From assembly GCA_015062805.1 (NCBI GenBank), contig SUTQ01000018.1, positions 1 through 49,250 of the forward strand: DNA of 49,250 nucleotides. Reading direction: 5' to 3'. A program made the position numbers and the translations under genes. Position 1 is the first letter of the stretch. Every line of letters starts with the position of its first letter. The notes beneath the pieces are model-generated. The model saw nothing but the letters and a program-made list of their open reading frames with translations, searched no databases and was not told the origin of the DNA. The stretch comes from Methanosphaera stadtmanae. Lineage in GTDB: Archaea > Methanobacteriota > Methanobacteria > Methanobacteriales > Methanobacteriaceae. Positions 1 through 49,250 of this stretch are shown here, one piece after another.

Positions 1-1
1 A

Positions 2-43
2 GTAGAGGGTGTGCAACAAATGGAAAAATTTAGAATGATTTAG
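2..43 (+). CDS. Possible 3' end of a gene entering from the left
   Basis: The first bases read in frame as VEGVQQMEKFRMI followed by TAG, with the frame open to the window edge. This could be the last 13 residues of an upstream gene, but the stretch is too short to identify and may be chance. Nothing else in the first 120 bases looks coding. Confidence 0.2.
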   Translation, partial: VEGVQQMEKFRMI

Positions 44-257
44 GGACATTTTTTTAAAAAGTAATTCGTAAAGTTTGAGTATAGAGAACAAAAAGTAAAT
101 TGTAAATCATCAATTTTGTTTCTAATAGGAACTTCATAAAACTTTTTCCGATAGCAACTATTCAATAATTTCTTTTATTTAATCCCATTGCTCCTTTTGT
201 GATAACATTATTATTTGCTGGCGATATTATGTTCAATATTTGTTATTTGATTCTGGT

Positions 258-272
258 GAAAATATTTATATA
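258..272 (+). promoter_or_regulatory. BRE/TATA promoter of the left TetR-CPBP operon
   Basis: GAAAATA directly followed by TTTATATA resembles an archaeal BRE plus TATA box. A start site about 25 bp downstream would fall near 297-300, just before the operator palindrome. The same element is conserved upstream of the duplicate TetR gene at 48931-48946. Confidence 0.65.
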
Positions 273-305
273 CTATTATTTTTATATTATAAAAACAAGA
301 AAAAC

Positions 306-318
306 CGACTAATAGTCG
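306..318. promoter_or_regulatory. Putative TetR operator, left copy
   Basis: Perfect palindrome CGACTA-A-TAGTCG with 6-bp arms, lying about 34 bp downstream of the TATA box, where a bound repressor would block initiation or early elongation. An identical-arm palindrome sits at the same place upstream of the second TetR gene although the flanking sequence has diverged. That supports autoregulation by the adjacent TetR protein. Confidence 0.7.
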
Positions 319-391
319 AAAAATTATTGGCTAGAATATAAGGTTAATTAGAACATAAAAAAGAGATTAACATATTATTTCGGAGGCAATT

Positions 392-1006
392 ATGAAAAAA
401 GGCGAAAAAAGAAAAAAAATGCTCTTAAGGATAGCCTATGACATGTTTCTCACACAAGGATACGAAAACACCAGCGTCGACGAAATCATAGAAAAAGCAC
501 AAATAGCCAAAGGCACATACTACTACTATTTCCAAAGCAAAGAACAGATGCTCGAAGAAGTCATAGACATGATGATTAAAAATGAGACCAAAATGGCAGA
601 ACAGATCATCAGAACAGACATTTCAGTACCACAAAAAATAGTTGGAATACTTACATCAATGAAACCTACCGAAGCAGAACAGCCCATAAAAAACACCCTT
701 TTCCAAGAAGAAAACGTGTTAATGCATCATAAGGTCAGAAAAAAACTGATTGATACTCTTACTCCACTTTTATCCGAAGTTATAAAAGAAGGAGTTAATG
801 AAGGCATCTTTGAATGTGACAATATACCTGAACGTGTTAAGATGCTCCTCATCATAAGCGACGCTACATTTAATGAAGGCACATTCACCAAACGAGATAT
901 TTCAGTCTTTATAGACATGACTGAAAAACTTCTCGGGGCAGAAAACGGAACGATGAGTTTCATTTACAAGCTGATTGATAAAACCGATATGGAGGCTGAC
1001 AAATGA
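392..1006 (+). CDS. TetR/AcrR family transcriptional regulator (left copy)
   Basis: A 204-residue one-component repressor. Residues about 8-55 form the N-terminal TetR helix-turn-helix; the run TSVDEIIEKAQIAKGTYYYY, followed by F, is the classic recognition-helix region, followed by FQSKEQML. The remaining helical part is the ligand-binding domain, and its inducer cannot be read from sequence. The start is fixed by GGAGG seven bases upstream. The stop overlaps the CPBP start in ATGA, so the two genes are translationally coupled. It probably represses its own operon through the palindrome at 306-318. A diverged copy lies at 48199-48813. By context it could sense membrane stress or a peptide product, but that is inference. 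Confidence 0.93.
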   Translation: MKKGEKRKKMLLRIAYDMFLTQGYENTSVDEIIEKAQIAKGTYYYYFQSKEQMLEEVIDMMIKNETKMAEQIIRTDISVPQKIVGILTSMKPTEAEQPIKNTLFQEENVLMHHKVRKKLIDTLTPLLSEVIKEGVNEGIFECDNIPERVKMLLIISDATFNEGTFTKRDISVFIDMTEKLLGAENGTMSFIYKLIDKTDMEADK

Positions 1007-1842
1007 ACAACACAGGAAACTACAAATATAAACCAGTTCTCTTTTTTGCACTGGCATATATTTTTACATGGATATTTTGGATTCCGGCAATCTTTTTGCC
1101 AGAAAGCATCAGTCCAGTACTCATGCTGGTAGGCCTTATGGCTCCAGCCATTGTGTCAACAGTTTTCATTATGGCATCAGGATCGGATGCCCTTAAGCAA
1201 GACTTTAAGAATAAAATCTTAGGCTTTTACAAAGTAAAATGGCTGAATGTACTTTGGGCTGTGATTGTATTTGCAATAGTAATAATCTGTTCTATCATGT
1301 TGTCGCTACCTTTTGGACAATCACTAGGCCAGTTTTCATTTACTGAAAGCTTTTCATTTACTGGTGTTGGAATAGCAGGAGCATTTATTACCATTACAAT
1401 TGCTTCAATAATTGAGGAAGTGGGATGGAAAGGATACTGTGAGGATTCAATTGGTAACTATATGAACTGGTTTTGGGAATCCATGATTTTCGGAATCTTA
1501 TGGTCTTTCTGGCATTTTCCTTTAATCTTTATTCAGGGAACATATCAGGCAGGACTTATGGTTAATCCCCTCTATGTGATTAACTTTTTTGTAAGCGGAA
1601 TACCCATGGGATTTGTCATTACATGGGTCTATCTTGAAAGTGACCGTTCAATACTAGCTTGCATGATATTCCATTTCTTCGTCAATTTCATGCAGGAGAA
1701 AATAGCACTAACTCCAGAGACAAAGTGCCTGGAGACAATAGTAATAACAGTATTAACAGTTATTATAATCATGACTAAAAAAGACATGTTCTTCGAAACC
1801 GATCATGTAGGAAGACTACTTGAATACAGCTACAGGCATTAA
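1003..1842 (+). CDS. CPBP family intramembrane metalloprotease (left copy)
   Basis: A 279-residue polytopic membrane protein of the CPBP (Abi/CAAX-like, Rce1-type) family. The conserved motifs are present: the Glu-Glu motif EEVGWKGY near residue 140, FWHFPL about 30 residues later, and HFFVN near 224, which together would ligate the metal and form the active site in the membrane. The third residue group after the Glu pair is Lys rather than the usual Arg. Family members process prenylated proteins, cleave signal peptides or confer bacteriocin self-immunity; the role here is unknown. It is coupled to the TetR gene by an ATGA overlap. The C-terminus (EYSYRH) differs from the right-hand copy. 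Confidence 0.9.
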   Translation: MNNTGNYKYKPVLFFALAYIFTWIFWIPAIFLPESISPVLMLVGLMAPAIVSTVFIMASGSDALKQDFKNKILGFYKVKWLNVLWAVIVFAIVIICSIMLSLPFGQSLGQFSFTESFSFTGVGIAGAFITITIASIIEEVGWKGYCEDSIGNYMNWFWESMIFGILWSFWHFPLIFIQGTYQAGLMVNPLYVINFFVSGIPMGFVITWVYLESDRSILACMIFHFFVNFMQEKIALTPETKCLETIVITVLTVIIIMTKKDMFFETDHVGRLLEYSYRH

Positions 1843-1886
1843 TAATAATATTAGAATAATAACAAAATTATTACCTAGGGGATATT

Positions 1887-2450
1887 ATGAATGAATTTCT
1901 ATTAGAAACAGAAAGTATTGATTATAATAATCCAATTATTCAGGAAAAAGTATTGGAATTAAAAAAACAATCAAATGATGAATTAGATTATATAGAAAAT
2001 AGTTACTATTTTGTTAGGGATGAAATACCTCATTCATGGGATATAAATTCAAGAATTGTTTCAAGAAATGCCAGTGATGTTCTAAAAAATAGAACGGGGA
2101 TTTGCTGGACCAAATCATGTCTTCTTGCAGCACTATTAAGAGCAAACAAAATACCTTCAGGAATTACTTATCAACTACTAACAAGAGCAGACGATGCCAG
2201 TGAAGGTTATATGATACATGCCTTAAACACAGTATATGTAGACAAATGGATTCGACTAGATGCCAGGGGAAATAAGGATGGAATAAATGCTCAGTTTTCA
2301 TTAGAAGAGGAACATTTAGCTTATCAGGTTCGTAGCGAATTGGGTGAAATTGATTATAAAGAAAATTATAGTGATTTAGATAGTAGATTAGTTAAAATAT
2401 TGTCTGAAAGTGTGAATGTTTTAGAAATTTCTACTGATTTTAAATTATAA
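1887..2450 (+). CDS. Transglutaminase-like cysteine protease family protein
   Basis: A 187-residue soluble protein with the transglutaminase/arylamine-type fold signature. The catalytic Cys is in RTGICWTKS (about residue 72), His in MIHALNTVY (about 113) and Asp in WIRLDARGN (about 127), in the usual order and spacing. Proteins of this small class usually act as proteases or amidases or modify peptides, but the substrate is not known. The start has GGGGAT at good spacing. It lies 44 bp behind the CPBP gene on the same strand and could be read through from the TetR-CPBP promoter. It is absent from the duplicate unit on the right. A T8 run 21 bp past the stop is a likely terminator. Confidence 0.82.
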   Translation: MNEFLLETESIDYNNPIIQEKVLELKKQSNDELDYIENSYYFVRDEIPHSWDINSRIVSRNASDVLKNRTGICWTKSCLLAALLRANKIPSGITYQLLTRADDASEGYMIHALNTVYVDKWIRLDARGNKDGINAQFSLEEEHLAYQVRSELGEIDYKENYSDLDSRLVKILSESVNVLEISTDFKL

Positions 2451-2471
2451 TGAGTAGTAATTAGTTTATAC

Positions 2472-2479
2472 TTTTTTTT
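2472..2479 (+). terminator. Oligo-T terminator after the transglutaminase-like gene
   Basis: A run of eight T residues 21 bp downstream of the stop, typical of archaeal intrinsic termination. A perfect 14-bp palindrome (GAAGAAATTTCTTC, 2509-2522) follows in the space between the convergent genes. Confidence 0.5.
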
Positions 2480-2637
2480 GTTTAAATACAACATTACTAA
2501 TAACAAAAGAAGAAATTTCTTCGATATCCCAATTTACAAAGAAAAAAATAAGTAAGGTTATACAATAATAAAAGTACTACACGTAATTAAACATAAATCT
2601 ACTTGATAAACTCAGAATTAATTCCAATTAAACTGTA

Positions 2638-4380
2638 TTAATTATTTTTAAGTAATTCATTTTCTTTAAGATAATCAATAAATTTCATAATAATTTTAGT
2701 TTCTCTTTGTCCAATATCTGTTTCTGTAAAATCTGTGATTGTATTTGCAAGGACTAATAATTCATTAATTGATGTACCTTCTTTTTCACCTTTACTTGTT
2801 GTAAATCCAAGATAATATTTGATTTTATCTGAAAATCTATAATCTGAAGCTCTAATATTTATCTTTTTTTCTAAAATAGATTTATTTCCTAAACTATCAA
2901 TATTATTTTCATTGGTTAATCCTTTTTCAATTTTTTGACGATTTCTAGCATAAATGTGTTCAATTTCTATTGTTTTTTCCAGAGGTAAATAATTTTGCTT
3001 TGAATCTTGGAATGCCCACCATGTTAACATTGATTTTGTAATTGGTCTTTGATTTTTGAAATCAAAGTTTCTAATTTTGTTTTCAACTTGTTGTGGATTA
3101 AATAGGAATTTTTCAAAAGTTACTGGTTGATAATTAACTAAATTAATCATTTCTTCATAAACTGGTGTTCTTAATGCATTAACACCTGGATTAATGATTG
3201 CATATGACCAAATAAAAGCAGTAATTTTACTTAAGAATTTATAAAACTCTTCATCATCAAGTAATCCTTCCTTATCTCTGTTTGATAGATAATAAACTGA
3301 TACAAAATATGTCCACATCCCATTAGGTGCATAATTTAAAACATATAATCTGTTCAATACATCTTCTGAAAAACGTTCCACACTTTGATTATACACATCA
3401 TTCCAGAAGTTAGCTAAGTCGATTAAGTTATTAAATGTTTCATCATTTTTTAAAAGTTTATATCCATCTTTTTCATAAAATCTACGTAAAGCTTCTGTTG
3501 TTGATAGTTTAATACCTTGTTTTGCTCTTTCATAGTACATGTATCTAGTGAATATTTCATCTAATGCACTACCTGATGATGAATGGAAAATAGAATTACA
3601 TAGCACTTCTAAGTTTTTCCATTTTTCAATGAAAGATTTTTTCTCATTTTTATCAGAATAATATTTATAGAATTGTGCTTTAAAAATATCCGCATCAGAC
3701 AATGGTTTACCCCTATCATTTAATGTAGAAAAAATTCTTAATGCAGTATCTTGAGACTCTGCTTCAATTGGTAAAAGAATACAATTCTGCATAATTCGAA
3801 GTGGTAATAATGGAGTATAACTTACATATTCCTCTGTAAATTCCATGATCTTATCTTGAAAAAATTTATAGTTTTTTGCATAGCTACTTTTTACACCAGT
3901 AACTACACCTGTCCGTAAGATTTCTAAAAATTCATCTTTATCATTATCTGTTGCAACTTCTGAATCAATTTTTAATATTGATTCATCTGCATCTCCAAAT
4001 TCATCAGTCTTCCAAATGCATTGTTCGATTTGCTTTCTAGTTTTTTTAGATTTATCATCCTTCATATTCCTAAATTTATCATAGAATGCACGAAGCAGAA
4101 GCATTAATGTTGTTAAACGTTGCTGACCATCAATTACTTCCATATTTCCTTCATCATTCTTAAAAATAACAATAGGACCTAAAAAATATTCATCACTATC
4201 ACTATCAAAATTGTCACAGTTATTTTCAGGAAATGAAAAAAGGAATAAATCTTCCCATAATGTTTGACATTCTTCTTCTCCCCATTCATAAGGTCTTTGA
4301 TAATCAGGTATTAAAAACTTTGTTTTTTTAGCACTGAAAAGATCTTTAACCGTTTTTTGGTCTATATTTAGCTTTGACAT
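2638..4380 (-). CDS. GmrSD-like DUF262/DUF1524 restriction protein
   Basis: A 580-residue single-chain protein of the GmrS-GmrD type. The N-terminal DUF262 (ParB/sulfiredoxin-like nucleotide-binding) domain shows IPDYQRPYEW near residue 24 and VIDGQQRLTTL near 84. The C-terminal DUF1524 domain carries the HNH-type nuclease motif IEIEHIYARN near 472, with SLGNKSIL downstream in place of the usual LGNL stretch. Relatives are type IV enzymes that use NTP hydrolysis to cleave modified phage DNA or otherwise block phage; the exact target cannot be inferred. The start is well supported by GGAGAA. It lies in the same orientation as a second, larger DUF262 protein and next to a type I system, as expected in a defence island. 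Confidence 0.88.
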   Translation of the reverse strand: MSKLNIDQKTVKDLFSAKKTKFLIPDYQRPYEWGEEECQTLWEDLFLFSFPENNCDNFDSDSDEYFLGPIVIFKNDEGNMEVIDGQQRLTTLMLLLRAFYDKFRNMKDDKSKKTRKQIEQCIWKTDEFGDADESILKIDSEVATDNDKDEFLEILRTGVVTGVKSSYAKNYKFFQDKIMEFTEEYVSYTPLLPLRIMQNCILLPIEAESQDTALRIFSTLNDRGKPLSDADIFKAQFYKYYSDKNEKKSFIEKWKNLEVLCNSIFHSSSGSALDEIFTRYMYYERAKQGIKLSTTEALRRFYEKDGYKLLKNDETFNNLIDLANFWNDVYNQSVERFSEDVLNRLYVLNYAPNGMWTYFVSVYYLSNRDKEGLLDDEEFYKFLSKITAFIWSYAIINPGVNALRTPVYEEMINLVNYQPVTFEKFLFNPQQVENKIRNFDFKNQRPITKSMLTWWAFQDSKQNYLPLEKTIEIEHIYARNRQKIEKGLTNENNIDSLGNKSILEKKINIRASDYRFSDKIKYYLGFTTSKGEKEGTSINELLVLANTITDFTETDIGQRETKIIMKFIDYLKENELLKNN

Positions 4381-4593
4381 ATTCGTTCTCCAAATTATTT
4401 TACATATTTATTAAAAATTTATTTTTCCAAATTTAAAAATTTAATGAATACTTTTAATTACTGTTTATCATAATTATTTATTTAAATAGTATTTAAGATA
4501 ATTTTTTGAAATTAAATATAAGAATAATATTCTAGGAATATAATCGAAAATTCAATGAAGGACACATACTCTATTGAAAAAGCACAATTATTC

Positions 4594-4631
4594 AAAAAAA
4601 AACTTAAAATAAAAAAAAATTAAAAAAAAAA
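4594..4631 (-). terminator. Multiple oligo-T terminator of the large DUF262 gene
   Basis: On the minus strand this stretch has three T runs of about 10, 9 and 9 bases separated by short AT spacers, starting 27 bp after the stop of the 4659-7460 gene. Stacked U-tracts are a strong archaeal terminator. They also separate the two DUF262 genes into independent transcripts. The rest of 4381-4593 holds nothing recognisable apart from the upstream region of the 580-residue gene. Confidence 0.6.
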
Positions 4632-4658
4632 GAATAATATAATACTTAAAGTTTAAAT

Positions 4659-7460
4659 TTATTTTAAAAATTGTTTATATAATAAATTAATTAATTCCAT
4701 TGCATGTGGGATATCTTCTAATTCATCTATATATATTGTTACATTTTTCTTATTAATTTCATATTCTGGATTATTTTTATATTTTTTTGGTATTTGTTTA
4801 GAATTGGTTTTTATTTCAAGTTCTAAATAGTCCACTCTATTTTTAATAATTATAAAATTTGTTTTTTTAATTTTAAATGATATATAATTTGTTGTATTGT
4901 TTTGTGTTATTTCTTTAATTGATAATATTTGTTTTGTTATCTCATCAAATAATTGTCTTGTCAATGTCCCCTCGGTTAAACCATAATGTTCAAGATTGAA
5001 TTTTTGTTTTTGATGTGTTGGTGGAAGTTCACCTGTTGTAATGAAATGGTATGATTGTTCAATTAATGATAATACTTGTGTTAATTGTTCTGACTTTTCT
5101 AAATATAACTCAATGGTTTTTTCATCAAAATCATTGTATACCATGTTTAGTTCATTAAGATTTATATTTTCTGGTGGTAATTTAATTTTTATGTCTAAAT
5201 AGTCTTCATTTGGATATATATTAATGATATTTCTGTTATTTATTTTGTATGCTATGTAATATTTGTTGTTGAATTGTTTGATGTTTTTATCTATATTTGT
5301 TATTTGTTCTGATAGATTTAAAAATAACTCTTGGAATTTTCCTAAGTTATAATGTTCTAAAGTGTATGTTTCTTTGATTTGTTCTGTTATTTCTTCCAAA
5401 TTTCTAGTGTTTTTTTCTTGTGTGACTTGTTTAATTAATGGTATTATATAATCGATATCTGATTCGTCATGTATGTACGTTTTAATTTTATTATCGTTTG
5501 TTGGGTAATATTTTCCCATATTATCCGGTTCGATTACATTTTCACTGGATATGTTTATTATCATTTCTAAGAATGCTTTTTGATCTATGATTTTAACTAT
5601 GATGTTATTATATAATGAGTATGTTATGTTGTCATTACTTTTTTCTTCTATTATCATGTTATTTAGAGAGAAAATTCGTTTGTTAACCAGTTCAAATAAT
5701 GTATTATGTCCATAAATATCTGTTTCTTGTTGTTTATCTTTTATTATCTGATTTTTTGGATATGGCCATATTTTTATAATTTTTTCAGTTAGTATCATTG
5801 TTCTTTCTTTGATACTTTCTTCATTCCAGTTTTCCCAGTTGTGAATATCTTTTGTTAGGGTTACTTTGCTGGATGTGTAACCTATTCCTTCTGATTTTGT
5901 TTTTTCATAGAATGATTTGTTACTTATTGCTCGATTATAACTTTTTTCGAGTAATGTAAGATTACCTAGTGTGTTTTTATATTGGTCATGTATTTCTTCC
6001 CAGTTTAGACCAAGATCATATTTCCAATCTTCAGTAATTGTTTTAGGAAGAATATGTTCAATTTCATATGTTGAAAAGTCCTTTTCAAAACCATTTATAT
6101 AATTTTCAATTGAGGATAACACATAATTGTTTATTTCACTTTCATGATAGAAATCATGTGTTTCCATTACTCCTTTTAGTTTATTATCATCTGGAAACTC
6201 TTCATTCATATTCAACAATATAATGTTCTTTTTGAAGGAATTTAAATAATCTTTTTTGTTAATGTCATTGTATAATTTTATGAATGAATCTGATAAGTTA
6301 TTTGATGTAATGTCACATAAATCTCTACGAATAATATAACTCTCAATATATTCTGTTATGCTTATTAAATCTTCCTTATTAATTATTCCTTCTTTATAGT
6401 CCCTATAAACTTTTAGGAGGAATACTTGCATTTCTTCATATGAATAATATTGTTTACCTTTATAAACATTATCATCTAATCTATTACTAAAACATGCAGA
6501 AGTAATGTGATTAAAAACACTTTTTAAATCTTCATCAAATTCTTCATTTAAAAACAGATTCATATAATATATACCATATGTGTAAATTTCATTATAATAT
6601 TCATCATAAGTTAAATTAGAAAATTTATGATAATTTTTAAATTCTGAGAAAAGTTCCTTGTAATCTGGAACATAATCCAGTTGAATGGTTAAATAATCTT
6701 TAATGAAACGATCAAAGAAACGTTTAATTTTATAATCATTACTGTTGATTTTAGCATATAATTTAGGTAATTTCTCCAATTTACTCCATTTATTAGTAAA
6801 ATCGTTATAATTACTTATATTTTCGAGAAAATAATTTTTCATCAAAACATTACTATTATATTTACTAATAAGAGATGATTTATTAGATTTACTGAATTTT
6901 GAAAAGGCATCTTCTTTATTTATCACTTTATATTCACATTTGAGTTTACCCATATTCTTATATATAACATCAATATTATAATGACTACCTTTAAAACTAT
7001 GTTTCTGTAAGTCAAGACGGTTATAAATATACTTAAATGCCTTTATTACCTCTGAATCCGGATTTTTGAAGAAATAATGATATCCATTATTTATAATGTT
7101 TTCAGATAAATCTGATAAAACTGATTTATCATCACCACGTAAAGTAAATAAATCCTTTTGTATTAAATAATTATTTTTTACATCTTCATATCCTTCCATA
7201 TTACCTAACTGATAATATTTAGAAGCAACAGCACAACAAAGCAAATAATAAGTTACAAGCCTTTGTTGACCATCAACAATAATTAAATTATTATTATCTT
7301 CATAGAACAGTAAATCATCAAAATAATGATAATTAGAAATACGAATACCTTCTAATAATTTATTCATTTTACCTTCTTGATATATGTAATCACGTTCAAA
7401 AAAAGGAACCTTAAACTTTTTACCTGAAGACAATAACTCTAAAATATTAACTTTGACCAT
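4659..7460 (-). CDS. Large DUF262/DUF1524 protein with DUF5655-like C-terminal repeats
   Basis: A 933-residue protein of the GmrSD-like group. The N-terminus has VPFFERDYIYQ near residue 18 and IIVDGQQRLVTYY near 60 (DUF262). The HNH-type DUF1524 motif YEIEHILPKT is near 465 and TLGNLTLLEKSYN near 497. After about residue 590 there are three related units of roughly 100 residues. Each runs from a hydrophobic strand stretch such as YISFKIKKTNFIII to a terminal helix such as AMELINLLYKQFL. These resemble DUF5655, often fused to DUF262-DUF1524 proteins, and usually occur once. Function is probably phage restriction; the repeats may recognise a ligand or nucleic acid. The start has AAGGTGG upstream. 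It is strongly AT-biased, with many Asn, Ile and Lys codons. Confidence 0.85.
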   Translation of the reverse strand: MVKVNILELLSSGKKFKVPFFERDYIYQEGKMNKLLEGIRISNYHYFDDLLFYEDNNNLIIVDGQQRLVTYYLLCCAVASKYYQLGNMEGYEDVKNNYLIQKDLFTLRGDDKSVLSDLSENIINNGYHYFFKNPDSEVIKAFKYIYNRLDLQKHSFKGSHYNIDVIYKNMGKLKCEYKVINKEDAFSKFSKSNKSSLISKYNSNVLMKNYFLENISNYNDFTNKWSKLEKLPKLYAKINSNDYKIKRFFDRFIKDYLTIQLDYVPDYKELFSEFKNYHKFSNLTYDEYYNEIYTYGIYYMNLFLNEEFDEDLKSVFNHITSACFSNRLDDNVYKGKQYYSYEEMQVFLLKVYRDYKEGIINKEDLISITEYIESYIIRRDLCDITSNNLSDSFIKLYNDINKKDYLNSFKKNIILLNMNEEFPDDNKLKGVMETHDFYHESEINNYVLSSIENYINGFEKDFSTYEIEHILPKTITEDWKYDLGLNWEEIHDQYKNTLGNLTLLEKSYNRAISNKSFYEKTKSEGIGYTSSKVTLTKDIHNWENWNEESIKERTMILTEKIIKIWPYPKNQIIKDKQQETDIYGHNTLFELVNKRIFSLNNMIIEEKSNDNITYSLYNNIIVKIIDQKAFLEMIINISSENVIEPDNMGKYYPTNDNKIKTYIHDESDIDYIIPLIKQVTQEKNTRNLEEITEQIKETYTLEHYNLGKFQELFLNLSEQITNIDKNIKQFNNKYYIAYKINNRNIINIYPNEDYLDIKIKLPPENINLNELNMVYNDFDEKTIELYLEKSEQLTQVLSLIEQSYHFITTGELPPTHQKQKFNLEHYGLTEGTLTRQLFDEITKQILSIKEITQNNTTNYISFKIKKTNFIIIKNRVDYLELEIKTNSKQIPKKYKNNPEYEINKKNVTIYIDELEDIPHAMELINLLYKQFLK

Positions 7461-7602
7461 TAAAAACCACCTTAAAACAATACATAAAATTTGTTTTATA
7501 TCATTATGTCCATTGATTTTATATAAAAGTTAATTAATATTTACTTTATGATTAAAAGAATAAAAGGATAATTTTTTAATCAAAACCTTAATCAATAACT
7601 TT

Positions 7603-8040
7603 TTAGTCCGCTAACATAACAGATTCTATAATATTTTCACTATTACAGTTTGGGCATCTGCTATAAGAATATTCAAAAGGTAATTGTTTATCACATTTAG
7701 GACATCGGATATTTTCCTGATTAAAATCTTCTACAAATGTTTTTATAGTGAATTTAGGACGTTTATGTTTCATATACCCTTTTATTTCCTTTATACATCT
7801 TTGTTTATCATCTTCATTTAAATCATCAGGAAGTGAATATATTTTAACTTTTTTATTACAATCTTCACAGAAAGTTAAAAATATTGTTCCTTTCAAATCA
7901 GATTCAGAAAAAGCACTACATGTTAACATTAAAGGTAGGTTTTCAACTATTTTATCATTTTCTCTGTATAATAAATAATAATTGCTGAATTCCCAACTTT
8001 TACCACAATCTAAACATGTATAACTTCTATATTCTCCCAT
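7603..8040 (-). CDS. Zinc-ribbon protein of unknown function
   Basis: A 145-residue cytoplasmic protein with four CxxC pairs: TCLDCGKSW at the N-terminus, FCEDCNKKV in the middle, and RCPKCDKQ followed by RCPNCNSEN near the C-terminus. This suggests two zinc ribbons, one made by the first two pairs and a rubredoxin-like one by the last two. No catalytic motif is visible. It sits between the large DUF262 gene and hsdR on the same strand, 142 bp and 117 bp from them, so it could be an accessory part of the defence island or an unrelated regulator. I do not recognise a named family. Confidence 0.7.
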   Translation of the reverse strand: MGEYRSYTCLDCGKSWEFSNYYLLYRENDKIVENLPLMLTCSAFSESDLKGTIFLTFCEDCNKKVKIYSLPDDLNEDDKQRCIKEIKGYMKHKRPKFTIKTFVEDFNQENIRCPKCDKQLPFEYSYSRCPNCNSENIIESVMLAD

Positions 8041-8157
8041 ATTATTACCAACTTTTAATTTATATCAAAATATCCACTTTTATTTTTAAGACTTAAATTT
8101 AATTATATCTTTTTTACAAAATTTTCTAATTTATTAGAGTTTGTTTTGCACTCAATT

Positions 8158-10908
8158 TTACCATGTGAATTTATCTATCATTTCTTTAATTCTTTGTGTT
8201 AATGACTTGGTTTTAGTTACTTTTTCTTTAAGTTTTAATTTTTGATTAAAAGACTCTCTAATTTGTTGTGGTTTGATTTTTCCAGAAAATTCATACTCCT
8301 GTATTATATCCATTACTTGTTCTTGGTTAAGATCTTCTTCTTCAACTAAATTGTTTATTGCAGAATATTTTTCTTTTTCTATGAACTGTCCAAATTTCTC
8401 TTCGGTATTTTCATTAGTTTCAATCATATTCTCATTAATAAATTTTTCAACTAAATCTAATTTACTTCTTAAATCAGTATCTTTATCCATTAAATCAAAA
8501 ATAAATTGTTTTTCTTGTTCAAAGTTCGGTTCATTTGGATTTAAATCTTTAAGAAGATCCATAATATATTCAACATTAATATCATCACGTCTTAATAATT
8601 CAGTCTCAAAATCAATATCATCCAATATTGAAGTTTTTTCCAGTGGATTTTGAGTTTTTTCATGCAAATCTAAATATTTACTTTTATAGTCTTCAAAATC
8701 TTGTTCTGGAATATTTAAATCATCAAAAGTAAATTCTGTAAATGTGTTCAATTTATTAACTGTTCTTAACATGTTACGGAATGCTTTAACAAATTCAGCT
8801 TGTTTTTCAACATTTTTATTATCATCTAATTCTTTAATGTCATGAACTATTTCGTTTAATTTTTCAACTTCTTCATTGAAAGTTTTCACATAATCTTCAT
8901 AAGATCCCATCAAAACATAATCTAATGCATTTTCATAAGAAAAAAGTCTTATTGCATCATCGGTTTGTTTTTTAAGTTTTCTAAACACAACAATATTACC
9001 ATATGATTTCTTTTCATTACATAACCTATTGGTACGAGAATATGCTTGTAATAATCCATGATATTCAAGGTTCTTATCCACATATAATGTGTTTAAATAT
9101 TTATTGTCAAATCCAGTTAAGAACATATTCACTACCAAGAGAATGTCTATTTTTCTTTCCTTTGATTTTTTCGAAACATCCTGATAATAAGCTTGGAAGG
9201 TATCTGTTGAATAACTTGTTCCAAACATTTCATTGTAATCATTTATTTGTGCTTCTAATGCTTCTCTAGGTGATAGTTTATCTTCTTCAATTTCTGGATT
9301 GGCTTCAAAAGAATAAATAGTAGCTATTTTGAGGTCATGTTCCTTCTGTTTAAATATTTTATAATATGTCTGTAAAGTATCGATTGAACTTACAGCAAGT
9401 ATGGATGTGAATTCTTTGTTATAAGTTTTTTTAGGATGAACATCAATGATATAATCTACAATTTTATTAATTCTTTTTTCTGATTCTAGAACTTCTTTTG
9501 AATCAATGTCTTCAACAAGTATGTCTTGAGCAAGATTTTTATATTTTCCTATATAATCAACACTAAAACCTAAAACATTTTCATCAGCTATAGCATCTAC
9601 AATTAAATATTTGTGTAAACAATCACCAAATAATTCATGTGTTGTTTTATTTTTAGCATTTTCTTGAAGAATAGGTGTTCCAGTAAAACCATAATATTGT
9701 AAATTATTAAAATATCCTGTAATATCAGCATGCATTTGTCCAAACTGTGATCTATGACATTCATCAAACATTAAAACTATTTTATTATTACGTATTTTCT
9801 CTAACTGTTTAGCATTACGATTAACTGCAATAGATAACTTTTGTATTGTTGTGACAATTAACTTATCAGTTCCAAGTAATTGTCTTACAAGTTTTCTCGT
9901 GTTAGTAGTCCCATCTATATTGTTATTTCCAAATTTATTAAATTCATCAAGTGTTTGGTTGTCTAAATCTCTTCTATCAACAACAAAGATTACTTTATCA
10001 ATCTCATCATTTTGAGCTAATAATTGACTGGTTTTATAAGAAGTTAATGTTTTTCCACTACCAGTTGTATGCCATATATATCCATTTTCTTTAGAATGTA
10101 AAGCCTTTTCCAGTATAGCTTCAACAGCATATTGTTGGTATGCTCTAAGTATAGTTAATGTTTCTGTTGATTTACTTAAAACCATATATTTATGAATCAT
10201 TTTATGAAGTTGGTATCTGTCCAAGAATAATGTTGTAAAATCTTTCAAATTGGTAATATTTGTGTTATTTTCATCTTTCCAGAAGAAAGTGTATTTATAA
10301 TTAAGATTCTTATTATTTGCATAGAATTTTGTGTCAACACCATTAGATATTACAAATATTTGAATATAACCAAAAAGTCCCCTATATCCTTTTCGTACAC
10401 CTGATTTTGATTGAGATAAACTATTTTCATCATAGGATAAGTTGTAACTATGTCTTTGATATCTTTGTGTTTGGTTAAAAGCTTGTTTAAGTTCTACTCC
10501 ACGACGTTTAAGTTCTATTTGTACTAAAGGTAAACCATTAATCAATATTGTTACATCATATCGATTATCATAGATTCCTTGTACTTCTATTTGATTAGCT
10601 ACTTGAAATATATTTTTACACCAACGTTTATCAAGAAACTTAATATAAGAGATTGTATTATCATCACGAGTTAATTCAAAATAATCCCTTAAACGTAAAG
10701 CTTTATCAAATATAGTTCCACCATCAAGATGTAGTAATATTCTATTAAACTCTTTTTCAGAAAATTTTGTTTTGTTTAATAATTCTAATTGTACTTTAAG
10801 ATTTTCTTCTAAATCACTCATGTTTTTGATTTTAACATACGCGTAATCTTGACCTTCCAACTGTTTAATTAATTCATCTTCCAATGATGCTTCACTTTGA
10901 TGACTCAT
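8158..10908 (-). CDS. hsdR: Type I restriction enzyme, HsdR motor/nuclease subunit
   Basis: About 916 residues, the usual size for HsdR. The N-terminal PD-(D/E)xK nuclease is seen as Asp in RYDVTILING near residue 117 and VQIELKRRG near 131. The superfamily 2 helicase motor has Walker A TTGSGKTLTS near 283 and the DEAD-type box LMFDECHRSQFG near 382, with later helicase motifs such as LLVVNMFLTGFDNKYL. The C-terminal part is helical, as in subunits that dock on HsdM. The frame is open to a TTG at 10935, but the ATG at 10908 begins MSHQSEASLEDELI, the canonical HsdR N-terminus, and is preferred. It is transcribed divergently from hsdM across a short gap. Confidence 0.93.
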   Translation of the reverse strand: MSHQSEASLEDELIKQLEGQDYAYVKIKNMSDLEENLKVQLELLNKTKFSEKEFNRILLHLDGGTIFDKALRLRDYFELTRDDNTISYIKFLDKRWCKNIFQVANQIEVQGIYDNRYDVTILINGLPLVQIELKRRGVELKQAFNQTQRYQRHSYNLSYDENSLSQSKSGVRKGYRGLFGYIQIFVISNGVDTKFYANNKNLNYKYTFFWKDENNTNITNLKDFTTLFLDRYQLHKMIHKYMVLSKSTETLTILRAYQQYAVEAILEKALHSKENGYIWHTTGSGKTLTSYKTSQLLAQNDEIDKVIFVVDRRDLDNQTLDEFNKFGNNNIDGTTNTRKLVRQLLGTDKLIVTTIQKLSIAVNRNAKQLEKIRNNKIVLMFDECHRSQFGQMHADITGYFNNLQYYGFTGTPILQENAKNKTTHELFGDCLHKYLIVDAIADENVLGFSVDYIGKYKNLAQDILVEDIDSKEVLESEKRINKIVDYIIDVHPKKTYNKEFTSILAVSSIDTLQTYYKIFKQKEHDLKIATIYSFEANPEIEEDKLSPREALEAQINDYNEMFGTSYSTDTFQAYYQDVSKKSKERKIDILLVVNMFLTGFDNKYLNTLYVDKNLEYHGLLQAYSRTNRLCNEKKSYGNIVVFRKLKKQTDDAIRLFSYENALDYVLMGSYEDYVKTFNEEVEKLNEIVHDIKELDDNKNVEKQAEFVKAFRNMLRTVNKLNTFTEFTFDDLNIPEQDFEDYKSKYLDLHEKTQNPLEKTSILDDIDFETELLRRDDINVEYIMDLLKDLNPNEPNFEQEKQFIFDLMDKDTDLRSKLDLVEKFINENMIETNENTEEKFGQFIEKEKYSAINNLVEEEDLNQEQVMDIIQEYEFSGKIKPQQIRESFNQKLKLKEKVTKTKSLTQRIKEMIDKFTW

Positions 10909-11022
10909 AAAACAATAAACCCCATTATAATTCAATACTAATAATTAAATATATAATTATAAAGTAATATAAAGTTTTAAAAACAGAACTTAATATTAAC
11001 TTATAAAATTGAGGGAAAATTC
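10909..11022. promoter_or_regulatory. Divergent hsdR/hsdM promoter region
   Basis: The 114-bp gap between the divergent hsdR and hsdM starts is almost pure AT with several TATA-like stretches (for example AATATAAAG near 10969 toward hsdM and TATATTTAATT-like sequence toward hsdR). It must contain both promoters. GAGGG lies just upstream of the hsdM ATG. No clear operator palindrome is seen. Confidence 0.45.
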
Positions 11023-12567
11023 ATGTCTGATGAGATATTCAAAAAAGAATTAGAAACAAAATTATGGGATATTGCAGATATTTTAAGAGGTAAAATGGAT
11101 GCAAATGAATATAAAAATTACATCTTGGGATTCATTTTTTACAAATATTTGTCCGAAAAAATAGAAAAATATCTTGATAAAGAATTAGAAGAAGATGGCT
11201 TAAAATTCAAAGAAGCATACAAAGATGAAGAATATGCACAACTACTTGAAGAAGAAGCTATAACTAACTTAGGATACTTTTTAGAACCAAAATATTTATT
11301 CAGTACAATAGTTGCAATGGCAAAAAAAGAAGAATTTATATTAGAAGACTTAGAAAAAGCTTTGAATAAAATTGGTGAATCTGCTGCAGGTAGTGATAGT
11401 GAAGACGACTTTGAAAATCTTTTTGAAGATGTAGATTTACAATCATCCAAATTAGGAAAAGCAGTAGATGACAAAAATTCTACAATATCTGAGATAATTA
11501 AAAAATTGTCGGAAATTCAATTTGATTTAGAAGATACAGAAAGAGATGTTTTAGGTGATGCTTATGAATATTTAATCGGACAATTTGCTTCAGAAGCAGG
11601 TAAAAAAGCAGGAGAATTTTATACACCACAAGAAGTCTCAAAAATATTAGCAAAAATAGTTACATTAGATAAAAGTAAAATTAAAAAAGCATATGATCCA
11701 ACATGTGGTAGTGGTTCCTTACTCCTAAGAATAAGTAAAGAAGCAGATGTATCTGACTTTTATGGACAAGAATTAAATCAAACAACATATAACCTTGCAA
11801 GAATGAACATGTTATTACATGACGTTCCTTTTGATGACTTCGAAATTAGAAGAGGAGATTCATTGGAAGATCCCCAATTTATGGACATGCAATTTGATGC
11901 AATAGTTGCAAATCCACCTTTTAGTGCAAAATGGAGTAGTGACAAAAAATTCAATGAAGATCCACGATTTTCAGAATATGGAAAACTAGCACCTAAAAGT
12001 AAAGCAGATTATGCATTTGTACAACATATGATTTATCATTTATCAGATGATGGATGCATGGCAGTAGTACTACCTCATGGAGTATTATTTAGAGGAGCAG
12101 CAGAAGAAAAAATCAGAAGACATTTAATAGAAAAAAACAACTACATAGATGCAATAATAGGTTTACCAAGTAACATATTTTACGGAACAAGCATCCCAAC
12201 CTTAGTCATGGTTCTAAAAAAATGTCGAAACCATGATGATGACATATTATTTATTGATGCATCCAATGAATTTGAAAAAGTTAAAAACCAGAATAAACTA
12301 AGACAAGAACATATAAACAAAATATTAGACACTTATGCAAACAGAAAAGAAATAGATAAATATTCACATAAAGCAACATTAAATGAAATAGAAGAAAATG
12401 ATTTCAACTTAAATATTCCAAGGTATGTTGATACATTTGAAGAAGAAGAACCTATAGATTTAGATGAATTAGTAGATGAAATACATAAAATTGATAAAGA
12501 AATGGAAGAAGTAGATAAAAAAATAATAAAATATTGTGAAGAACTAGGAATAAGACCACCAGTATAA
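11023..12567 (+). CDS. hsdM: Type I DNA methyltransferase, HsdM subunit
   Basis: A 514-residue N6-adenine methyltransferase subunit. It has the helical HsdM N-terminal domain (ILRGKMDANEYKNYILGFIF near residue 21), the S-adenosylmethionine motif DPTCGSGSLLLR near 225, and the catalytic motif IV NPPF near 297. A charged coiled-coil tail of about 60 residues would contact HsdS. It forms M2S with HsdS to methylate host sites and is needed by HsdR for cleavage. Start supported by GAGGG. The stop is 10 bp from the first hsdS start, whose GGAGAT site lies in the gap, so hsdM and hsdS form one operon. Confidence 0.95.
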   Translation: MSDEIFKKELETKLWDIADILRGKMDANEYKNYILGFIFYKYLSEKIEKYLDKELEEDGLKFKEAYKDEEYAQLLEEEAITNLGYFLEPKYLFSTIVAMAKKEEFILEDLEKALNKIGESAAGSDSEDDFENLFEDVDLQSSKLGKAVDDKNSTISEIIKKLSEIQFDLEDTERDVLGDAYEYLIGQFASEAGKKAGEFYTPQEVSKILAKIVTLDKSKIKKAYDPTCGSGSLLLRISKEADVSDFYGQELNQTTYNLARMNMLLHDVPFDDFEIRRGDSLEDPQFMDMQFDAIVANPPFSAKWSSDKKFNEDPRFSEYGKLAPKSKADYAFVQHMIYHLSDDGCMAVVLPHGVLFRGAAEEKIRRHLIEKNNYIDAIIGLPSNIFYGTSIPTLVMVLKKCRNHDDDILFIDASNEFEKVKNQNKLRQEHINKILDTYANRKEIDKYSHKATLNEIEENDFNLNIPRYVDTFEEEEPIDLDELVDEIHKIDKEMEEVDKKIIKYCEELGIRPPV

Positions 12568-12577
12568 TGGAGATAAA

Positions 12578-13249
12578 ATGAACAATAATTCTATGGAAAT
12601 GAAACTGAAAACAGTGAAATCATTTCAAAACGAAACTTTGAAAAATATTTTTGATAATAAAGATAAAGATTCAACTAATTGGAAAAAAGTACCTTTAAAT
12701 GATTTAGGAATTTTTTATAGGGGTTTAAGTTATAATAAAGATGAAGTTGTTGAAAAAGGTAATGTTGTATTAAGATCCAATAATATTAAAGATAATCAAT
12801 TGAATTTTTCTCCTAATGAATTACAATATGTATCAAAAGAAATTAAACCAGAATTATTATTACAAAAGAAGGATATTGTAATTTGTATGAATAATGGATC
12901 AAAAAAATTAGTAGGTAAAAGTGCAGAGTATAACGAAAACATCACCCTACCAATTACAGTAGGTGCTTTTTGTAGTATTTTTAGGCCAAATAATAAATTA
13001 ACTAAGTTTCTATTTAGAACGGAAACATATAAACGTAATATATATTATATAATTGCTGGTTCTAACATCAACAATCTAAAAAATTCAGAAATAGGTGATT
13101 TTAAATTTTATATTCCTACAGATATAAATGAGGAAAATAAAATATTTGAATTACTAACAAACTTAGATAAAAAAACAAACTTCCTGGAAAAAGAAATTGA
13201 AAAAAATAAACAATTTAAGAAATCATTATTATCTAAAATGTTCTGTTAA
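12578..13249 (+). CDS. hsdS: Type I specificity subunit, half-length HsdS (first)
   Basis: At 223 residues this is about half of a normal HsdS. It has a short N-terminal helical piece, one target recognition domain beginning around WKKVPLNDLGIFYRG, and a C-terminal conserved helix ending EIEKNKQFKKSLLSKMF. One such unit recognises one half of a bipartite site. The layout helix-domain-helix differs from the next ORF, which has the classic HsdS opening. It could work as a homodimer, pair with the second half, or be a remnant of a larger gene. GGAGAT precedes the ATG. The 3' end is nearly repeated at the end of the next gene. Confidence 0.82.
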   Translation: MNNNSMEMKLKTVKSFQNETLKNIFDNKDKDSTNWKKVPLNDLGIFYRGLSYNKDEVVEKGNVVLRSNNIKDNQLNFSPNELQYVSKEIKPELLLQKKDIVICMNNGSKKLVGKSAEYNENITLPITVGAFCSIFRPNNKLTKFLFRTETYKRNIYYIIAGSNINNLKNSEIGDFKFYIPTDINEENKIFELLTNLDKKTNFLEKEIEKNKQFKKSLLSKMFC

Positions 13250-13307
13250 TCTGTATGGAAAAAAAATATTTAATATATAAAAATGTTGAAAAATATTTTA
13301 TACAAAA

Positions 13308-13934
13308 ATGCTTAACTCAATTAATAACAATAAAAAAACTCCTGAAATAAGATTTAATGATTTTCTAAATGATTGGATCTTATGTAAATTAGAAAATTTA
13401 TCCATAGTTAAAGATGGCACTCATGATTCTCCAAAATATATAGAAAAAGAATATCCCTTAATCACCTCAAAAAATCTTACTGATAATGGAACTATTAATT
13501 TTGAGAATATTAATTACATATCTAAAGAAGATTATGATTCTATTAATAAAAGATCTAATGTTGAAAAAGGAGATATTTTATTTGGTATGATTGGTACAAT
13601 AGGTAATCCAGTCATAGTTAATAAAGATGATTTTGCTATCAAAAATGTTGCTTTAATAAAAGAAAAAAGTAAACTTAGAAATGAATTTTTAATATATTAT
13701 TTACAAAGCAATGATATTTTAAAACAATTTTATAAGTATAATGCAGGCGGAACTCAAAAATTTATAGCTTTAAATTTAATAAAAAATTTATCCATTAATT
13801 GCCCTACTTTAAAAGAACAAGAAAAAATTCAATCATTTTTGTCTAGAATAAACAATAAAATAAAGCTTATCGAAAAAGAAATTGAAATAAATAAACAATT
13901 TAAGAAGACTTTACTAAATAAAATGTTTTGTTAA
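13308..13934 (+). CDS. hsdS: Type I specificity subunit, half-length HsdS (second)
   Basis: A 208-residue half HsdS starting with the canonical TPEIRFNDFLNDWILCKLEN, one recognition domain (GTHDSPKYIEKEYPLITSKN, then IGNP and GGTQKFIAL), and the same terminal helix as the first unit, EIEINKQFKKTLLNKMF. It begins 58 bp after the first hsdS stop, in a different frame, and has no good Shine-Dalgarno site, so its translation is uncertain. The two halves together would make one normal-length HsdS with two recognition domains, although in the reverse of the usual order. No recombinase gene is nearby to suggest programmed shuffling. Confidence 0.78.
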   Translation: MLNSINNNKKTPEIRFNDFLNDWILCKLENLSIVKDGTHDSPKYIEKEYPLITSKNLTDNGTINFENINYISKEDYDSINKRSNVEKGDILFGMIGTIGNPVIVNKDDFAIKNVALIKEKSKLRNEFLIYYLQSNDILKQFYKYNAGGTQKFIALNLIKNLSINCPTLKEQEKIQSFLSRINNKIKLIEKEIEINKQFKKTLLNKMFC

Positions 13935-14178
13935 TCGTTTAATAAAATGTTAATACATTTTAGATATAGATTGTTTATAAACTCTTTTATTTTCAATTTA
14001 AGATTGTATAGGAATAGTACTGATATCTTTATATTATGAGAATTTTAATATAAAAAATTAGATACTTTCAATGGTTTATAATTTTAATCAAAATGTGATG
14101 TAAATTTTAGTGTTTTACATTATATTCCAAATCCTCTTTTTTACTATTATTTTTTATAACATACTACTAAAATCACTA

Positions 14179-14274
14179 CTATTTGTTTATTTTATCTTCC
14201 CCGTTTTTCCCGTGTTTGTCGTTTATTATGATAATAAACGCCATAAATTTTAATCTATTTTCCCCTTTTCGCAT
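14179..14274 (-). other. Small ORF of the MRKGE...LKFMAFI repeat family, copy A
   Basis: In the otherwise gene-free 13935-14615 stretch, the minus strand holds a 31-codon ORF starting MRKGENRLKFMAFI. Its first half matches the start of the small ORF at 29259-29447 (MRKGETILKFMTFI) and the plus-strand sequence at the right window edge. The shared DNA rather than the peptide may be the conserved unit. It includes a perfect palindrome at 14220-14240. The remainder of the gap is low-complexity AT DNA, with only a weak hairpin (ATGTAAA/TTTACAT, 14098-14120). Confidence 0.35.
14220..14240. repeat. Perfect 21-bp palindrome within repeat copy A
   Basis: CGTTTATTAT, a central G, then ATAATAAACG: 10-bp arms without mismatch. 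Partial versions occur in the two related copies (near 29390 and 49230), where the right arm is less well kept. It could be a protein-binding site or a hairpin. In copy A it lies within the small ORF rather than upstream of a clear gene. Confidence 0.55.
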
Positions 14275-14615
14275 TTTTATAACTATATAATAGTAAAAGA
14301 TGTAATAATCCTTAAAATCATATCTATTGGTGAAAAATAAAGTATTAGTTAATTCTTTTAAGTGTGTTTAGTCTATTCTGCACTTCTTAGGGAGTTTACC
14401 TTAAAAATGGTTATTTTAATATAGAACAAAAAGAACAAACAACAAAACAATAGATCTAACTTAAAAAAATAGAATAAAATATAAAATCTTAAATCAGTGT
14501 CAAAGAACAATTATTGTAAAAACTCAATAATTGTCTCCCACTTTTTAAAAAGAAAAAGATGGTTTAAGCCTATAAAAATTTACAGTCTACTTTTTTTAAA
14601 CAATACCCCTTTTTT

Positions 14616-15248
14616 TTAAGTTCCTACAATAAGATTTGAAAATGGAACAGAAAGGTACGTTTCAATTGGGGCTGCAATAATCAGTAGTATTGTTGCAAAT
14701 ATCATAAGCACTATACTTTGAATCAATATCTTTTTGGTTTGATTAAATGCATCTGATGTCCCATGCGTCTGGCTGCTTCTCCAGGCTTTAATAAATCTCC
14801 AGACAAACAGGAATAACAATACTCCTGCTACTGACTGTAGAACCATTGCAGTAATTTCAAATATTCCATGAGGAATTAGGTAAATAATATATCTAAGTCC
14901 CCCATTAGGTATCACATGGTTAAATAATTGTCCTGTAGCTCCTAAATTAATACCATTATATAATAACGCTATTATAGCAGGTATTGCAAAGAATATTGAA
15001 GTGATGTATGTAACAATTCCGCCCCATTCGTTCTGAATGAATATGTCAACTACACCTATCTCTCCAATGTTAGAATCATTTGGATTTGATGAGGCTAAAT
15101 TGCCTATAGCAGATTCGACCCCAGAGCCAGATAAAAACCATGCTGCAACAAAACAGATTATAAATAACAGATATAATCCAATTATCAATTTCTTATTATC
15201 TTTTAAAGTTTCTATTAGCAAATCTTTAAATTCGGTAAGTAAATTCAT
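14616..15248 (-). CDS. SpoIIM/DUF95 family integral membrane protein
   Basis: A 210-residue membrane protein of the stage II sporulation protein M family, common in archaea without sporulation. It has an N-terminal membrane segment (IGLYLLFIICFVAAWFLSG, about residues 20-40), further segments around 75-95, 115-150 and 180-205, and the diagnostic LIPHGIFEITAMVLQ near 124. In bacteria SpoIIM works with SpoIID and SpoIIP in wall remodelling; the archaeal role is unknown and may involve membrane or envelope organisation. Start fixed by GGAGAG. It stands alone, with 681 bp before the hsdS end and almost 1 kb of decayed DNA on its 5' side. Confidence 0.82.
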   Translation of the reverse strand: MNLLTEFKDLLIETLKDNKKLIIGLYLLFIICFVAAWFLSGSGVESAIGNLASSNPNDSNIGEIGVVDIFIQNEWGGIVTYITSIFFAIPAIIALLYNGINLGATGQLFNHVIPNGGLRYIIYLIPHGIFEITAMVLQSVAGVLLFLFVWRFIKAWRSSQTHGTSDAFNQTKKILIQSIVLMIFATILLIIAAPIETYLSVPFSNLIVGT

Positions 15249-15670
15249 ATTATCTCTCCGGCAGAAAAATATGTAATTATATATGTATTAAATAATTTAT
15301 ATGAATTCCTTTAGATATTCCATATTATCATAAAAAGTAATTTAAGATTCATGAACAGTTATTTTGAGACTGTGAGAAAAATTGAAAAGGGGGATTAATT
15401 GTAACAATATTATGTTTTTGTTCTTAATCCTCTGATTTTTCAGTTTGGATTGAAGTTTCGATACTCTTTTTCTAATCTCTAAAAACAAAATGGATAAAAA
15501 TATATGAAGACATACTGATTATTAATGAATAAGGAGTATTTATCTAAGTATAGTTATTTTTAAGATTTTGTTGTTACTTATTAAACTTGATTTCATATTT
15601 TTCTGATATCAACAAATAATAGAACCCTATTCCAATCAATATTATTTTTAGGTGCAATAATAAAACATTT

Positions 15671-15733
15671 TATATAAAGAATGTTTAAGGAATTAATATG
15701 ACTCAGATAAATAAATTTAAAAGGATAATATAA
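15671..15733 (+). pseudogene. Promoter and truncated start of a lost gene
   Basis: TTTATATAA at 15670-15678, an AAGGAAT site and ATG at 15698 open an 11-codon ORF (MTQINKFKRII) that ends at 15733. The elements have the right order and spacing for a gene start, but the frame dies at once, so this looks like the head of a decayed gene. It may also be chance. The surrounding 15249-15670 stretch holds nothing else I can support. Confidence 0.25.
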
Positions 15734-15767
15734 GAATTCAACGATAAATAAGAAACTATTTGGTAAG

Positions 15768-15846
15768 TGAAAATAATAATTAAATAAACATTGAATGGTA
15801 TAATCATGGTTGTAGTAAATAAAAATAGAATAATGAATAGTACATG
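15768..15846 (+). repeat. Dispersed ~80-bp intergenic repeat, copy 1
   Basis: The sequence around CATTGAATGGTATAA, then GTAAATAAAAATAG and ATGAATAGTACATG recurs at about 29829-29912 with only small gaps and substitutions. Both copies lie in decayed intergenic DNA next to gene remnants. No coding content is clear and no terminal inverted repeats were seen. Confidence 0.6.
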
Positions 15847-15859
15847 AACCAGTATATTT

Positions 15860-16002
15860 TTAATCGTATAAATCCAGTCTTTCTATTTTTACATCATCAT
15901 TTTTATTCTTTAACGTATCTTTTATTCCTTCTGCCGCTTTATTTAATAATTGAATTGTATTGTTGTTTTTTCTTGGACTACTATTAACTATGAAAATTTC
16001 AT
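15860..16002 (-). pseudogene. 5' fragment of an NADPH-dependent FMN reductase/iron-sulfur flavoprotein gene
   Basis: On the minus strand one frame reads IFIVNSSPRKNNNTIQLLNK and goes on to AAEGIKDTLKN and IERLDLYD before a TAA. This is the FMN-binding start of the NADPH-dependent FMN reductase family (SxPRKxxNT near the N-terminus, then xDLYD). The ATG at 16000-16002 is out of frame: ATGAAATTTTC appears to have lost one A from an original ATGAAAATTTTC (Met-Lys-Ile-Phe). The frame also stops where a Leu codon is expected. After the stop, KYTGSC may be a trace of the next segment. The rest of the gene, about 130-150 residues, is missing. A clear decayed remnant. Confidence 0.7.
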
Positions 16003-16167
16003 AAAAAAAACTACTTCCATTTTTTTAAGTATTAGATATATGGGAAAGAAGTATTTAAAAAAGATGTTAGTTCAAACTAACCAACATAATAATAAATGTT
16101 ATTCATATGGGATAATGATTCTTCATAAAAACTTTTTATTATTCAAATACAGAAAAGGTTTTTTAGT

Positions 16168-16174
16168 AAAAAAA
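16168..16174 (-). terminator. Oligo-T terminator of the secreted-protein gene
   Basis: Seven T residues on the minus strand about 32 bp beyond the stop of the 16206-16919 gene, preceded by a C-rich stretch. Simple U-tract terminators of this type are usual in archaea. Confidence 0.4.
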
Positions 16175-16205
16175 GAGTAAAGATGAGGGGAGGGTAATGG
16201 GTTAA

Positions 16206-16919
16206 TTACCATAGCCATTTTGATTGATCAGGACCCCAAGCTAAGGTTTTAATCAAATACTCTTCCATTGCCGGGGACATATGGTCGAAATCGTCATTAA
16301 ACCACTTACCAATTTTTATTGTAACCCATGAAAAGCCATATGCTACCTTATCAATAATTCCTTTCTTCTTGAGAATTTTTACCGCATCATTTCCTATTTT
16401 TTGTACATATCCTGATCCTGCGCTATTTAGTTGGAAGCATACTGTTTTTCGTTCTTTACCAGTGTCAATTTGTGCTAAGAACAGTTTTTTACCATTATAT
16501 TCAAATGTTTTTGATTTTTTAATAATTTTATATGGCATGTTTGGACCTTTAATGTCGAGGGGCGTGTTGTTTATTTTTGGACCTCTGATGTCTAATTTTG
16601 GTTTGGTATTGTTTGTGCTGGTTTTATTGTTTGTGTCATTTGTTTGGGTGGTGGTGTTGATGTCCTGTTTGATTTTATTGTTTGGGCTACATATTACTTT
16701 AATATTGCTTGCTTCAACGTCTTCTTTTGCTGCTTTTTCTGTGTTGATGATTTCGTTTTGATTTTGAATCATATCTACAGTCTGTTGTTGTTCAACTGTT
16801 ACGGATGATGTTTCAGTTATAGTACTGTTGTGTGCATCTGCTGCTGATACACAACCAAATCCTATTATTGCTACGAGTATTAAACATATTGAGAATAAAA
16901 ATTTACTGTTCATTTTCAT
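16206..16919 (-). CDS. Secreted protein of unknown function
   Basis: A 237-residue protein with a clear signal peptide: KMNSK, a hydrophobic core (FLFSICLILVAIIGFG) and a probable cleavage after VSAADA near residue 28. Residues 30-115 are Thr/Asn/Gln-rich and probably disordered, ending in two short related units, LDIRGPKINNT and LDIKGPNMP. The C-terminal 110 residues form a compact, aromatic-rich domain (FEYNGKKLFLAQID, then HMSPAMEEYLIKTLAWGPDQ) that I do not recognise; it lacks Cys pairs and obvious catalytic motifs. The leader is like those of Methanobrevibacter adhesin-like proteins, but no adhesin repeats are present. The second ATG (16913) has the better spacing to GAGGT. It is monocistronic. 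Confidence 0.75.
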   Translation of the reverse strand: MKMNSKFLFSICLILVAIIGFGCVSAADAHNSTITETSSVTVEQQQTVDMIQNQNEIINTEKAAKEDVEASNIKVICSPNNKIKQDINTTTQTNDTNNKTSTNNTKPKLDIRGPKINNTPLDIKGPNMPYKIIKKSKTFEYNGKKLFLAQIDTGKERKTVCFQLNSAGSGYVQKIGNDAVKILKKKGIIDKVAYGFSWVTIKIGKWFNDDFDHMSPAMEEYLIKTLAWGPDQSKWLW

Positions 16920-16987
16920 TACCTCAGAAATATTTGTTGTTTTTTAGAAATACTTTCTGTTTCCTACTTATACATCTATACTGGTTT

Positions 16988-16996
16988 CTATATAAA
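16988..16996 (-). promoter_or_regulatory. TATA box of the secreted-protein gene
   Basis: TTTATATAG on the minus strand, preceded by GAAAACC as a possible BRE, 69 bp upstream of the start codon. Transcription would begin near 16965, leaving a leader of about 45 nt. Confidence 0.55.
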
Positions 16997-17006
16997 GGTT
17001 TTCGAG

Positions 17007-17024
17007 TGCAAGTGCTTACTTGCA
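17007..17024. promoter_or_regulatory. Putative operator upstream of the secreted-protein promoter
   Basis: TGCAAGT-gctt-ACTTGCA: 7-bp perfect arms with a 4-bp centre, about 10 bp upstream of the BRE/TATA of the minus-strand gene. A site just upstream of the BRE suits an activator or a repressor that blocks TBP/TFB. The rest of the 16920-17264 gap is featureless AT DNA. Confidence 0.45.
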
Positions 17025-17264
17025 TTGTTAAAATAGAAAATAATTAATATTTAAGCGTAATTTAACAAATAATCACAGTATTAATCTTTAATAATAATTT
17101 AAGTCAATATGTGAAGTAAACTATTTCGGAAATTTTAGTGTAATCACCTGGAAAATAAGCTGTTTTATAAAACATACTAAAATTTATTACAACTAACAAA
17201 TAAACGTGAAAAACAATTAATAAAATTGAATCAAAATAGAACTAAAAAATAGAATACACAGACT

Positions 17265-17585
17265 TTATTCAGTACTAACACTTGTTTCAAGCAACATATC
17301 CTCATACTCCATATGTTCACTTGTAAACTCAAAAATCTCAAACAATAAAATAGTTCTTTCCATGGACTTATGAGCAGATACTTCACCCTTAAGAAACTTC
17401 AAAGCATAAACAGATAACAAATTATCAGACTCATACATATAAACTAAATAATCCAATTCATCCTTCTTATCTGGAAAATTATCATACAGGTACTTCAATA
17501 GAAAAGATGGCAGGACAACATTCTCATCTTCTAATAACCGGCCAATACGAGACTTTAAATAATCATCATTAACAGTAAAAGACAA
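17265..17585 (-). CDS. Small helical protein of unknown function
   Basis: A 106-residue acidic, mainly alpha-helical protein (for example LLKYLYDNFPDKKDELDYL and MERTILLFEIFEFTSEHMEY) with no Cys pairs, membrane segment or known motif. No ATG or GTG is available in frame; the best start is TTG at 17585 with GAGAT about 8 bases upstream. The frame stays open for another 18 codons (QDLEKEINI...) up to a TGA, so the real start could differ or the 5' end could be damaged. It is divergent from NRPS 1, with 239 bp between them, and might be a regulator or accessory of that cassette, but this is only suggested by position. Confidence 0.55.
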   Translation of the reverse strand: MSFTVNDDYLKSRIGRLLEDENVVLPSFLLKYLYDNFPDKKDELDYLVYMYESDNLLSVYALKFLKGEVSAHKSMERTILLFEIFEFTSEHMEYEDMLLETSVSTE

Positions 17586-17778
17586 TATATTAATCTCTTT
17601 TTCAAGATCTTGTGATTTGATGGTGTCAACACGACATCAATTGTTAATGTAACTTATTTTTAATTGTAATTTTTTATTAATAATAAGTATAATCTCTATT
17701 AAATGTATTGATATTAATTTGAATATATTGTTTAAAAGAAGAGGAACGCCGATTTATTAGATAATGTTAAATATCATG

Positions 17779-17789
17779 CAATATATACA
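17779..17789 (+). promoter_or_regulatory. Candidate TATA box of NRPS cassette 1
   Basis: CAATATATACA lies 36-46 bp upstream of the NRPS 1 start, giving a predicted short leader of roughly 10-15 nt that contains the GGTG ribosome site. There is no other good TATA box closer to the gene. Lying in very AT-rich DNA, the call is tentative. Confidence 0.4.
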
Positions 17790-17824
17790 ATAATATTAAT
17801 TATAGTATACAATTTGGTGTTTTT

Positions 17825-20800
17825 ATGCAAAATTTAAAAGGCTATACTAATTGTTTAACAAATATACCTAATGTAATTGAATCAACATTCAATCAAATTA
17901 TTTTAAACTTTGAAAAGAAAATCAGTGAATCTCTTTTTACTTCAGCAATGTCTGTTTATTTATCCAGAATAAATCAATCTGAAGGTATTGTTTTTAAAAT
18001 TTACAGAAACAATAAAGAAATTCCCCTAAAAATCAAGTATGATGAGAATAGCTCAGTCAATTATTTATTATCAGAAGTTGATGAATTGATAAATAATTTA
18101 CAAGAGGAAGATTATGTTTTCGATAATGAACTCTTGCATGCCTACTCTATTTTTAACAAGGAAAATAATGATGAGTTTGTTCCTCATGAAAAATCTATTT
18201 TAAACTGTTTGTTTGATGGAAATTCCGTTGAATTCGTTTATAATGAGAGTATTTTTTCACAAGTTCAGATGGAATTTTTAATTGACAATATTAAGGATTT
18301 AATTAGACGTATGGGTGAAAATCCGGACAGTCTATTAAAAGATTTGAATATTGTTTCGGATAATGAAATGGAATTGTTAAAAAGATTTTCAAAAACTGAA
18401 AGATTGGATTTCGATAAAAACGAAACAATTATGAATTATATTCATAATAATGCTTTAATAATGCCAAATCAAATAGCCGTCTCAGATACAATAACTGATG
18501 TAACTTATGGTGAATTTGATGGATATATTAATGCTTTATCAGCCATATTGCATAATTTAGGTGTTGAAAAAGGAGAATGCGTTGGTGTTCTACTTCCAAG
18601 AATTCCAATGTACATTGTCTCATGTATGGGAATAACAAGAAACGCTTCTGTTTTTGTTCCTCTTGATTTGACATATCCAAAGGACAGAATTGATTACATT
18701 ATTGAAGAAAGTCAGATGAAATACATCATATCTTCCAAAAGTGTGGAATTTGCTTCCCAATTTGAAGACAAAAATATTTTATACATTGAGGATTTGGATT
18801 TAGACACTGATGATGTATCTCCAAATGATGTGGTTGCCAGCGATTTAGCAGCAATTTATTTTACTTCAGGATCAACAGGCAAACCTAAAGGAGTTAAAGT
18901 GTCCCATTACACCTTTTTACTTGAAGCATTATATTCTTCAAAATACTTAACACCCGGTTCAGACATTGCATGTTACGTTAACTTAACATTTTCATTTTCA
19001 GTCGTACTGTATTCCGCTTTTATTAAAGGAGCCAATTGCATAATATTAAATGAACATTTGAAAGAGAATGTTCCGGAATTAATCGAATTTTTACAGGTAA
19101 CTCCACTGGATGCCTTAATTTTACCTACAATTCTTGGGGCAACCATATTGGAGCGAAGCGATATTAAAACAAGAAATATGATTATAGCCGGTGAAAGATT
19201 AAAAGAAGCAACACCAACAATTTTAAGCCGTAAAACAGATTTAATTAATTGTTATGGTGCTACTGAAGCTTTAGTTATGGCTTATCAGGACGTTAAAAAA
19301 GCATCACAATTGGATGAAGTCCCGGTGGGTTACCCTGCAGGAAATACGTGGGTTTATATTGTGGATAAAAACAATATGCCTGTTCCAATTGGAGTATCCG
19401 GTGAGATTGTTGTATCCGGTTTAAAATTAGCTCTAGGATATCACAATAATGAAACACAGACCAATGAAACCTTTGTTGAAAATCCGTTTTCGGATAGTTG
19501 GGAAAATGAAAGAATGTTTCATACCAGAGATCAGGGGTATCTTACTTTTGAAGGCGAACTTGTGGTTAAAGGAAGAATCGACAGGCAAATTAAGCTTAGA
19601 GGTTTAAGGATTGAGCCTGGAGAGATTGAGAATGTTGTTTTAAATTATTCTCCATCAATTACCAATGTGGTTGTTGAACTTAGAAATGATAATCTCGTAT
19701 GCTATTATATTAGTGACGGCGAAATTGATGAGGATGACTTAAATGAGTTCATCAAGACCAAAGTGACTCCATATATGGTTCCTTCATTTTATATGAAAAT
19801 GGATGAGTTCCCTCTTAACCTAAATGGTAAAGTGGATGTTAAGGCTCTTCCAACACCAGAATTTGCTATAGAAGAAATCATTGAGCCTAAAACAGAGATT
19901 GAAATTAAATTATTTGAAATTATCTCAAAAGTGTTAAAAACAGATAAATTTGGTGTCACTACTGATTTAATTAAATTAGGTTTGAATTCACTTTCATCAA
20001 TAAAAATTGCTTATGAAATAGCATCCAATTGGGGAGTGCAGCTCAGCATTAAAGAGCTCACTGAATCAAAAGACATTCAAAACCTGGCTACTTTAATTGA
20101 TGCTCCAATTGAATCTGCAGAAGTATCTCATGAAAAGCAAGACTTATATCCTTTAAGCCAGAATCAGTTGGGAGTTTACTTTGAATCCATAAAATATCCT
20201 GATAAATTGATTTATAATACTACATCCGCCGTTGATTTGGGTGCCAACATTGACGTGGAAAAACTTAAAAGCTCAATTATTAATCTGGTAAATAAATACA
20301 CTTACCTTAAAAGCATATTATTTGAGCAAAACGGTAAAACGTATCTTAAAAGACAGGACGATGAACCTGTTTCTGTAGATGTCTTTGAAACTTTAGCAAC
20401 GGAGGAGATTAAAAACAGTTTCGCCAGGCCATTTGACTTGTTTAAAGGACCGTTGTATCGCTTTGAAATATATTACACAGAAGATAAAACCGTATTGCTT
20501 ATGGATGTTCACCATATATTGTTTGATGGAACTTCAGTAAATCTGTTTATCAATGAGTTATTGGATGAATATGATGATGTCAATAATACAGAATCAGTCA
20601 GTTCCGGATTTGACTTTATTTTGGATGAAAAGGAACTTGAAGGAAATGAAAAATACCTTAAAGCTAAAGAGTTCTTTGAAAACAGGCTGGCCGATATTGA
20701 GAACGTCACTTCAATCGAACCGGACATTATGGGCGAAAAAGAATTAGGATCTCTTAAAGAGGTTTCAGTTCCTATAAATAAGGAAAACATTTTTGAATTC

Positions 20801-23800
20801 TCCAAAAACAACAGCATAACTCCAAACAGTTTGTTTTTATCTTCAGCCCTTTTAACATTGTCTAAATTCTCATATACTAAGGACATGCTTTTAACTACAA
20901 TTTCAAATGGAAGAATCAATCCGAAGTATTTCAAAACATTGGCAATGATTGTAAGGTCTCTTCCAATTGCAATGACCATTGATACCAATCAAAGTGTCTT
21001 GGATTATATTAATTCAGTAAATGATGCCTTTGTCGATACAATTGACAATGAATCCTATCATTTTACCAAAATATTTGAAGAATACAATTTTGTTCCGGAA
21101 ATATATTATGCATATCAGGTGGGATTATTTGATGAAAAAGTATTGAAAAACGGAAACAAAGTTAAAATTGAACCATTGGAACTTGATTATCCTAAATTCA
21201 ACATTTGCATATATGTTGAAGAAGATTTTGAAAACATCAATCTCATCATACGTTATAATGACCAATTGTATTCACCTGAATTGATGGAAAGATTAGTTGA
21301 AAGCATTGATTTAGTATTAAATAAATTCATGGATTCTTTAGGTCAAAATGCTTCTGATGTTTCACTTTTAACTGGCCTTGAAGAAAAAGAAATAGAAAAA
21401 AATGAAAATGAGTTAATATTGGACATTAATGAACCTTTATTGAAAGATAAATTTGAATGTATTGCTTCTAAAAAAGCTGATGATATAGCTGTTTATGCAA
21501 ATGACACCAATTTAACTTTCGATGAACTTAACAAAAAGGCAAATGTATTTGCAAATTCATTAATTGATAATGCTTTGAAAACAAATGATAAAATCATTTT
21601 GAAATTGAATAGAACTTCTAAATTGATGATAGCACTTATAGGTGCTTTGAAAGCTGGTGTTTCCTTTATTCCAGTGGATCCTAAGTATCCTCAGGAGAGG
21701 ATCACTCATATTCAGGAGGATAGTGGATGTAAGATGATTATATCCGATAATCCAATTGCCGGCGAAGTTGATATTGACAATTTACTTAACGGAGCAGAAA
21801 CTCAAAATCCAAAAGTGGATTTAAAAAATGATGACATTGCACTACTAATTTATACATCAGGTTCAACAGGTCTTCCAAAAGGAGTAATGATAAAGCAGGA
21901 CAGCATCACAAATTATATCAAACCGACTATTGAAAATTCACCAATAAATGCAATAGCAAATAATGTTTCCAAAATGTTATCCATAACGACCGCTTCATTT
22001 ATTGCATTCCTGCGTGAATCCTTTGCATCTGTTATTAATGGAGTTCCAATGGTTCTTGCAGATGAGGAAACATCAATGAATCCAATCAGACTGGCCAAGT
22101 TAATTGAAAAATATGAAATTGACGGAATGTCAGCAACACCATCCAGACTGCAGCAATACCTAACAATTGATGATTTCAGAAGGGTTATAAAAGATATTAA
22201 GGTTATCACTATCGGTGGTGAAAAATTCATTGAATCATTATATCCTACATTAGTTAAGTATACTGATGCAGATATTTATAACTCATATGGTCCAACAGAG
22301 GTAACTGTTGCATCACATGCAAAATTGATGAAAGATAACACAGTATCTGAAGGGAAACCTATCCACAACACCATAGATTCAATTGTGGACATAGACAATA
22401 ATCCATTGCCTAACAATATTGTGGGAAACATTGCACTTGGTGGAGTAGGAGTTTCCGCAGGATACTGGAACAAACCTGAGTTAACAAGAGAGGTATTTTA
22501 TACAAAAAATAATATTCCTTATTACAATACCGGTGATTTAGGTTATAAACGTGATGACGGTGAACTGGTGGTTGTGGGAAGAGCAGACTCACAGATTAAA
22601 CTTAGAGGTTTGAGAATAGAAACCGGTGAAATTGAAAATGTCATACTGAAAAACAGTACCGTTGATCTTGTATTTGTTAACGTACAAGTCATCAACGAAA
22701 CCGAATATTTATGCGCATATTACGTTGCAGATTCACAGATTGATACCGATAAATTAAAAGAAGACATTTCACAGGAATTAACGGATTATATGATTCCAAC
22801 ATTCTTTATTCAATTGGATGAACTTCCTTTAAATCCTAACGGTAAATTGGACAGGAAAAAATTGCCTCTACCATCACTTGATGATGAGATAACGGAAGTT
22901 GTTGAGGCTTCCACTGAATTGGAACAACAAGTATTGGATATGTGTAGGGAAATTATTTCCAAAGATGACTTTGGTGTTACAACCAATCTCTTCAACATTG
23001 GTTTTACATCACTTACCATCATTCAGCTGCTTGCAAGGATTTCCGAAGAGCTAAAAGTCGATGTAAGTATAATGGATATGATGAAGTCAAAGAACATTGC
23101 GGAAATAGCCAAAATTATCGAAAATTGCGATAAAGATGATGAAATTATTGAAAATGAGAATTATGAACTGACTCCAAACCAGTTGGGAGTTTATTTTGAC
23201 TGCATCAAAAATCCGGACAATACCAGTTATAATCTTCCAAAGAGGATATCATTCAATAAAGACATTGATGCAATGAAATTAAGGGACTCAATCATAAAAG
23301 CAATAGATCTACATCCATTTTTAAAAAATAGGATTGTCATCGATGGTGCCAAGGTACTTAACCAAAAAAATGAATCTGGCAGAATAGATGAAATAGAAAT
23401 TGAGCAAATTAATGAGGTAACTGCTGATGTTATATCCAACTTTGTCAAACCTTTTGATATTATAGATAATCAGTTATTCCGATTTAAAATTTATGTAACT
23501 CCATCAAACACGGTATTACTTGCTGATTTCCATCATCTGATTGTTGACGGTACTTCACTGAATGTTTTATTTAATGACATTACAGCAATATATGACGGGG
23601 ATGAAGACAGGATAAGTAATGCTGGAGCCGACACCTACGAGTATATTTCAAAAGAAAATAACTACAAATTGTCTGAAAACAATGCTATAAGTGAGAAGTT
23701 CTTTGATGATATGCTGTGTGATTTTGATGAAAATACTGTTTTAACTACAAATCTCACAGGGGATGAAGAAAATGCTAATCTTGCCGTGGTCCGCTCAAGG

Positions 23801-26800
23801 ATTGAAAAAAATATGGTTGATGAATTCTGCAGCCACCAAAAAATTAGTCCAAACATTTTATTCATGTCCTCAACCGTATTAACTCTTAGTAAATACGTAT
23901 CAAATAAGGATATCCTAATATCAACACTCTTTAATGGTAGAAATAATCCTAAATATCAAAATACGATTGGTATGTTGGTTAAAACAATACCAATAGCATT
24001 TAAAACAGACAGGGATATGGATATTAAAAAATATTTCGAATTTGTCAATAACATCTGGCTAAATGTTTTAAACAATTCCTCCTATAACTATGTTGAAATT
24101 GCAAACAAATATGAATTGAATACCGATTTCTTATATGCATTTCATGGAAAGATTATTGAAGACGTGTCCATAAACGGTGAAAAATACCCAAGAGAATCAA
24201 TCGACCATGATTTGATGTCTTGTAAAATCAGTTTAAATGTCATTGAAGTTGATGATGATTATGAAATCTCCGTAGATTATAATGATGAACTATACACCGA
24301 AGAGTATGCGTCCACATTCATTAATTCCATTATAACTATCATAAGAGAATTTATGGCAAATGATAATGTTTTATCTGATATTAAGCTTAAGGATATTGCA
24401 ATCATCCCGGAAGATAGTGAAATCAAGTTTGAAGATATTGATGTCAATGTAGTTCACAGATTATTTGAAAAGAGGGTAAGCGAACATCCTGATAAGACTG
24501 CTTTAATTAGCTGTGACGGTGAATTTACCTATGACCAGTTAAACAGGAAAGCTAACCGTGTTGCACATGCCCTTATAAAAAGGGGAGTAAAAATAGGAGA
24601 TAAAGTCCTGCACATGCTTCCAAGAACAAGCAATATATTGCTTGCCACTTTGGGAATATTGAAATCCGGTGCAACATTCATACCATTAGCTAACGACTAT
24701 CCTGAGGAACGTGTAGAATATATTCGTGGAAATTGTCAGGCAAAATGGATAATTTCCGACAATGATTTCGAAAATGCAATCAGAATAGAGGATTTATTAA
24801 ATGAATCTTCAGATGAAAGCAACCCTGATCTTGATATTCCATCCGACAGTCTTGCATATATGATTTATACTTCAGGTTCAACCGGAAATCCAAAGGGAGT
24901 GATGGTTACTCACAATAACGTTTCAAACTTCCTTGTGAATGATGAGCGAAACTTAACTTACAAATATTACACTAGTGTTGAACGTGTACTTGCGTTAACA
25001 ACAGTTTCATTCGATGCATCAATTCTTGATTTGCTGGGTACTATGTCTTTTGGAAATACGCTGATATTTGCAAGTGATTCACAAACAAAGGATGTTTTTG
25101 AACTGGTTGATTTAATCAAAAGAACTAAACCTGAATTGTTGGATACAACACCTTCAAGGTTATTGCAATTTTTGGAATTTGACTGTTTTGAAGATTTCAT
25201 AAGTAACTTTAAAATATTCACAATCGGTGGGGAAAAATTCTCTGTTGAATTATTGGATGCACTTGATGAATTCCCATGTGATTTGTATAATGCATATGGA
25301 CCTACTGAAACCACGGTTCAAAGTAATGTGAAAAAAATTGACAAAAAGGACAGTATCAGTGTTGGAAAAGCTTTATATCCATTTGTCACAGACGTAAGGG
25401 ATATAGATGGTAAATTACTGCCTGATGGAGTAGTCGGTGAGCTGTATATTGGAGGGCCATGTGTAACTAAAGGATACTACAATAATCCTGAAAAGACTGC
25501 CGAGGTATATACAACAATAAATAATATTCCATATTACCTAAGTGGTGATTATGCATATAAATCCGATGATGAAATCCATATTCTTGGAAGAATCGATGAC
25601 CAAATCAAACTTAGGGGATTAAGGATTGAACCTGGTGAGATTTCAAATGTCATCTCACAGTATGGACCTATAACCAGTTCCATTGTTGTGATAAAGAAGA
25701 TCAATGGAATTGAACATCTATGTGCCTATTACACTGCTTCCGAAAAGGTTGACGTAGCTGATTTGAAAGCCAATATATCCAATAGACTGACACCATATAT
25801 GGTTCCAACGGCATATATGCAATTGGATGCATTCCCTCAAACTCCAAACGGTAAAACGGATATTAAAAACTTGCCTGAACCGGAATTAACTTTGGATTAT
25901 GTTGCACCTGAAAATGAAGTAGAAGCATTCTTTGCAAAAAGCTTTGAAGAAATATTGGGAATTGACAAGGTTGGAGTAACCAATAACTTCTTTGAAATAG
26001 GTGGAACATCCCTGTTAGTAACTAAAGTTACAATAAACGCAATAAACAACGGGTATGATATTAGCTATGGAGATTTATTTGCAAATCCAACCCCAAGACA
26101 ACTGGCTGAGTTTATTTCATCCGAGGATAATGGTGTAAAAAATGAGATTGGTGATTATGACTACACTTTAATTGATAACTTATTGGCCAAAAACAACATC
26201 AAAAACTTCTTCAACGAACCATGCAGTGATAGTTTAGGCAATGTCCTATTGACAGGGGCCACCGGATTTTTAGGAATTCATATCTTACGGGAGTTGCTTG
26301 AAAATGATACCGGAAAGATATATTGTCTTGTAAGGTCTAAAGCTAATCTAAGTGGAGAAGATAGATTAAAATCATTATTGTACTATTATTTCTCAACTGA
26401 TTACGATGAATACTTCCATAATAGGTTGCATATTGTTGATGGGGATATAACAGACTTTGAAGACTTCAAAAAACTTATTCCATATGATATTAACACGATA
26501 ATAAACAGTGCTGCAAATGTGAAACATTTCTCATCAGGCACTGACATTGAAGATATTAATTATGGCGGCGTACTCAACGGATTAGAATTTGCTAAATTAA
26601 AGAAATGTAAATATGTTCAAATTTCAACCGTAAGCACTGCCGGTGAAAGTATTAATAATTATCCTCCGGAAGATAGACTTTACTGTGAACAGGATTTATA
26701 CATTGGACAAAGGGTTGATAATCAATATCTTGGCAGTAAATTCTTATCTGAAAGAGCAGTATTGCAGGCAGCATGTGATGATCAGTTGGATGTTAAGATT

Positions 26801-27334
26801 ATGAGGGTTGGAAATTTAATGGCCAGAACATCAGACAGTGAATTTCAGATTAACTTCAGTTCAAACGGTTTCATCAATAGACTGAAATCATTTGTTACAA
26901 TCGGCAAATTCCCATATTCAATGTTGAATAATAATTTTGAACTAAGTCAAATTGACACAACCGCAAAATCAATTGTTGGACTATCAAAAACTCCAAAAAA
27001 CTGTGTTGTATTCCACCCATACAATAATCATTTTGTAACCTATGCAGACATCCTAAATATTTTCAAATCCTTAGATATTGATATTGAAATTGTTGACCAG
27101 GAAGAATATGATAAAGCATTTAAAGAAACAATGAAGGATGAAACTAAGCAAACAGGAATTTCAGGATTCATTACTTCAATCGGAGAGGGTAAAGAGAAGA
27201 AAATATGGGTTAAAGATGAAAATGATTATACAATCCAAGTATCTCATTTATTAGGTATAAACTGGCCTTTAATATCAGAAGAATACATCTATAATTTCAT
27301 CAAATTCCTTAAGGATTTAGAATTTTTTGATTAA
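17825..27334 (+). CDS. Trimodular non-ribosomal peptide synthetase with terminal reductase (NRPS 1)
   Basis: A 3169-residue assembly line. Order: partial condensation domain (1-190, C-terminal half only, no HHxxxDG); adenylation A1 (~200-680, TSGSTGKPKG at ~345, YGATE at ~476); carrier T1 (Ser722 in LGLNSLSS); C (HHILFDG from His896); A2 (TSGSTG ~1345, YGPTE); T2 (Ser1729 in GFTSL); C (HHLIVDG from His1903); A3 (TSGSTG ~2350, YGPTE); T3 (Ser2729 in GGTSL); thioester reductase (~2790-3169, GATGFLG at 2811, Tyr2968 and Lys2972 of YLGSK). It should join three acyl units and release the chain by NAD(P)H reduction as an aldehyde or alcohol. No epimerase, thioesterase or MbtH is seen. A1 and A2 lack the Asp that binds the alpha-amino group. 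GGTG precedes the ATG; MATE1 starts 14 bp after the stop. Confidence 0.97.
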   Translation: MQNLKGYTNCLTNIPNVIESTFNQIILNFEKKISESLFTSAMSVYLSRINQSEGIVFKIYRNNKEIPLKIKYDENSSVNYLLSEVDELINNLQEEDYVFDNELLHAYSIFNKENNDEFVPHEKSILNCLFDGNSVEFVYNESIFSQVQMEFLIDNIKDLIRRMGENPDSLLKDLNIVSDNEMELLKRFSKTERLDFDKNETIMNYIHNNALIMPNQIAVSDTITDVTYGEFDGYINALSAILHNLGVEKGECVGVLLPRIPMYIVSCMGITRNASVFVPLDLTYPKDRIDYIIEESQMKYIISSKSVEFASQFEDKNILYIEDLDLDTDDVSPNDVVASDLAAIYFTSGSTGKPKGVKVSHYTFLLEALYSSKYLTPGSDIACYVNLTFSFSVVLYSAFIKGANCIILNEHLKENVPELIEFLQVTPLDALILPTILGATILERSDIKTRNMIIAGERLKEATPTILSRKTDLINCYGATEALVMAYQDVKKASQLDEVPVGYPAGNTWVYIVDKNNMPVPIGVSGEIVVSGLKLALGYHNNETQTNETFVENPFSDSWENERMFHTRDQGYLTFEGELVVKGRIDRQIKLRGLRIEPGEIENVVLNYSPSITNVVVELRNDNLVCYYISDGEIDEDDLNEFIKTKVTPYMVPSFYMKMDEFPLNLNGKVDVKALPTPEFAIEEIIEPKTEIEIKLFEIISKVLKTDKFGVTTDLIKLGLNSLSSIKIAYEIASNWGVQLSIKELTESKDIQNLATLIDAPIESAEVSHEKQDLYPLSQNQLGVYFESIKYPDKLIYNTTSAVDLGANIDVEKLKSSIINLVNKYTYLKSILFEQNGKTYLKRQDDEPVSVDVFETLATEEIKNSFARPFDLFKGPLYRFEIYYTEDKTVLLMDVHHILFDGTSVNLFINELLDEYDDVNNTESVSSGFDFILDEKELEGNEKYLKAKEFFENRLADIENVTSIEPDIMGEKELGSLKEVSVPINKENIFEFSKNNSITPNSLFLSSALLTLSKFSYTKDMLLTTISNGRINPKYFKTLAMIVRSLPIAMTIDTNQSVLDYINSVNDAFVDTIDNESYHFTKIFEEYNFVPEIYYAYQVGLFDEKVLKNGNKVKIEPLELDYPKFNICIYVEEDFENINLIIRYNDQLYSPELMERLVESIDLVLNKFMDSLGQNASDVSLLTGLEEKEIEKNENELILDINEPLLKDKFECIASKKADDIAVYANDTNLTFDELNKKANVFANSLIDNALKTNDKIILKLNRTSKLMIALIGALKAGVSFIPVDPKYPQERITHIQEDSGCKMIISDNPIAGEVDIDNLLNGAETQNPKVDLKNDDIALLIYTSGSTGLPKGVMIKQDSITNYIKPTIENSPINAIANNVSKMLSITTASFIAFLRESFASVINGVPMVLADEETSMNPIRLAKLIEKYEIDGMSATPSRLQQYLTIDDFRRVIKDIKVITIGGEKFIESLYPTLVKYTDADIYNSYGPTEVTVASHAKLMKDNTVSEGKPIHNTIDSIVDIDNNPLPNNIVGNIALGGVGVSAGYWNKPELTREVFYTKNNIPYYNTGDLGYKRDDGELVVVGRADSQIKLRGLRIETGEIENVILKNSTVDLVFVNVQVINETEYLCAYYVADSQIDTDKLKEDISQELTDYMIPTFFIQLDELPLNPNGKLDRKKLPLPSLDDEITEVVEASTELEQQVLDMCREIISKDDFGVTTNLFNIGFTSLTIIQLLARISEELKVDVSIMDMMKSKNIAEIAKIIENCDKDDEIIENENYELTPNQLGVYFDCIKNPDNTSYNLPKRISFNKDIDAMKLRDSIIKAIDLHPFLKNRIVIDGAKVLNQKNESGRIDEIEIEQINEVTADVISNFVKPFDIIDNQLFRFKIYVTPSNTVLLADFHHLIVDGTSLNVLFNDITAIYDGDEDRISNAGADTYEYISKENNYKLSENNAISEKFFDDMLCDFDENTVLTTNLTGDEENANLAVVRSRIEKNMVDEFCSHQKISPNILFMSSTVLTLSKYVSNKDILISTLFNGRNNPKYQNTIGMLVKTIPIAFKTDRDMDIKKYFEFVNNIWLNVLNNSSYNYVEIANKYELNTDFLYAFHGKIIEDVSINGEKYPRESIDHDLMSCKISLNVIEVDDDYEISVDYNDELYTEEYASTFINSIITIIREFMANDNVLSDIKLKDIAIIPEDSEIKFEDIDVNVVHRLFEKRVSEHPDKTALISCDGEFTYDQLNRKANRVAHALIKRGVKIGDKVLHMLPRTSNILLATLGILKSGATFIPLANDYPEERVEYIRGNCQAKWIISDNDFENAIRIEDLLNESSDESNPDLDIPSDSLAYMIYTSGSTGNPKGVMVTHNNVSNFLVNDERNLTYKYYTSVERVLALTTVSFDASILDLLGTMSFGNTLIFASDSQTKDVFELVDLIKRTKPELLDTTPSRLLQFLEFDCFEDFISNFKIFTIGGEKFSVELLDALDEFPCDLYNAYGPTETTVQSNVKKIDKKDSISVGKALYPFVTDVRDIDGKLLPDGVVGELYIGGPCVTKGYYNNPEKTAEVYTTINNIPYYLSGDYAYKSDDEIHILGRIDDQIKLRGLRIEPGEISNVISQYGPITSSIVVIKKINGIEHLCAYYTASEKVDVADLKANISNRLTPYMVPTAYMQLDAFPQTPNGKTDIKNLPEPELTLDYVAPENEVEAFFAKSFEEILGIDKVGVTNNFFEIGGTSLLVTKVTINAINNGYDISYGDLFANPTPRQLAEFISSEDNGVKNEIGDYDYTLIDNLLAKNNIKNFFNEPCSDSLGNVLLTGATGFLGIHILRELLENDTGKIYCLVRSKANLSGEDRLKSLLYYYFSTDYDEYFHNRLHIVDGDITDFEDFKKLIPYDINTIINSAANVKHFSSGTDIEDINYGGVLNGLEFAKLKKCKYVQISTVSTAGESINNYPPEDRLYCEQDLYIGQRVDNQYLGSKFLSERAVLQAACDDQLDVKIMRVGNLMARTSDSEFQINFSSNGFINRLKSFVTIGKFPYSMLNNNFELSQIDTTAKSIVGLSKTPKNCVVFHPYNNHFVTYADILNIFKSLDIDIEIVDQEEYDKAFKETMKDETKQTGISGFITSIGEGKEKKIWVKDENDYTIQVSHLLGINWPLISEEYIYNFIKFLKDLEFFD

Positions 27335-27348
27335 AGAAAGGTGATAAT

Positions 27349-29073
27349 ATGTATGAGAGAAATCATGATTTAATAAGCAGTAAATTCAGGGAATTTTTCT
27401 TTCCAACATTATTGACGGCTATGGCCGGAAATATTTGTATTGTTGTAGATTCCATACTTGTAAGTTTCTTCATTGGTGTGGCAAATCTATCTGCAATACA
27501 ATTGGTTTCACCATTGGTTACTTTTGTGAATTTGATTTACTGGATGATTGGACTTGGAGGCAGCATCCTTTGCTCTGTTTCTAAAGCGGAATTTGATGAA
27601 GAGTCAAGCAACGGTTATTTTTCCGTATCAATTTCATCACTCTGTATATTGGGAATACTTATTACAATCATTGGATTGATATTTTCAAAGGACATTCTGG
27701 GGATTTTATGCAGGTCTCAACAATTATTGCCTATGGTAAAATCATTTTACACAGTAGCACTCTTTGAAATGCCTTTTTTATGCTATGTGATGTCAGTATC
27801 ATATTTTGTTAGGGTAGATGGGATGCCTAATTTGGCTTTTAGAACTATATTGCTGGCCAATATTGTCAATCTTTGTTGTGATATTATTTTCATGGGTGTT
27901 CTTAAGATGGATATCGGTGGTGCAGCATTGGCTACAGTAGTTGGTTATGTAGTAGGAGCCATTTTTATTTCAACGTATTTTTTCAAGTCAGAAAGAACAT
28001 TGAAATTTATCAAATTAAAAGTTAAACCATTCATTAATAAGTTTAAGGAAATTTGCAAATCCGGTTTCCCAAGTTCATCAACACAGCTATACTTCACAAT
28101 CAAAATATACATTTATAACATCTTAATTACTCTCTTTGTAGGAGAAGCAGGAATAGCAGCATTTTCAATTTGTGACAACAGTACATTCATATTATACATG
28201 TTTTTAATCGGAGCATCTCAAACAATGTCTTCATTTGTTTCTGTTTACTTTAAGGAAGAAGATTATTCCAGCGTTTCTTATATCGTTAAAAAATCATTAA
28301 GATTCGCTTTAATTTCCAGTGTTGCATTTTCGCTAATCATAATTCTTTGTCCAAATTTAATGTTGATGTTGTATAGCGTTAAAGATCCGTCATTCGTGCC
28401 TACTGTATTAAATGCATTGAGAATATTTGCAATAAGTTTTGTTGGAATTGCAATAACATTCCTATTCACTTTTTATTCTCAGGCCATTCAGAAAAATACA
28501 ATTTCTTCAATTGTTTCACTGCTTGAAGGATTGGTTTTCCCTTGCGGATTCGCAGCAATATTACTGTTAATTCTGGGGGAAAATGGTATATGGCTTTCAT
28601 TTGCAGTAGCTGAAGTAGCTACAATTCTGTTTATCTTCCTATATTCCAGATATTTAAACAGAAAAACTGATGGAGAATATGCGGGATTCTTTATTAACAA
28701 ACATAATGATAATAAAAACGTATTTGAGTATACGATTAATGGTAATGTTAAAGAGGCTGTTGAGCTGGCTCATCAAGTTCAAGATTATTTGTCAAATAAC
28801 AAGTCTTCAGCTTTAGTCAGTTTAGCAATTGAAGAGATGCTTGTAAATATAATTAACACCAATGAAAAAGTCGATGCAATTGACGTTATTGTTAGAAATA
28901 CTGATGATAACATATTGATATCCATTAAAGATAATGGAATTGAATTTAATCCCGTAATTGAAAAAGATGATTTGAAATTTGATAACATCAGCGTTTTAAA
29001 TAAAATTGCGGATAAAATTGATTATTCTAGAGTATTGGGTTTAAATAGTACTGTAATCACTATAAAAAATTAA
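27349..29073 (+). CDS. MATE efflux transporter fused to an RsbW-like ATPase domain
   Basis: 574 residues. The first ~430 form a MATE/NorM-type transporter of about 12 membrane helices, expected to export a small molecule with cation exchange. Residues about 445-574 are a soluble histidine-kinase-type ATPase domain of the RsbW/SpoIIAB class. The N-box is IEEMLVNIINT (~495) and the G1 box ISIKDNGIEFNP (~527), with a weak terminal G-box region (GLNSTVITI). In bacteria such domains phosphorylate STAS antagonists. The gene starts 14 bp behind NRPS 1 with a strong AGGTGAT site, so it is co-translated and most likely exports that peptide. The ATPase tail may gate transport or signal product status. 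A strong terminator follows. Confidence 0.9.
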   Translation: MYERNHDLISSKFREFFFPTLLTAMAGNICIVVDSILVSFFIGVANLSAIQLVSPLVTFVNLIYWMIGLGGSILCSVSKAEFDEESSNGYFSVSISSLCILGILITIIGLIFSKDILGILCRSQQLLPMVKSFYTVALFEMPFLCYVMSVSYFVRVDGMPNLAFRTILLANIVNLCCDIIFMGVLKMDIGGAALATVVGYVVGAIFISTYFFKSERTLKFIKLKVKPFINKFKEICKSGFPSSSTQLYFTIKIYIYNILITLFVGEAGIAAFSICDNSTFILYMFLIGASQTMSSFVSVYFKEEDYSSVSYIVKKSLRFALISSVAFSLIIILCPNLMLMLYSVKDPSFVPTVLNALRIFAISFVGIAITFLFTFYSQAIQKNTISSIVSLLEGLVFPCGFAAILLLILGENGIWLSFAVAEVATILFIFLYSRYLNRKTDGEYAGFFINKHNDNKNVFEYTINGNVKEAVELAHQVQDYLSNNKSSALVSLAIEEMLVNIINTNEKVDAIDVIVRNTDDNILISIKDNGIEFNPVIEKDDLKFDNISVLNKIADKIDYSRVLGLNSTVITIKN

Positions 29074-29097
29074 CAATAACTATAAAAAATAGAAAAC

Positions 29098-29155
29098 TTG
29101 TAAAATTCTTTTTTCGAAAAAAGACTATACAATTTTACAATATCTTTTTTTTTAT
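29098..29155 (+). terminator. Nested-hairpin terminator of NRPS cassette 1
   Basis: Outer arms TTGTAAAATT (29098-29107) and AATTTTACAA (29131-29140) enclose a second palindrome CTTTTTTCGAAAAAAG (29108-29123), followed by a T9 run. This is a strong intrinsic-type terminator 25 bp after the MATE1 stop, closing the two-gene operon. Confidence 0.75.
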
Positions 29156-29258
29156 AAAAATATTAACACGTATATTATTTGGTACAAAAACTGGTATTGG
29201 TATGGGTTTAAAAATACTTTGAGGTGTATGGTCGTTTTTTTGTGATAATCTGAAATGA

Positions 29259-29447
29259 TTATTGATTGTATGTTATGTTTTTGTTGATGTTTGTTTTTTG
29301 TTTTAATACCTGTCTGTGTGTCCATCGTATTTGTTGTTCTGTATATTCTTCTTTTAAGTCCTTGTAGTGTTCTGTATATTCTGTTGTTTTGTGTTTATTG
29401 TTATAAATAAATGTCATAAACTTTAATATAGTTTCCCCTTTTCGCAT
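29259..29447 (-). other. Small ORF of the MRKGE...LKFMAFI repeat family, copy B
   Basis: A 62-codon minus-strand ORF beginning MRKGETILKFMTFI, related at its start to copy A at 14179-14274. The rest (EYTEHYKDLKEEYTEQQ) is polar and contains a short DNA repeat, GTTCTGTATATTCT, twice (near 29336 and 29369). No Shine-Dalgarno site is evident. It could be a remnant of a gene family or a repeated non-coding element; I would not call it a real protein. Confidence 0.3.
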
Positions 29448-29556
29448 TATATATCCTAATTCGAAAGTATGATTCTGAAAAAGAATTATAACATTTATTT
29501 AACCAAACAAACAAAATAGAAATGTTAATTGATTTGTAAAATTGAATAACTTAATA

Positions 29557-29751
29557 AAAAAAATCCTAATGAAATTATTGAAAAAGGAGAAGCTTTAGTT
29601 ACTAATAAAATGATTTTATCTAGATTTCGAAGTTCTATCTGCAATTAAATATGATGACATATCTTCCATTAGATATTTAGCCCATAAAATGCATAAAGAT
29701 GTTGAAGCTATTCAAAATAATAAAGTAAAACTATTCAAAATCATAAAGTAA
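29557..29751 (+). pseudogene. Decayed HTH transcriptional regulator (COG4190/HVO_A0114-like)
   Basis: Two frames together read KKNPNEIIEKGEALVTNKMI and then FEVLSAIKYDDISSIRYLAH, KMHKDVEAIQNN. The second part looks like the winged-helix region of small archaeal regulators related to COG4190 (VxSIRxLAxxLxKDVxAI). A frameshift near 29623 separates the two parts. There is no start codon in frame, and the 3' end is disrupted by a 23-bp tandem duplication, so the gene is dead. The remainder of the 29074-30052 gap holds the terminator, small ORF, dispersed repeat and AT-rich spacer. Confidence 0.55.
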
Positions 29752-29753
29752 AA
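29708..29753 (+). repeat. 23-bp tandem duplication
   Basis: CTATTCAAAATAATAAAGTA plus AAA is followed directly by a second copy with a single A-to-C change. Since 23 is not a multiple of three, the duplication shifts the frame of the regulator remnant it lies in. Confidence 0.85.
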
Positions 29754-29828
29754 CTATTATAATAAAACATAAAATAATATAAAAGTATTAAAAAAAAACA
29801 AACAAAAAGATAATTATGTCAAGTACTC

Positions 29829-29912
29829 GAAAATAAAAAAAATAATTAAATAATCATTGAATGGTATAAACATAGTTGATGTAAATAAAAATAGTAATTA
29901 TGAATAGTACAT
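29829..29912 (+). repeat. Dispersed ~80-bp intergenic repeat, copy 2
   Basis: Matches 15768-15846 in the same orientation, sharing CATTGAATGGTATAA, GTAAATAAAAATAG and ATGAATAGTACATG. It follows the decayed HTH gene. Neither copy has a visible open frame. Confidence 0.6.
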
Positions 29913-30012
29913 GTATATGTAATGATATTTTTTTATATTTTTTGTAAGTTTTTCCTGTTGGGATAAAATATTTGGGATATATTTCAAGCAATAAAGAACA
30001 AGACCATTAATC

Positions 30013-30029
30013 AAAAAAAGTAAAAAAAA
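30013..30029 (-). terminator. Oligo-T terminator of the ATPase gene
   Basis: Two T runs (8 and 7 bases) on the minus strand starting 24 bp beyond the stop of the 30053-31249 gene, matching the archaeal U-tract pattern seen elsewhere in this window. Confidence 0.5.
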
Positions 30030-30052
30030 TAGAAATATAAGAAAATATTTTT

Positions 30053-31249
30053 TTATTCTGGATAAAATCCTCTGATTTCCTTTTCATGTTCTAACCATGC
30101 TTTTATCATTTGATCTTCCAATAAATATAATTTATTTTTATATGAAACAATTCCCTTGTTTTGTAAACTGTTTAGATATTTATTAATTGTTGAAGTTGAA
30201 AAGTCTGTTTTAGAATCAATGGTATTCCATGTGGTTTCATCGTTTTCCATAATTGTTATGATTATCTTCTTTTCATATTCATTTAACGTTCCCCATACTT
30301 TTATCCACATAACTAATATCTGATCAATACTGGTATAAAATGTGTTTTTTATTTCTTCATCATCATAAAGTATATCTGAAGATAATACATTATAGAAACT
30401 ATTTATATATGCAGGTATTCCTCTTGTACATTTATAAAATCTTTCAAAACCGCTTTCAGTGAATTGAATCTCAGGCATGCGTTCTTTAAAGTAATTGTAA
30501 GTTTCTTCTTTGGTGAACGGATCAATGTTAATTTGTATCATTCTTCCCCCAAATGCTCCTGTTTCACCATTAATCATTTCTATTATTTCAGAGGTTTTTG
30601 ATGTTGAACCGGTTAATATGTAACTGACATTTGTTTGAAATTGGTTATGGCTACGTAATAACCAAAAGAAACTTTCTGAGTTTTTCATCTGTTTTAACAT
30701 TTGAATTTCGTCCATAATAATGATAAATCCATCAACTTCTTCTGTATTCTCAACAATTTTCTGAGGCAATTGCATTACAAATTTACTTATTTTCTTGTAG
30801 TCGTCTTCATAATGAGGTATTGGAATATCAAATATTGTTGTTATTTCATTGAAATCATATTTTTTTAATTTAATGTTTGTAATTAAGTTTCTTATAGAAT
30901 TATTAATTTTACTAAATTTGCTATTATCTTTTTCTTCTAGTGTTTGATTAATTTTATTTAGAATTTCTGTTAAAAGAAGAGTAGAATTCAATGTTCCATC
31001 ATTTTCAGAATATATTGAGGATATGTCAATATATGTTACAAGAAAGTTAGGATTAATGTCTTTAATTATTTTATGCAGTAGGAATGTTTTTCCTACCCCT
31101 CTGTATCCAGTGATTGATAATTGTTGTGAAATGTCTTCATGTAATCCACTAAGGTAGAAGTTTATCTTGTTTAATTCTTTGTTACGGTTATAGAAATATT
31201 TATCAATGCCTTTAGGTATAAATAAAGGTATGTTTCCCATCTTTTTCAT
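30053..31249 (-). CDS. Archaeal AAA-type ATPase with C-terminal winged helix
   Basis: A 398-residue P-loop ATPase of the archaeal ATPase group (related to STAND/Cdc6-like proteins). Walker A is ITGYRGVGKTFLLHK near residue 46; Walker B is FIIIMDEIQML near 178; an arginine/sensor region (ILTGSTSKTSEI) follows. The last ~70 residues look like a winged helix (WNTIDSKTDFSTSTINKYLN). These multi-copy archaeal proteins are poorly understood and often associated with mobile or defence regions. The ATG at 31240 (MGNIPLF) is an alternative start. A TATA-like stretch lies only ~20-30 bp upstream, so the mRNA may be leaderless. Three 45-bp repeats sit directly upstream. Confidence 0.85.
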   Translation of the reverse strand: MKKMGNIPLFIPKGIDKYFYNRNKELNKINFYLSGLHEDISQQLSITGYRGVGKTFLLHKIIKDINPNFLVTYIDISSIYSENDGTLNSTLLLTEILNKINQTLEEKDNSKFSKINNSIRNLITNIKLKKYDFNEITTIFDIPIPHYEDDYKKISKFVMQLPQKIVENTEEVDGFIIIMDEIQMLKQMKNSESFFWLLRSHNQFQTNVSYILTGSTSKTSEIIEMINGETGAFGGRMIQINIDPFTKEETYNYFKERMPEIQFTESGFERFYKCTRGIPAYINSFYNVLSSDILYDDEEIKNTFYTSIDQILVMWIKVWGTLNEYEKKIIITIMENDETTWNTIDSKTDFSTSTINKYLNSLQNKGIVSYKNKLYLLEDQMIKAWLEHEKEIRGFYPE

Positions 31250-31282
31250 CTCAGATTTTTTTCCTATTATAATATAGTTTTC

Positions 31283-31398
31283 TAATTTAAAGTACTTTAC
31301 CTAGAAAAAGTAAACAAAAAACTTTTTTGATTTAAAGTACTTTACCTAGAAAAAGTAAATAAAAAACTTCTTTAATTTAAAGTACTTTACCTAGAAAA
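31283..31398. repeat. Three 45-bp direct repeats upstream of the ATPase gene
   Basis: The unit TTTAAAGTACTTTACCTAGA with flanking A/T-rich sequence occurs three times with an exact 45-bp period. The palindromic core AAAGTACTTT starts at 31289, 31334 and 31379. The repeats lie 35-150 bp upstream of the ATPase start, just behind its TATA-like box. They resemble operator or iteron arrays bound cooperatively by a regulator, possibly the ATPase with its winged helix. The rest of 31250-31559 is AT-rich leader DNA for the two divergent genes. Confidence 0.8.
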
Positions 31399-31559
31399 GA
31401 ATATATATCTATCTGATTACTCATTAATAAAAATTAGTTATCATGTCAATAAGGGAAGAAAACCCAGAAAATAGCTGTTTATAAAATTTAATAAAAATAA
31501 TAAAACAGACTGAAAAGTATAAATCTTAAAATTACTAAAGTTTTAAAAGAGAAAATAAC

Positions 31560-31841
31560 ATGAAAAATAGGTGTATTGAAATGGGTGAACTGTCTAAACT
31601 GCCGAATATCGGTAAAGTATTAGAGAAACAATTAAATGATGTAGGAATATACAGTGTTGATGACTTGATTAACATCGGCAGTAAAGAATCATGGTTAAAA
31701 ATTAAAGAAATAGATGACAGTGCATGTCTAAATAGACTGATGGCATTGGAAGGAGCAATACAGAATATCAGATGGCATGACTTATCCGAAAATGATAAAA
31801 AGAATCTAAAAGATTTTTATAATCTGCACAAACAAAATTAA
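31560..31841 (+). CDS. TfoX C-terminal domain protein
   Basis: A 93-residue protein made only of the TfoX/Sxy C-terminal domain, a helix-hairpin-helix-like fold. GELSKLPNIGKVLEKQLNDV is the hallmark start, followed by GIYSVDDLINIGSKESWLKI and a helical tail. In bacteria TfoX affects competence gene expression; stand-alone C-domains are widespread and of unknown role, possibly binding nucleic acid. The ATG at 31581 (MGELSK) has an ideal AGGTG seven bases upstream and is probably the true start, making an 86-residue protein; the first ATG has only a weak site. Monocistronic, divergent from the ATPase. Confidence 0.8.
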   Translation: MKNRCIEMGELSKLPNIGKVLEKQLNDVGIYSVDDLINIGSKESWLKIKEIDDSACLNRLMALEGAIQNIRWHDLSENDKKNLKDFYNLHKQN

Positions 31842-31869
31842 CCTATATATTGATGTTAAAATCCACATT

Positions 31870-31948
31870 TTCCAACAGGATATTATTGATAAAAAAACAA
31901 CAGTTATTTTGCGTTATAATATAAAATAACATGGATAATCTGTTGGAA
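31870..31948. repeat. Nested inverted repeat after the TfoX-like gene
   Basis: Outer arms TTCCAACAG (31870-31878) and CTGTTGGAA (31940-31948) enclose inner arms GTTATTTT (31903-31910) and AAAATAAC (31923-31930), all perfect. The 79-bp element could fold as a long two-part hairpin. It begins 28 bp after the TfoX-like stop and might act as a terminator, a small structured RNA, or be the relic of a miniature mobile element. Confidence 0.6.
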
Positions 31949-31995
31949 TCAGCTCTCTCAACTAAACATGCAAAATTCATCTCCAACCTAAAGAG

Positions 31996-32266
31996 GTCTG
32001 AGTATACTTTCACATTTAATGTTAAGTCTTAAATAATAATATGAAGTCCAATACTAATCCGTGTGGACTTCATTATTACAGTTGTTGCTGTATTCAAGTA
32101 GTCTTCCGACATGACGAGTTTCAAAGAACATTTCCTTTTTAGCCATGACAATAATAACTGTAAGCACTGTTATTACTATCGTCTCCAGGCACTTTGTCTC
32201 CGTAGTCAATTCTATTTTTTCCTGCATAAATTGACAAAGAAATGGAATATCATGCAAGCCAATATC
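31996..32266 (-). pseudogene. 3' fragment of a third CPBP protease gene
   Basis: The minus strand encodes a peptide beginning FMQEKIELTTETKCLETIVI and ending EYSNNCNNEVHTD, matching the C-terminal third of the CPBP protease at 47342-48202, and the downstream DNA also matches (47283-47555). The two catalytic motifs in the missing N-terminal part are absent, and homology ends abruptly at about 32266. It is oriented like the right-hand CPBP gene, so the two form direct repeats around NRPS cassette 2. The fragment's tail (NNEVHTD) is like the right copy and unlike the left copy (SYRH). Confidence 0.85.
32043..32071 (-). terminator. Hairpin at the CPBP fragment stop
   Basis: GAAGTCCA (32043-32050) pairs with TGGACTTC (32064-32071), with the remnant's stop codon in the loop. 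The equivalent element after the intact copy (47331-47359) has a T-A pair where this one has C-G. Both arms changed together, which suggests the hairpin is maintained as RNA structure. Confidence 0.5.
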
Positions 32267-32273
32267 CATTTGC

Positions 32274-32423
32274 ATGGGTAAGTATACTGGTGTTCAAATT
32301 ATTAATCCATCGGCTTATAGATATTTTGGTGCTATTTCATTGATTAAATCATCAAATACACATCATGTTTTATGCAACATTCAGAGCAATTCAAGCATTT
32401 TAATAGGTTTTCTACAAAGTTAA
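32274..32423 (+). other. Possible 49-codon remnant ORF before NRPS 2
   Basis: Starting immediately after the CPBP fragment, an ATG-initiated frame reads MGKYTGVQIINPSAYRYF and continues through HHVLCNIQSNSS to a TAA. Its composition is protein-like but there is no ribosome site and I recognise no family. It may be part of a gene broken during the same rearrangement. The rest of 31842-32487 holds the nested repeat, CPBP fragment and NRPS 2 promoter. Confidence 0.2.
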
Positions 32424-32439
32424 AATTTATTATCAATAT

Positions 32440-32449
32440 AATATATAAC
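32440..32449 (+). promoter_or_regulatory. Candidate TATA box of NRPS cassette 2
   Basis: AATATATAAC lies 38-48 bp upstream of the NRPS 2 ATG at about the same distance as in cassette 1, within a run of TATAATATAT. The AT-richness makes the exact element uncertain. AAGGT serves as ribosome site about 9 bases before the ATG. Confidence 0.4.
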
Positions 32450-32487
32450 ATATAATATATTATGTTAATTGTTTAAGGTTTGATTTG

Positions 32488-35400
32488 ATGATTGATAAAA
32501 CAGAAATTATTTTCAAGGAATATTTATCCAAATTGTGGGTTGATTTTTATGAATCAACATTAATTTCTCCAAATAAAAATGGTGAAAAAGAAAAAGGTAT
32601 AACTTATAAATCAGAACACGTATTCAAAAAGGAAAACCTTGTTGAATTTGCTAAAGTCAATTCAATTTCGATTAATGAGGTTTTATTAGCAAGTTTGAGC
32701 TTAACACTTAATAAGTTCAATTTTTCACATAAAACCTTAATTTTCAATCAGAACAACGTTCCATTTGCCGCTAACTTTGAAAACAGGCAAATTTCCATTA
32801 AGGAATTTCTAGAAAAAATTCATGAGAATTATGAAAAAACTTTAGAATTTGAGGACTATGTTAATGGTGATGACCTTCTTCTAAAGCCTGAATTTTATTA
32901 TTCTTTTGATGAAAATTCAAAACAGGATTCCGAATATTCAAATTATCTGTGCATCATAGAAAATGAGAAAACTGTTTCATTGTCACTATTTTACAATGGA
33001 GAATTATATACTGAAGATTTTATTGAATTGTTCTTATCAAGTCTTGAAAAAATCATGACACAAATTATCAATGCGGATATTGATAAAACAAATATCTGCA
33101 ACATCGCTCTTGTGAATGAAAAAGAAGATACTGCTTTTAGTGAAGTTGAAATGCCGTTACTTCACAAACGATTTGAGAAACAGGCAATGGAAAAGCCTGA
33201 TGAAATTGCCCTTGTTGCAAGCGATGCCATATTGACTTACAAACAATTGGATGAAAAGGCAAATGTTATTGCAAATGCCTTAATCGATAAAGGAGTCAAG
33301 CCCCAAAGCAATGTTTTATTCATGCTTCCAAGGGACAGCGATATGATTGCTGCTATTCTAGGTATCTTAAAAGCGGGGTGTGCATTTATTCCGATTGATC
33401 CGGAATATCCTCAGGAAAGGATAAATTATATCTATGAAAACAGTCAGGCAGATTATATCATATCTGATGGATCTGGAAAAAACTCTTTAGACATTAAAGA
33501 ACTACTTAAAGAAGATAACACGGAAAATCCTGATGTTAATGTTAATGAAGATGATCTTGCTTATATGATTTACACTTCTGGATCTACTGGCAATCCTAAG
33601 GGAGTAATGATTACTCATAAGAATATCTGTAATCAGGTTTCAAACCCGAAATCCACTTATGATAGCTTACTTTGTATTACAACAATTTCTTTTGATGTAT
33701 CTATTGATGATATACTCACTTCTCTCTCAAATGGTCTAAAATTAGTATTTGCAAATGATGTTGAAATAAAGAATATTCCCGAACTGACAAAATTAATCAA
33801 TGAGAATAAACCGGAGGTGGCTGATTTCACACCTTCACGATTGGCTTCCTACTTGGAAGTTAAAGATTTTTGCAATGCAATAAGTTGCTTAAAATGTGTT
33901 TTCATTGGAGGAGAGCAATTTTCAACAAAAGTTTTTGAAGACTTAAGAAAATACAGTGATGCGGTTGTCTATAACAGTTACGGTCCAACTGAAACAACGA
34001 TTACCTCCAACAACAAGGAAGTCACTGATATAAATGATTTGACTGTAGGGTTTCCGCTAACCAATTATATCACCGATGTTCGCGATATTGACGGTAACTT
34101 ATTGCCTGATGGAGTAATGGGTGAACTGTATATTGGGGGCACTGGTGTAGGTAAGGGATACTACAACATGCCTGAAAAGACCGAAGAGGTGTTCCTGACA
34201 ATCAACGACATTCCTTATTATAGAAGCGGAGATTATGCCATCAAGCTTCCGAATGGAGAGATTGATATTAAGGGAAGGATTGACAATCAGATCAAATTAA
34301 GAGGATTAAGAATTGAAATTGGCGAAATCGAAACTAACATAAGCCAATATCCCAAAATTAAACAAGCAGTTGTAGTTATTAAAGAGATTAACGATAACGA
34401 CCATTTGTGCGCATATTATACTGCTGATGAGGAAATTAATGTTGATGATTTAAAAGAGTATTTAAAAGACCGTTTAACTCGTTATATGGTTCCTAGTGTA
34501 TTCATGCAGCTTGATAATATGCCTCAAACTCCAAATGGTAAGACAGACTTGAAGCAACTGCCTGAACCACATTTGACATTAAAGTTAACACTTCCTGAAA
34601 ACGAAACTGAAATAATGTTGCATGAACTTGCTTCATCCATTAGCAAAACAAAGGAATTCGGTACTACTGATGATTTGTATACTGTAGGATTTACTTCATT
34701 GACATTGATGAAATTAAATGCAAAGATTTATGAAGAAATGGGAATTAATCTTGATATTATTGCATTATTGGATGATCCTACAATTAAAAACATTGCAAAT
34801 GAAATTGAAAATAATGCTATCTTAGATTTAAATAATATGATTGAGTTGTCCCATAATAAGGAGTATTATCCGTTAACTGAAAATCAAATGGGAATTTATT
34901 ATGAGTGTATTCAAAGCGGAGATGTTGCACAATATAACCTTCCATCAATCATACGATTTGATAATGAAATCAGTGCAGATAGATTAAAAGAGGCCATTAT
35001 AAAAACGATTGAAACATATCCTTACCTTAAAACAAGGATTATTAGTGAAAAAGGTAAAGTGATGCTAAAACGTGATGATTCAATACCTATTGATGATATT
35101 CCAATAGTTAATGTTGAAAATATTTCAGATTATGAAATCGAAAAGGAAAATCTAAAACTATTTGATTTGCACAATGACCAACTGTTCAGATTTAAAATCT
35201 ATAAAACTCATGATGAAACAATATTGTTCTCAGATGTTCACCACATTATTTCTGATGGTGAATCATTGGATAAACTATTCACAAATATTGCCAATGCTTA
35301 TCAGGGAAGAGAAATTGAAAAAGAAACTATAAATGGTTACATAAACAGCCTGATTGAAAGTGAGAATGAAAACAGTGAAAAATACGAGTCCTCCAAAAAG

Positions 35401-38400
35401 TTCTTCTGGGATAAATTAACTCAGGATGTTGATTCGACTGTTCTTACCCCTAACTTAAATGGTAATTTTGAAGAAGGAATTTTAAAGTCAATTTCTAAAA
35501 ATATTGATCCGGAATTGGTTAATAAGTTTTGCAGAGACAATAAGATAACTCCTAACGTTTTATTCATGGCAGTGACCATGTTGAACCTGAATAAGTATAC
35601 GTTCAGTAACAAGACATTAATTACAACCATTTTCAACGGACGGTCAAACTCATCATACATCAACACACAAGCATTGATGGTTAAAACACTCCCTATTGTC
35701 TCAATTAATGATGATCGGACTTTAACAATTAAACAATATTTAAAATCTGTAAATGACATTTGGATGGAAACAATAAGTCATTCTGATTATCCTTATACTA
35801 GAATTTCTGAAGAGTTTGGACTAAAACCGGAGTTTTTCTATGCATATAATAATCTTGATGCTGAAGAAATAGAAATCAACGGTAAAATTTACAAGGTCAA
35901 ATACTTAAACTCACTTGAAGTCAATTATAAAATATCTCTGGAGGTTAACGAAACCAGGGACAGTATCGATTTATTCCTCCAATACAATGACCAATTGTAC
36001 AGTGCAGATTACATTGAAACCTTCCTAAATTGCATTGTTGATGTTATAAATCAATTAATTGAAGAGGATATTGAAGAATTGCGCATCAATGAAATTGAAC
36101 TTGGAGAAAGTAGGGATGCACATACTTTTGAGCCAGTTAAAATTCCATTTATCCATAAGCGTTTCGAAAAACAAGTCGATGAAAATCAGGATAATGTTGC
36201 ATTGGTTGCAAGTGATGTTACATTAACTTATGGCAAGTTAAACGAGAAAAGTAATAAGATTGCAAATGCCTTAATCAAGAAGGGCGTAAAACCAAAAAGC
36301 AATGTTCTTGTAATGCTTAAAAGGGATAGTAATTTAATTGCTTCTATTTTAGGTGTCCTAAAAGCAGGCTGTGCTTTTGTTCCTATTGATCCCGAATATC
36401 CTCGGGAGAGAATTAATTATATTTATGAAAACAGTCAAGCTGATTATTTAATAGCGGAAGGTGCTGTTGAAAATTCAATTGATGTTAAAGATTTACTTAA
36501 AGAGGATAATACTGATAATCCTCAAGTAGATATTGATTCAGATGATTTGGCTTATATGATTTACACTTCCGGTTCAACTGGAAATCCTAAAGGGGTAATG
36601 ATAAGTCATAAGAATATTACTAATCTATTCTCTAAAAGTGAAGATAATCTAATTTACAATTCTTATATGAAGATGAATAAAATTCTTTCTCTTTCAACCG
36701 TTTCTTTTGATGCATTTTTACTTGAGTTCATGTCTTTAACATTTGGTTTAGAAATGATACTGGCTAATGATACTGAAATAAAGAATGTGGGAAATCTAAC
36801 AAATTTAATTAAAAGAGAAAAACCTGATTCATTCCCTATTATGGTACCATCAAGGTTAAGACAATATTTGGAACATAAAGAATTTGTCAGTGAATTAAAC
36901 AACTTCAAATATATCGCTCTTGGAGGTGAAATGGTTCCTCAAGACCTGATCGCACAACTCTTAGAATTTTCTGATTTAGAGGTATTTAACCTTTATGGTC
37001 CAACTGAAGCATCAGTAACCTGTAATGGAAATAAAATTATTAATGAACATAATATTACTGTTGGAAAATCATTACATAACGTAATTACTGATGTGAGGGA
37101 TATCGACGGTAAATTAGTTCCATATGGTGTGATGGGCGAACTATACATTGGTGGTTTTGGTGTAGGTAAAGGATACTATAATTTGGATGAAAAGACAAAA
37201 GAGGTATTTTTAACTATCGATAACATCCCTTATTATAAGAGTGGGGATTATGCAATTCAATTGCCGAATGGTGAAATTGACATCAAAGGAAGAATTGATA
37301 ATCAAATTAAACTAAGAGGATTAAGGATAGAAATCGGGGAAATTGAAGCCAATATTGCTAAATTCCCACATATTAAACAGGTTGCTGTTGTAATTAAAGA
37401 AATAAACAATAATGAGCATTTATGTGCTTATTATACTGCTGATGGTGAAATTGATAGTGACGATTTAAAGGCGTATTTGAAAAATCGTCTTACCCGATAT
37501 ATGGTTCCAACTGTATTTATGCAAATGGATGAGATGCCAATATCTCCTAGCGGTAAAACTGATTTAAAACATTTACCTGAACCTCAACTTAAATTTGAGA
37601 GGGTAATGCCTGAAACTGAAACCGAAGAAAAATTATTTGAAATTGTATCATCCTTTGTAGATGCAACTGAATTTGGTGTTACAGATGACTTATATGCTCT
37701 TGGTTTCACTTCATTATCATTAATGAAATTAAATTCCATGATTTATGAGCAAATGGGCGGCAATTTGGATATTTCTATATTATTCAATGAGCCAAATATT
37801 AAAAACTTTGCAATTGAACTGGACAATTCATTTAATAAAGAATCCGGTCTTGAAGAGATTATTGAGTCTGCAAAAGAAATGGAATATTATCCATTGACAG
37901 AAAATCAATTGGGAGTTTATTATGAATGTGTACAAAATCCAGATGTAATTAAGTATACAATGCCTACAACTGTAAGATTTGCAGGTGATGTTGATGCCAG
38001 TAGGCTTAAAGATGCAGTTATCAAAACAATCGAATCACATCCATATATTAAGACTAGAATTGTAACTCATAATGGGGAATTAAAACAAAAACGATGCGAT
38101 GATGCAGCAATTGATGAAATTGCAATTGTTAAAGTTGATGGTATTAGTGATGAACAGATAGCTAAAAATGATGTTGATCCGATTTCTTTAGACGGTAATC
38201 AGTTATTCAAATTCAAAATATATGAAACTCCCGATGAAGTTGTTTTATTCTCCGATTTCCACCATATAATCACTGATGGTGTATCACAAAATAATTTATA
38301 TAGGGATATCGCAAAGATTTATGAAGGTAAAGATATTGAAGAAGAATGTATTGACGGTTATATCTACAGCATTCTCGAAAGGGATTTGGAAAATAATGAA

Positions 38401-41400
38401 AGATACCAATCTGCAAAAGATTTCTTTGACGAGAAATTAACTCAAGGGATAGAATCCACTGTTTTAACTCCAAACCTTAGTGGAAATCCTGATGAAGGTA
38501 AAATAAAAAATATTACGGATGTCATTGATTCAGAATTAATCAATGAGTTTTGTAATGATAATTCAATAAGTAAAAATGCATTGTTTATGGCAAGTGCAGT
38601 GTTAAGTCTAAACAAATTTACATTTACTGATAAGACATTGATTACAACCATATTTAATGGCAGATCAAATCCAAATTATTTCAATACTCAGGGCTTCCTG
38701 GTAAAAACTATTCCATTCATTATTAATAATGAAAATAGATTAATATCCGTCATAGATTTCATAAAATCCATTGACCAGACATGGAAAAACACATTAAAAA
38801 ACAGTATTTATCCATATACTAAAATTGCTGAAAAATATCAACTAAAACCAGAATTCTTCTTTACCTATCATGAATTCTTGCAATCAGATGATATGGTTGT
38901 AGACAATAAAGTTTATAAATCCAAATTATTATCTGCAAATGATTTGGTAACTGCTGATTCTAAAATCAGTTTGGCTATTTATGATGATAAAGATGAGTTT
39001 AATTTTATCCTGGAATATAATGATCAGTTATACACTGAAGATTACGTTCAAAAATTCCTAAATGCAATGAAAAGTATTTTGACCCAATTCGTTGAAAAGG
39101 ATGTGGATGCTTATAAAATATGTGATATTGCACTTGAATCCGAAAAGGAAGCACCAGTATTTGAAGATGTCGGCGATTTAATTATTCATGAACGTTTTGA
39201 AAGACAAGTTGATGAGACTCCTGATAATGTTGCATTAATTGCAAGCGATGAAACATTAACTTATGAGCAATTAGACCAAAAAGCAAATCGTATTGCCAAT
39301 GCGTTGATTAAACTAGGGGTCAAACCAAAAAGCAGAATTTTAATAATGCTTCCTAGAGACAGCAATCTTATTTCATCAATATTCGGTGTGTTGAAGACTG
39401 GCAGTGCATATATTCCAATAGATTTGGCATATCCTCAAAATCGTGTTGATTATATTTATGAAAACAGTCAAGCAGATTATATCATTTCAACTGAAAGTAA
39501 AGGAAATGCTATAGGAATTGATGAATTATTAAAAGAAGAAAATATTGAAAGGCCAAATGTCAAAACTTCTCCTGAAGATTTAATTTATATGATTTACACT
39601 TCCGGTTCAACCGGAAAACCTAAAGGAGTAATGATTTCCCACAGGAATGTTGCAAGCCTATATGCACAAAATAATGAAAATGCTTTATATCGAAACGTAT
39701 CAAGACTTAAAAAATCTCTATCTGTTACTTCAGTTTCATTCGATCCCTTTATGATGGATTTAAGTGTATTAACCTTTGGATTGACAATGGTATTGGCTGA
39801 TGACAATGCAATTAAGGATATTAAAGAATTGGTTGACTTAATTAAAAGAGAAAAACCGGACTTATTGTCTTCAGGAACTCCATCAAGAATTAATCAGTTT
39901 ATGGAAGATTCTGAATTTAGGGATGAATTGGATAACTTCAATGAAATGTACCTTGGGGGAGAAATGATGCCTGAGGATTTTGTTTCTAAGGTTAAATCCT
40001 GCAGTGATACTATAATTTATAATTCTTATGGACCTACCGAAACAACAATCATGTCCAGTTTTAAAGATATCGTTCACTCTGAAAGGATTACAATTGGAAA
40101 AGCAAGTTACAGTTTCATAATGGATGTGCGGGATATTGATGGAAAACTTTTGCCTGATGGATTGATGGGTGAACTATACATTGGAGGTCCTTGTGTTGGA
40201 AAAGGATATTATAATTTGGATGATAAGACTAAGGAAGTGTTCCTGACTATCAATGACACCCCTTATTATAAGACTGGAGATTATGCAATCAAATTACCAA
40301 ATGGTGAATTTAGTATTGAAGGAAGAATTGACAATCAAATTAAGTTAAGAGGATTAAGAATCGAAATTGGTGAAATAGAATCCAATATCGCCAAGTTCCC
40401 ACATATTAAACAGTGCGTTGTTATAATTAAGAAGATTAATAACAATGAACATTTATGTGCTTATTTCACGGCTGATGAAGAAATTGACATAAATCTTTTG
40501 AAAAGGTATTTGGGAAATAAATTAACTGAATATATGGTTCCTACAGTATTTATGCATCTTGATGAGATGCCAATGTCTCCAAACGGTAAAACAGATATTA
40601 AAAGACTTCCAAAACCAAAATTAAATTTACATTATGTTAAAGCCGAAAACGAAACTGAAGAAAAATTGGTTGAACTTGTTTCATCAATTGCAGAAACTAC
40701 TAAATTTGGAACAACAGATAATTTATATGAACTTGGTTTCACTTCTTTAACGTTAATGAAATTAAACTCAATGATTTTCAATGAAACAAATGTAAATATT
40801 GACATAGCTTCATTATTCACAAATCCAACAATCAAGTCACTTGCAGATAAAATTGACAACAATGTGGATTCAGACTTGAATCTGGATGAAATCATTGAAA
40901 CTGCAAAAGATATGGAATATTTCCCATTAACCGCAAACCAATTGGGAATCTATTATGAATGTATGCAAACGGATAAAATCAAATATACAATGCCTTGTGC
41001 AGTAAGGTTTGACACTTCTATTGATCCTAATAAACTTAAAGAAGCGATTATTGAAACTGTTGAAGCACATCCATATCTCAAAACAAGAATCATCAATACC
41101 GATGATGGAAAAATAATGCAGAAAAGATGTGATGATGCCGAAATTGAAGAAATAGAAATTGTTGAAATAGATTCAATTTCTAACAAAGAAATAATGAAAA
41201 ACGACATAAAAGCAATTCCATTAGATAACAATCAGTTATTTAGATTTAAAATCTATAAAACACCAACAGAAACCATATTATTCAGTGATTTCCACCATAT
41301 TATTACAGATGGTGTGTCACAGGGCAATTTCTTCAATGATTTAACCAAAGCATTTAACAACGAGAAAATAGAAAGCGAAGCAATTGATGGATATGCATAC

Positions 41401-44400
41401 AGCCTTATAGAAGAGGAAACTTCTCTTAATGAAGTCTCTAAAAAATTCTTTAAAACTCAATTTAGTCAAGGTATTGAATCAACTGTTTTAACTCCGAATA
41501 TAAATGGTGACCCTGATATCGGAAATATAAAACTCGTTTCAGACGAACTTAGTTCCGCTTTTGTTAGACATTTCTGTCAGGACTACTCAATAAGTCCAAA
41601 TGTTTTATTCATGACGGCCACTATTTTAAGTCTTAATAAATTTACATTCACTGACAAATCATTGATTACAACAATATTTAACGGTAGAGCAAATTCAAAT
41701 TACTTTAATACACAAGGAATGCTGGTTAAAACATTACCAATTATCGTAAATGGTGAAAATCGTGACATGATGGTTGAAGATTACATAAAAATTGTTGATA
41801 AATCATGGAAAGATGCATTAACTCATAGTAACTATCCATACACAAAACTCGCAGAAGACTATCAGTTGAAGCCGGAATTCTTCTATTCTTATCATGAATC
41901 ATTAGCCACTAAATTTAAAATTAATGATAAGGTCTATGAAGCAATTGAACTTGACGGTACTGTTACAACTGATTATAAGATAAACTTTGATATTTATGAT
42001 GACGGGGAAAAAATTAGGTTGTATATTGAATATAACGATCAAATCTATACTGAAGAGTATATAAAAGGATTTTTATATTCAGTTAAATACATTTTATTCC
42101 AATTTTTCGTAAACGACATGGATAAATTAAAAATAAATGACATTGAATTGGTAGAAGGTGAAATTCCTGTATTTGAAGATATTGATACTCCAATTTTACA
42201 TAAACGTTTTGAAAAGCAGGCAGTCAAAAAAGCAAATGATGTGGCATTGGTTGTAAGTGATGCCACTTTAACTTATGGTGAGTTAAACGAGAAAAGTAAT
42301 AAGATTGCAAATGCCTTAATCGAGAAAGGAGTAAAACCGAAAAGCAATGTTCTTATTATGCTTAGGCGTAATAGTAATTTAATTGTTTCTATTTTAGGTG
42401 TCCTGAAGGCAGGTTGCGCCTTTGTCCCTATTGACCCTGAATATCCTCAAGAAAGGATTAATTATATTTATGATAACAGTCAAGCGGATTACATTATAAG
42501 CAATGAAACTTCTGAAAATTCATTAAATGTTGATGAACTTCTTGAAGAGGAAAATACGGCTAATCCGAATGTTGACATCACTTCTGAGGATTTGGCATAC
42601 ATGATTTATACTTCCGGATCTACAGGCAATCCTAAAGGAGTAATGATTAGTCATAAAAACATTTGTAATCAGGCACAAAATCCTAAATCCACTTATGATA
42701 GCTTACTTTGCATTACAACAATATCCTTTGATGTTTCTGTTGATGATATATTGACATCCCTTTCAAACGGATTGAAGTTAATATTGGCCGATGATGTTCA
42801 AATCAGAAATATTTCTGAGCTTATTAGATTAATTGATGAAAATAAGCCTGAGGTTTTAGAGATTACTCCTTCCAGAATTGCATCATATCTTGAACTAAAC
42901 GAATTCTGCAATGTGATTTCCTGTTTGAAATGCATATTCCTTGGTGGTGAGCAATTTTCAGCAAAAGTTTATGGTGATTTAAGAAAATATAGTGATGCTG
43001 TTATTTATAACAGTTATGGTCCGACTGAAACCACAATCACATCAAACAACAAGGCGGTTACTGATATAAATGATTTGACTGTAGGACTTCCTTTAACCAA
43101 TTATGTCACTGATGTTCGCGATATTGACGGTAAGCTGGTTCCTCAGGGTGTGATGGGTGAACTTTACATTGGAGGTATGGGTGTTGGAAAAGGATACTAC
43201 AACATGCCTGAAAAAACCAAAGAATCCTTCTTGACCATCAATGGCATACCATATTATAAAAGTGGAGATTATGCCATCGAGCTTCCAAATGGTGAAATTG
43301 AAATCAAAGGAAGAATTGACAATCAAATCAAATTAAGGGGTTTGAGAATAGAGATTGGTGAAATTGAAACCATTATAAGTCAATATCCTAATATAAAACA
43401 AGCTGTTGTAGTGATTAAAAAGATCAACAATAATGATCACTTGTGTGCTTATTATGTTGCTAACGAGATGATTGATAGTGATGATTTAAAAGAGTTTTTA
43501 AAAGATCATCTTACTCTATATATGGTTCCAACAGTATTTATGCAGATTGATGAAATGCCGCAAACACCAAATGGTAAAACAGATACTAAAAAACTTCCGG
43601 AACCAAAAATGGCATTGAATTATGTAGCTCCAAAAACAAAACTTGAACAAGAAATCTGCGCAATATTTTCATCTATATTAAATATAAAAACTGTAGGTGC
43701 TGAAGATGATTTCTTTGAAATTGGAGGAACCTCACTTATTGCATCTAAGCTAATTATTGAACTGCTTAAACAGGGATATACCATTAGATATGATGATATT
43801 TTCCACAATAAGACTCCTAAAGGACTGGCAAAGCTATTATCTGGAGAAAGTAGTCCTGAAGAGGAATTGAATGTAGAAAAGGATATTATCAAAAACTATG
43901 ACTATGATGAAATCAACAAGATTTTAGAAGAAAATACCTTAGAAAACTTCCTTGATAGCGAAAGACTAGAACTGGGCAATGTTTTACTAACTGGAGTCAC
44001 CGGATTTTTAGGAATCCATATCCTTTATGAATTCATCAAAAATGAGAAAGGAAAAATTTATTGTATGTTAAGAAAAGGAACATATGATTCCTGTGAAGAA
44101 CGCTTAATCGATTTGATGGATTATTACTTTGATGAAGATTTCACGGACATGATTGGATCACGGATTATTCTAAGTGAAGGCGACATAACTGAAATCGAGG
44201 ACTTCAAAAAACTTGAAGATGAATCAATTGATACTGTAATTAACGCAGCAGCAATCGTGAAACATTATACTGCTGATGATCATATATTCAAAGTAAATGT
44301 CGACGGAGTAATCAATGGACTTAAGTTCGCCCAAACAAGAAATAACATAAGATTTATCCAAATGTCAACAATCAGTATCCTTTCATCATATTCCCTTAAT

Positions 44401-45072
44401 GAAGATGCATATCCAAATCAAGAATATACTGAAAGAACATTATATTATGAACAGTATTTGGAAAATAAATACCTGGCCAGTAAATTTTTAGCTGAAAGAA
44501 TGGTTTTAGAGGCAGCGACTAAAGGACTTTCTGTAAAAATTATTAGGCTTGGAAACTTAATGAGCCGTTATTCTGATGGGGTGTTCCAAAAAAATTATGA
44601 TACAAATGCATTTTTAAGTAACATAAAAGCCATTAAAAAACTAAAAGCTGTACCTCCTGTCATGGCTAATTTTGAAACTGACATGAGCCAAATAGATTAT
44701 GTTGCAAAGGCAATACTTGAACTATGCAAGACTCCAGAAAAATCCAGAGTTTTCCACTGTATGAATAACCATTACATATCCTATATGGACATTATTGATG
44801 TATTAAATACATATGGTTATGGAATTGAAGAGGTTGAAGTCGAGAAATTTAAACAAATTTACGAACAGAATATGAATGAGAATATACAAGGTATAATCAC
44901 GGCAGATTTTACAATTGATGATTTGGATGAAGAAAACGATTTCGATGAAAATGTAAAAATAGAGCAGACTACTGAAATTCTTCACTCATTAGGATTTGAT
45001 TGGCCTAAACCAGACAGTGAGTATCTTAAGCGATTAATTGATTATTTAAATAAATTTAATTATTTTGAATAA
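32488..45072 (+). CDS. Tetramodular non-ribosomal peptide synthetase with terminal reductase (NRPS 2)
   Basis: 4194 residues from the ATG at 32488 (the TTG just before it is not needed; AAGGT fits the ATG). Order: partial condensation domain (1-215, C-terminal half); A1 (~224-700, TSGSTG ~363); T1 (Ser737, GFTSL); C (HHIISDG from His918); A2 (~1222-1705, TSGSTG ~1360); T2 (Ser1742); C (HHIITDG from His1925); A3 (~2233-2715, TSGSTG ~2371); T3 (Ser2753); C (HHIITDG from His2936); A4 (~3236-3710, TSGSTG ~3375); T4 (Ser3749, GGTSL); thioester reductase (~3815-4194, GVTGFLG at 3836, Tyr3995 and Lys3999 of YLASK). It should make a tetrapeptide released as aldehyde or alcohol. All four A domains keep the amino-group Asp, implying ordinary alpha-amino acids; A1 and A4 have nearly the same pocket. 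MATE2 starts 10 bp after the stop. Confidence 0.97.
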   Translation: MIDKTEIIFKEYLSKLWVDFYESTLISPNKNGEKEKGITYKSEHVFKKENLVEFAKVNSISINEVLLASLSLTLNKFNFSHKTLIFNQNNVPFAANFENRQISIKEFLEKIHENYEKTLEFEDYVNGDDLLLKPEFYYSFDENSKQDSEYSNYLCIIENEKTVSLSLFYNGELYTEDFIELFLSSLEKIMTQIINADIDKTNICNIALVNEKEDTAFSEVEMPLLHKRFEKQAMEKPDEIALVASDAILTYKQLDEKANVIANALIDKGVKPQSNVLFMLPRDSDMIAAILGILKAGCAFIPIDPEYPQERINYIYENSQADYIISDGSGKNSLDIKELLKEDNTENPDVNVNEDDLAYMIYTSGSTGNPKGVMITHKNICNQVSNPKSTYDSLLCITTISFDVSIDDILTSLSNGLKLVFANDVEIKNIPELTKLINENKPEVADFTPSRLASYLEVKDFCNAISCLKCVFIGGEQFSTKVFEDLRKYSDAVVYNSYGPTETTITSNNKEVTDINDLTVGFPLTNYITDVRDIDGNLLPDGVMGELYIGGTGVGKGYYNMPEKTEEVFLTINDIPYYRSGDYAIKLPNGEIDIKGRIDNQIKLRGLRIEIGEIETNISQYPKIKQAVVVIKEINDNDHLCAYYTADEEINVDDLKEYLKDRLTRYMVPSVFMQLDNMPQTPNGKTDLKQLPEPHLTLKLTLPENETEIMLHELASSISKTKEFGTTDDLYTVGFTSLTLMKLNAKIYEEMGINLDIIALLDDPTIKNIANEIENNAILDLNNMIELSHNKEYYPLTENQMGIYYECIQSGDVAQYNLPSIIRFDNEISADRLKEAIIKTIETYPYLKTRIISEKGKVMLKRDDSIPIDDIPIVNVENISDYEIEKENLKLFDLHNDQLFRFKIYKTHDETILFSDVHHIISDGESLDKLFTNIANAYQGREIEKETINGYINSLIESENENSEKYESSKKFFWDKLTQDVDSTVLTPNLNGNFEEGILKSISKNIDPELVNKFCRDNKITPNVLFMAVTMLNLNKYTFSNKTLITTIFNGRSNSSYINTQALMVKTLPIVSINDDRTLTIKQYLKSVNDIWMETISHSDYPYTRISEEFGLKPEFFYAYNNLDAEEIEINGKIYKVKYLNSLEVNYKISLEVNETRDSIDLFLQYNDQLYSADYIETFLNCIVDVINQLIEEDIEELRINEIELGESRDAHTFEPVKIPFIHKRFEKQVDENQDNVALVASDVTLTYGKLNEKSNKIANALIKKGVKPKSNVLVMLKRDSNLIASILGVLKAGCAFVPIDPEYPRERINYIYENSQADYLIAEGAVENSIDVKDLLKEDNTDNPQVDIDSDDLAYMIYTSGSTGNPKGVMISHKNITNLFSKSEDNLIYNSYMKMNKILSLSTVSFDAFLLEFMSLTFGLEMILANDTEIKNVGNLTNLIKREKPDSFPIMVPSRLRQYLEHKEFVSELNNFKYIALGGEMVPQDLIAQLLEFSDLEVFNLYGPTEASVTCNGNKIINEHNITVGKSLHNVITDVRDIDGKLVPYGVMGELYIGGFGVGKGYYNLDEKTKEVFLTIDNIPYYKSGDYAIQLPNGEIDIKGRIDNQIKLRGLRIEIGEIEANIAKFPHIKQVAVVIKEINNNEHLCAYYTADGEIDSDDLKAYLKNRLTRYMVPTVFMQMDEMPISPSGKTDLKHLPEPQLKFERVMPETETEEKLFEIVSSFVDATEFGVTDDLYALGFTSLSLMKLNSMIYEQMGGNLDISILFNEPNIKNFAIELDNSFNKESGLEEIIESAKEMEYYPLTENQLGVYYECVQNPDVIKYTMPTTVRFAGDVDASRLKDAVIKTIESHPYIKTRIVTHNGELKQKRCDDAAIDEIAIVKVDGISDEQIAKNDVDPISLDGNQLFKFKIYETPDEVVLFSDFHHIITDGVSQNNLYRDIAKIYEGKDIEEECIDGYIYSILERDLENNERYQSAKDFFDEKLTQGIESTVLTPNLSGNPDEGKIKNITDVIDSELINEFCNDNSISKNALFMASAVLSLNKFTFTDKTLITTIFNGRSNPNYFNTQGFLVKTIPFIINNENRLISVIDFIKSIDQTWKNTLKNSIYPYTKIAEKYQLKPEFFFTYHEFLQSDDMVVDNKVYKSKLLSANDLVTADSKISLAIYDDKDEFNFILEYNDQLYTEDYVQKFLNAMKSILTQFVEKDVDAYKICDIALESEKEAPVFEDVGDLIIHERFERQVDETPDNVALIASDETLTYEQLDQKANRIANALIKLGVKPKSRILIMLPRDSNLISSIFGVLKTGSAYIPIDLAYPQNRVDYIYENSQADYIISTESKGNAIGIDELLKEENIERPNVKTSPEDLIYMIYTSGSTGKPKGVMISHRNVASLYAQNNENALYRNVSRLKKSLSVTSVSFDPFMMDLSVLTFGLTMVLADDNAIKDIKELVDLIKREKPDLLSSGTPSRINQFMEDSEFRDELDNFNEMYLGGEMMPEDFVSKVKSCSDTIIYNSYGPTETTIMSSFKDIVHSERITIGKASYSFIMDVRDIDGKLLPDGLMGELYIGGPCVGKGYYNLDDKTKEVFLTINDTPYYKTGDYAIKLPNGEFSIEGRIDNQIKLRGLRIEIGEIESNIAKFPHIKQCVVIIKKINNNEHLCAYFTADEEIDINLLKRYLGNKLTEYMVPTVFMHLDEMPMSPNGKTDIKRLPKPKLNLHYVKAENETEEKLVELVSSIAETTKFGTTDNLYELGFTSLTLMKLNSMIFNETNVNIDIASLFTNPTIKSLADKIDNNVDSDLNLDEIIETAKDMEYFPLTANQLGIYYECMQTDKIKYTMPCAVRFDTSIDPNKLKEAIIETVEAHPYLKTRIINTDDGKIMQKRCDDAEIEEIEIVEIDSISNKEIMKNDIKAIPLDNNQLFRFKIYKTPTETILFSDFHHIITDGVSQGNFFNDLTKAFNNEKIESEAIDGYAYSLIEEETSLNEVSKKFFKTQFSQGIESTVLTPNINGDPDIGNIKLVSDELSSAFVRHFCQDYSISPNVLFMTATILSLNKFTFTDKSLITTIFNGRANSNYFNTQGMLVKTLPIIVNGENRDMMVEDYIKIVDKSWKDALTHSNYPYTKLAEDYQLKPEFFYSYHESLATKFKINDKVYEAIELDGTVTTDYKINFDIYDDGEKIRLYIEYNDQIYTEEYIKGFLYSVKYILFQFFVNDMDKLKINDIELVEGEIPVFEDIDTPILHKRFEKQAVKKANDVALVVSDATLTYGELNEKSNKIANALIEKGVKPKSNVLIMLRRNSNLIVSILGVLKAGCAFVPIDPEYPQERINYIYDNSQADYIISNETSENSLNVDELLEEENTANPNVDITSEDLAYMIYTSGSTGNPKGVMISHKNICNQAQNPKSTYDSLLCITTISFDVSVDDILTSLSNGLKLILADDVQIRNISELIRLIDENKPEVLEITPSRIASYLELNEFCNVISCLKCIFLGGEQFSAKVYGDLRKYSDAVIYNSYGPTETTITSNNKAVTDINDLTVGLPLTNYVTDVRDIDGKLVPQGVMGELYIGGMGVGKGYYNMPEKTKESFLTINGIPYYKSGDYAIELPNGEIEIKGRIDNQIKLRGLRIEIGEIETIISQYPNIKQAVVVIKKINNNDHLCAYYVANEMIDSDDLKEFLKDHLTLYMVPTVFMQIDEMPQTPNGKTDTKKLPEPKMALNYVAPKTKLEQEICAIFSSILNIKTVGAEDDFFEIGGTSLIASKLIIELLKQGYTIRYDDIFHNKTPKGLAKLLSGESSPEEELNVEKDIIKNYDYDEINKILEENTLENFLDSERLELGNVLLTGVTGFLGIHILYEFIKNEKGKIYCMLRKGTYDSCEERLIDLMDYYFDEDFTDMIGSRIILSEGDITEIEDFKKLEDESIDTVINAAAIVKHYTADDHIFKVNVDGVINGLKFAQTRNNIRFIQMSTISILSSYSLNEDAYPNQEYTERTLYYEQYLENKYLASKFLAERMVLEAATKGLSVKIIRLGNLMSRYSDGVFQKNYDTNAFLSNIKAIKKLKAVPPVMANFETDMSQIDYVAKAILELCKTPEKSRVFHCMNNHYISYMDIIDVLNTYGYGIEEVEVEKFKQIYEQNMNENIQGIITADFTIDDLDEENDFDENVKIEQTTEILHSLGFDWPKPDSEYLKRLIDYLNKFNYFE

Positions 45073-45082
45073 GGGGAACAGT

Positions 45083-46765
45083 ATGTCAAATGAAATAATA
45101 ACTCATAAATTCAAGGAATTATTGTTGCCATCAATACTTATAGCAATGGCTTTAAACATATCCGCTATTGTTGATTCAAGTTTTGTGGCAACGTTTATCG
45201 GACACAATGGACAAGCAGCTTTGCAGGTATTAGAACCTTTAGTAATGTTAATCACAATATTTGAATGGTTGTTTGGATTGGGAGGTCAAATATTAGCATT
45301 AAATATGAAAGCTGAATTTGATGAAGATGGAAGCAATCATTACTTTACAACTGCAATGCTTACAACGGTAATTGCATCATTTTTAATTCTTTTAGTATGC
45401 TTTTTATTTGAAGATACCGTAATTGGATTATTGCATCCAACTGTTGATATAATACCTTATGTGAAATCATATGGGAGATATTTATTCATGGCTTTTCCAA
45501 TAGTGACCATATTGGGAGTTCTAGGTCAATTTATTCGGGTAGATGGACAACCAAATTTTGCTTCAGGCGTTATTATTGTTGCAAACATCATTAATTTAAT
45601 TTTAGATTATCTGTTCCTAGGCGTTTTTCATATGGGTATTGAAGGAGCATCACTTGCTTTGCTTATAGGTTATTTGGTTGGATTTATTTGTACTTTAAAA
45701 TATCATTTCGATTCAAAAAGAACATTTAGATTTGTTTTATCCAAATTGAAAATTAAAACAATGATAACCTCCACTATTGAAATAATTAAAATAGGCCTTC
45801 CTGGTGCAAGCATGGGTTTATTTAATGTAATATTAGTTTATATAATGAATCTAATTCTTGGTGGAGTTTTAGGAGAGTTGGGTTTAGATATATTCAATGT
45901 ATGTTTAAATGCATTACTGATAATAAGTATTTTTATCATGGGATTCGCCGAGACATTGTCTTCCATTGTCCCTATTTTCTATGGGCAGAATGATTTTTAT
46001 AACCTTAATCATATTGTGCGAAAATCAGTTATTGCAACAACAATATGTTCCATAATATTCACAACATTCCTATTGATATATCCTGATGGGCTATTGATGT
46101 TTTTTAACCTTAGCCAAATGCCTAATGATAGCTTAGTGGAAAATGCACTTAGAATATACTCATTAGCATTTATCCCAATGGCCTTTTCAACCATGTTGCT
46201 GTTTTATTATGAGGGTATTGAAAGGACTGTTGAATCTGGAATCATTACAATCATTTCGGAATTGCTTGGACCGTTAATGTTCACATTCCTATTATATCCA
46301 TTTATCGGCATTACCAGTATTTGGGTATCATTCCCATTAGGTTTTGTTTTATCAATAGTGGCTGTTGCCGTTTATGTAAGGATAGTTGAAAGAAAAGAGA
46401 GCGAATATTACGGACTTTTTTTCATTAGAAAAGGATTGATCGAAAAAACTAGAAATTACACGTTGGAAAGCAAAAATGATGACATGAAAACCGAAATGTT
46501 CAATCATTTAAATAGCTTGAATGCGCCTACTTCATCTTTGGAAACATTAGATAAGATAATAAACACAATGTTTGATTCAAACGATGAAAAACTGCATATG
46601 GAGATATTATTGATTGATTATGGTGATAAAATAACTGTTAACATGAAAGATGAAGGAAAAAAAGAAGTAATAAGAGATATTGAAAAATTATTTTCCCAAG
46701 ATAACCTCAAAATTAGTGAAGTATTGGGATTTAACAATATTGAGTATACAATCAATAAATGTTAA
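45083..46765 (+). CDS. MATE efflux transporter with degenerate RsbW-like tail
   Basis: 560 residues from the ATG at 45083, which has AAGGGG at good spacing; the upstream in-frame TTG at 45065 overlaps NRPS 2 and is less likely. Residues ~1-430 are a MATE/NorM-type transporter with about 12 membrane helices (IRVDGQPNFASGVIIVANII in the middle is typical). The last ~115 residues align with the ATPase domain of MATE1 but have lost its motifs. Where MATE1 has IEEMLVNIINTN this reads LETLDKIINTMF, and DNG is DEG in VNMKDEGKKEV. It probably cannot bind ATP and may be a docking or sensing module. Co-translated with NRPS 2, it should export that product. Confidence 0.88.
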   Translation: MSNEIITHKFKELLLPSILIAMALNISAIVDSSFVATFIGHNGQAALQVLEPLVMLITIFEWLFGLGGQILALNMKAEFDEDGSNHYFTTAMLTTVIASFLILLVCFLFEDTVIGLLHPTVDIIPYVKSYGRYLFMAFPIVTILGVLGQFIRVDGQPNFASGVIIVANIINLILDYLFLGVFHMGIEGASLALLIGYLVGFICTLKYHFDSKRTFRFVLSKLKIKTMITSTIEIIKIGLPGASMGLFNVILVYIMNLILGGVLGELGLDIFNVCLNALLIISIFIMGFAETLSSIVPIFYGQNDFYNLNHIVRKSVIATTICSIIFTTFLLIYPDGLLMFFNLSQMPNDSLVENALRIYSLAFIPMAFSTMLLFYYEGIERTVESGIITIISELLGPLMFTFLLYPFIGITSIWVSFPLGFVLSIVAVAVYVRIVERKESEYYGLFFIRKGLIEKTRNYTLESKNDDMKTEMFNHLNSLNAPTSSLETLDKIINTMFDSNDEKLHMEILLIDYGDKITVNMKDEGKKEVIRDIEKLFSQDNLKISEVLGFNNIEYTINKC

Positions 46766-46781
46766 AGATTGATTCTTTAAC
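46761..46781. terminator. Bidirectional hairpin between MATE2 and the STAS gene
   Basis: GTTAAAGA and TCTTTAAC form a perfect 8-bp stem with a 5-bp loop, overlapping the MATE2 stop and ending just before the convergent STAS gene. It is placed to end transcription from both sides. Confidence 0.55.
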
Positions 46782-46785
46782 ATTT

Positions 46786-47082
46786 CTATTCAATATTTAG
46801 AATTTTATCAAAGCCAGACATTACGAGGATTTCTTTTATTGGCTCATTAACTTTAATGAGGGATGGAATATCTTGAGGTTTTAATTTTTTTTCAGTAGCA
46901 ACCAAAACTCTTAAGCCGGCACTTGAAATGTATTCCAAATCAGTGAAGTCAATTATTAATGAATCGAATTTACCCATTTCATCCATTATTTCATTTTCAA
47001 AGTCAGGTGCAGTAGTTGTATCAATTTTATCTTTGACGGTTATTGTTAATTCTTTTTCATCATATTTTTTTATCAATTCCAT
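46786..47082 (-). CDS. STAS-domain anti-sigma-factor-antagonist-like protein
   Basis: A 98-residue single STAS domain of the RsbV/SpoIIAA type. The conserved segment LIIDFTDLEYISSAGLRVLV contains the serine pair (Ser53-Ser54) that is phosphorylated by RsbW-type kinases in bacteria. N-terminal strands include GKIDTTT-like KDKIDTTTAPDFE. Archaea lack sigma factors, so a partner other than a sigma factor is needed; the RsbW-like domain on MATE1, or its degenerate version on the adjacent MATE2, is the obvious candidate. It is convergent with MATE2 and has its own upstream region (47083-47330) with an AT-rich TATA-like stretch near 47197-47222. Start supported by GGGAT upstream. Confidence 0.9.
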   Translation of the reverse strand: MELIKKYDEKELTITVKDKIDTTTAPDFENEIMDEMGKFDSLIIDFTDLEYISSAGLRVLVATEKKLKPQDIPSLIKVNEPIKEILVMSGFDKILNIE

Positions 47083-47330
47083 ATAAATCCCATAATTTTT
47101 TTCTTAATACGAGGGCGTGCAAGAATTATGTGAAATAATGTCTTGTAGACTCCTCAGACTTTAAAGTAACTGTCAGATATTAACAGTTCTTTCATAGTAT
47201 TATATATTTATTATATAGTATTTATTTTGTTTTTTTTTATTTACCGTTGTTCTATATTGTGTATTCTTATTTTGTCTAAATTGATCGGAGTATCCTTTCA
47301 CATTTAAGCTAAAGTCTTAGATTATAGTAG

Positions 47331-47359
47331 GAAGTTCACAACTAATCTGTGTGAACTTC
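47331..47359 (-). terminator. Hairpin spanning the right CPBP stop codon
   Basis: GAAGTTCACA (47331-47340) pairs perfectly with TGTGAACTTC (47350-47359). The CPBP stop codon lies in the 9-base loop and the last codons in one arm. A covarying version exists at the CPBP fragment (32043-32071). It probably acts as a transcript end or stabilising structure; there is no T-run directly after it. Confidence 0.5.
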
Positions 47360-48202
47360 ATTATTACCGTTGTTGCTGTATTCAAGTAGTCTTCCGACAT
47401 GACGAGTTTCAAAGAACATGTCCCTTTTAGCCATGACTATAATAACTGTAAGCACTGTTATTACTATCGTCTCCAGGCACTTAGTCTCCGGAGTCAATGC
47501 TATTTTCTCCTGCATGAAATTGACAAAGAAATGGAATATCATGCAAGCCAATATCGAACGGTCACTTTCAAGATAGACCCATGTTATGACAAATCCCATA
47601 GGGATTCCACTAACGAAAAAGTTAATCACATATAGAGGATTCACCATAAGTCCTGCCTGATATGTTCCTTGAATGAAGATTAAAGGAAAATGCCAGAAAG
47701 ACCATAGCACTCCAAAAATCATGGATTCCCAAAACCAGTTCATATAGTTACCGATAGAGTCCTCACAGTATCCTTTCCATCCCACCTCTTCAATTATCGA
47801 AGCAATGGTAATGGTAATGAATGCTCCGGCTATTCCAACACCGGTAAAAGAAAAGCTTTCAGTAAACGCAAACTGGCTAAGTGACTGTCCAAATAGCAGC
47901 GACAACATAATAGAAGCAACTATTACAATCGCAAATACGATTACGGCCCAGAGTACATTCAGCCATTTCACTTTGTAAAAGCCGATAATCTTATTTTTGA
48001 AGTCTTGCTTAAGTGCATCTGACCCTGACAGCATGATGAAAACTGTAGACACGATAGCCGGTGCCATAAGGCCTAGCAGCATTAGTAATGGACTGATGCT
48101 TTCCGGTAAAAAGATTGCCGGAATCCAAAATATCCAGGTAAAAACATAGGCCAGAGCAAAAAAGAGAACCGGCTTATATTTGTAGTTTCCCGTATTGTTC
48201 AT
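47342..48202 (-). CDS. CPBP family intramembrane metalloprotease (right copy)
   Basis: 286 residues, nearly identical to the left copy at 1003-1842 through the membrane core, including EEVGWKGY, FWHFPL and HFFVN. The two proteins diverge only in scattered positions (mostly conservative changes in the first 110 residues) and at the C-terminus, where this copy ends EYSNNGNNEVHTD. Retention of all active-site motifs in both copies implies both are under selection. It is coupled to the TetR gene by the same ATGA overlap. Its position next to the STAS gene and NRPS cassette 2 fits a role in immunity, peptide processing or envelope stress, all unproven. Confidence 0.9.
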   Translation of the reverse strand: MNNTGNYKYKPVLFFALAYVFTWIFWIPAIFLPESISPLLMLLGLMAPAIVSTVFIMLSGSDALKQDFKNKIIGFYKVKWLNVLWAVIVFAIVIVASIMLSLLFGQSLSQFAFTESFSFTGVGIAGAFITITIASIIEEVGWKGYCEDSIGNYMNWFWESMIFGVLWSFWHFPLIFIQGTYQAGLMVNPLYVINFFVSGIPMGFVITWVYLESDRSILACMIFHFFVNFMQEKIALTPETKCLETIVITVLTVIIVMAKRDMFFETRHVGRLLEYSNNGNNEVHTD

Positions 48203-48813
48203 TCGATTGCCTCCATATCGCTCTTATCAATCAGATTGTAAATGAAACTCATCGTTCCGTTCTCTGCCCCAAGAAGTTTTTCTGTCATGTCTATAAAGAC
48301 GGAAATATCTTTTTCAGTGAATGTACCTTCATTAAACGTACTGTCACTGATGATAAGGAGCATCTTAACGCGCTCAGGTATATTTTCACATTTGAATATG
48401 CCTTCATTTACTCCCTCCTCTATAACTTCGGATAAAAGTGGAGTGAGAACATTAATCAATTTTTTTCTGACTTTGTAGTGCATTAACACATTTTCCGGCT
48501 GGAAAAGAGCATTCTGTATGGGTTGTTCTGCTTCGGTAGGTTTTATCGATGCAAGTATCCCTACTATTTTTTGAGGTACTGAAATATCCTTTCCGATAAT
48601 CTGCTCTGCCGTTTCGGTCTCACTATCAATCATCATGTCTATGACTTCTTCAAGCATCTGCTCTTTACTTTGGAAATAGTAGTAGTATGTGCCTTTGGCT
48701 ATTTGTGCCTTTTCTATGATTTCATCAACGCTTGTTTTCTCGTATCCACGTGTGATAAACATATCATAAGCTATACTTAACAACTCTTTTTTTCTTTTTT
48801 CACCTTTTTTCAT
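48199..48813 (-). CDS. TetR/AcrR family transcriptional regulator (right copy)
   Basis: 204 residues, roughly 85% identical to the left TetR. The recognition region (KTSVDEIIEKAQIAKGTYYY) is the same apart from one flanking residue, so both regulators should bind the same operator, and each operon has one. Differences cluster in the middle of the protein (for example SETETAEQIIGKD against NETKMAEQIIRTD), the likely ligand-binding part, so the inducer range may have shifted. GGAGG precedes the start. The two repressors could cross-regulate the two TetR-CPBP operons. Confidence 0.93.
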   Translation of the reverse strand: MKKGEKRKKELLSIAYDMFITRGYEKTSVDEIIEKAQIAKGTYYYYFQSKEQMLEEVIDMMIDSETETAEQIIGKDISVPQKIVGILASIKPTEAEQPIQNALFQPENVLMHYKVRKKLINVLTPLLSEVIEEGVNEGIFKCENIPERVKMLLIISDSTFNEGTFTEKDISVFIDMTEKLLGAENGTMSFIYNLIDKSDMEAIE

Positions 48814-48885
48814 AATTGCCTCCGAAATAAACCATTAATATGTTTTTATATTCTAATTAACCTCATATTCTTCCCAATCATTTTT

Positions 48886-48898
48886 CGACTATTAGTCG
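48886..48898. promoter_or_regulatory. Putative TetR operator, right copy
   Basis: CGACTA-T-TAGTCG, the same arms as the site at 306-318, between the TATA box and the start codon of the right TetR gene. Conservation of the arms in diverged upstream DNA supports a real binding site. Confidence 0.7.
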
Positions 48899-48930
48899 GT
48901 TTTTCTTGTTTTTATAATATAAATATAATA

Positions 48931-48946
48931 GTATATAAATATTTTC
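48931..48946 (-). promoter_or_regulatory. BRE/TATA promoter of the right TetR-CPBP operon
   Basis: On the minus strand GAAAATA is followed by TTTATATAC, identical in core to the left promoter at 258-272, with the operator about 33 bp downstream. Confidence 0.65.
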
Positions 48947-49202
48947 AATATGATTTAAAATAAGTGATATTTAATAGGGCTACAAAAATAATGTTATTAT
49001 AAAAGGAGTAATGTGATTAAATAAAATAAAGAAATTATAAGATAGTAACTATTGGAAAAATTTTATACAGTTTCTATTTGGAAATAAAATGATGATTTAA
49101 TATTTTACATTTTGTTCTTTAATATACTCAGAATAATGAAACAAAAAATAATAATTAAAATGCAATGAATTAATGAATCTTTATATCATTTTATGTAAAA
49201 AA

Positions 49203-49250
49203 TAGAAAAATATACAAAGTTTATGGCATTTATTATCATAATATACACCA
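49203..49250 (+). repeat. MRKGE/KFMAFI repeat family, copy C, cut by the window edge
   Basis: The last bases contain AAAGTTTATGGCATTTATTA followed by TCATAATA, closely matching the minus-strand sequence at 14179-14274 and, less well, 29390-29447. One frame reads KFMAFIIII as in copy A. The element continues past the window. The rest of 48947-49202 is the outer part of the duplication arm and AT-rich DNA without a visible gene. Confidence 0.5.

Follow-up and report, generated by a model that had tools for sequence, protein, structure and literature searches.

Partner switching is known mainly for the release of sigma factors, and to our knowledge archaea have no sigma70-type factors, so that the target of such a system in a sigma-less archaeon is a puzzle. 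The locus described here raises the question in a concrete form, since parts of the bacterial switch lie among genes for non-ribosomal peptide synthetases (NRPS) and their putative MATE exporters. Control of export would be a concrete and testable answer.

The window (the whole stretch analysed, 49,250 nt) comprises positions 1–49,250 of contig SUTQ01000018.1 in the Methanosphaera stadtmanae assembly GCA_015062805.1, and the region followed up spans positions 27349–47082. The relevant features are as follows.

17825–27334, forward: NRPS1, with three AMP-binding domains (PF00501), two full condensation domains (PF00668) and a terminal thioester reductase (PF07993)
27349–29073, forward: MATE1, a 12-TM exporter with a C-terminal SpoIIAB/RsbW-fold domain (PF01554, E 5e-19; 12 hydrophobic segments)
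28678–29070, forward: MATE1 tail, residues ~444–574, SpoIIAB/RsbW fold (Foldseek, hhalign, dN/dS in relatives)
28831–28848, forward: MATE1 N-box, E495-E496-M-L-V-N500 (alignment of eight relatives)
28930–28938, forward: MATE1 G1 motif, D528-N-G530 (alignment with relatives)
28978–29010, forward: degenerate G2 region of MATE1, preceded by a short lid (F-D-N-I-S-V-L against G-L-G-I-H-L-V in RsbW)
32485–45072, forward: NRPS2, with four AMP-binding, three condensation and four carrier domains and a terminal thioester reductase (domain profiles)
45065–46765, forward: MATE2, an exporter with a homologous tail and a degenerate ATP site (PF01554, E 1.6e-22; 32% identity to MATE1)
46406–46762, forward: MATE2 tail, same fold, N-box lost (AF2 pLDDT 83; Foldseek; hhalign)
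46786–47082, reverse: STAS protein of the anti-sigma-antagonist type, convergent with MATE2 (PF01740, E 1.6e-12; TIGR00377)
46921–46923, reverse: codon of STAS Ser54, the predicted phospho-acceptor (aligned with RsbV Ser56)

NRPS1 and MATE1 are separated by 14 nt. Both MATE proteins contain two PF01554 stretches and 12 hydrophobic segments, the two MatE repeats and 12 TM segments of a MATE exporter. The ATG at 45083 may be an alternative start of MATE2.

Fold and ATP site of the MATE1 tail

By sequence alone, the MATE1 tail matched the Pfam HATPase_c_2 profile with 20.5 bits (E 5e-4), below the cut-off of 27.4, and a search of the PDB with a sequence profile of the tail gave no significant match, so that a comparison of folds was needed. 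The 18 best PDB matches of the predicted fold were all SpoIIAB, RsbW or UsfX (Foldseek, E 1e-5 to 7e-4); the underlying AF2 model was of moderate confidence (pLDDT 70, and 53–66 in the lid region). Profile-profile comparison (hhalign) of the MATE1-type tail with stand-alone RsbW gave a probability of 97.6 and an E-value of 5e-12, and two relatives with the same architecture scored 53.6 and 46.1 bits against HATPase_c_2, above the cut-off. These results confirmed a preliminary description of this DNA, which had placed a SpoIIAB/RsbW-like domain at the end of MATE1.

The same description had regarded the N-box and the DNG box as intact. The N-box E-x-x-x-N (E496 and N500) and the G1 motif D-x-G (D528 and G530) are indeed kept, and E495, E496 and N500 are invariant across the alignment of eight relatives. 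The ATP site as a whole, however, is not intact: F544-D-N stands where RsbW has the G-L-G of the G2 box, and compared with the stand-alone RsbW of this genome the lid falls short by some 10 residues. With nucleotide-binding residues retained, but no G2 box and a much reduced lid, the most likely role of the MATE1 tail, judged from its residues, is that of a pseudokinase dock.

The MATE2 tail and the adjoining STAS protein

The best Foldseek matches of the MATE2 tail were RsbW and SpoIIAB (AF2 pLDDT 83), and hhalign aligned it with MATE1 tails with a probability of 71.5. From its sequence the MATE2 tail appears unable to act as a kinase. The STAS gene is nevertheless conserved beside MATE2 in nine genomes, this one and eight others, despite the lost N-box, suggesting that the pairing is independent of catalysis by the tail. 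We consider the MATE2 tail a candidate dock with a degenerate ATP site, as part of the overall explanation given below and with the probability given there.

The STAS protein scored 54.9 bits against TIGR00377 (cut-off 53.45). Its Ser54 aligns with RsbV Ser56, and a serine is present at this position in 35 of the 35 archaeal STAS proteins aligned. The motif reads I-S-S-A-G-L, with alanine right after the phospho-Ser position, which is the commonest form among the relatives (25/35). Three STAS proteins with a phosphorylatable serine are encoded in this genome. Thus, a STAS protein with a serine pair does lie beside MATE2, as had been noted, but the description was incomplete with regard to the alanine and to the degenerate ATP site of the adjoining tail.

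The remaining parts of the module

No SpoIIE was found within the 49,250-nt window, in agreement with the preliminary description, and the guess that a third partner lies elsewhere proved right. Contig C17 carries a STAS-RsbW-SpoIIE operon, and on contig C38 a second SpoIIE adjoins a phosphopantetheinyl transferase (PPTase) gene. The two SpoIIE proteins were recognized with E-values of 1e-46 to 1e-48, and their metal-ligand motifs GDASGKG and DDMT are intact. The stand-alone RsbW (C17:116617–116994; PF13581, 57.6 bits) has the N, G1 and G2 boxes, all invariant in the eight stand-alone RsbW proteins aligned, whereas MATE1-type tails lack G2. The genome as a whole therefore encodes STAS proteins, a stand-alone kinase and SpoIIE/RsbU-type phosphatases.

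Linkage and co-inheritance in relatives

In four loci of relatives, NRPS, tailed MATE, STAS, RsbW and SpoIIE genes are contiguous; in a fifth, the contiguous genes are MATE, STAS, PPTase, RsbW and SpoIIE. These five loci span several genera. Among the MATE genes listed, 16 of 138 have a STAS gene at a distance of 1 kb or less, compared with fewer than one expected from an estimate based on gene density.

Co-occurrence was examined in 139 Methanobacteriaceae genomes, whose counts are not phylogenetically independent, and was strong: tailed MATE, STAS, RsbW, SpoIIE and NRPS were mostly all present or all absent. Tailed MATE and SpoIIE were both found in 69 and both missing from 47 of these related genomes; for RsbW and SpoIIE the figures were 79 and 54. 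Tailed MATEs occurred without SpoIIE and without RsbW in seven genomes. Some of the genomes that have a tailed MATE and lack SpoIIE or RsbW are incomplete or carry degenerate tails; these exceptions count against the explanation favoured below. Conserved linkage and co-occurrence together support the original proposal of a connection between partner-switching parts of bacterial type and the export of what the NRPS make.

A second type of cluster is free of NRPS genes and contains GH3 synthetases together with the same tailed MATE and the same module (STAS, RsbW and SpoIIE). A pump fused to a kinase-like half is co-inherited with the other parts in about half of the Methanobacteriaceae genomes examined, and in two biosynthetic settings.

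A scan of genome contigs for the fusion gave matches in Methanobacteriaceae only; its patterns were strict, so carriers on bacterial chromosomes may have been missed. Viral contigs gave no match to the fusion. A plasmid collection gave no match to the MATE1 tail and, with a GH3-linked MATE tail as query, only weak matches to ATP-binding, SpoIIE and PAS proteins and to unannotated DNA. A near-full-length match of a GH3-linked MATE on an Ilyobacter plasmid was rejected as a fusion, as it consisted of a 454-residue MATE followed by a separate gene.

The exporter as the proposed output of partner switching

The explanation that we favour, with a probability of about 0.5, is partner switching in which an exporter takes the place of the sigma factor as output. 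A membrane-bound SpoIIE phosphatase and the stand-alone RsbW kinase would set the phosphorylation of the small STAS proteins. Unphosphorylated STAS would dock on the SpoIIAB/RsbW-fold tail, presumably on the cytoplasmic side, of the MATE exporter for the NRPS (or GH3) product, and docking would change the activity or assembly of the exporter, either opening or closing it. RsbW would compete with the tail for STAS, and phosphorylation would release STAS. That a STAS protein gates the transporter had been mentioned only in passing in the preliminary description; it fits the data better than a kinase in the MATE1 tail.

Since the rest of the bacterial switch is inherited with the tailed pumps, a circuit that activates genes in bacteria may here control an export pump. 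The pumps of these gut and rumen methanogens, which probably export uncharacterised small peptides, include a version of a bacterial switch protein as part of their own chain, one that has probably ceased to be an enzyme. The wider formulation, to which we give slightly less than an even chance, is an archaeal circuit in which secondary transporters are gated directly by partner switching: STAS would shuttle between the stand-alone RsbW kinase and the pseudokinase MATE tails, and the export of NRPS- and GH3-made amides would thereby respond to a signal sensed at the membrane. If true, this would open a route to the still uncharacterised compounds that the NRPS of rumen and gut methanogens make.

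The gene neighbours themselves were noted in 2010. Leahy et al. (PMC2812497) reported that the NRPS genes of M. ruminantium M1 are surrounded by genes for MatE, serine phosphatases, an anti-sigma antagonist and an anti-sigma kinase, the same gene set as here including the PPTase. In the passages considered, no C-terminal domain of MatE is mentioned, and the roles proposed are sensing and regulation of NRPS expression, not gating of export. The fusion was not reported in the literature searched on archaeal partner switching, MATE with anti-sigma domains and archaeal NRPS clusters, most subscription journals being outside the search. In M. ruminantium exposed to lauric acid, a joint rise is seen in mru_0069, mru_0352 (MatE), mru_0351 (NRPS) and mru_0514 (PPTase) (PMC5816558), which we count in favour of the exporter as output.

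The Bacillus SpoIIAA-SpoIIAB-SpoIIE and RsbV-RsbW-RsbU systems have the same constituents, often in one operon, namely a STAS protein with a conserved serine, a GHKL-type kinase and a PP2C-type SpoIIE phosphatase, and their folds are the same as those of the archaeal parts (Foldseek). Unlike Bacillus, the archaeal system has no sigma factor, and a second SpoIIAB/RsbW-fold domain without G2 box is fused to a MATE exporter. In Bordetella, BtrU-BtrV-BtrW act on a secretion process and not only on a sigma factor (PMC8256260), as proposed here, but the process is type III secretion, a different machine with no fusion to a secondary transporter. SulP/SLC26 transporters likewise have a partner-switching-type domain at their cytoplasmic end; in those transporters it is the C-terminal STAS half that is fused, whereas the archaeal fusion joins the RsbW-fold half to a pump of an unrelated family and leaves STAS as a free protein.

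Alternative explanations

It is also conceivable, though unlikely, that the module controls synthesis or another target. The MATE tail would then act as a sink at the membrane, titrating or positioning STAS or RsbW, or else be a nucleotide sensor of the pump unrelated to STAS. One type of cluster has a fusion of RsbW with a GH3 synthetase, that is, on the side of synthesis and not of export, and bacterial systems of such type have varied non-sigma outputs (PMC8256260). Furthermore, NRPS-linked tails of the MATE1 type show no variation at E496, N500, D528 and G530, and this conservation of the N-box and D-x-G motif argues, at the sequence level, against a pure dock and for nucleotide binding that still matters. 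On the other hand, in MATE2-type tails the fold persists under purifying selection although the N-box is gone, and a dedicated STAS gene still lies next to them.

The main idea of the preliminary description was that the MATE1 tail could be an active serine kinase acting on STAS; STAS phosphorylation would then be the pump's readout of flux or membrane state. The invariant residues named above are in keeping with such a kinase, and the GH3-linked tails retain LGI as a remnant of the G2 box, two of those checked exceeding the Pfam cut-off. Against it stand the missing G2 GxG and the short lid of the MATE1 tail, the fact that 68 of the 77 genomes carrying tailed MATEs also encode a stand-alone RsbW, and the apparently non-kinase MATE2 tails, which together make this reading improbable.

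That the tails are functionless vestiges of an old fusion is very improbable: ATP-site residues are lost in many (24 orphan and 18 NRPS-linked tails) and the tail of the copy in genome G019, probably M. ruminantium M1, is frameshifted, but the dN/dS of the tail (0.08 for type 1 and 0.17 for type 2) does not exceed that of the pump core in any of the three groups, which indicates purifying selection and contradicts such a view for the intact type.

Tailed MATE exporters and the fold of the tail

MATE1 and MATE2, the two exporters of the window, each have 12 hydrophobic segments followed by a C-terminal extension of approximately 120–130 residues (the tail). The genome encodes three such tailed MATEs (562–574 aa), each with an NRPS neighbour, which in the case of the C42 copy is a remnant, and three untailed MATEs with open frames of 459–460 aa and no C-terminal extension.

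Genes of the window and of other contigs of the same genome (C17, C38 and C42)
17825–27334, NRPS1, upstream of MATE1 with a gap of 14 nt
27349–29073, MATE1, directly 3' of NRPS1
32485–45072, NRPS2, its end overlapping the start of MATE2
45065–46765, MATE2, 3' of NRPS2
46786–47082, minus strand, STAS gene, tail to tail with MATE2
C17 (excerpt L008, 11322–13881), STAS, RsbW and SpoIIE operon
C38 (excerpt L010), Sfp-type phosphopantetheinyl transferase (8788–9486) adjacent to SpoIIE (9604–11362)
C42, third tailed MATE, NRPS remnant and third STAS gene, together

The preliminary description had placed an RsbW/SpoIIAB-like ATPase domain on MATE1. The Pfam match to HATPase_c_2 was weak in MATE1 (20.5 bits; cut-off 27.4) and was not detected in MATE2, and MATEs of the same design from other genera exceeded the cut-off (53.6 bits in L138 and 46.1 in L139). 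In profile–profile comparison, nine MATE1-type tails matched stand-alone RsbW proteins at a probability of 97.6 (E-value 5e-12). For the MATE1 tail as modelled by AF2 (pLDDT 70), the first 18 PDB matches were SpoIIAB, RsbW and UsfX, and the MATE2 tail model (pLDDT 83), whose underlying alignment also included MATE1 tails, matched the same set. Thus, homology of the tails to RsbW is firm despite the weak Pfam score.

The fold, the homology, the N-box (E496–N500) and D528-x-G530 were upheld for MATE1, the two motifs being invariant across eight diverged sequences, whereas the G2 box is missing: F-D-N-I stands in place of the G-L-G-I of RsbW, and the distance from the F-N-P motif to the G2 position is 12 residues as against 22 in the RsbW of the genome. 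In stand-alone RsbW proteins all three boxes are invariant. The retained N-box and DxG suggest, on sequence grounds, that MATE1 tails still bind nucleotide. MATE2 has lost the N-box. Among distinct tails with a visible upstream region, sampled by similarity to MATE1, 38 of the 41 in which E, N, D and G are all present lie directly behind an NRPS, as do 18, mostly of MATE2 type, of the 42 without one or more of these residues.

In type 1 (MATE1-like) proteins the tail had a median dN/dS of 0.082 as against 0.097 for the pump core; in type 2 (MATE2-like) proteins the corresponding values were 0.169 and 0.171. Judged by these values, the tails are not decaying. In two relatives (G007 and G008; loci L064, L065 and L076) tailed MATEs are present with degenerate tails, and neither SpoIIE nor RsbW was found in these genomes, so that the tail persists there without the switch. 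A MATE1-type tail standing alone without a pump (L145, 6669–7037; 69% identical to the window tail) is probably a gene remnant.

A complete partner-switching module in the genome

In bacteria, partner switching combines a STAS protein, an RsbW kinase and a SpoIIE phosphatase. The suspicion that a third partner lies outside the window was borne out, since the genome contains two SpoIIE phosphatases (C17 and C38) and one canonical RsbW. Both SpoIIEs keep the metal-binding motifs, and approximately nine membrane segments lie N-terminal to the phosphatase domain. The C38 copy is split over two frames, a membrane part and a phosphatase part, reflecting a frameshift or an assembly error. The phospho-Ser position is serine in all 35 aligned archaeal STAS proteins.

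Among 139 Methanobacteriaceae genomes, tailed MATEs occur in 77, condensation domains in 79, RsbW in 80, STAS in 81 and SpoIIE in 84; tailed MATE and SpoIIE are both present in 69 and both missing in 47, and pairs of parts agree closely. The co-occurrence with NRPSs, which the preliminary description had proposed to check, therefore holds. A phylum-wide search of 152 genomes found no tails outside the family. Four loci (L047–L050) have the same-strand order NRPS, tailed MATE, STAS, RsbW, SpoIIE; the order in L052 is MATE, STAS, PPTase, RsbW, SpoIIE. In L046 and many genomes of one genus (g10), STAS and RsbW are divergent on the far side of the NRPS, approximately 8 kb from the MATE. STAS adjoins MATE2 in convergent orientation in nine genomes, and in seven a MATE gene and a STAS gene lie side by side on the same strand.

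The module in a GH3 setting

Loci L136, L137, L143 and L144 contain a tailed MATE, STAS, two SpoIIEs and a fusion of a GH3 acyl-amide synthetase with an RsbW-type kinase that has a G2 box, which would join the switch kinase to a biosynthetic enzyme.

RsbW–GH3 fusions (712–720 aa)
L136, 4482–6617
L137, 7734–9869
L143, 5304–7463
L144, 11766–13901

L138, L139 and L141 each combine a tailed MATE, RsbW, SpoIIE and STAS with two GH3-type proteins in one locus; GH3 was assigned by Pfam in L136 and L139 and by N-terminal resemblance in the other loci. Since the GH3 loci keep the tailed MATE and the module, the tailed MATE tracks the module and not the NRPS as such. L146 (1777–12295) has two GH3 genes, STAS, RsbW, SpoIIE and an ABC exporter pair, with no MATE in the locus; here the switch module is paired with an exporter of a different class. 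In a tree with some long branches, stand-alone RsbW proteins grouped together, separate from all MATE tails, and GH3-linked tails, some retaining an LGI remnant of G2, were placed between them and NRPS-linked tails.

Proposed role of the tail

It had been suggested that the MATE1 tail phosphorylates the STAS protein or that the latter gates the transporter. The kinase role is disfavoured, as the genome has a canonical RsbW and the G2 box of MATE1 is gone; from gene content, the kinase–phosphatase–STAS set would be complete without it. We propose instead that unphosphorylated STAS docks on the MATE tail, and that RsbW and SpoIIE would set the supply of STAS for docking. Docking is favoured by the presence of the full set and by the STAS gene retained beside MATE2, the most telling case, an exporter with the tail fold and no N-box. 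In M. ruminantium exposed to lauric acid, the PPTase, one of the NRPSs and the two MatE genes increase in concert (PMC5816558), which hints at membrane stress as the signal for the switch.

A literature search found no paper on the MATE–RsbW fusion or its pseudokinase nature, and none on the GH3 version or on the conservation of the operon between genera; a frameshift that interrupts the MATE tail in G019, which we take to be probably M. ruminantium M1, may explain why the fusion went unreported. Leahy et al. 2010 (PMC2812497) had already listed the gene set of M. ruminantium M1 and suggested that it takes part in sensing, in the regulation of the NRPSs and in export. The principle is already known from bacteria, where partner switching has non-sigma outputs, among them a secretion process (PMC8256260).

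Other features of the window

Because both NRPSs terminate in a thioester reductase (PF07993), release of their products probably yields aldehydes or alcohols and does not involve a thioesterase. A gene for an archaeal ATPase_2 protein whose C-terminus is a winged helix (30053–31249, minus strand), adjoined by a TfoX_C gene (31560–31841), lies between the two NRPS units, as does a third CAAX protease fragment (32057–32293, minus strand). The island is enclosed by an inverted repeat of 1477 nt (358–1834 and 47371–48847; arms 87% identical and 45.5 kb apart), each arm being a TetR regulator and CAAX protease gene pair, which suggests a segmental duplication.
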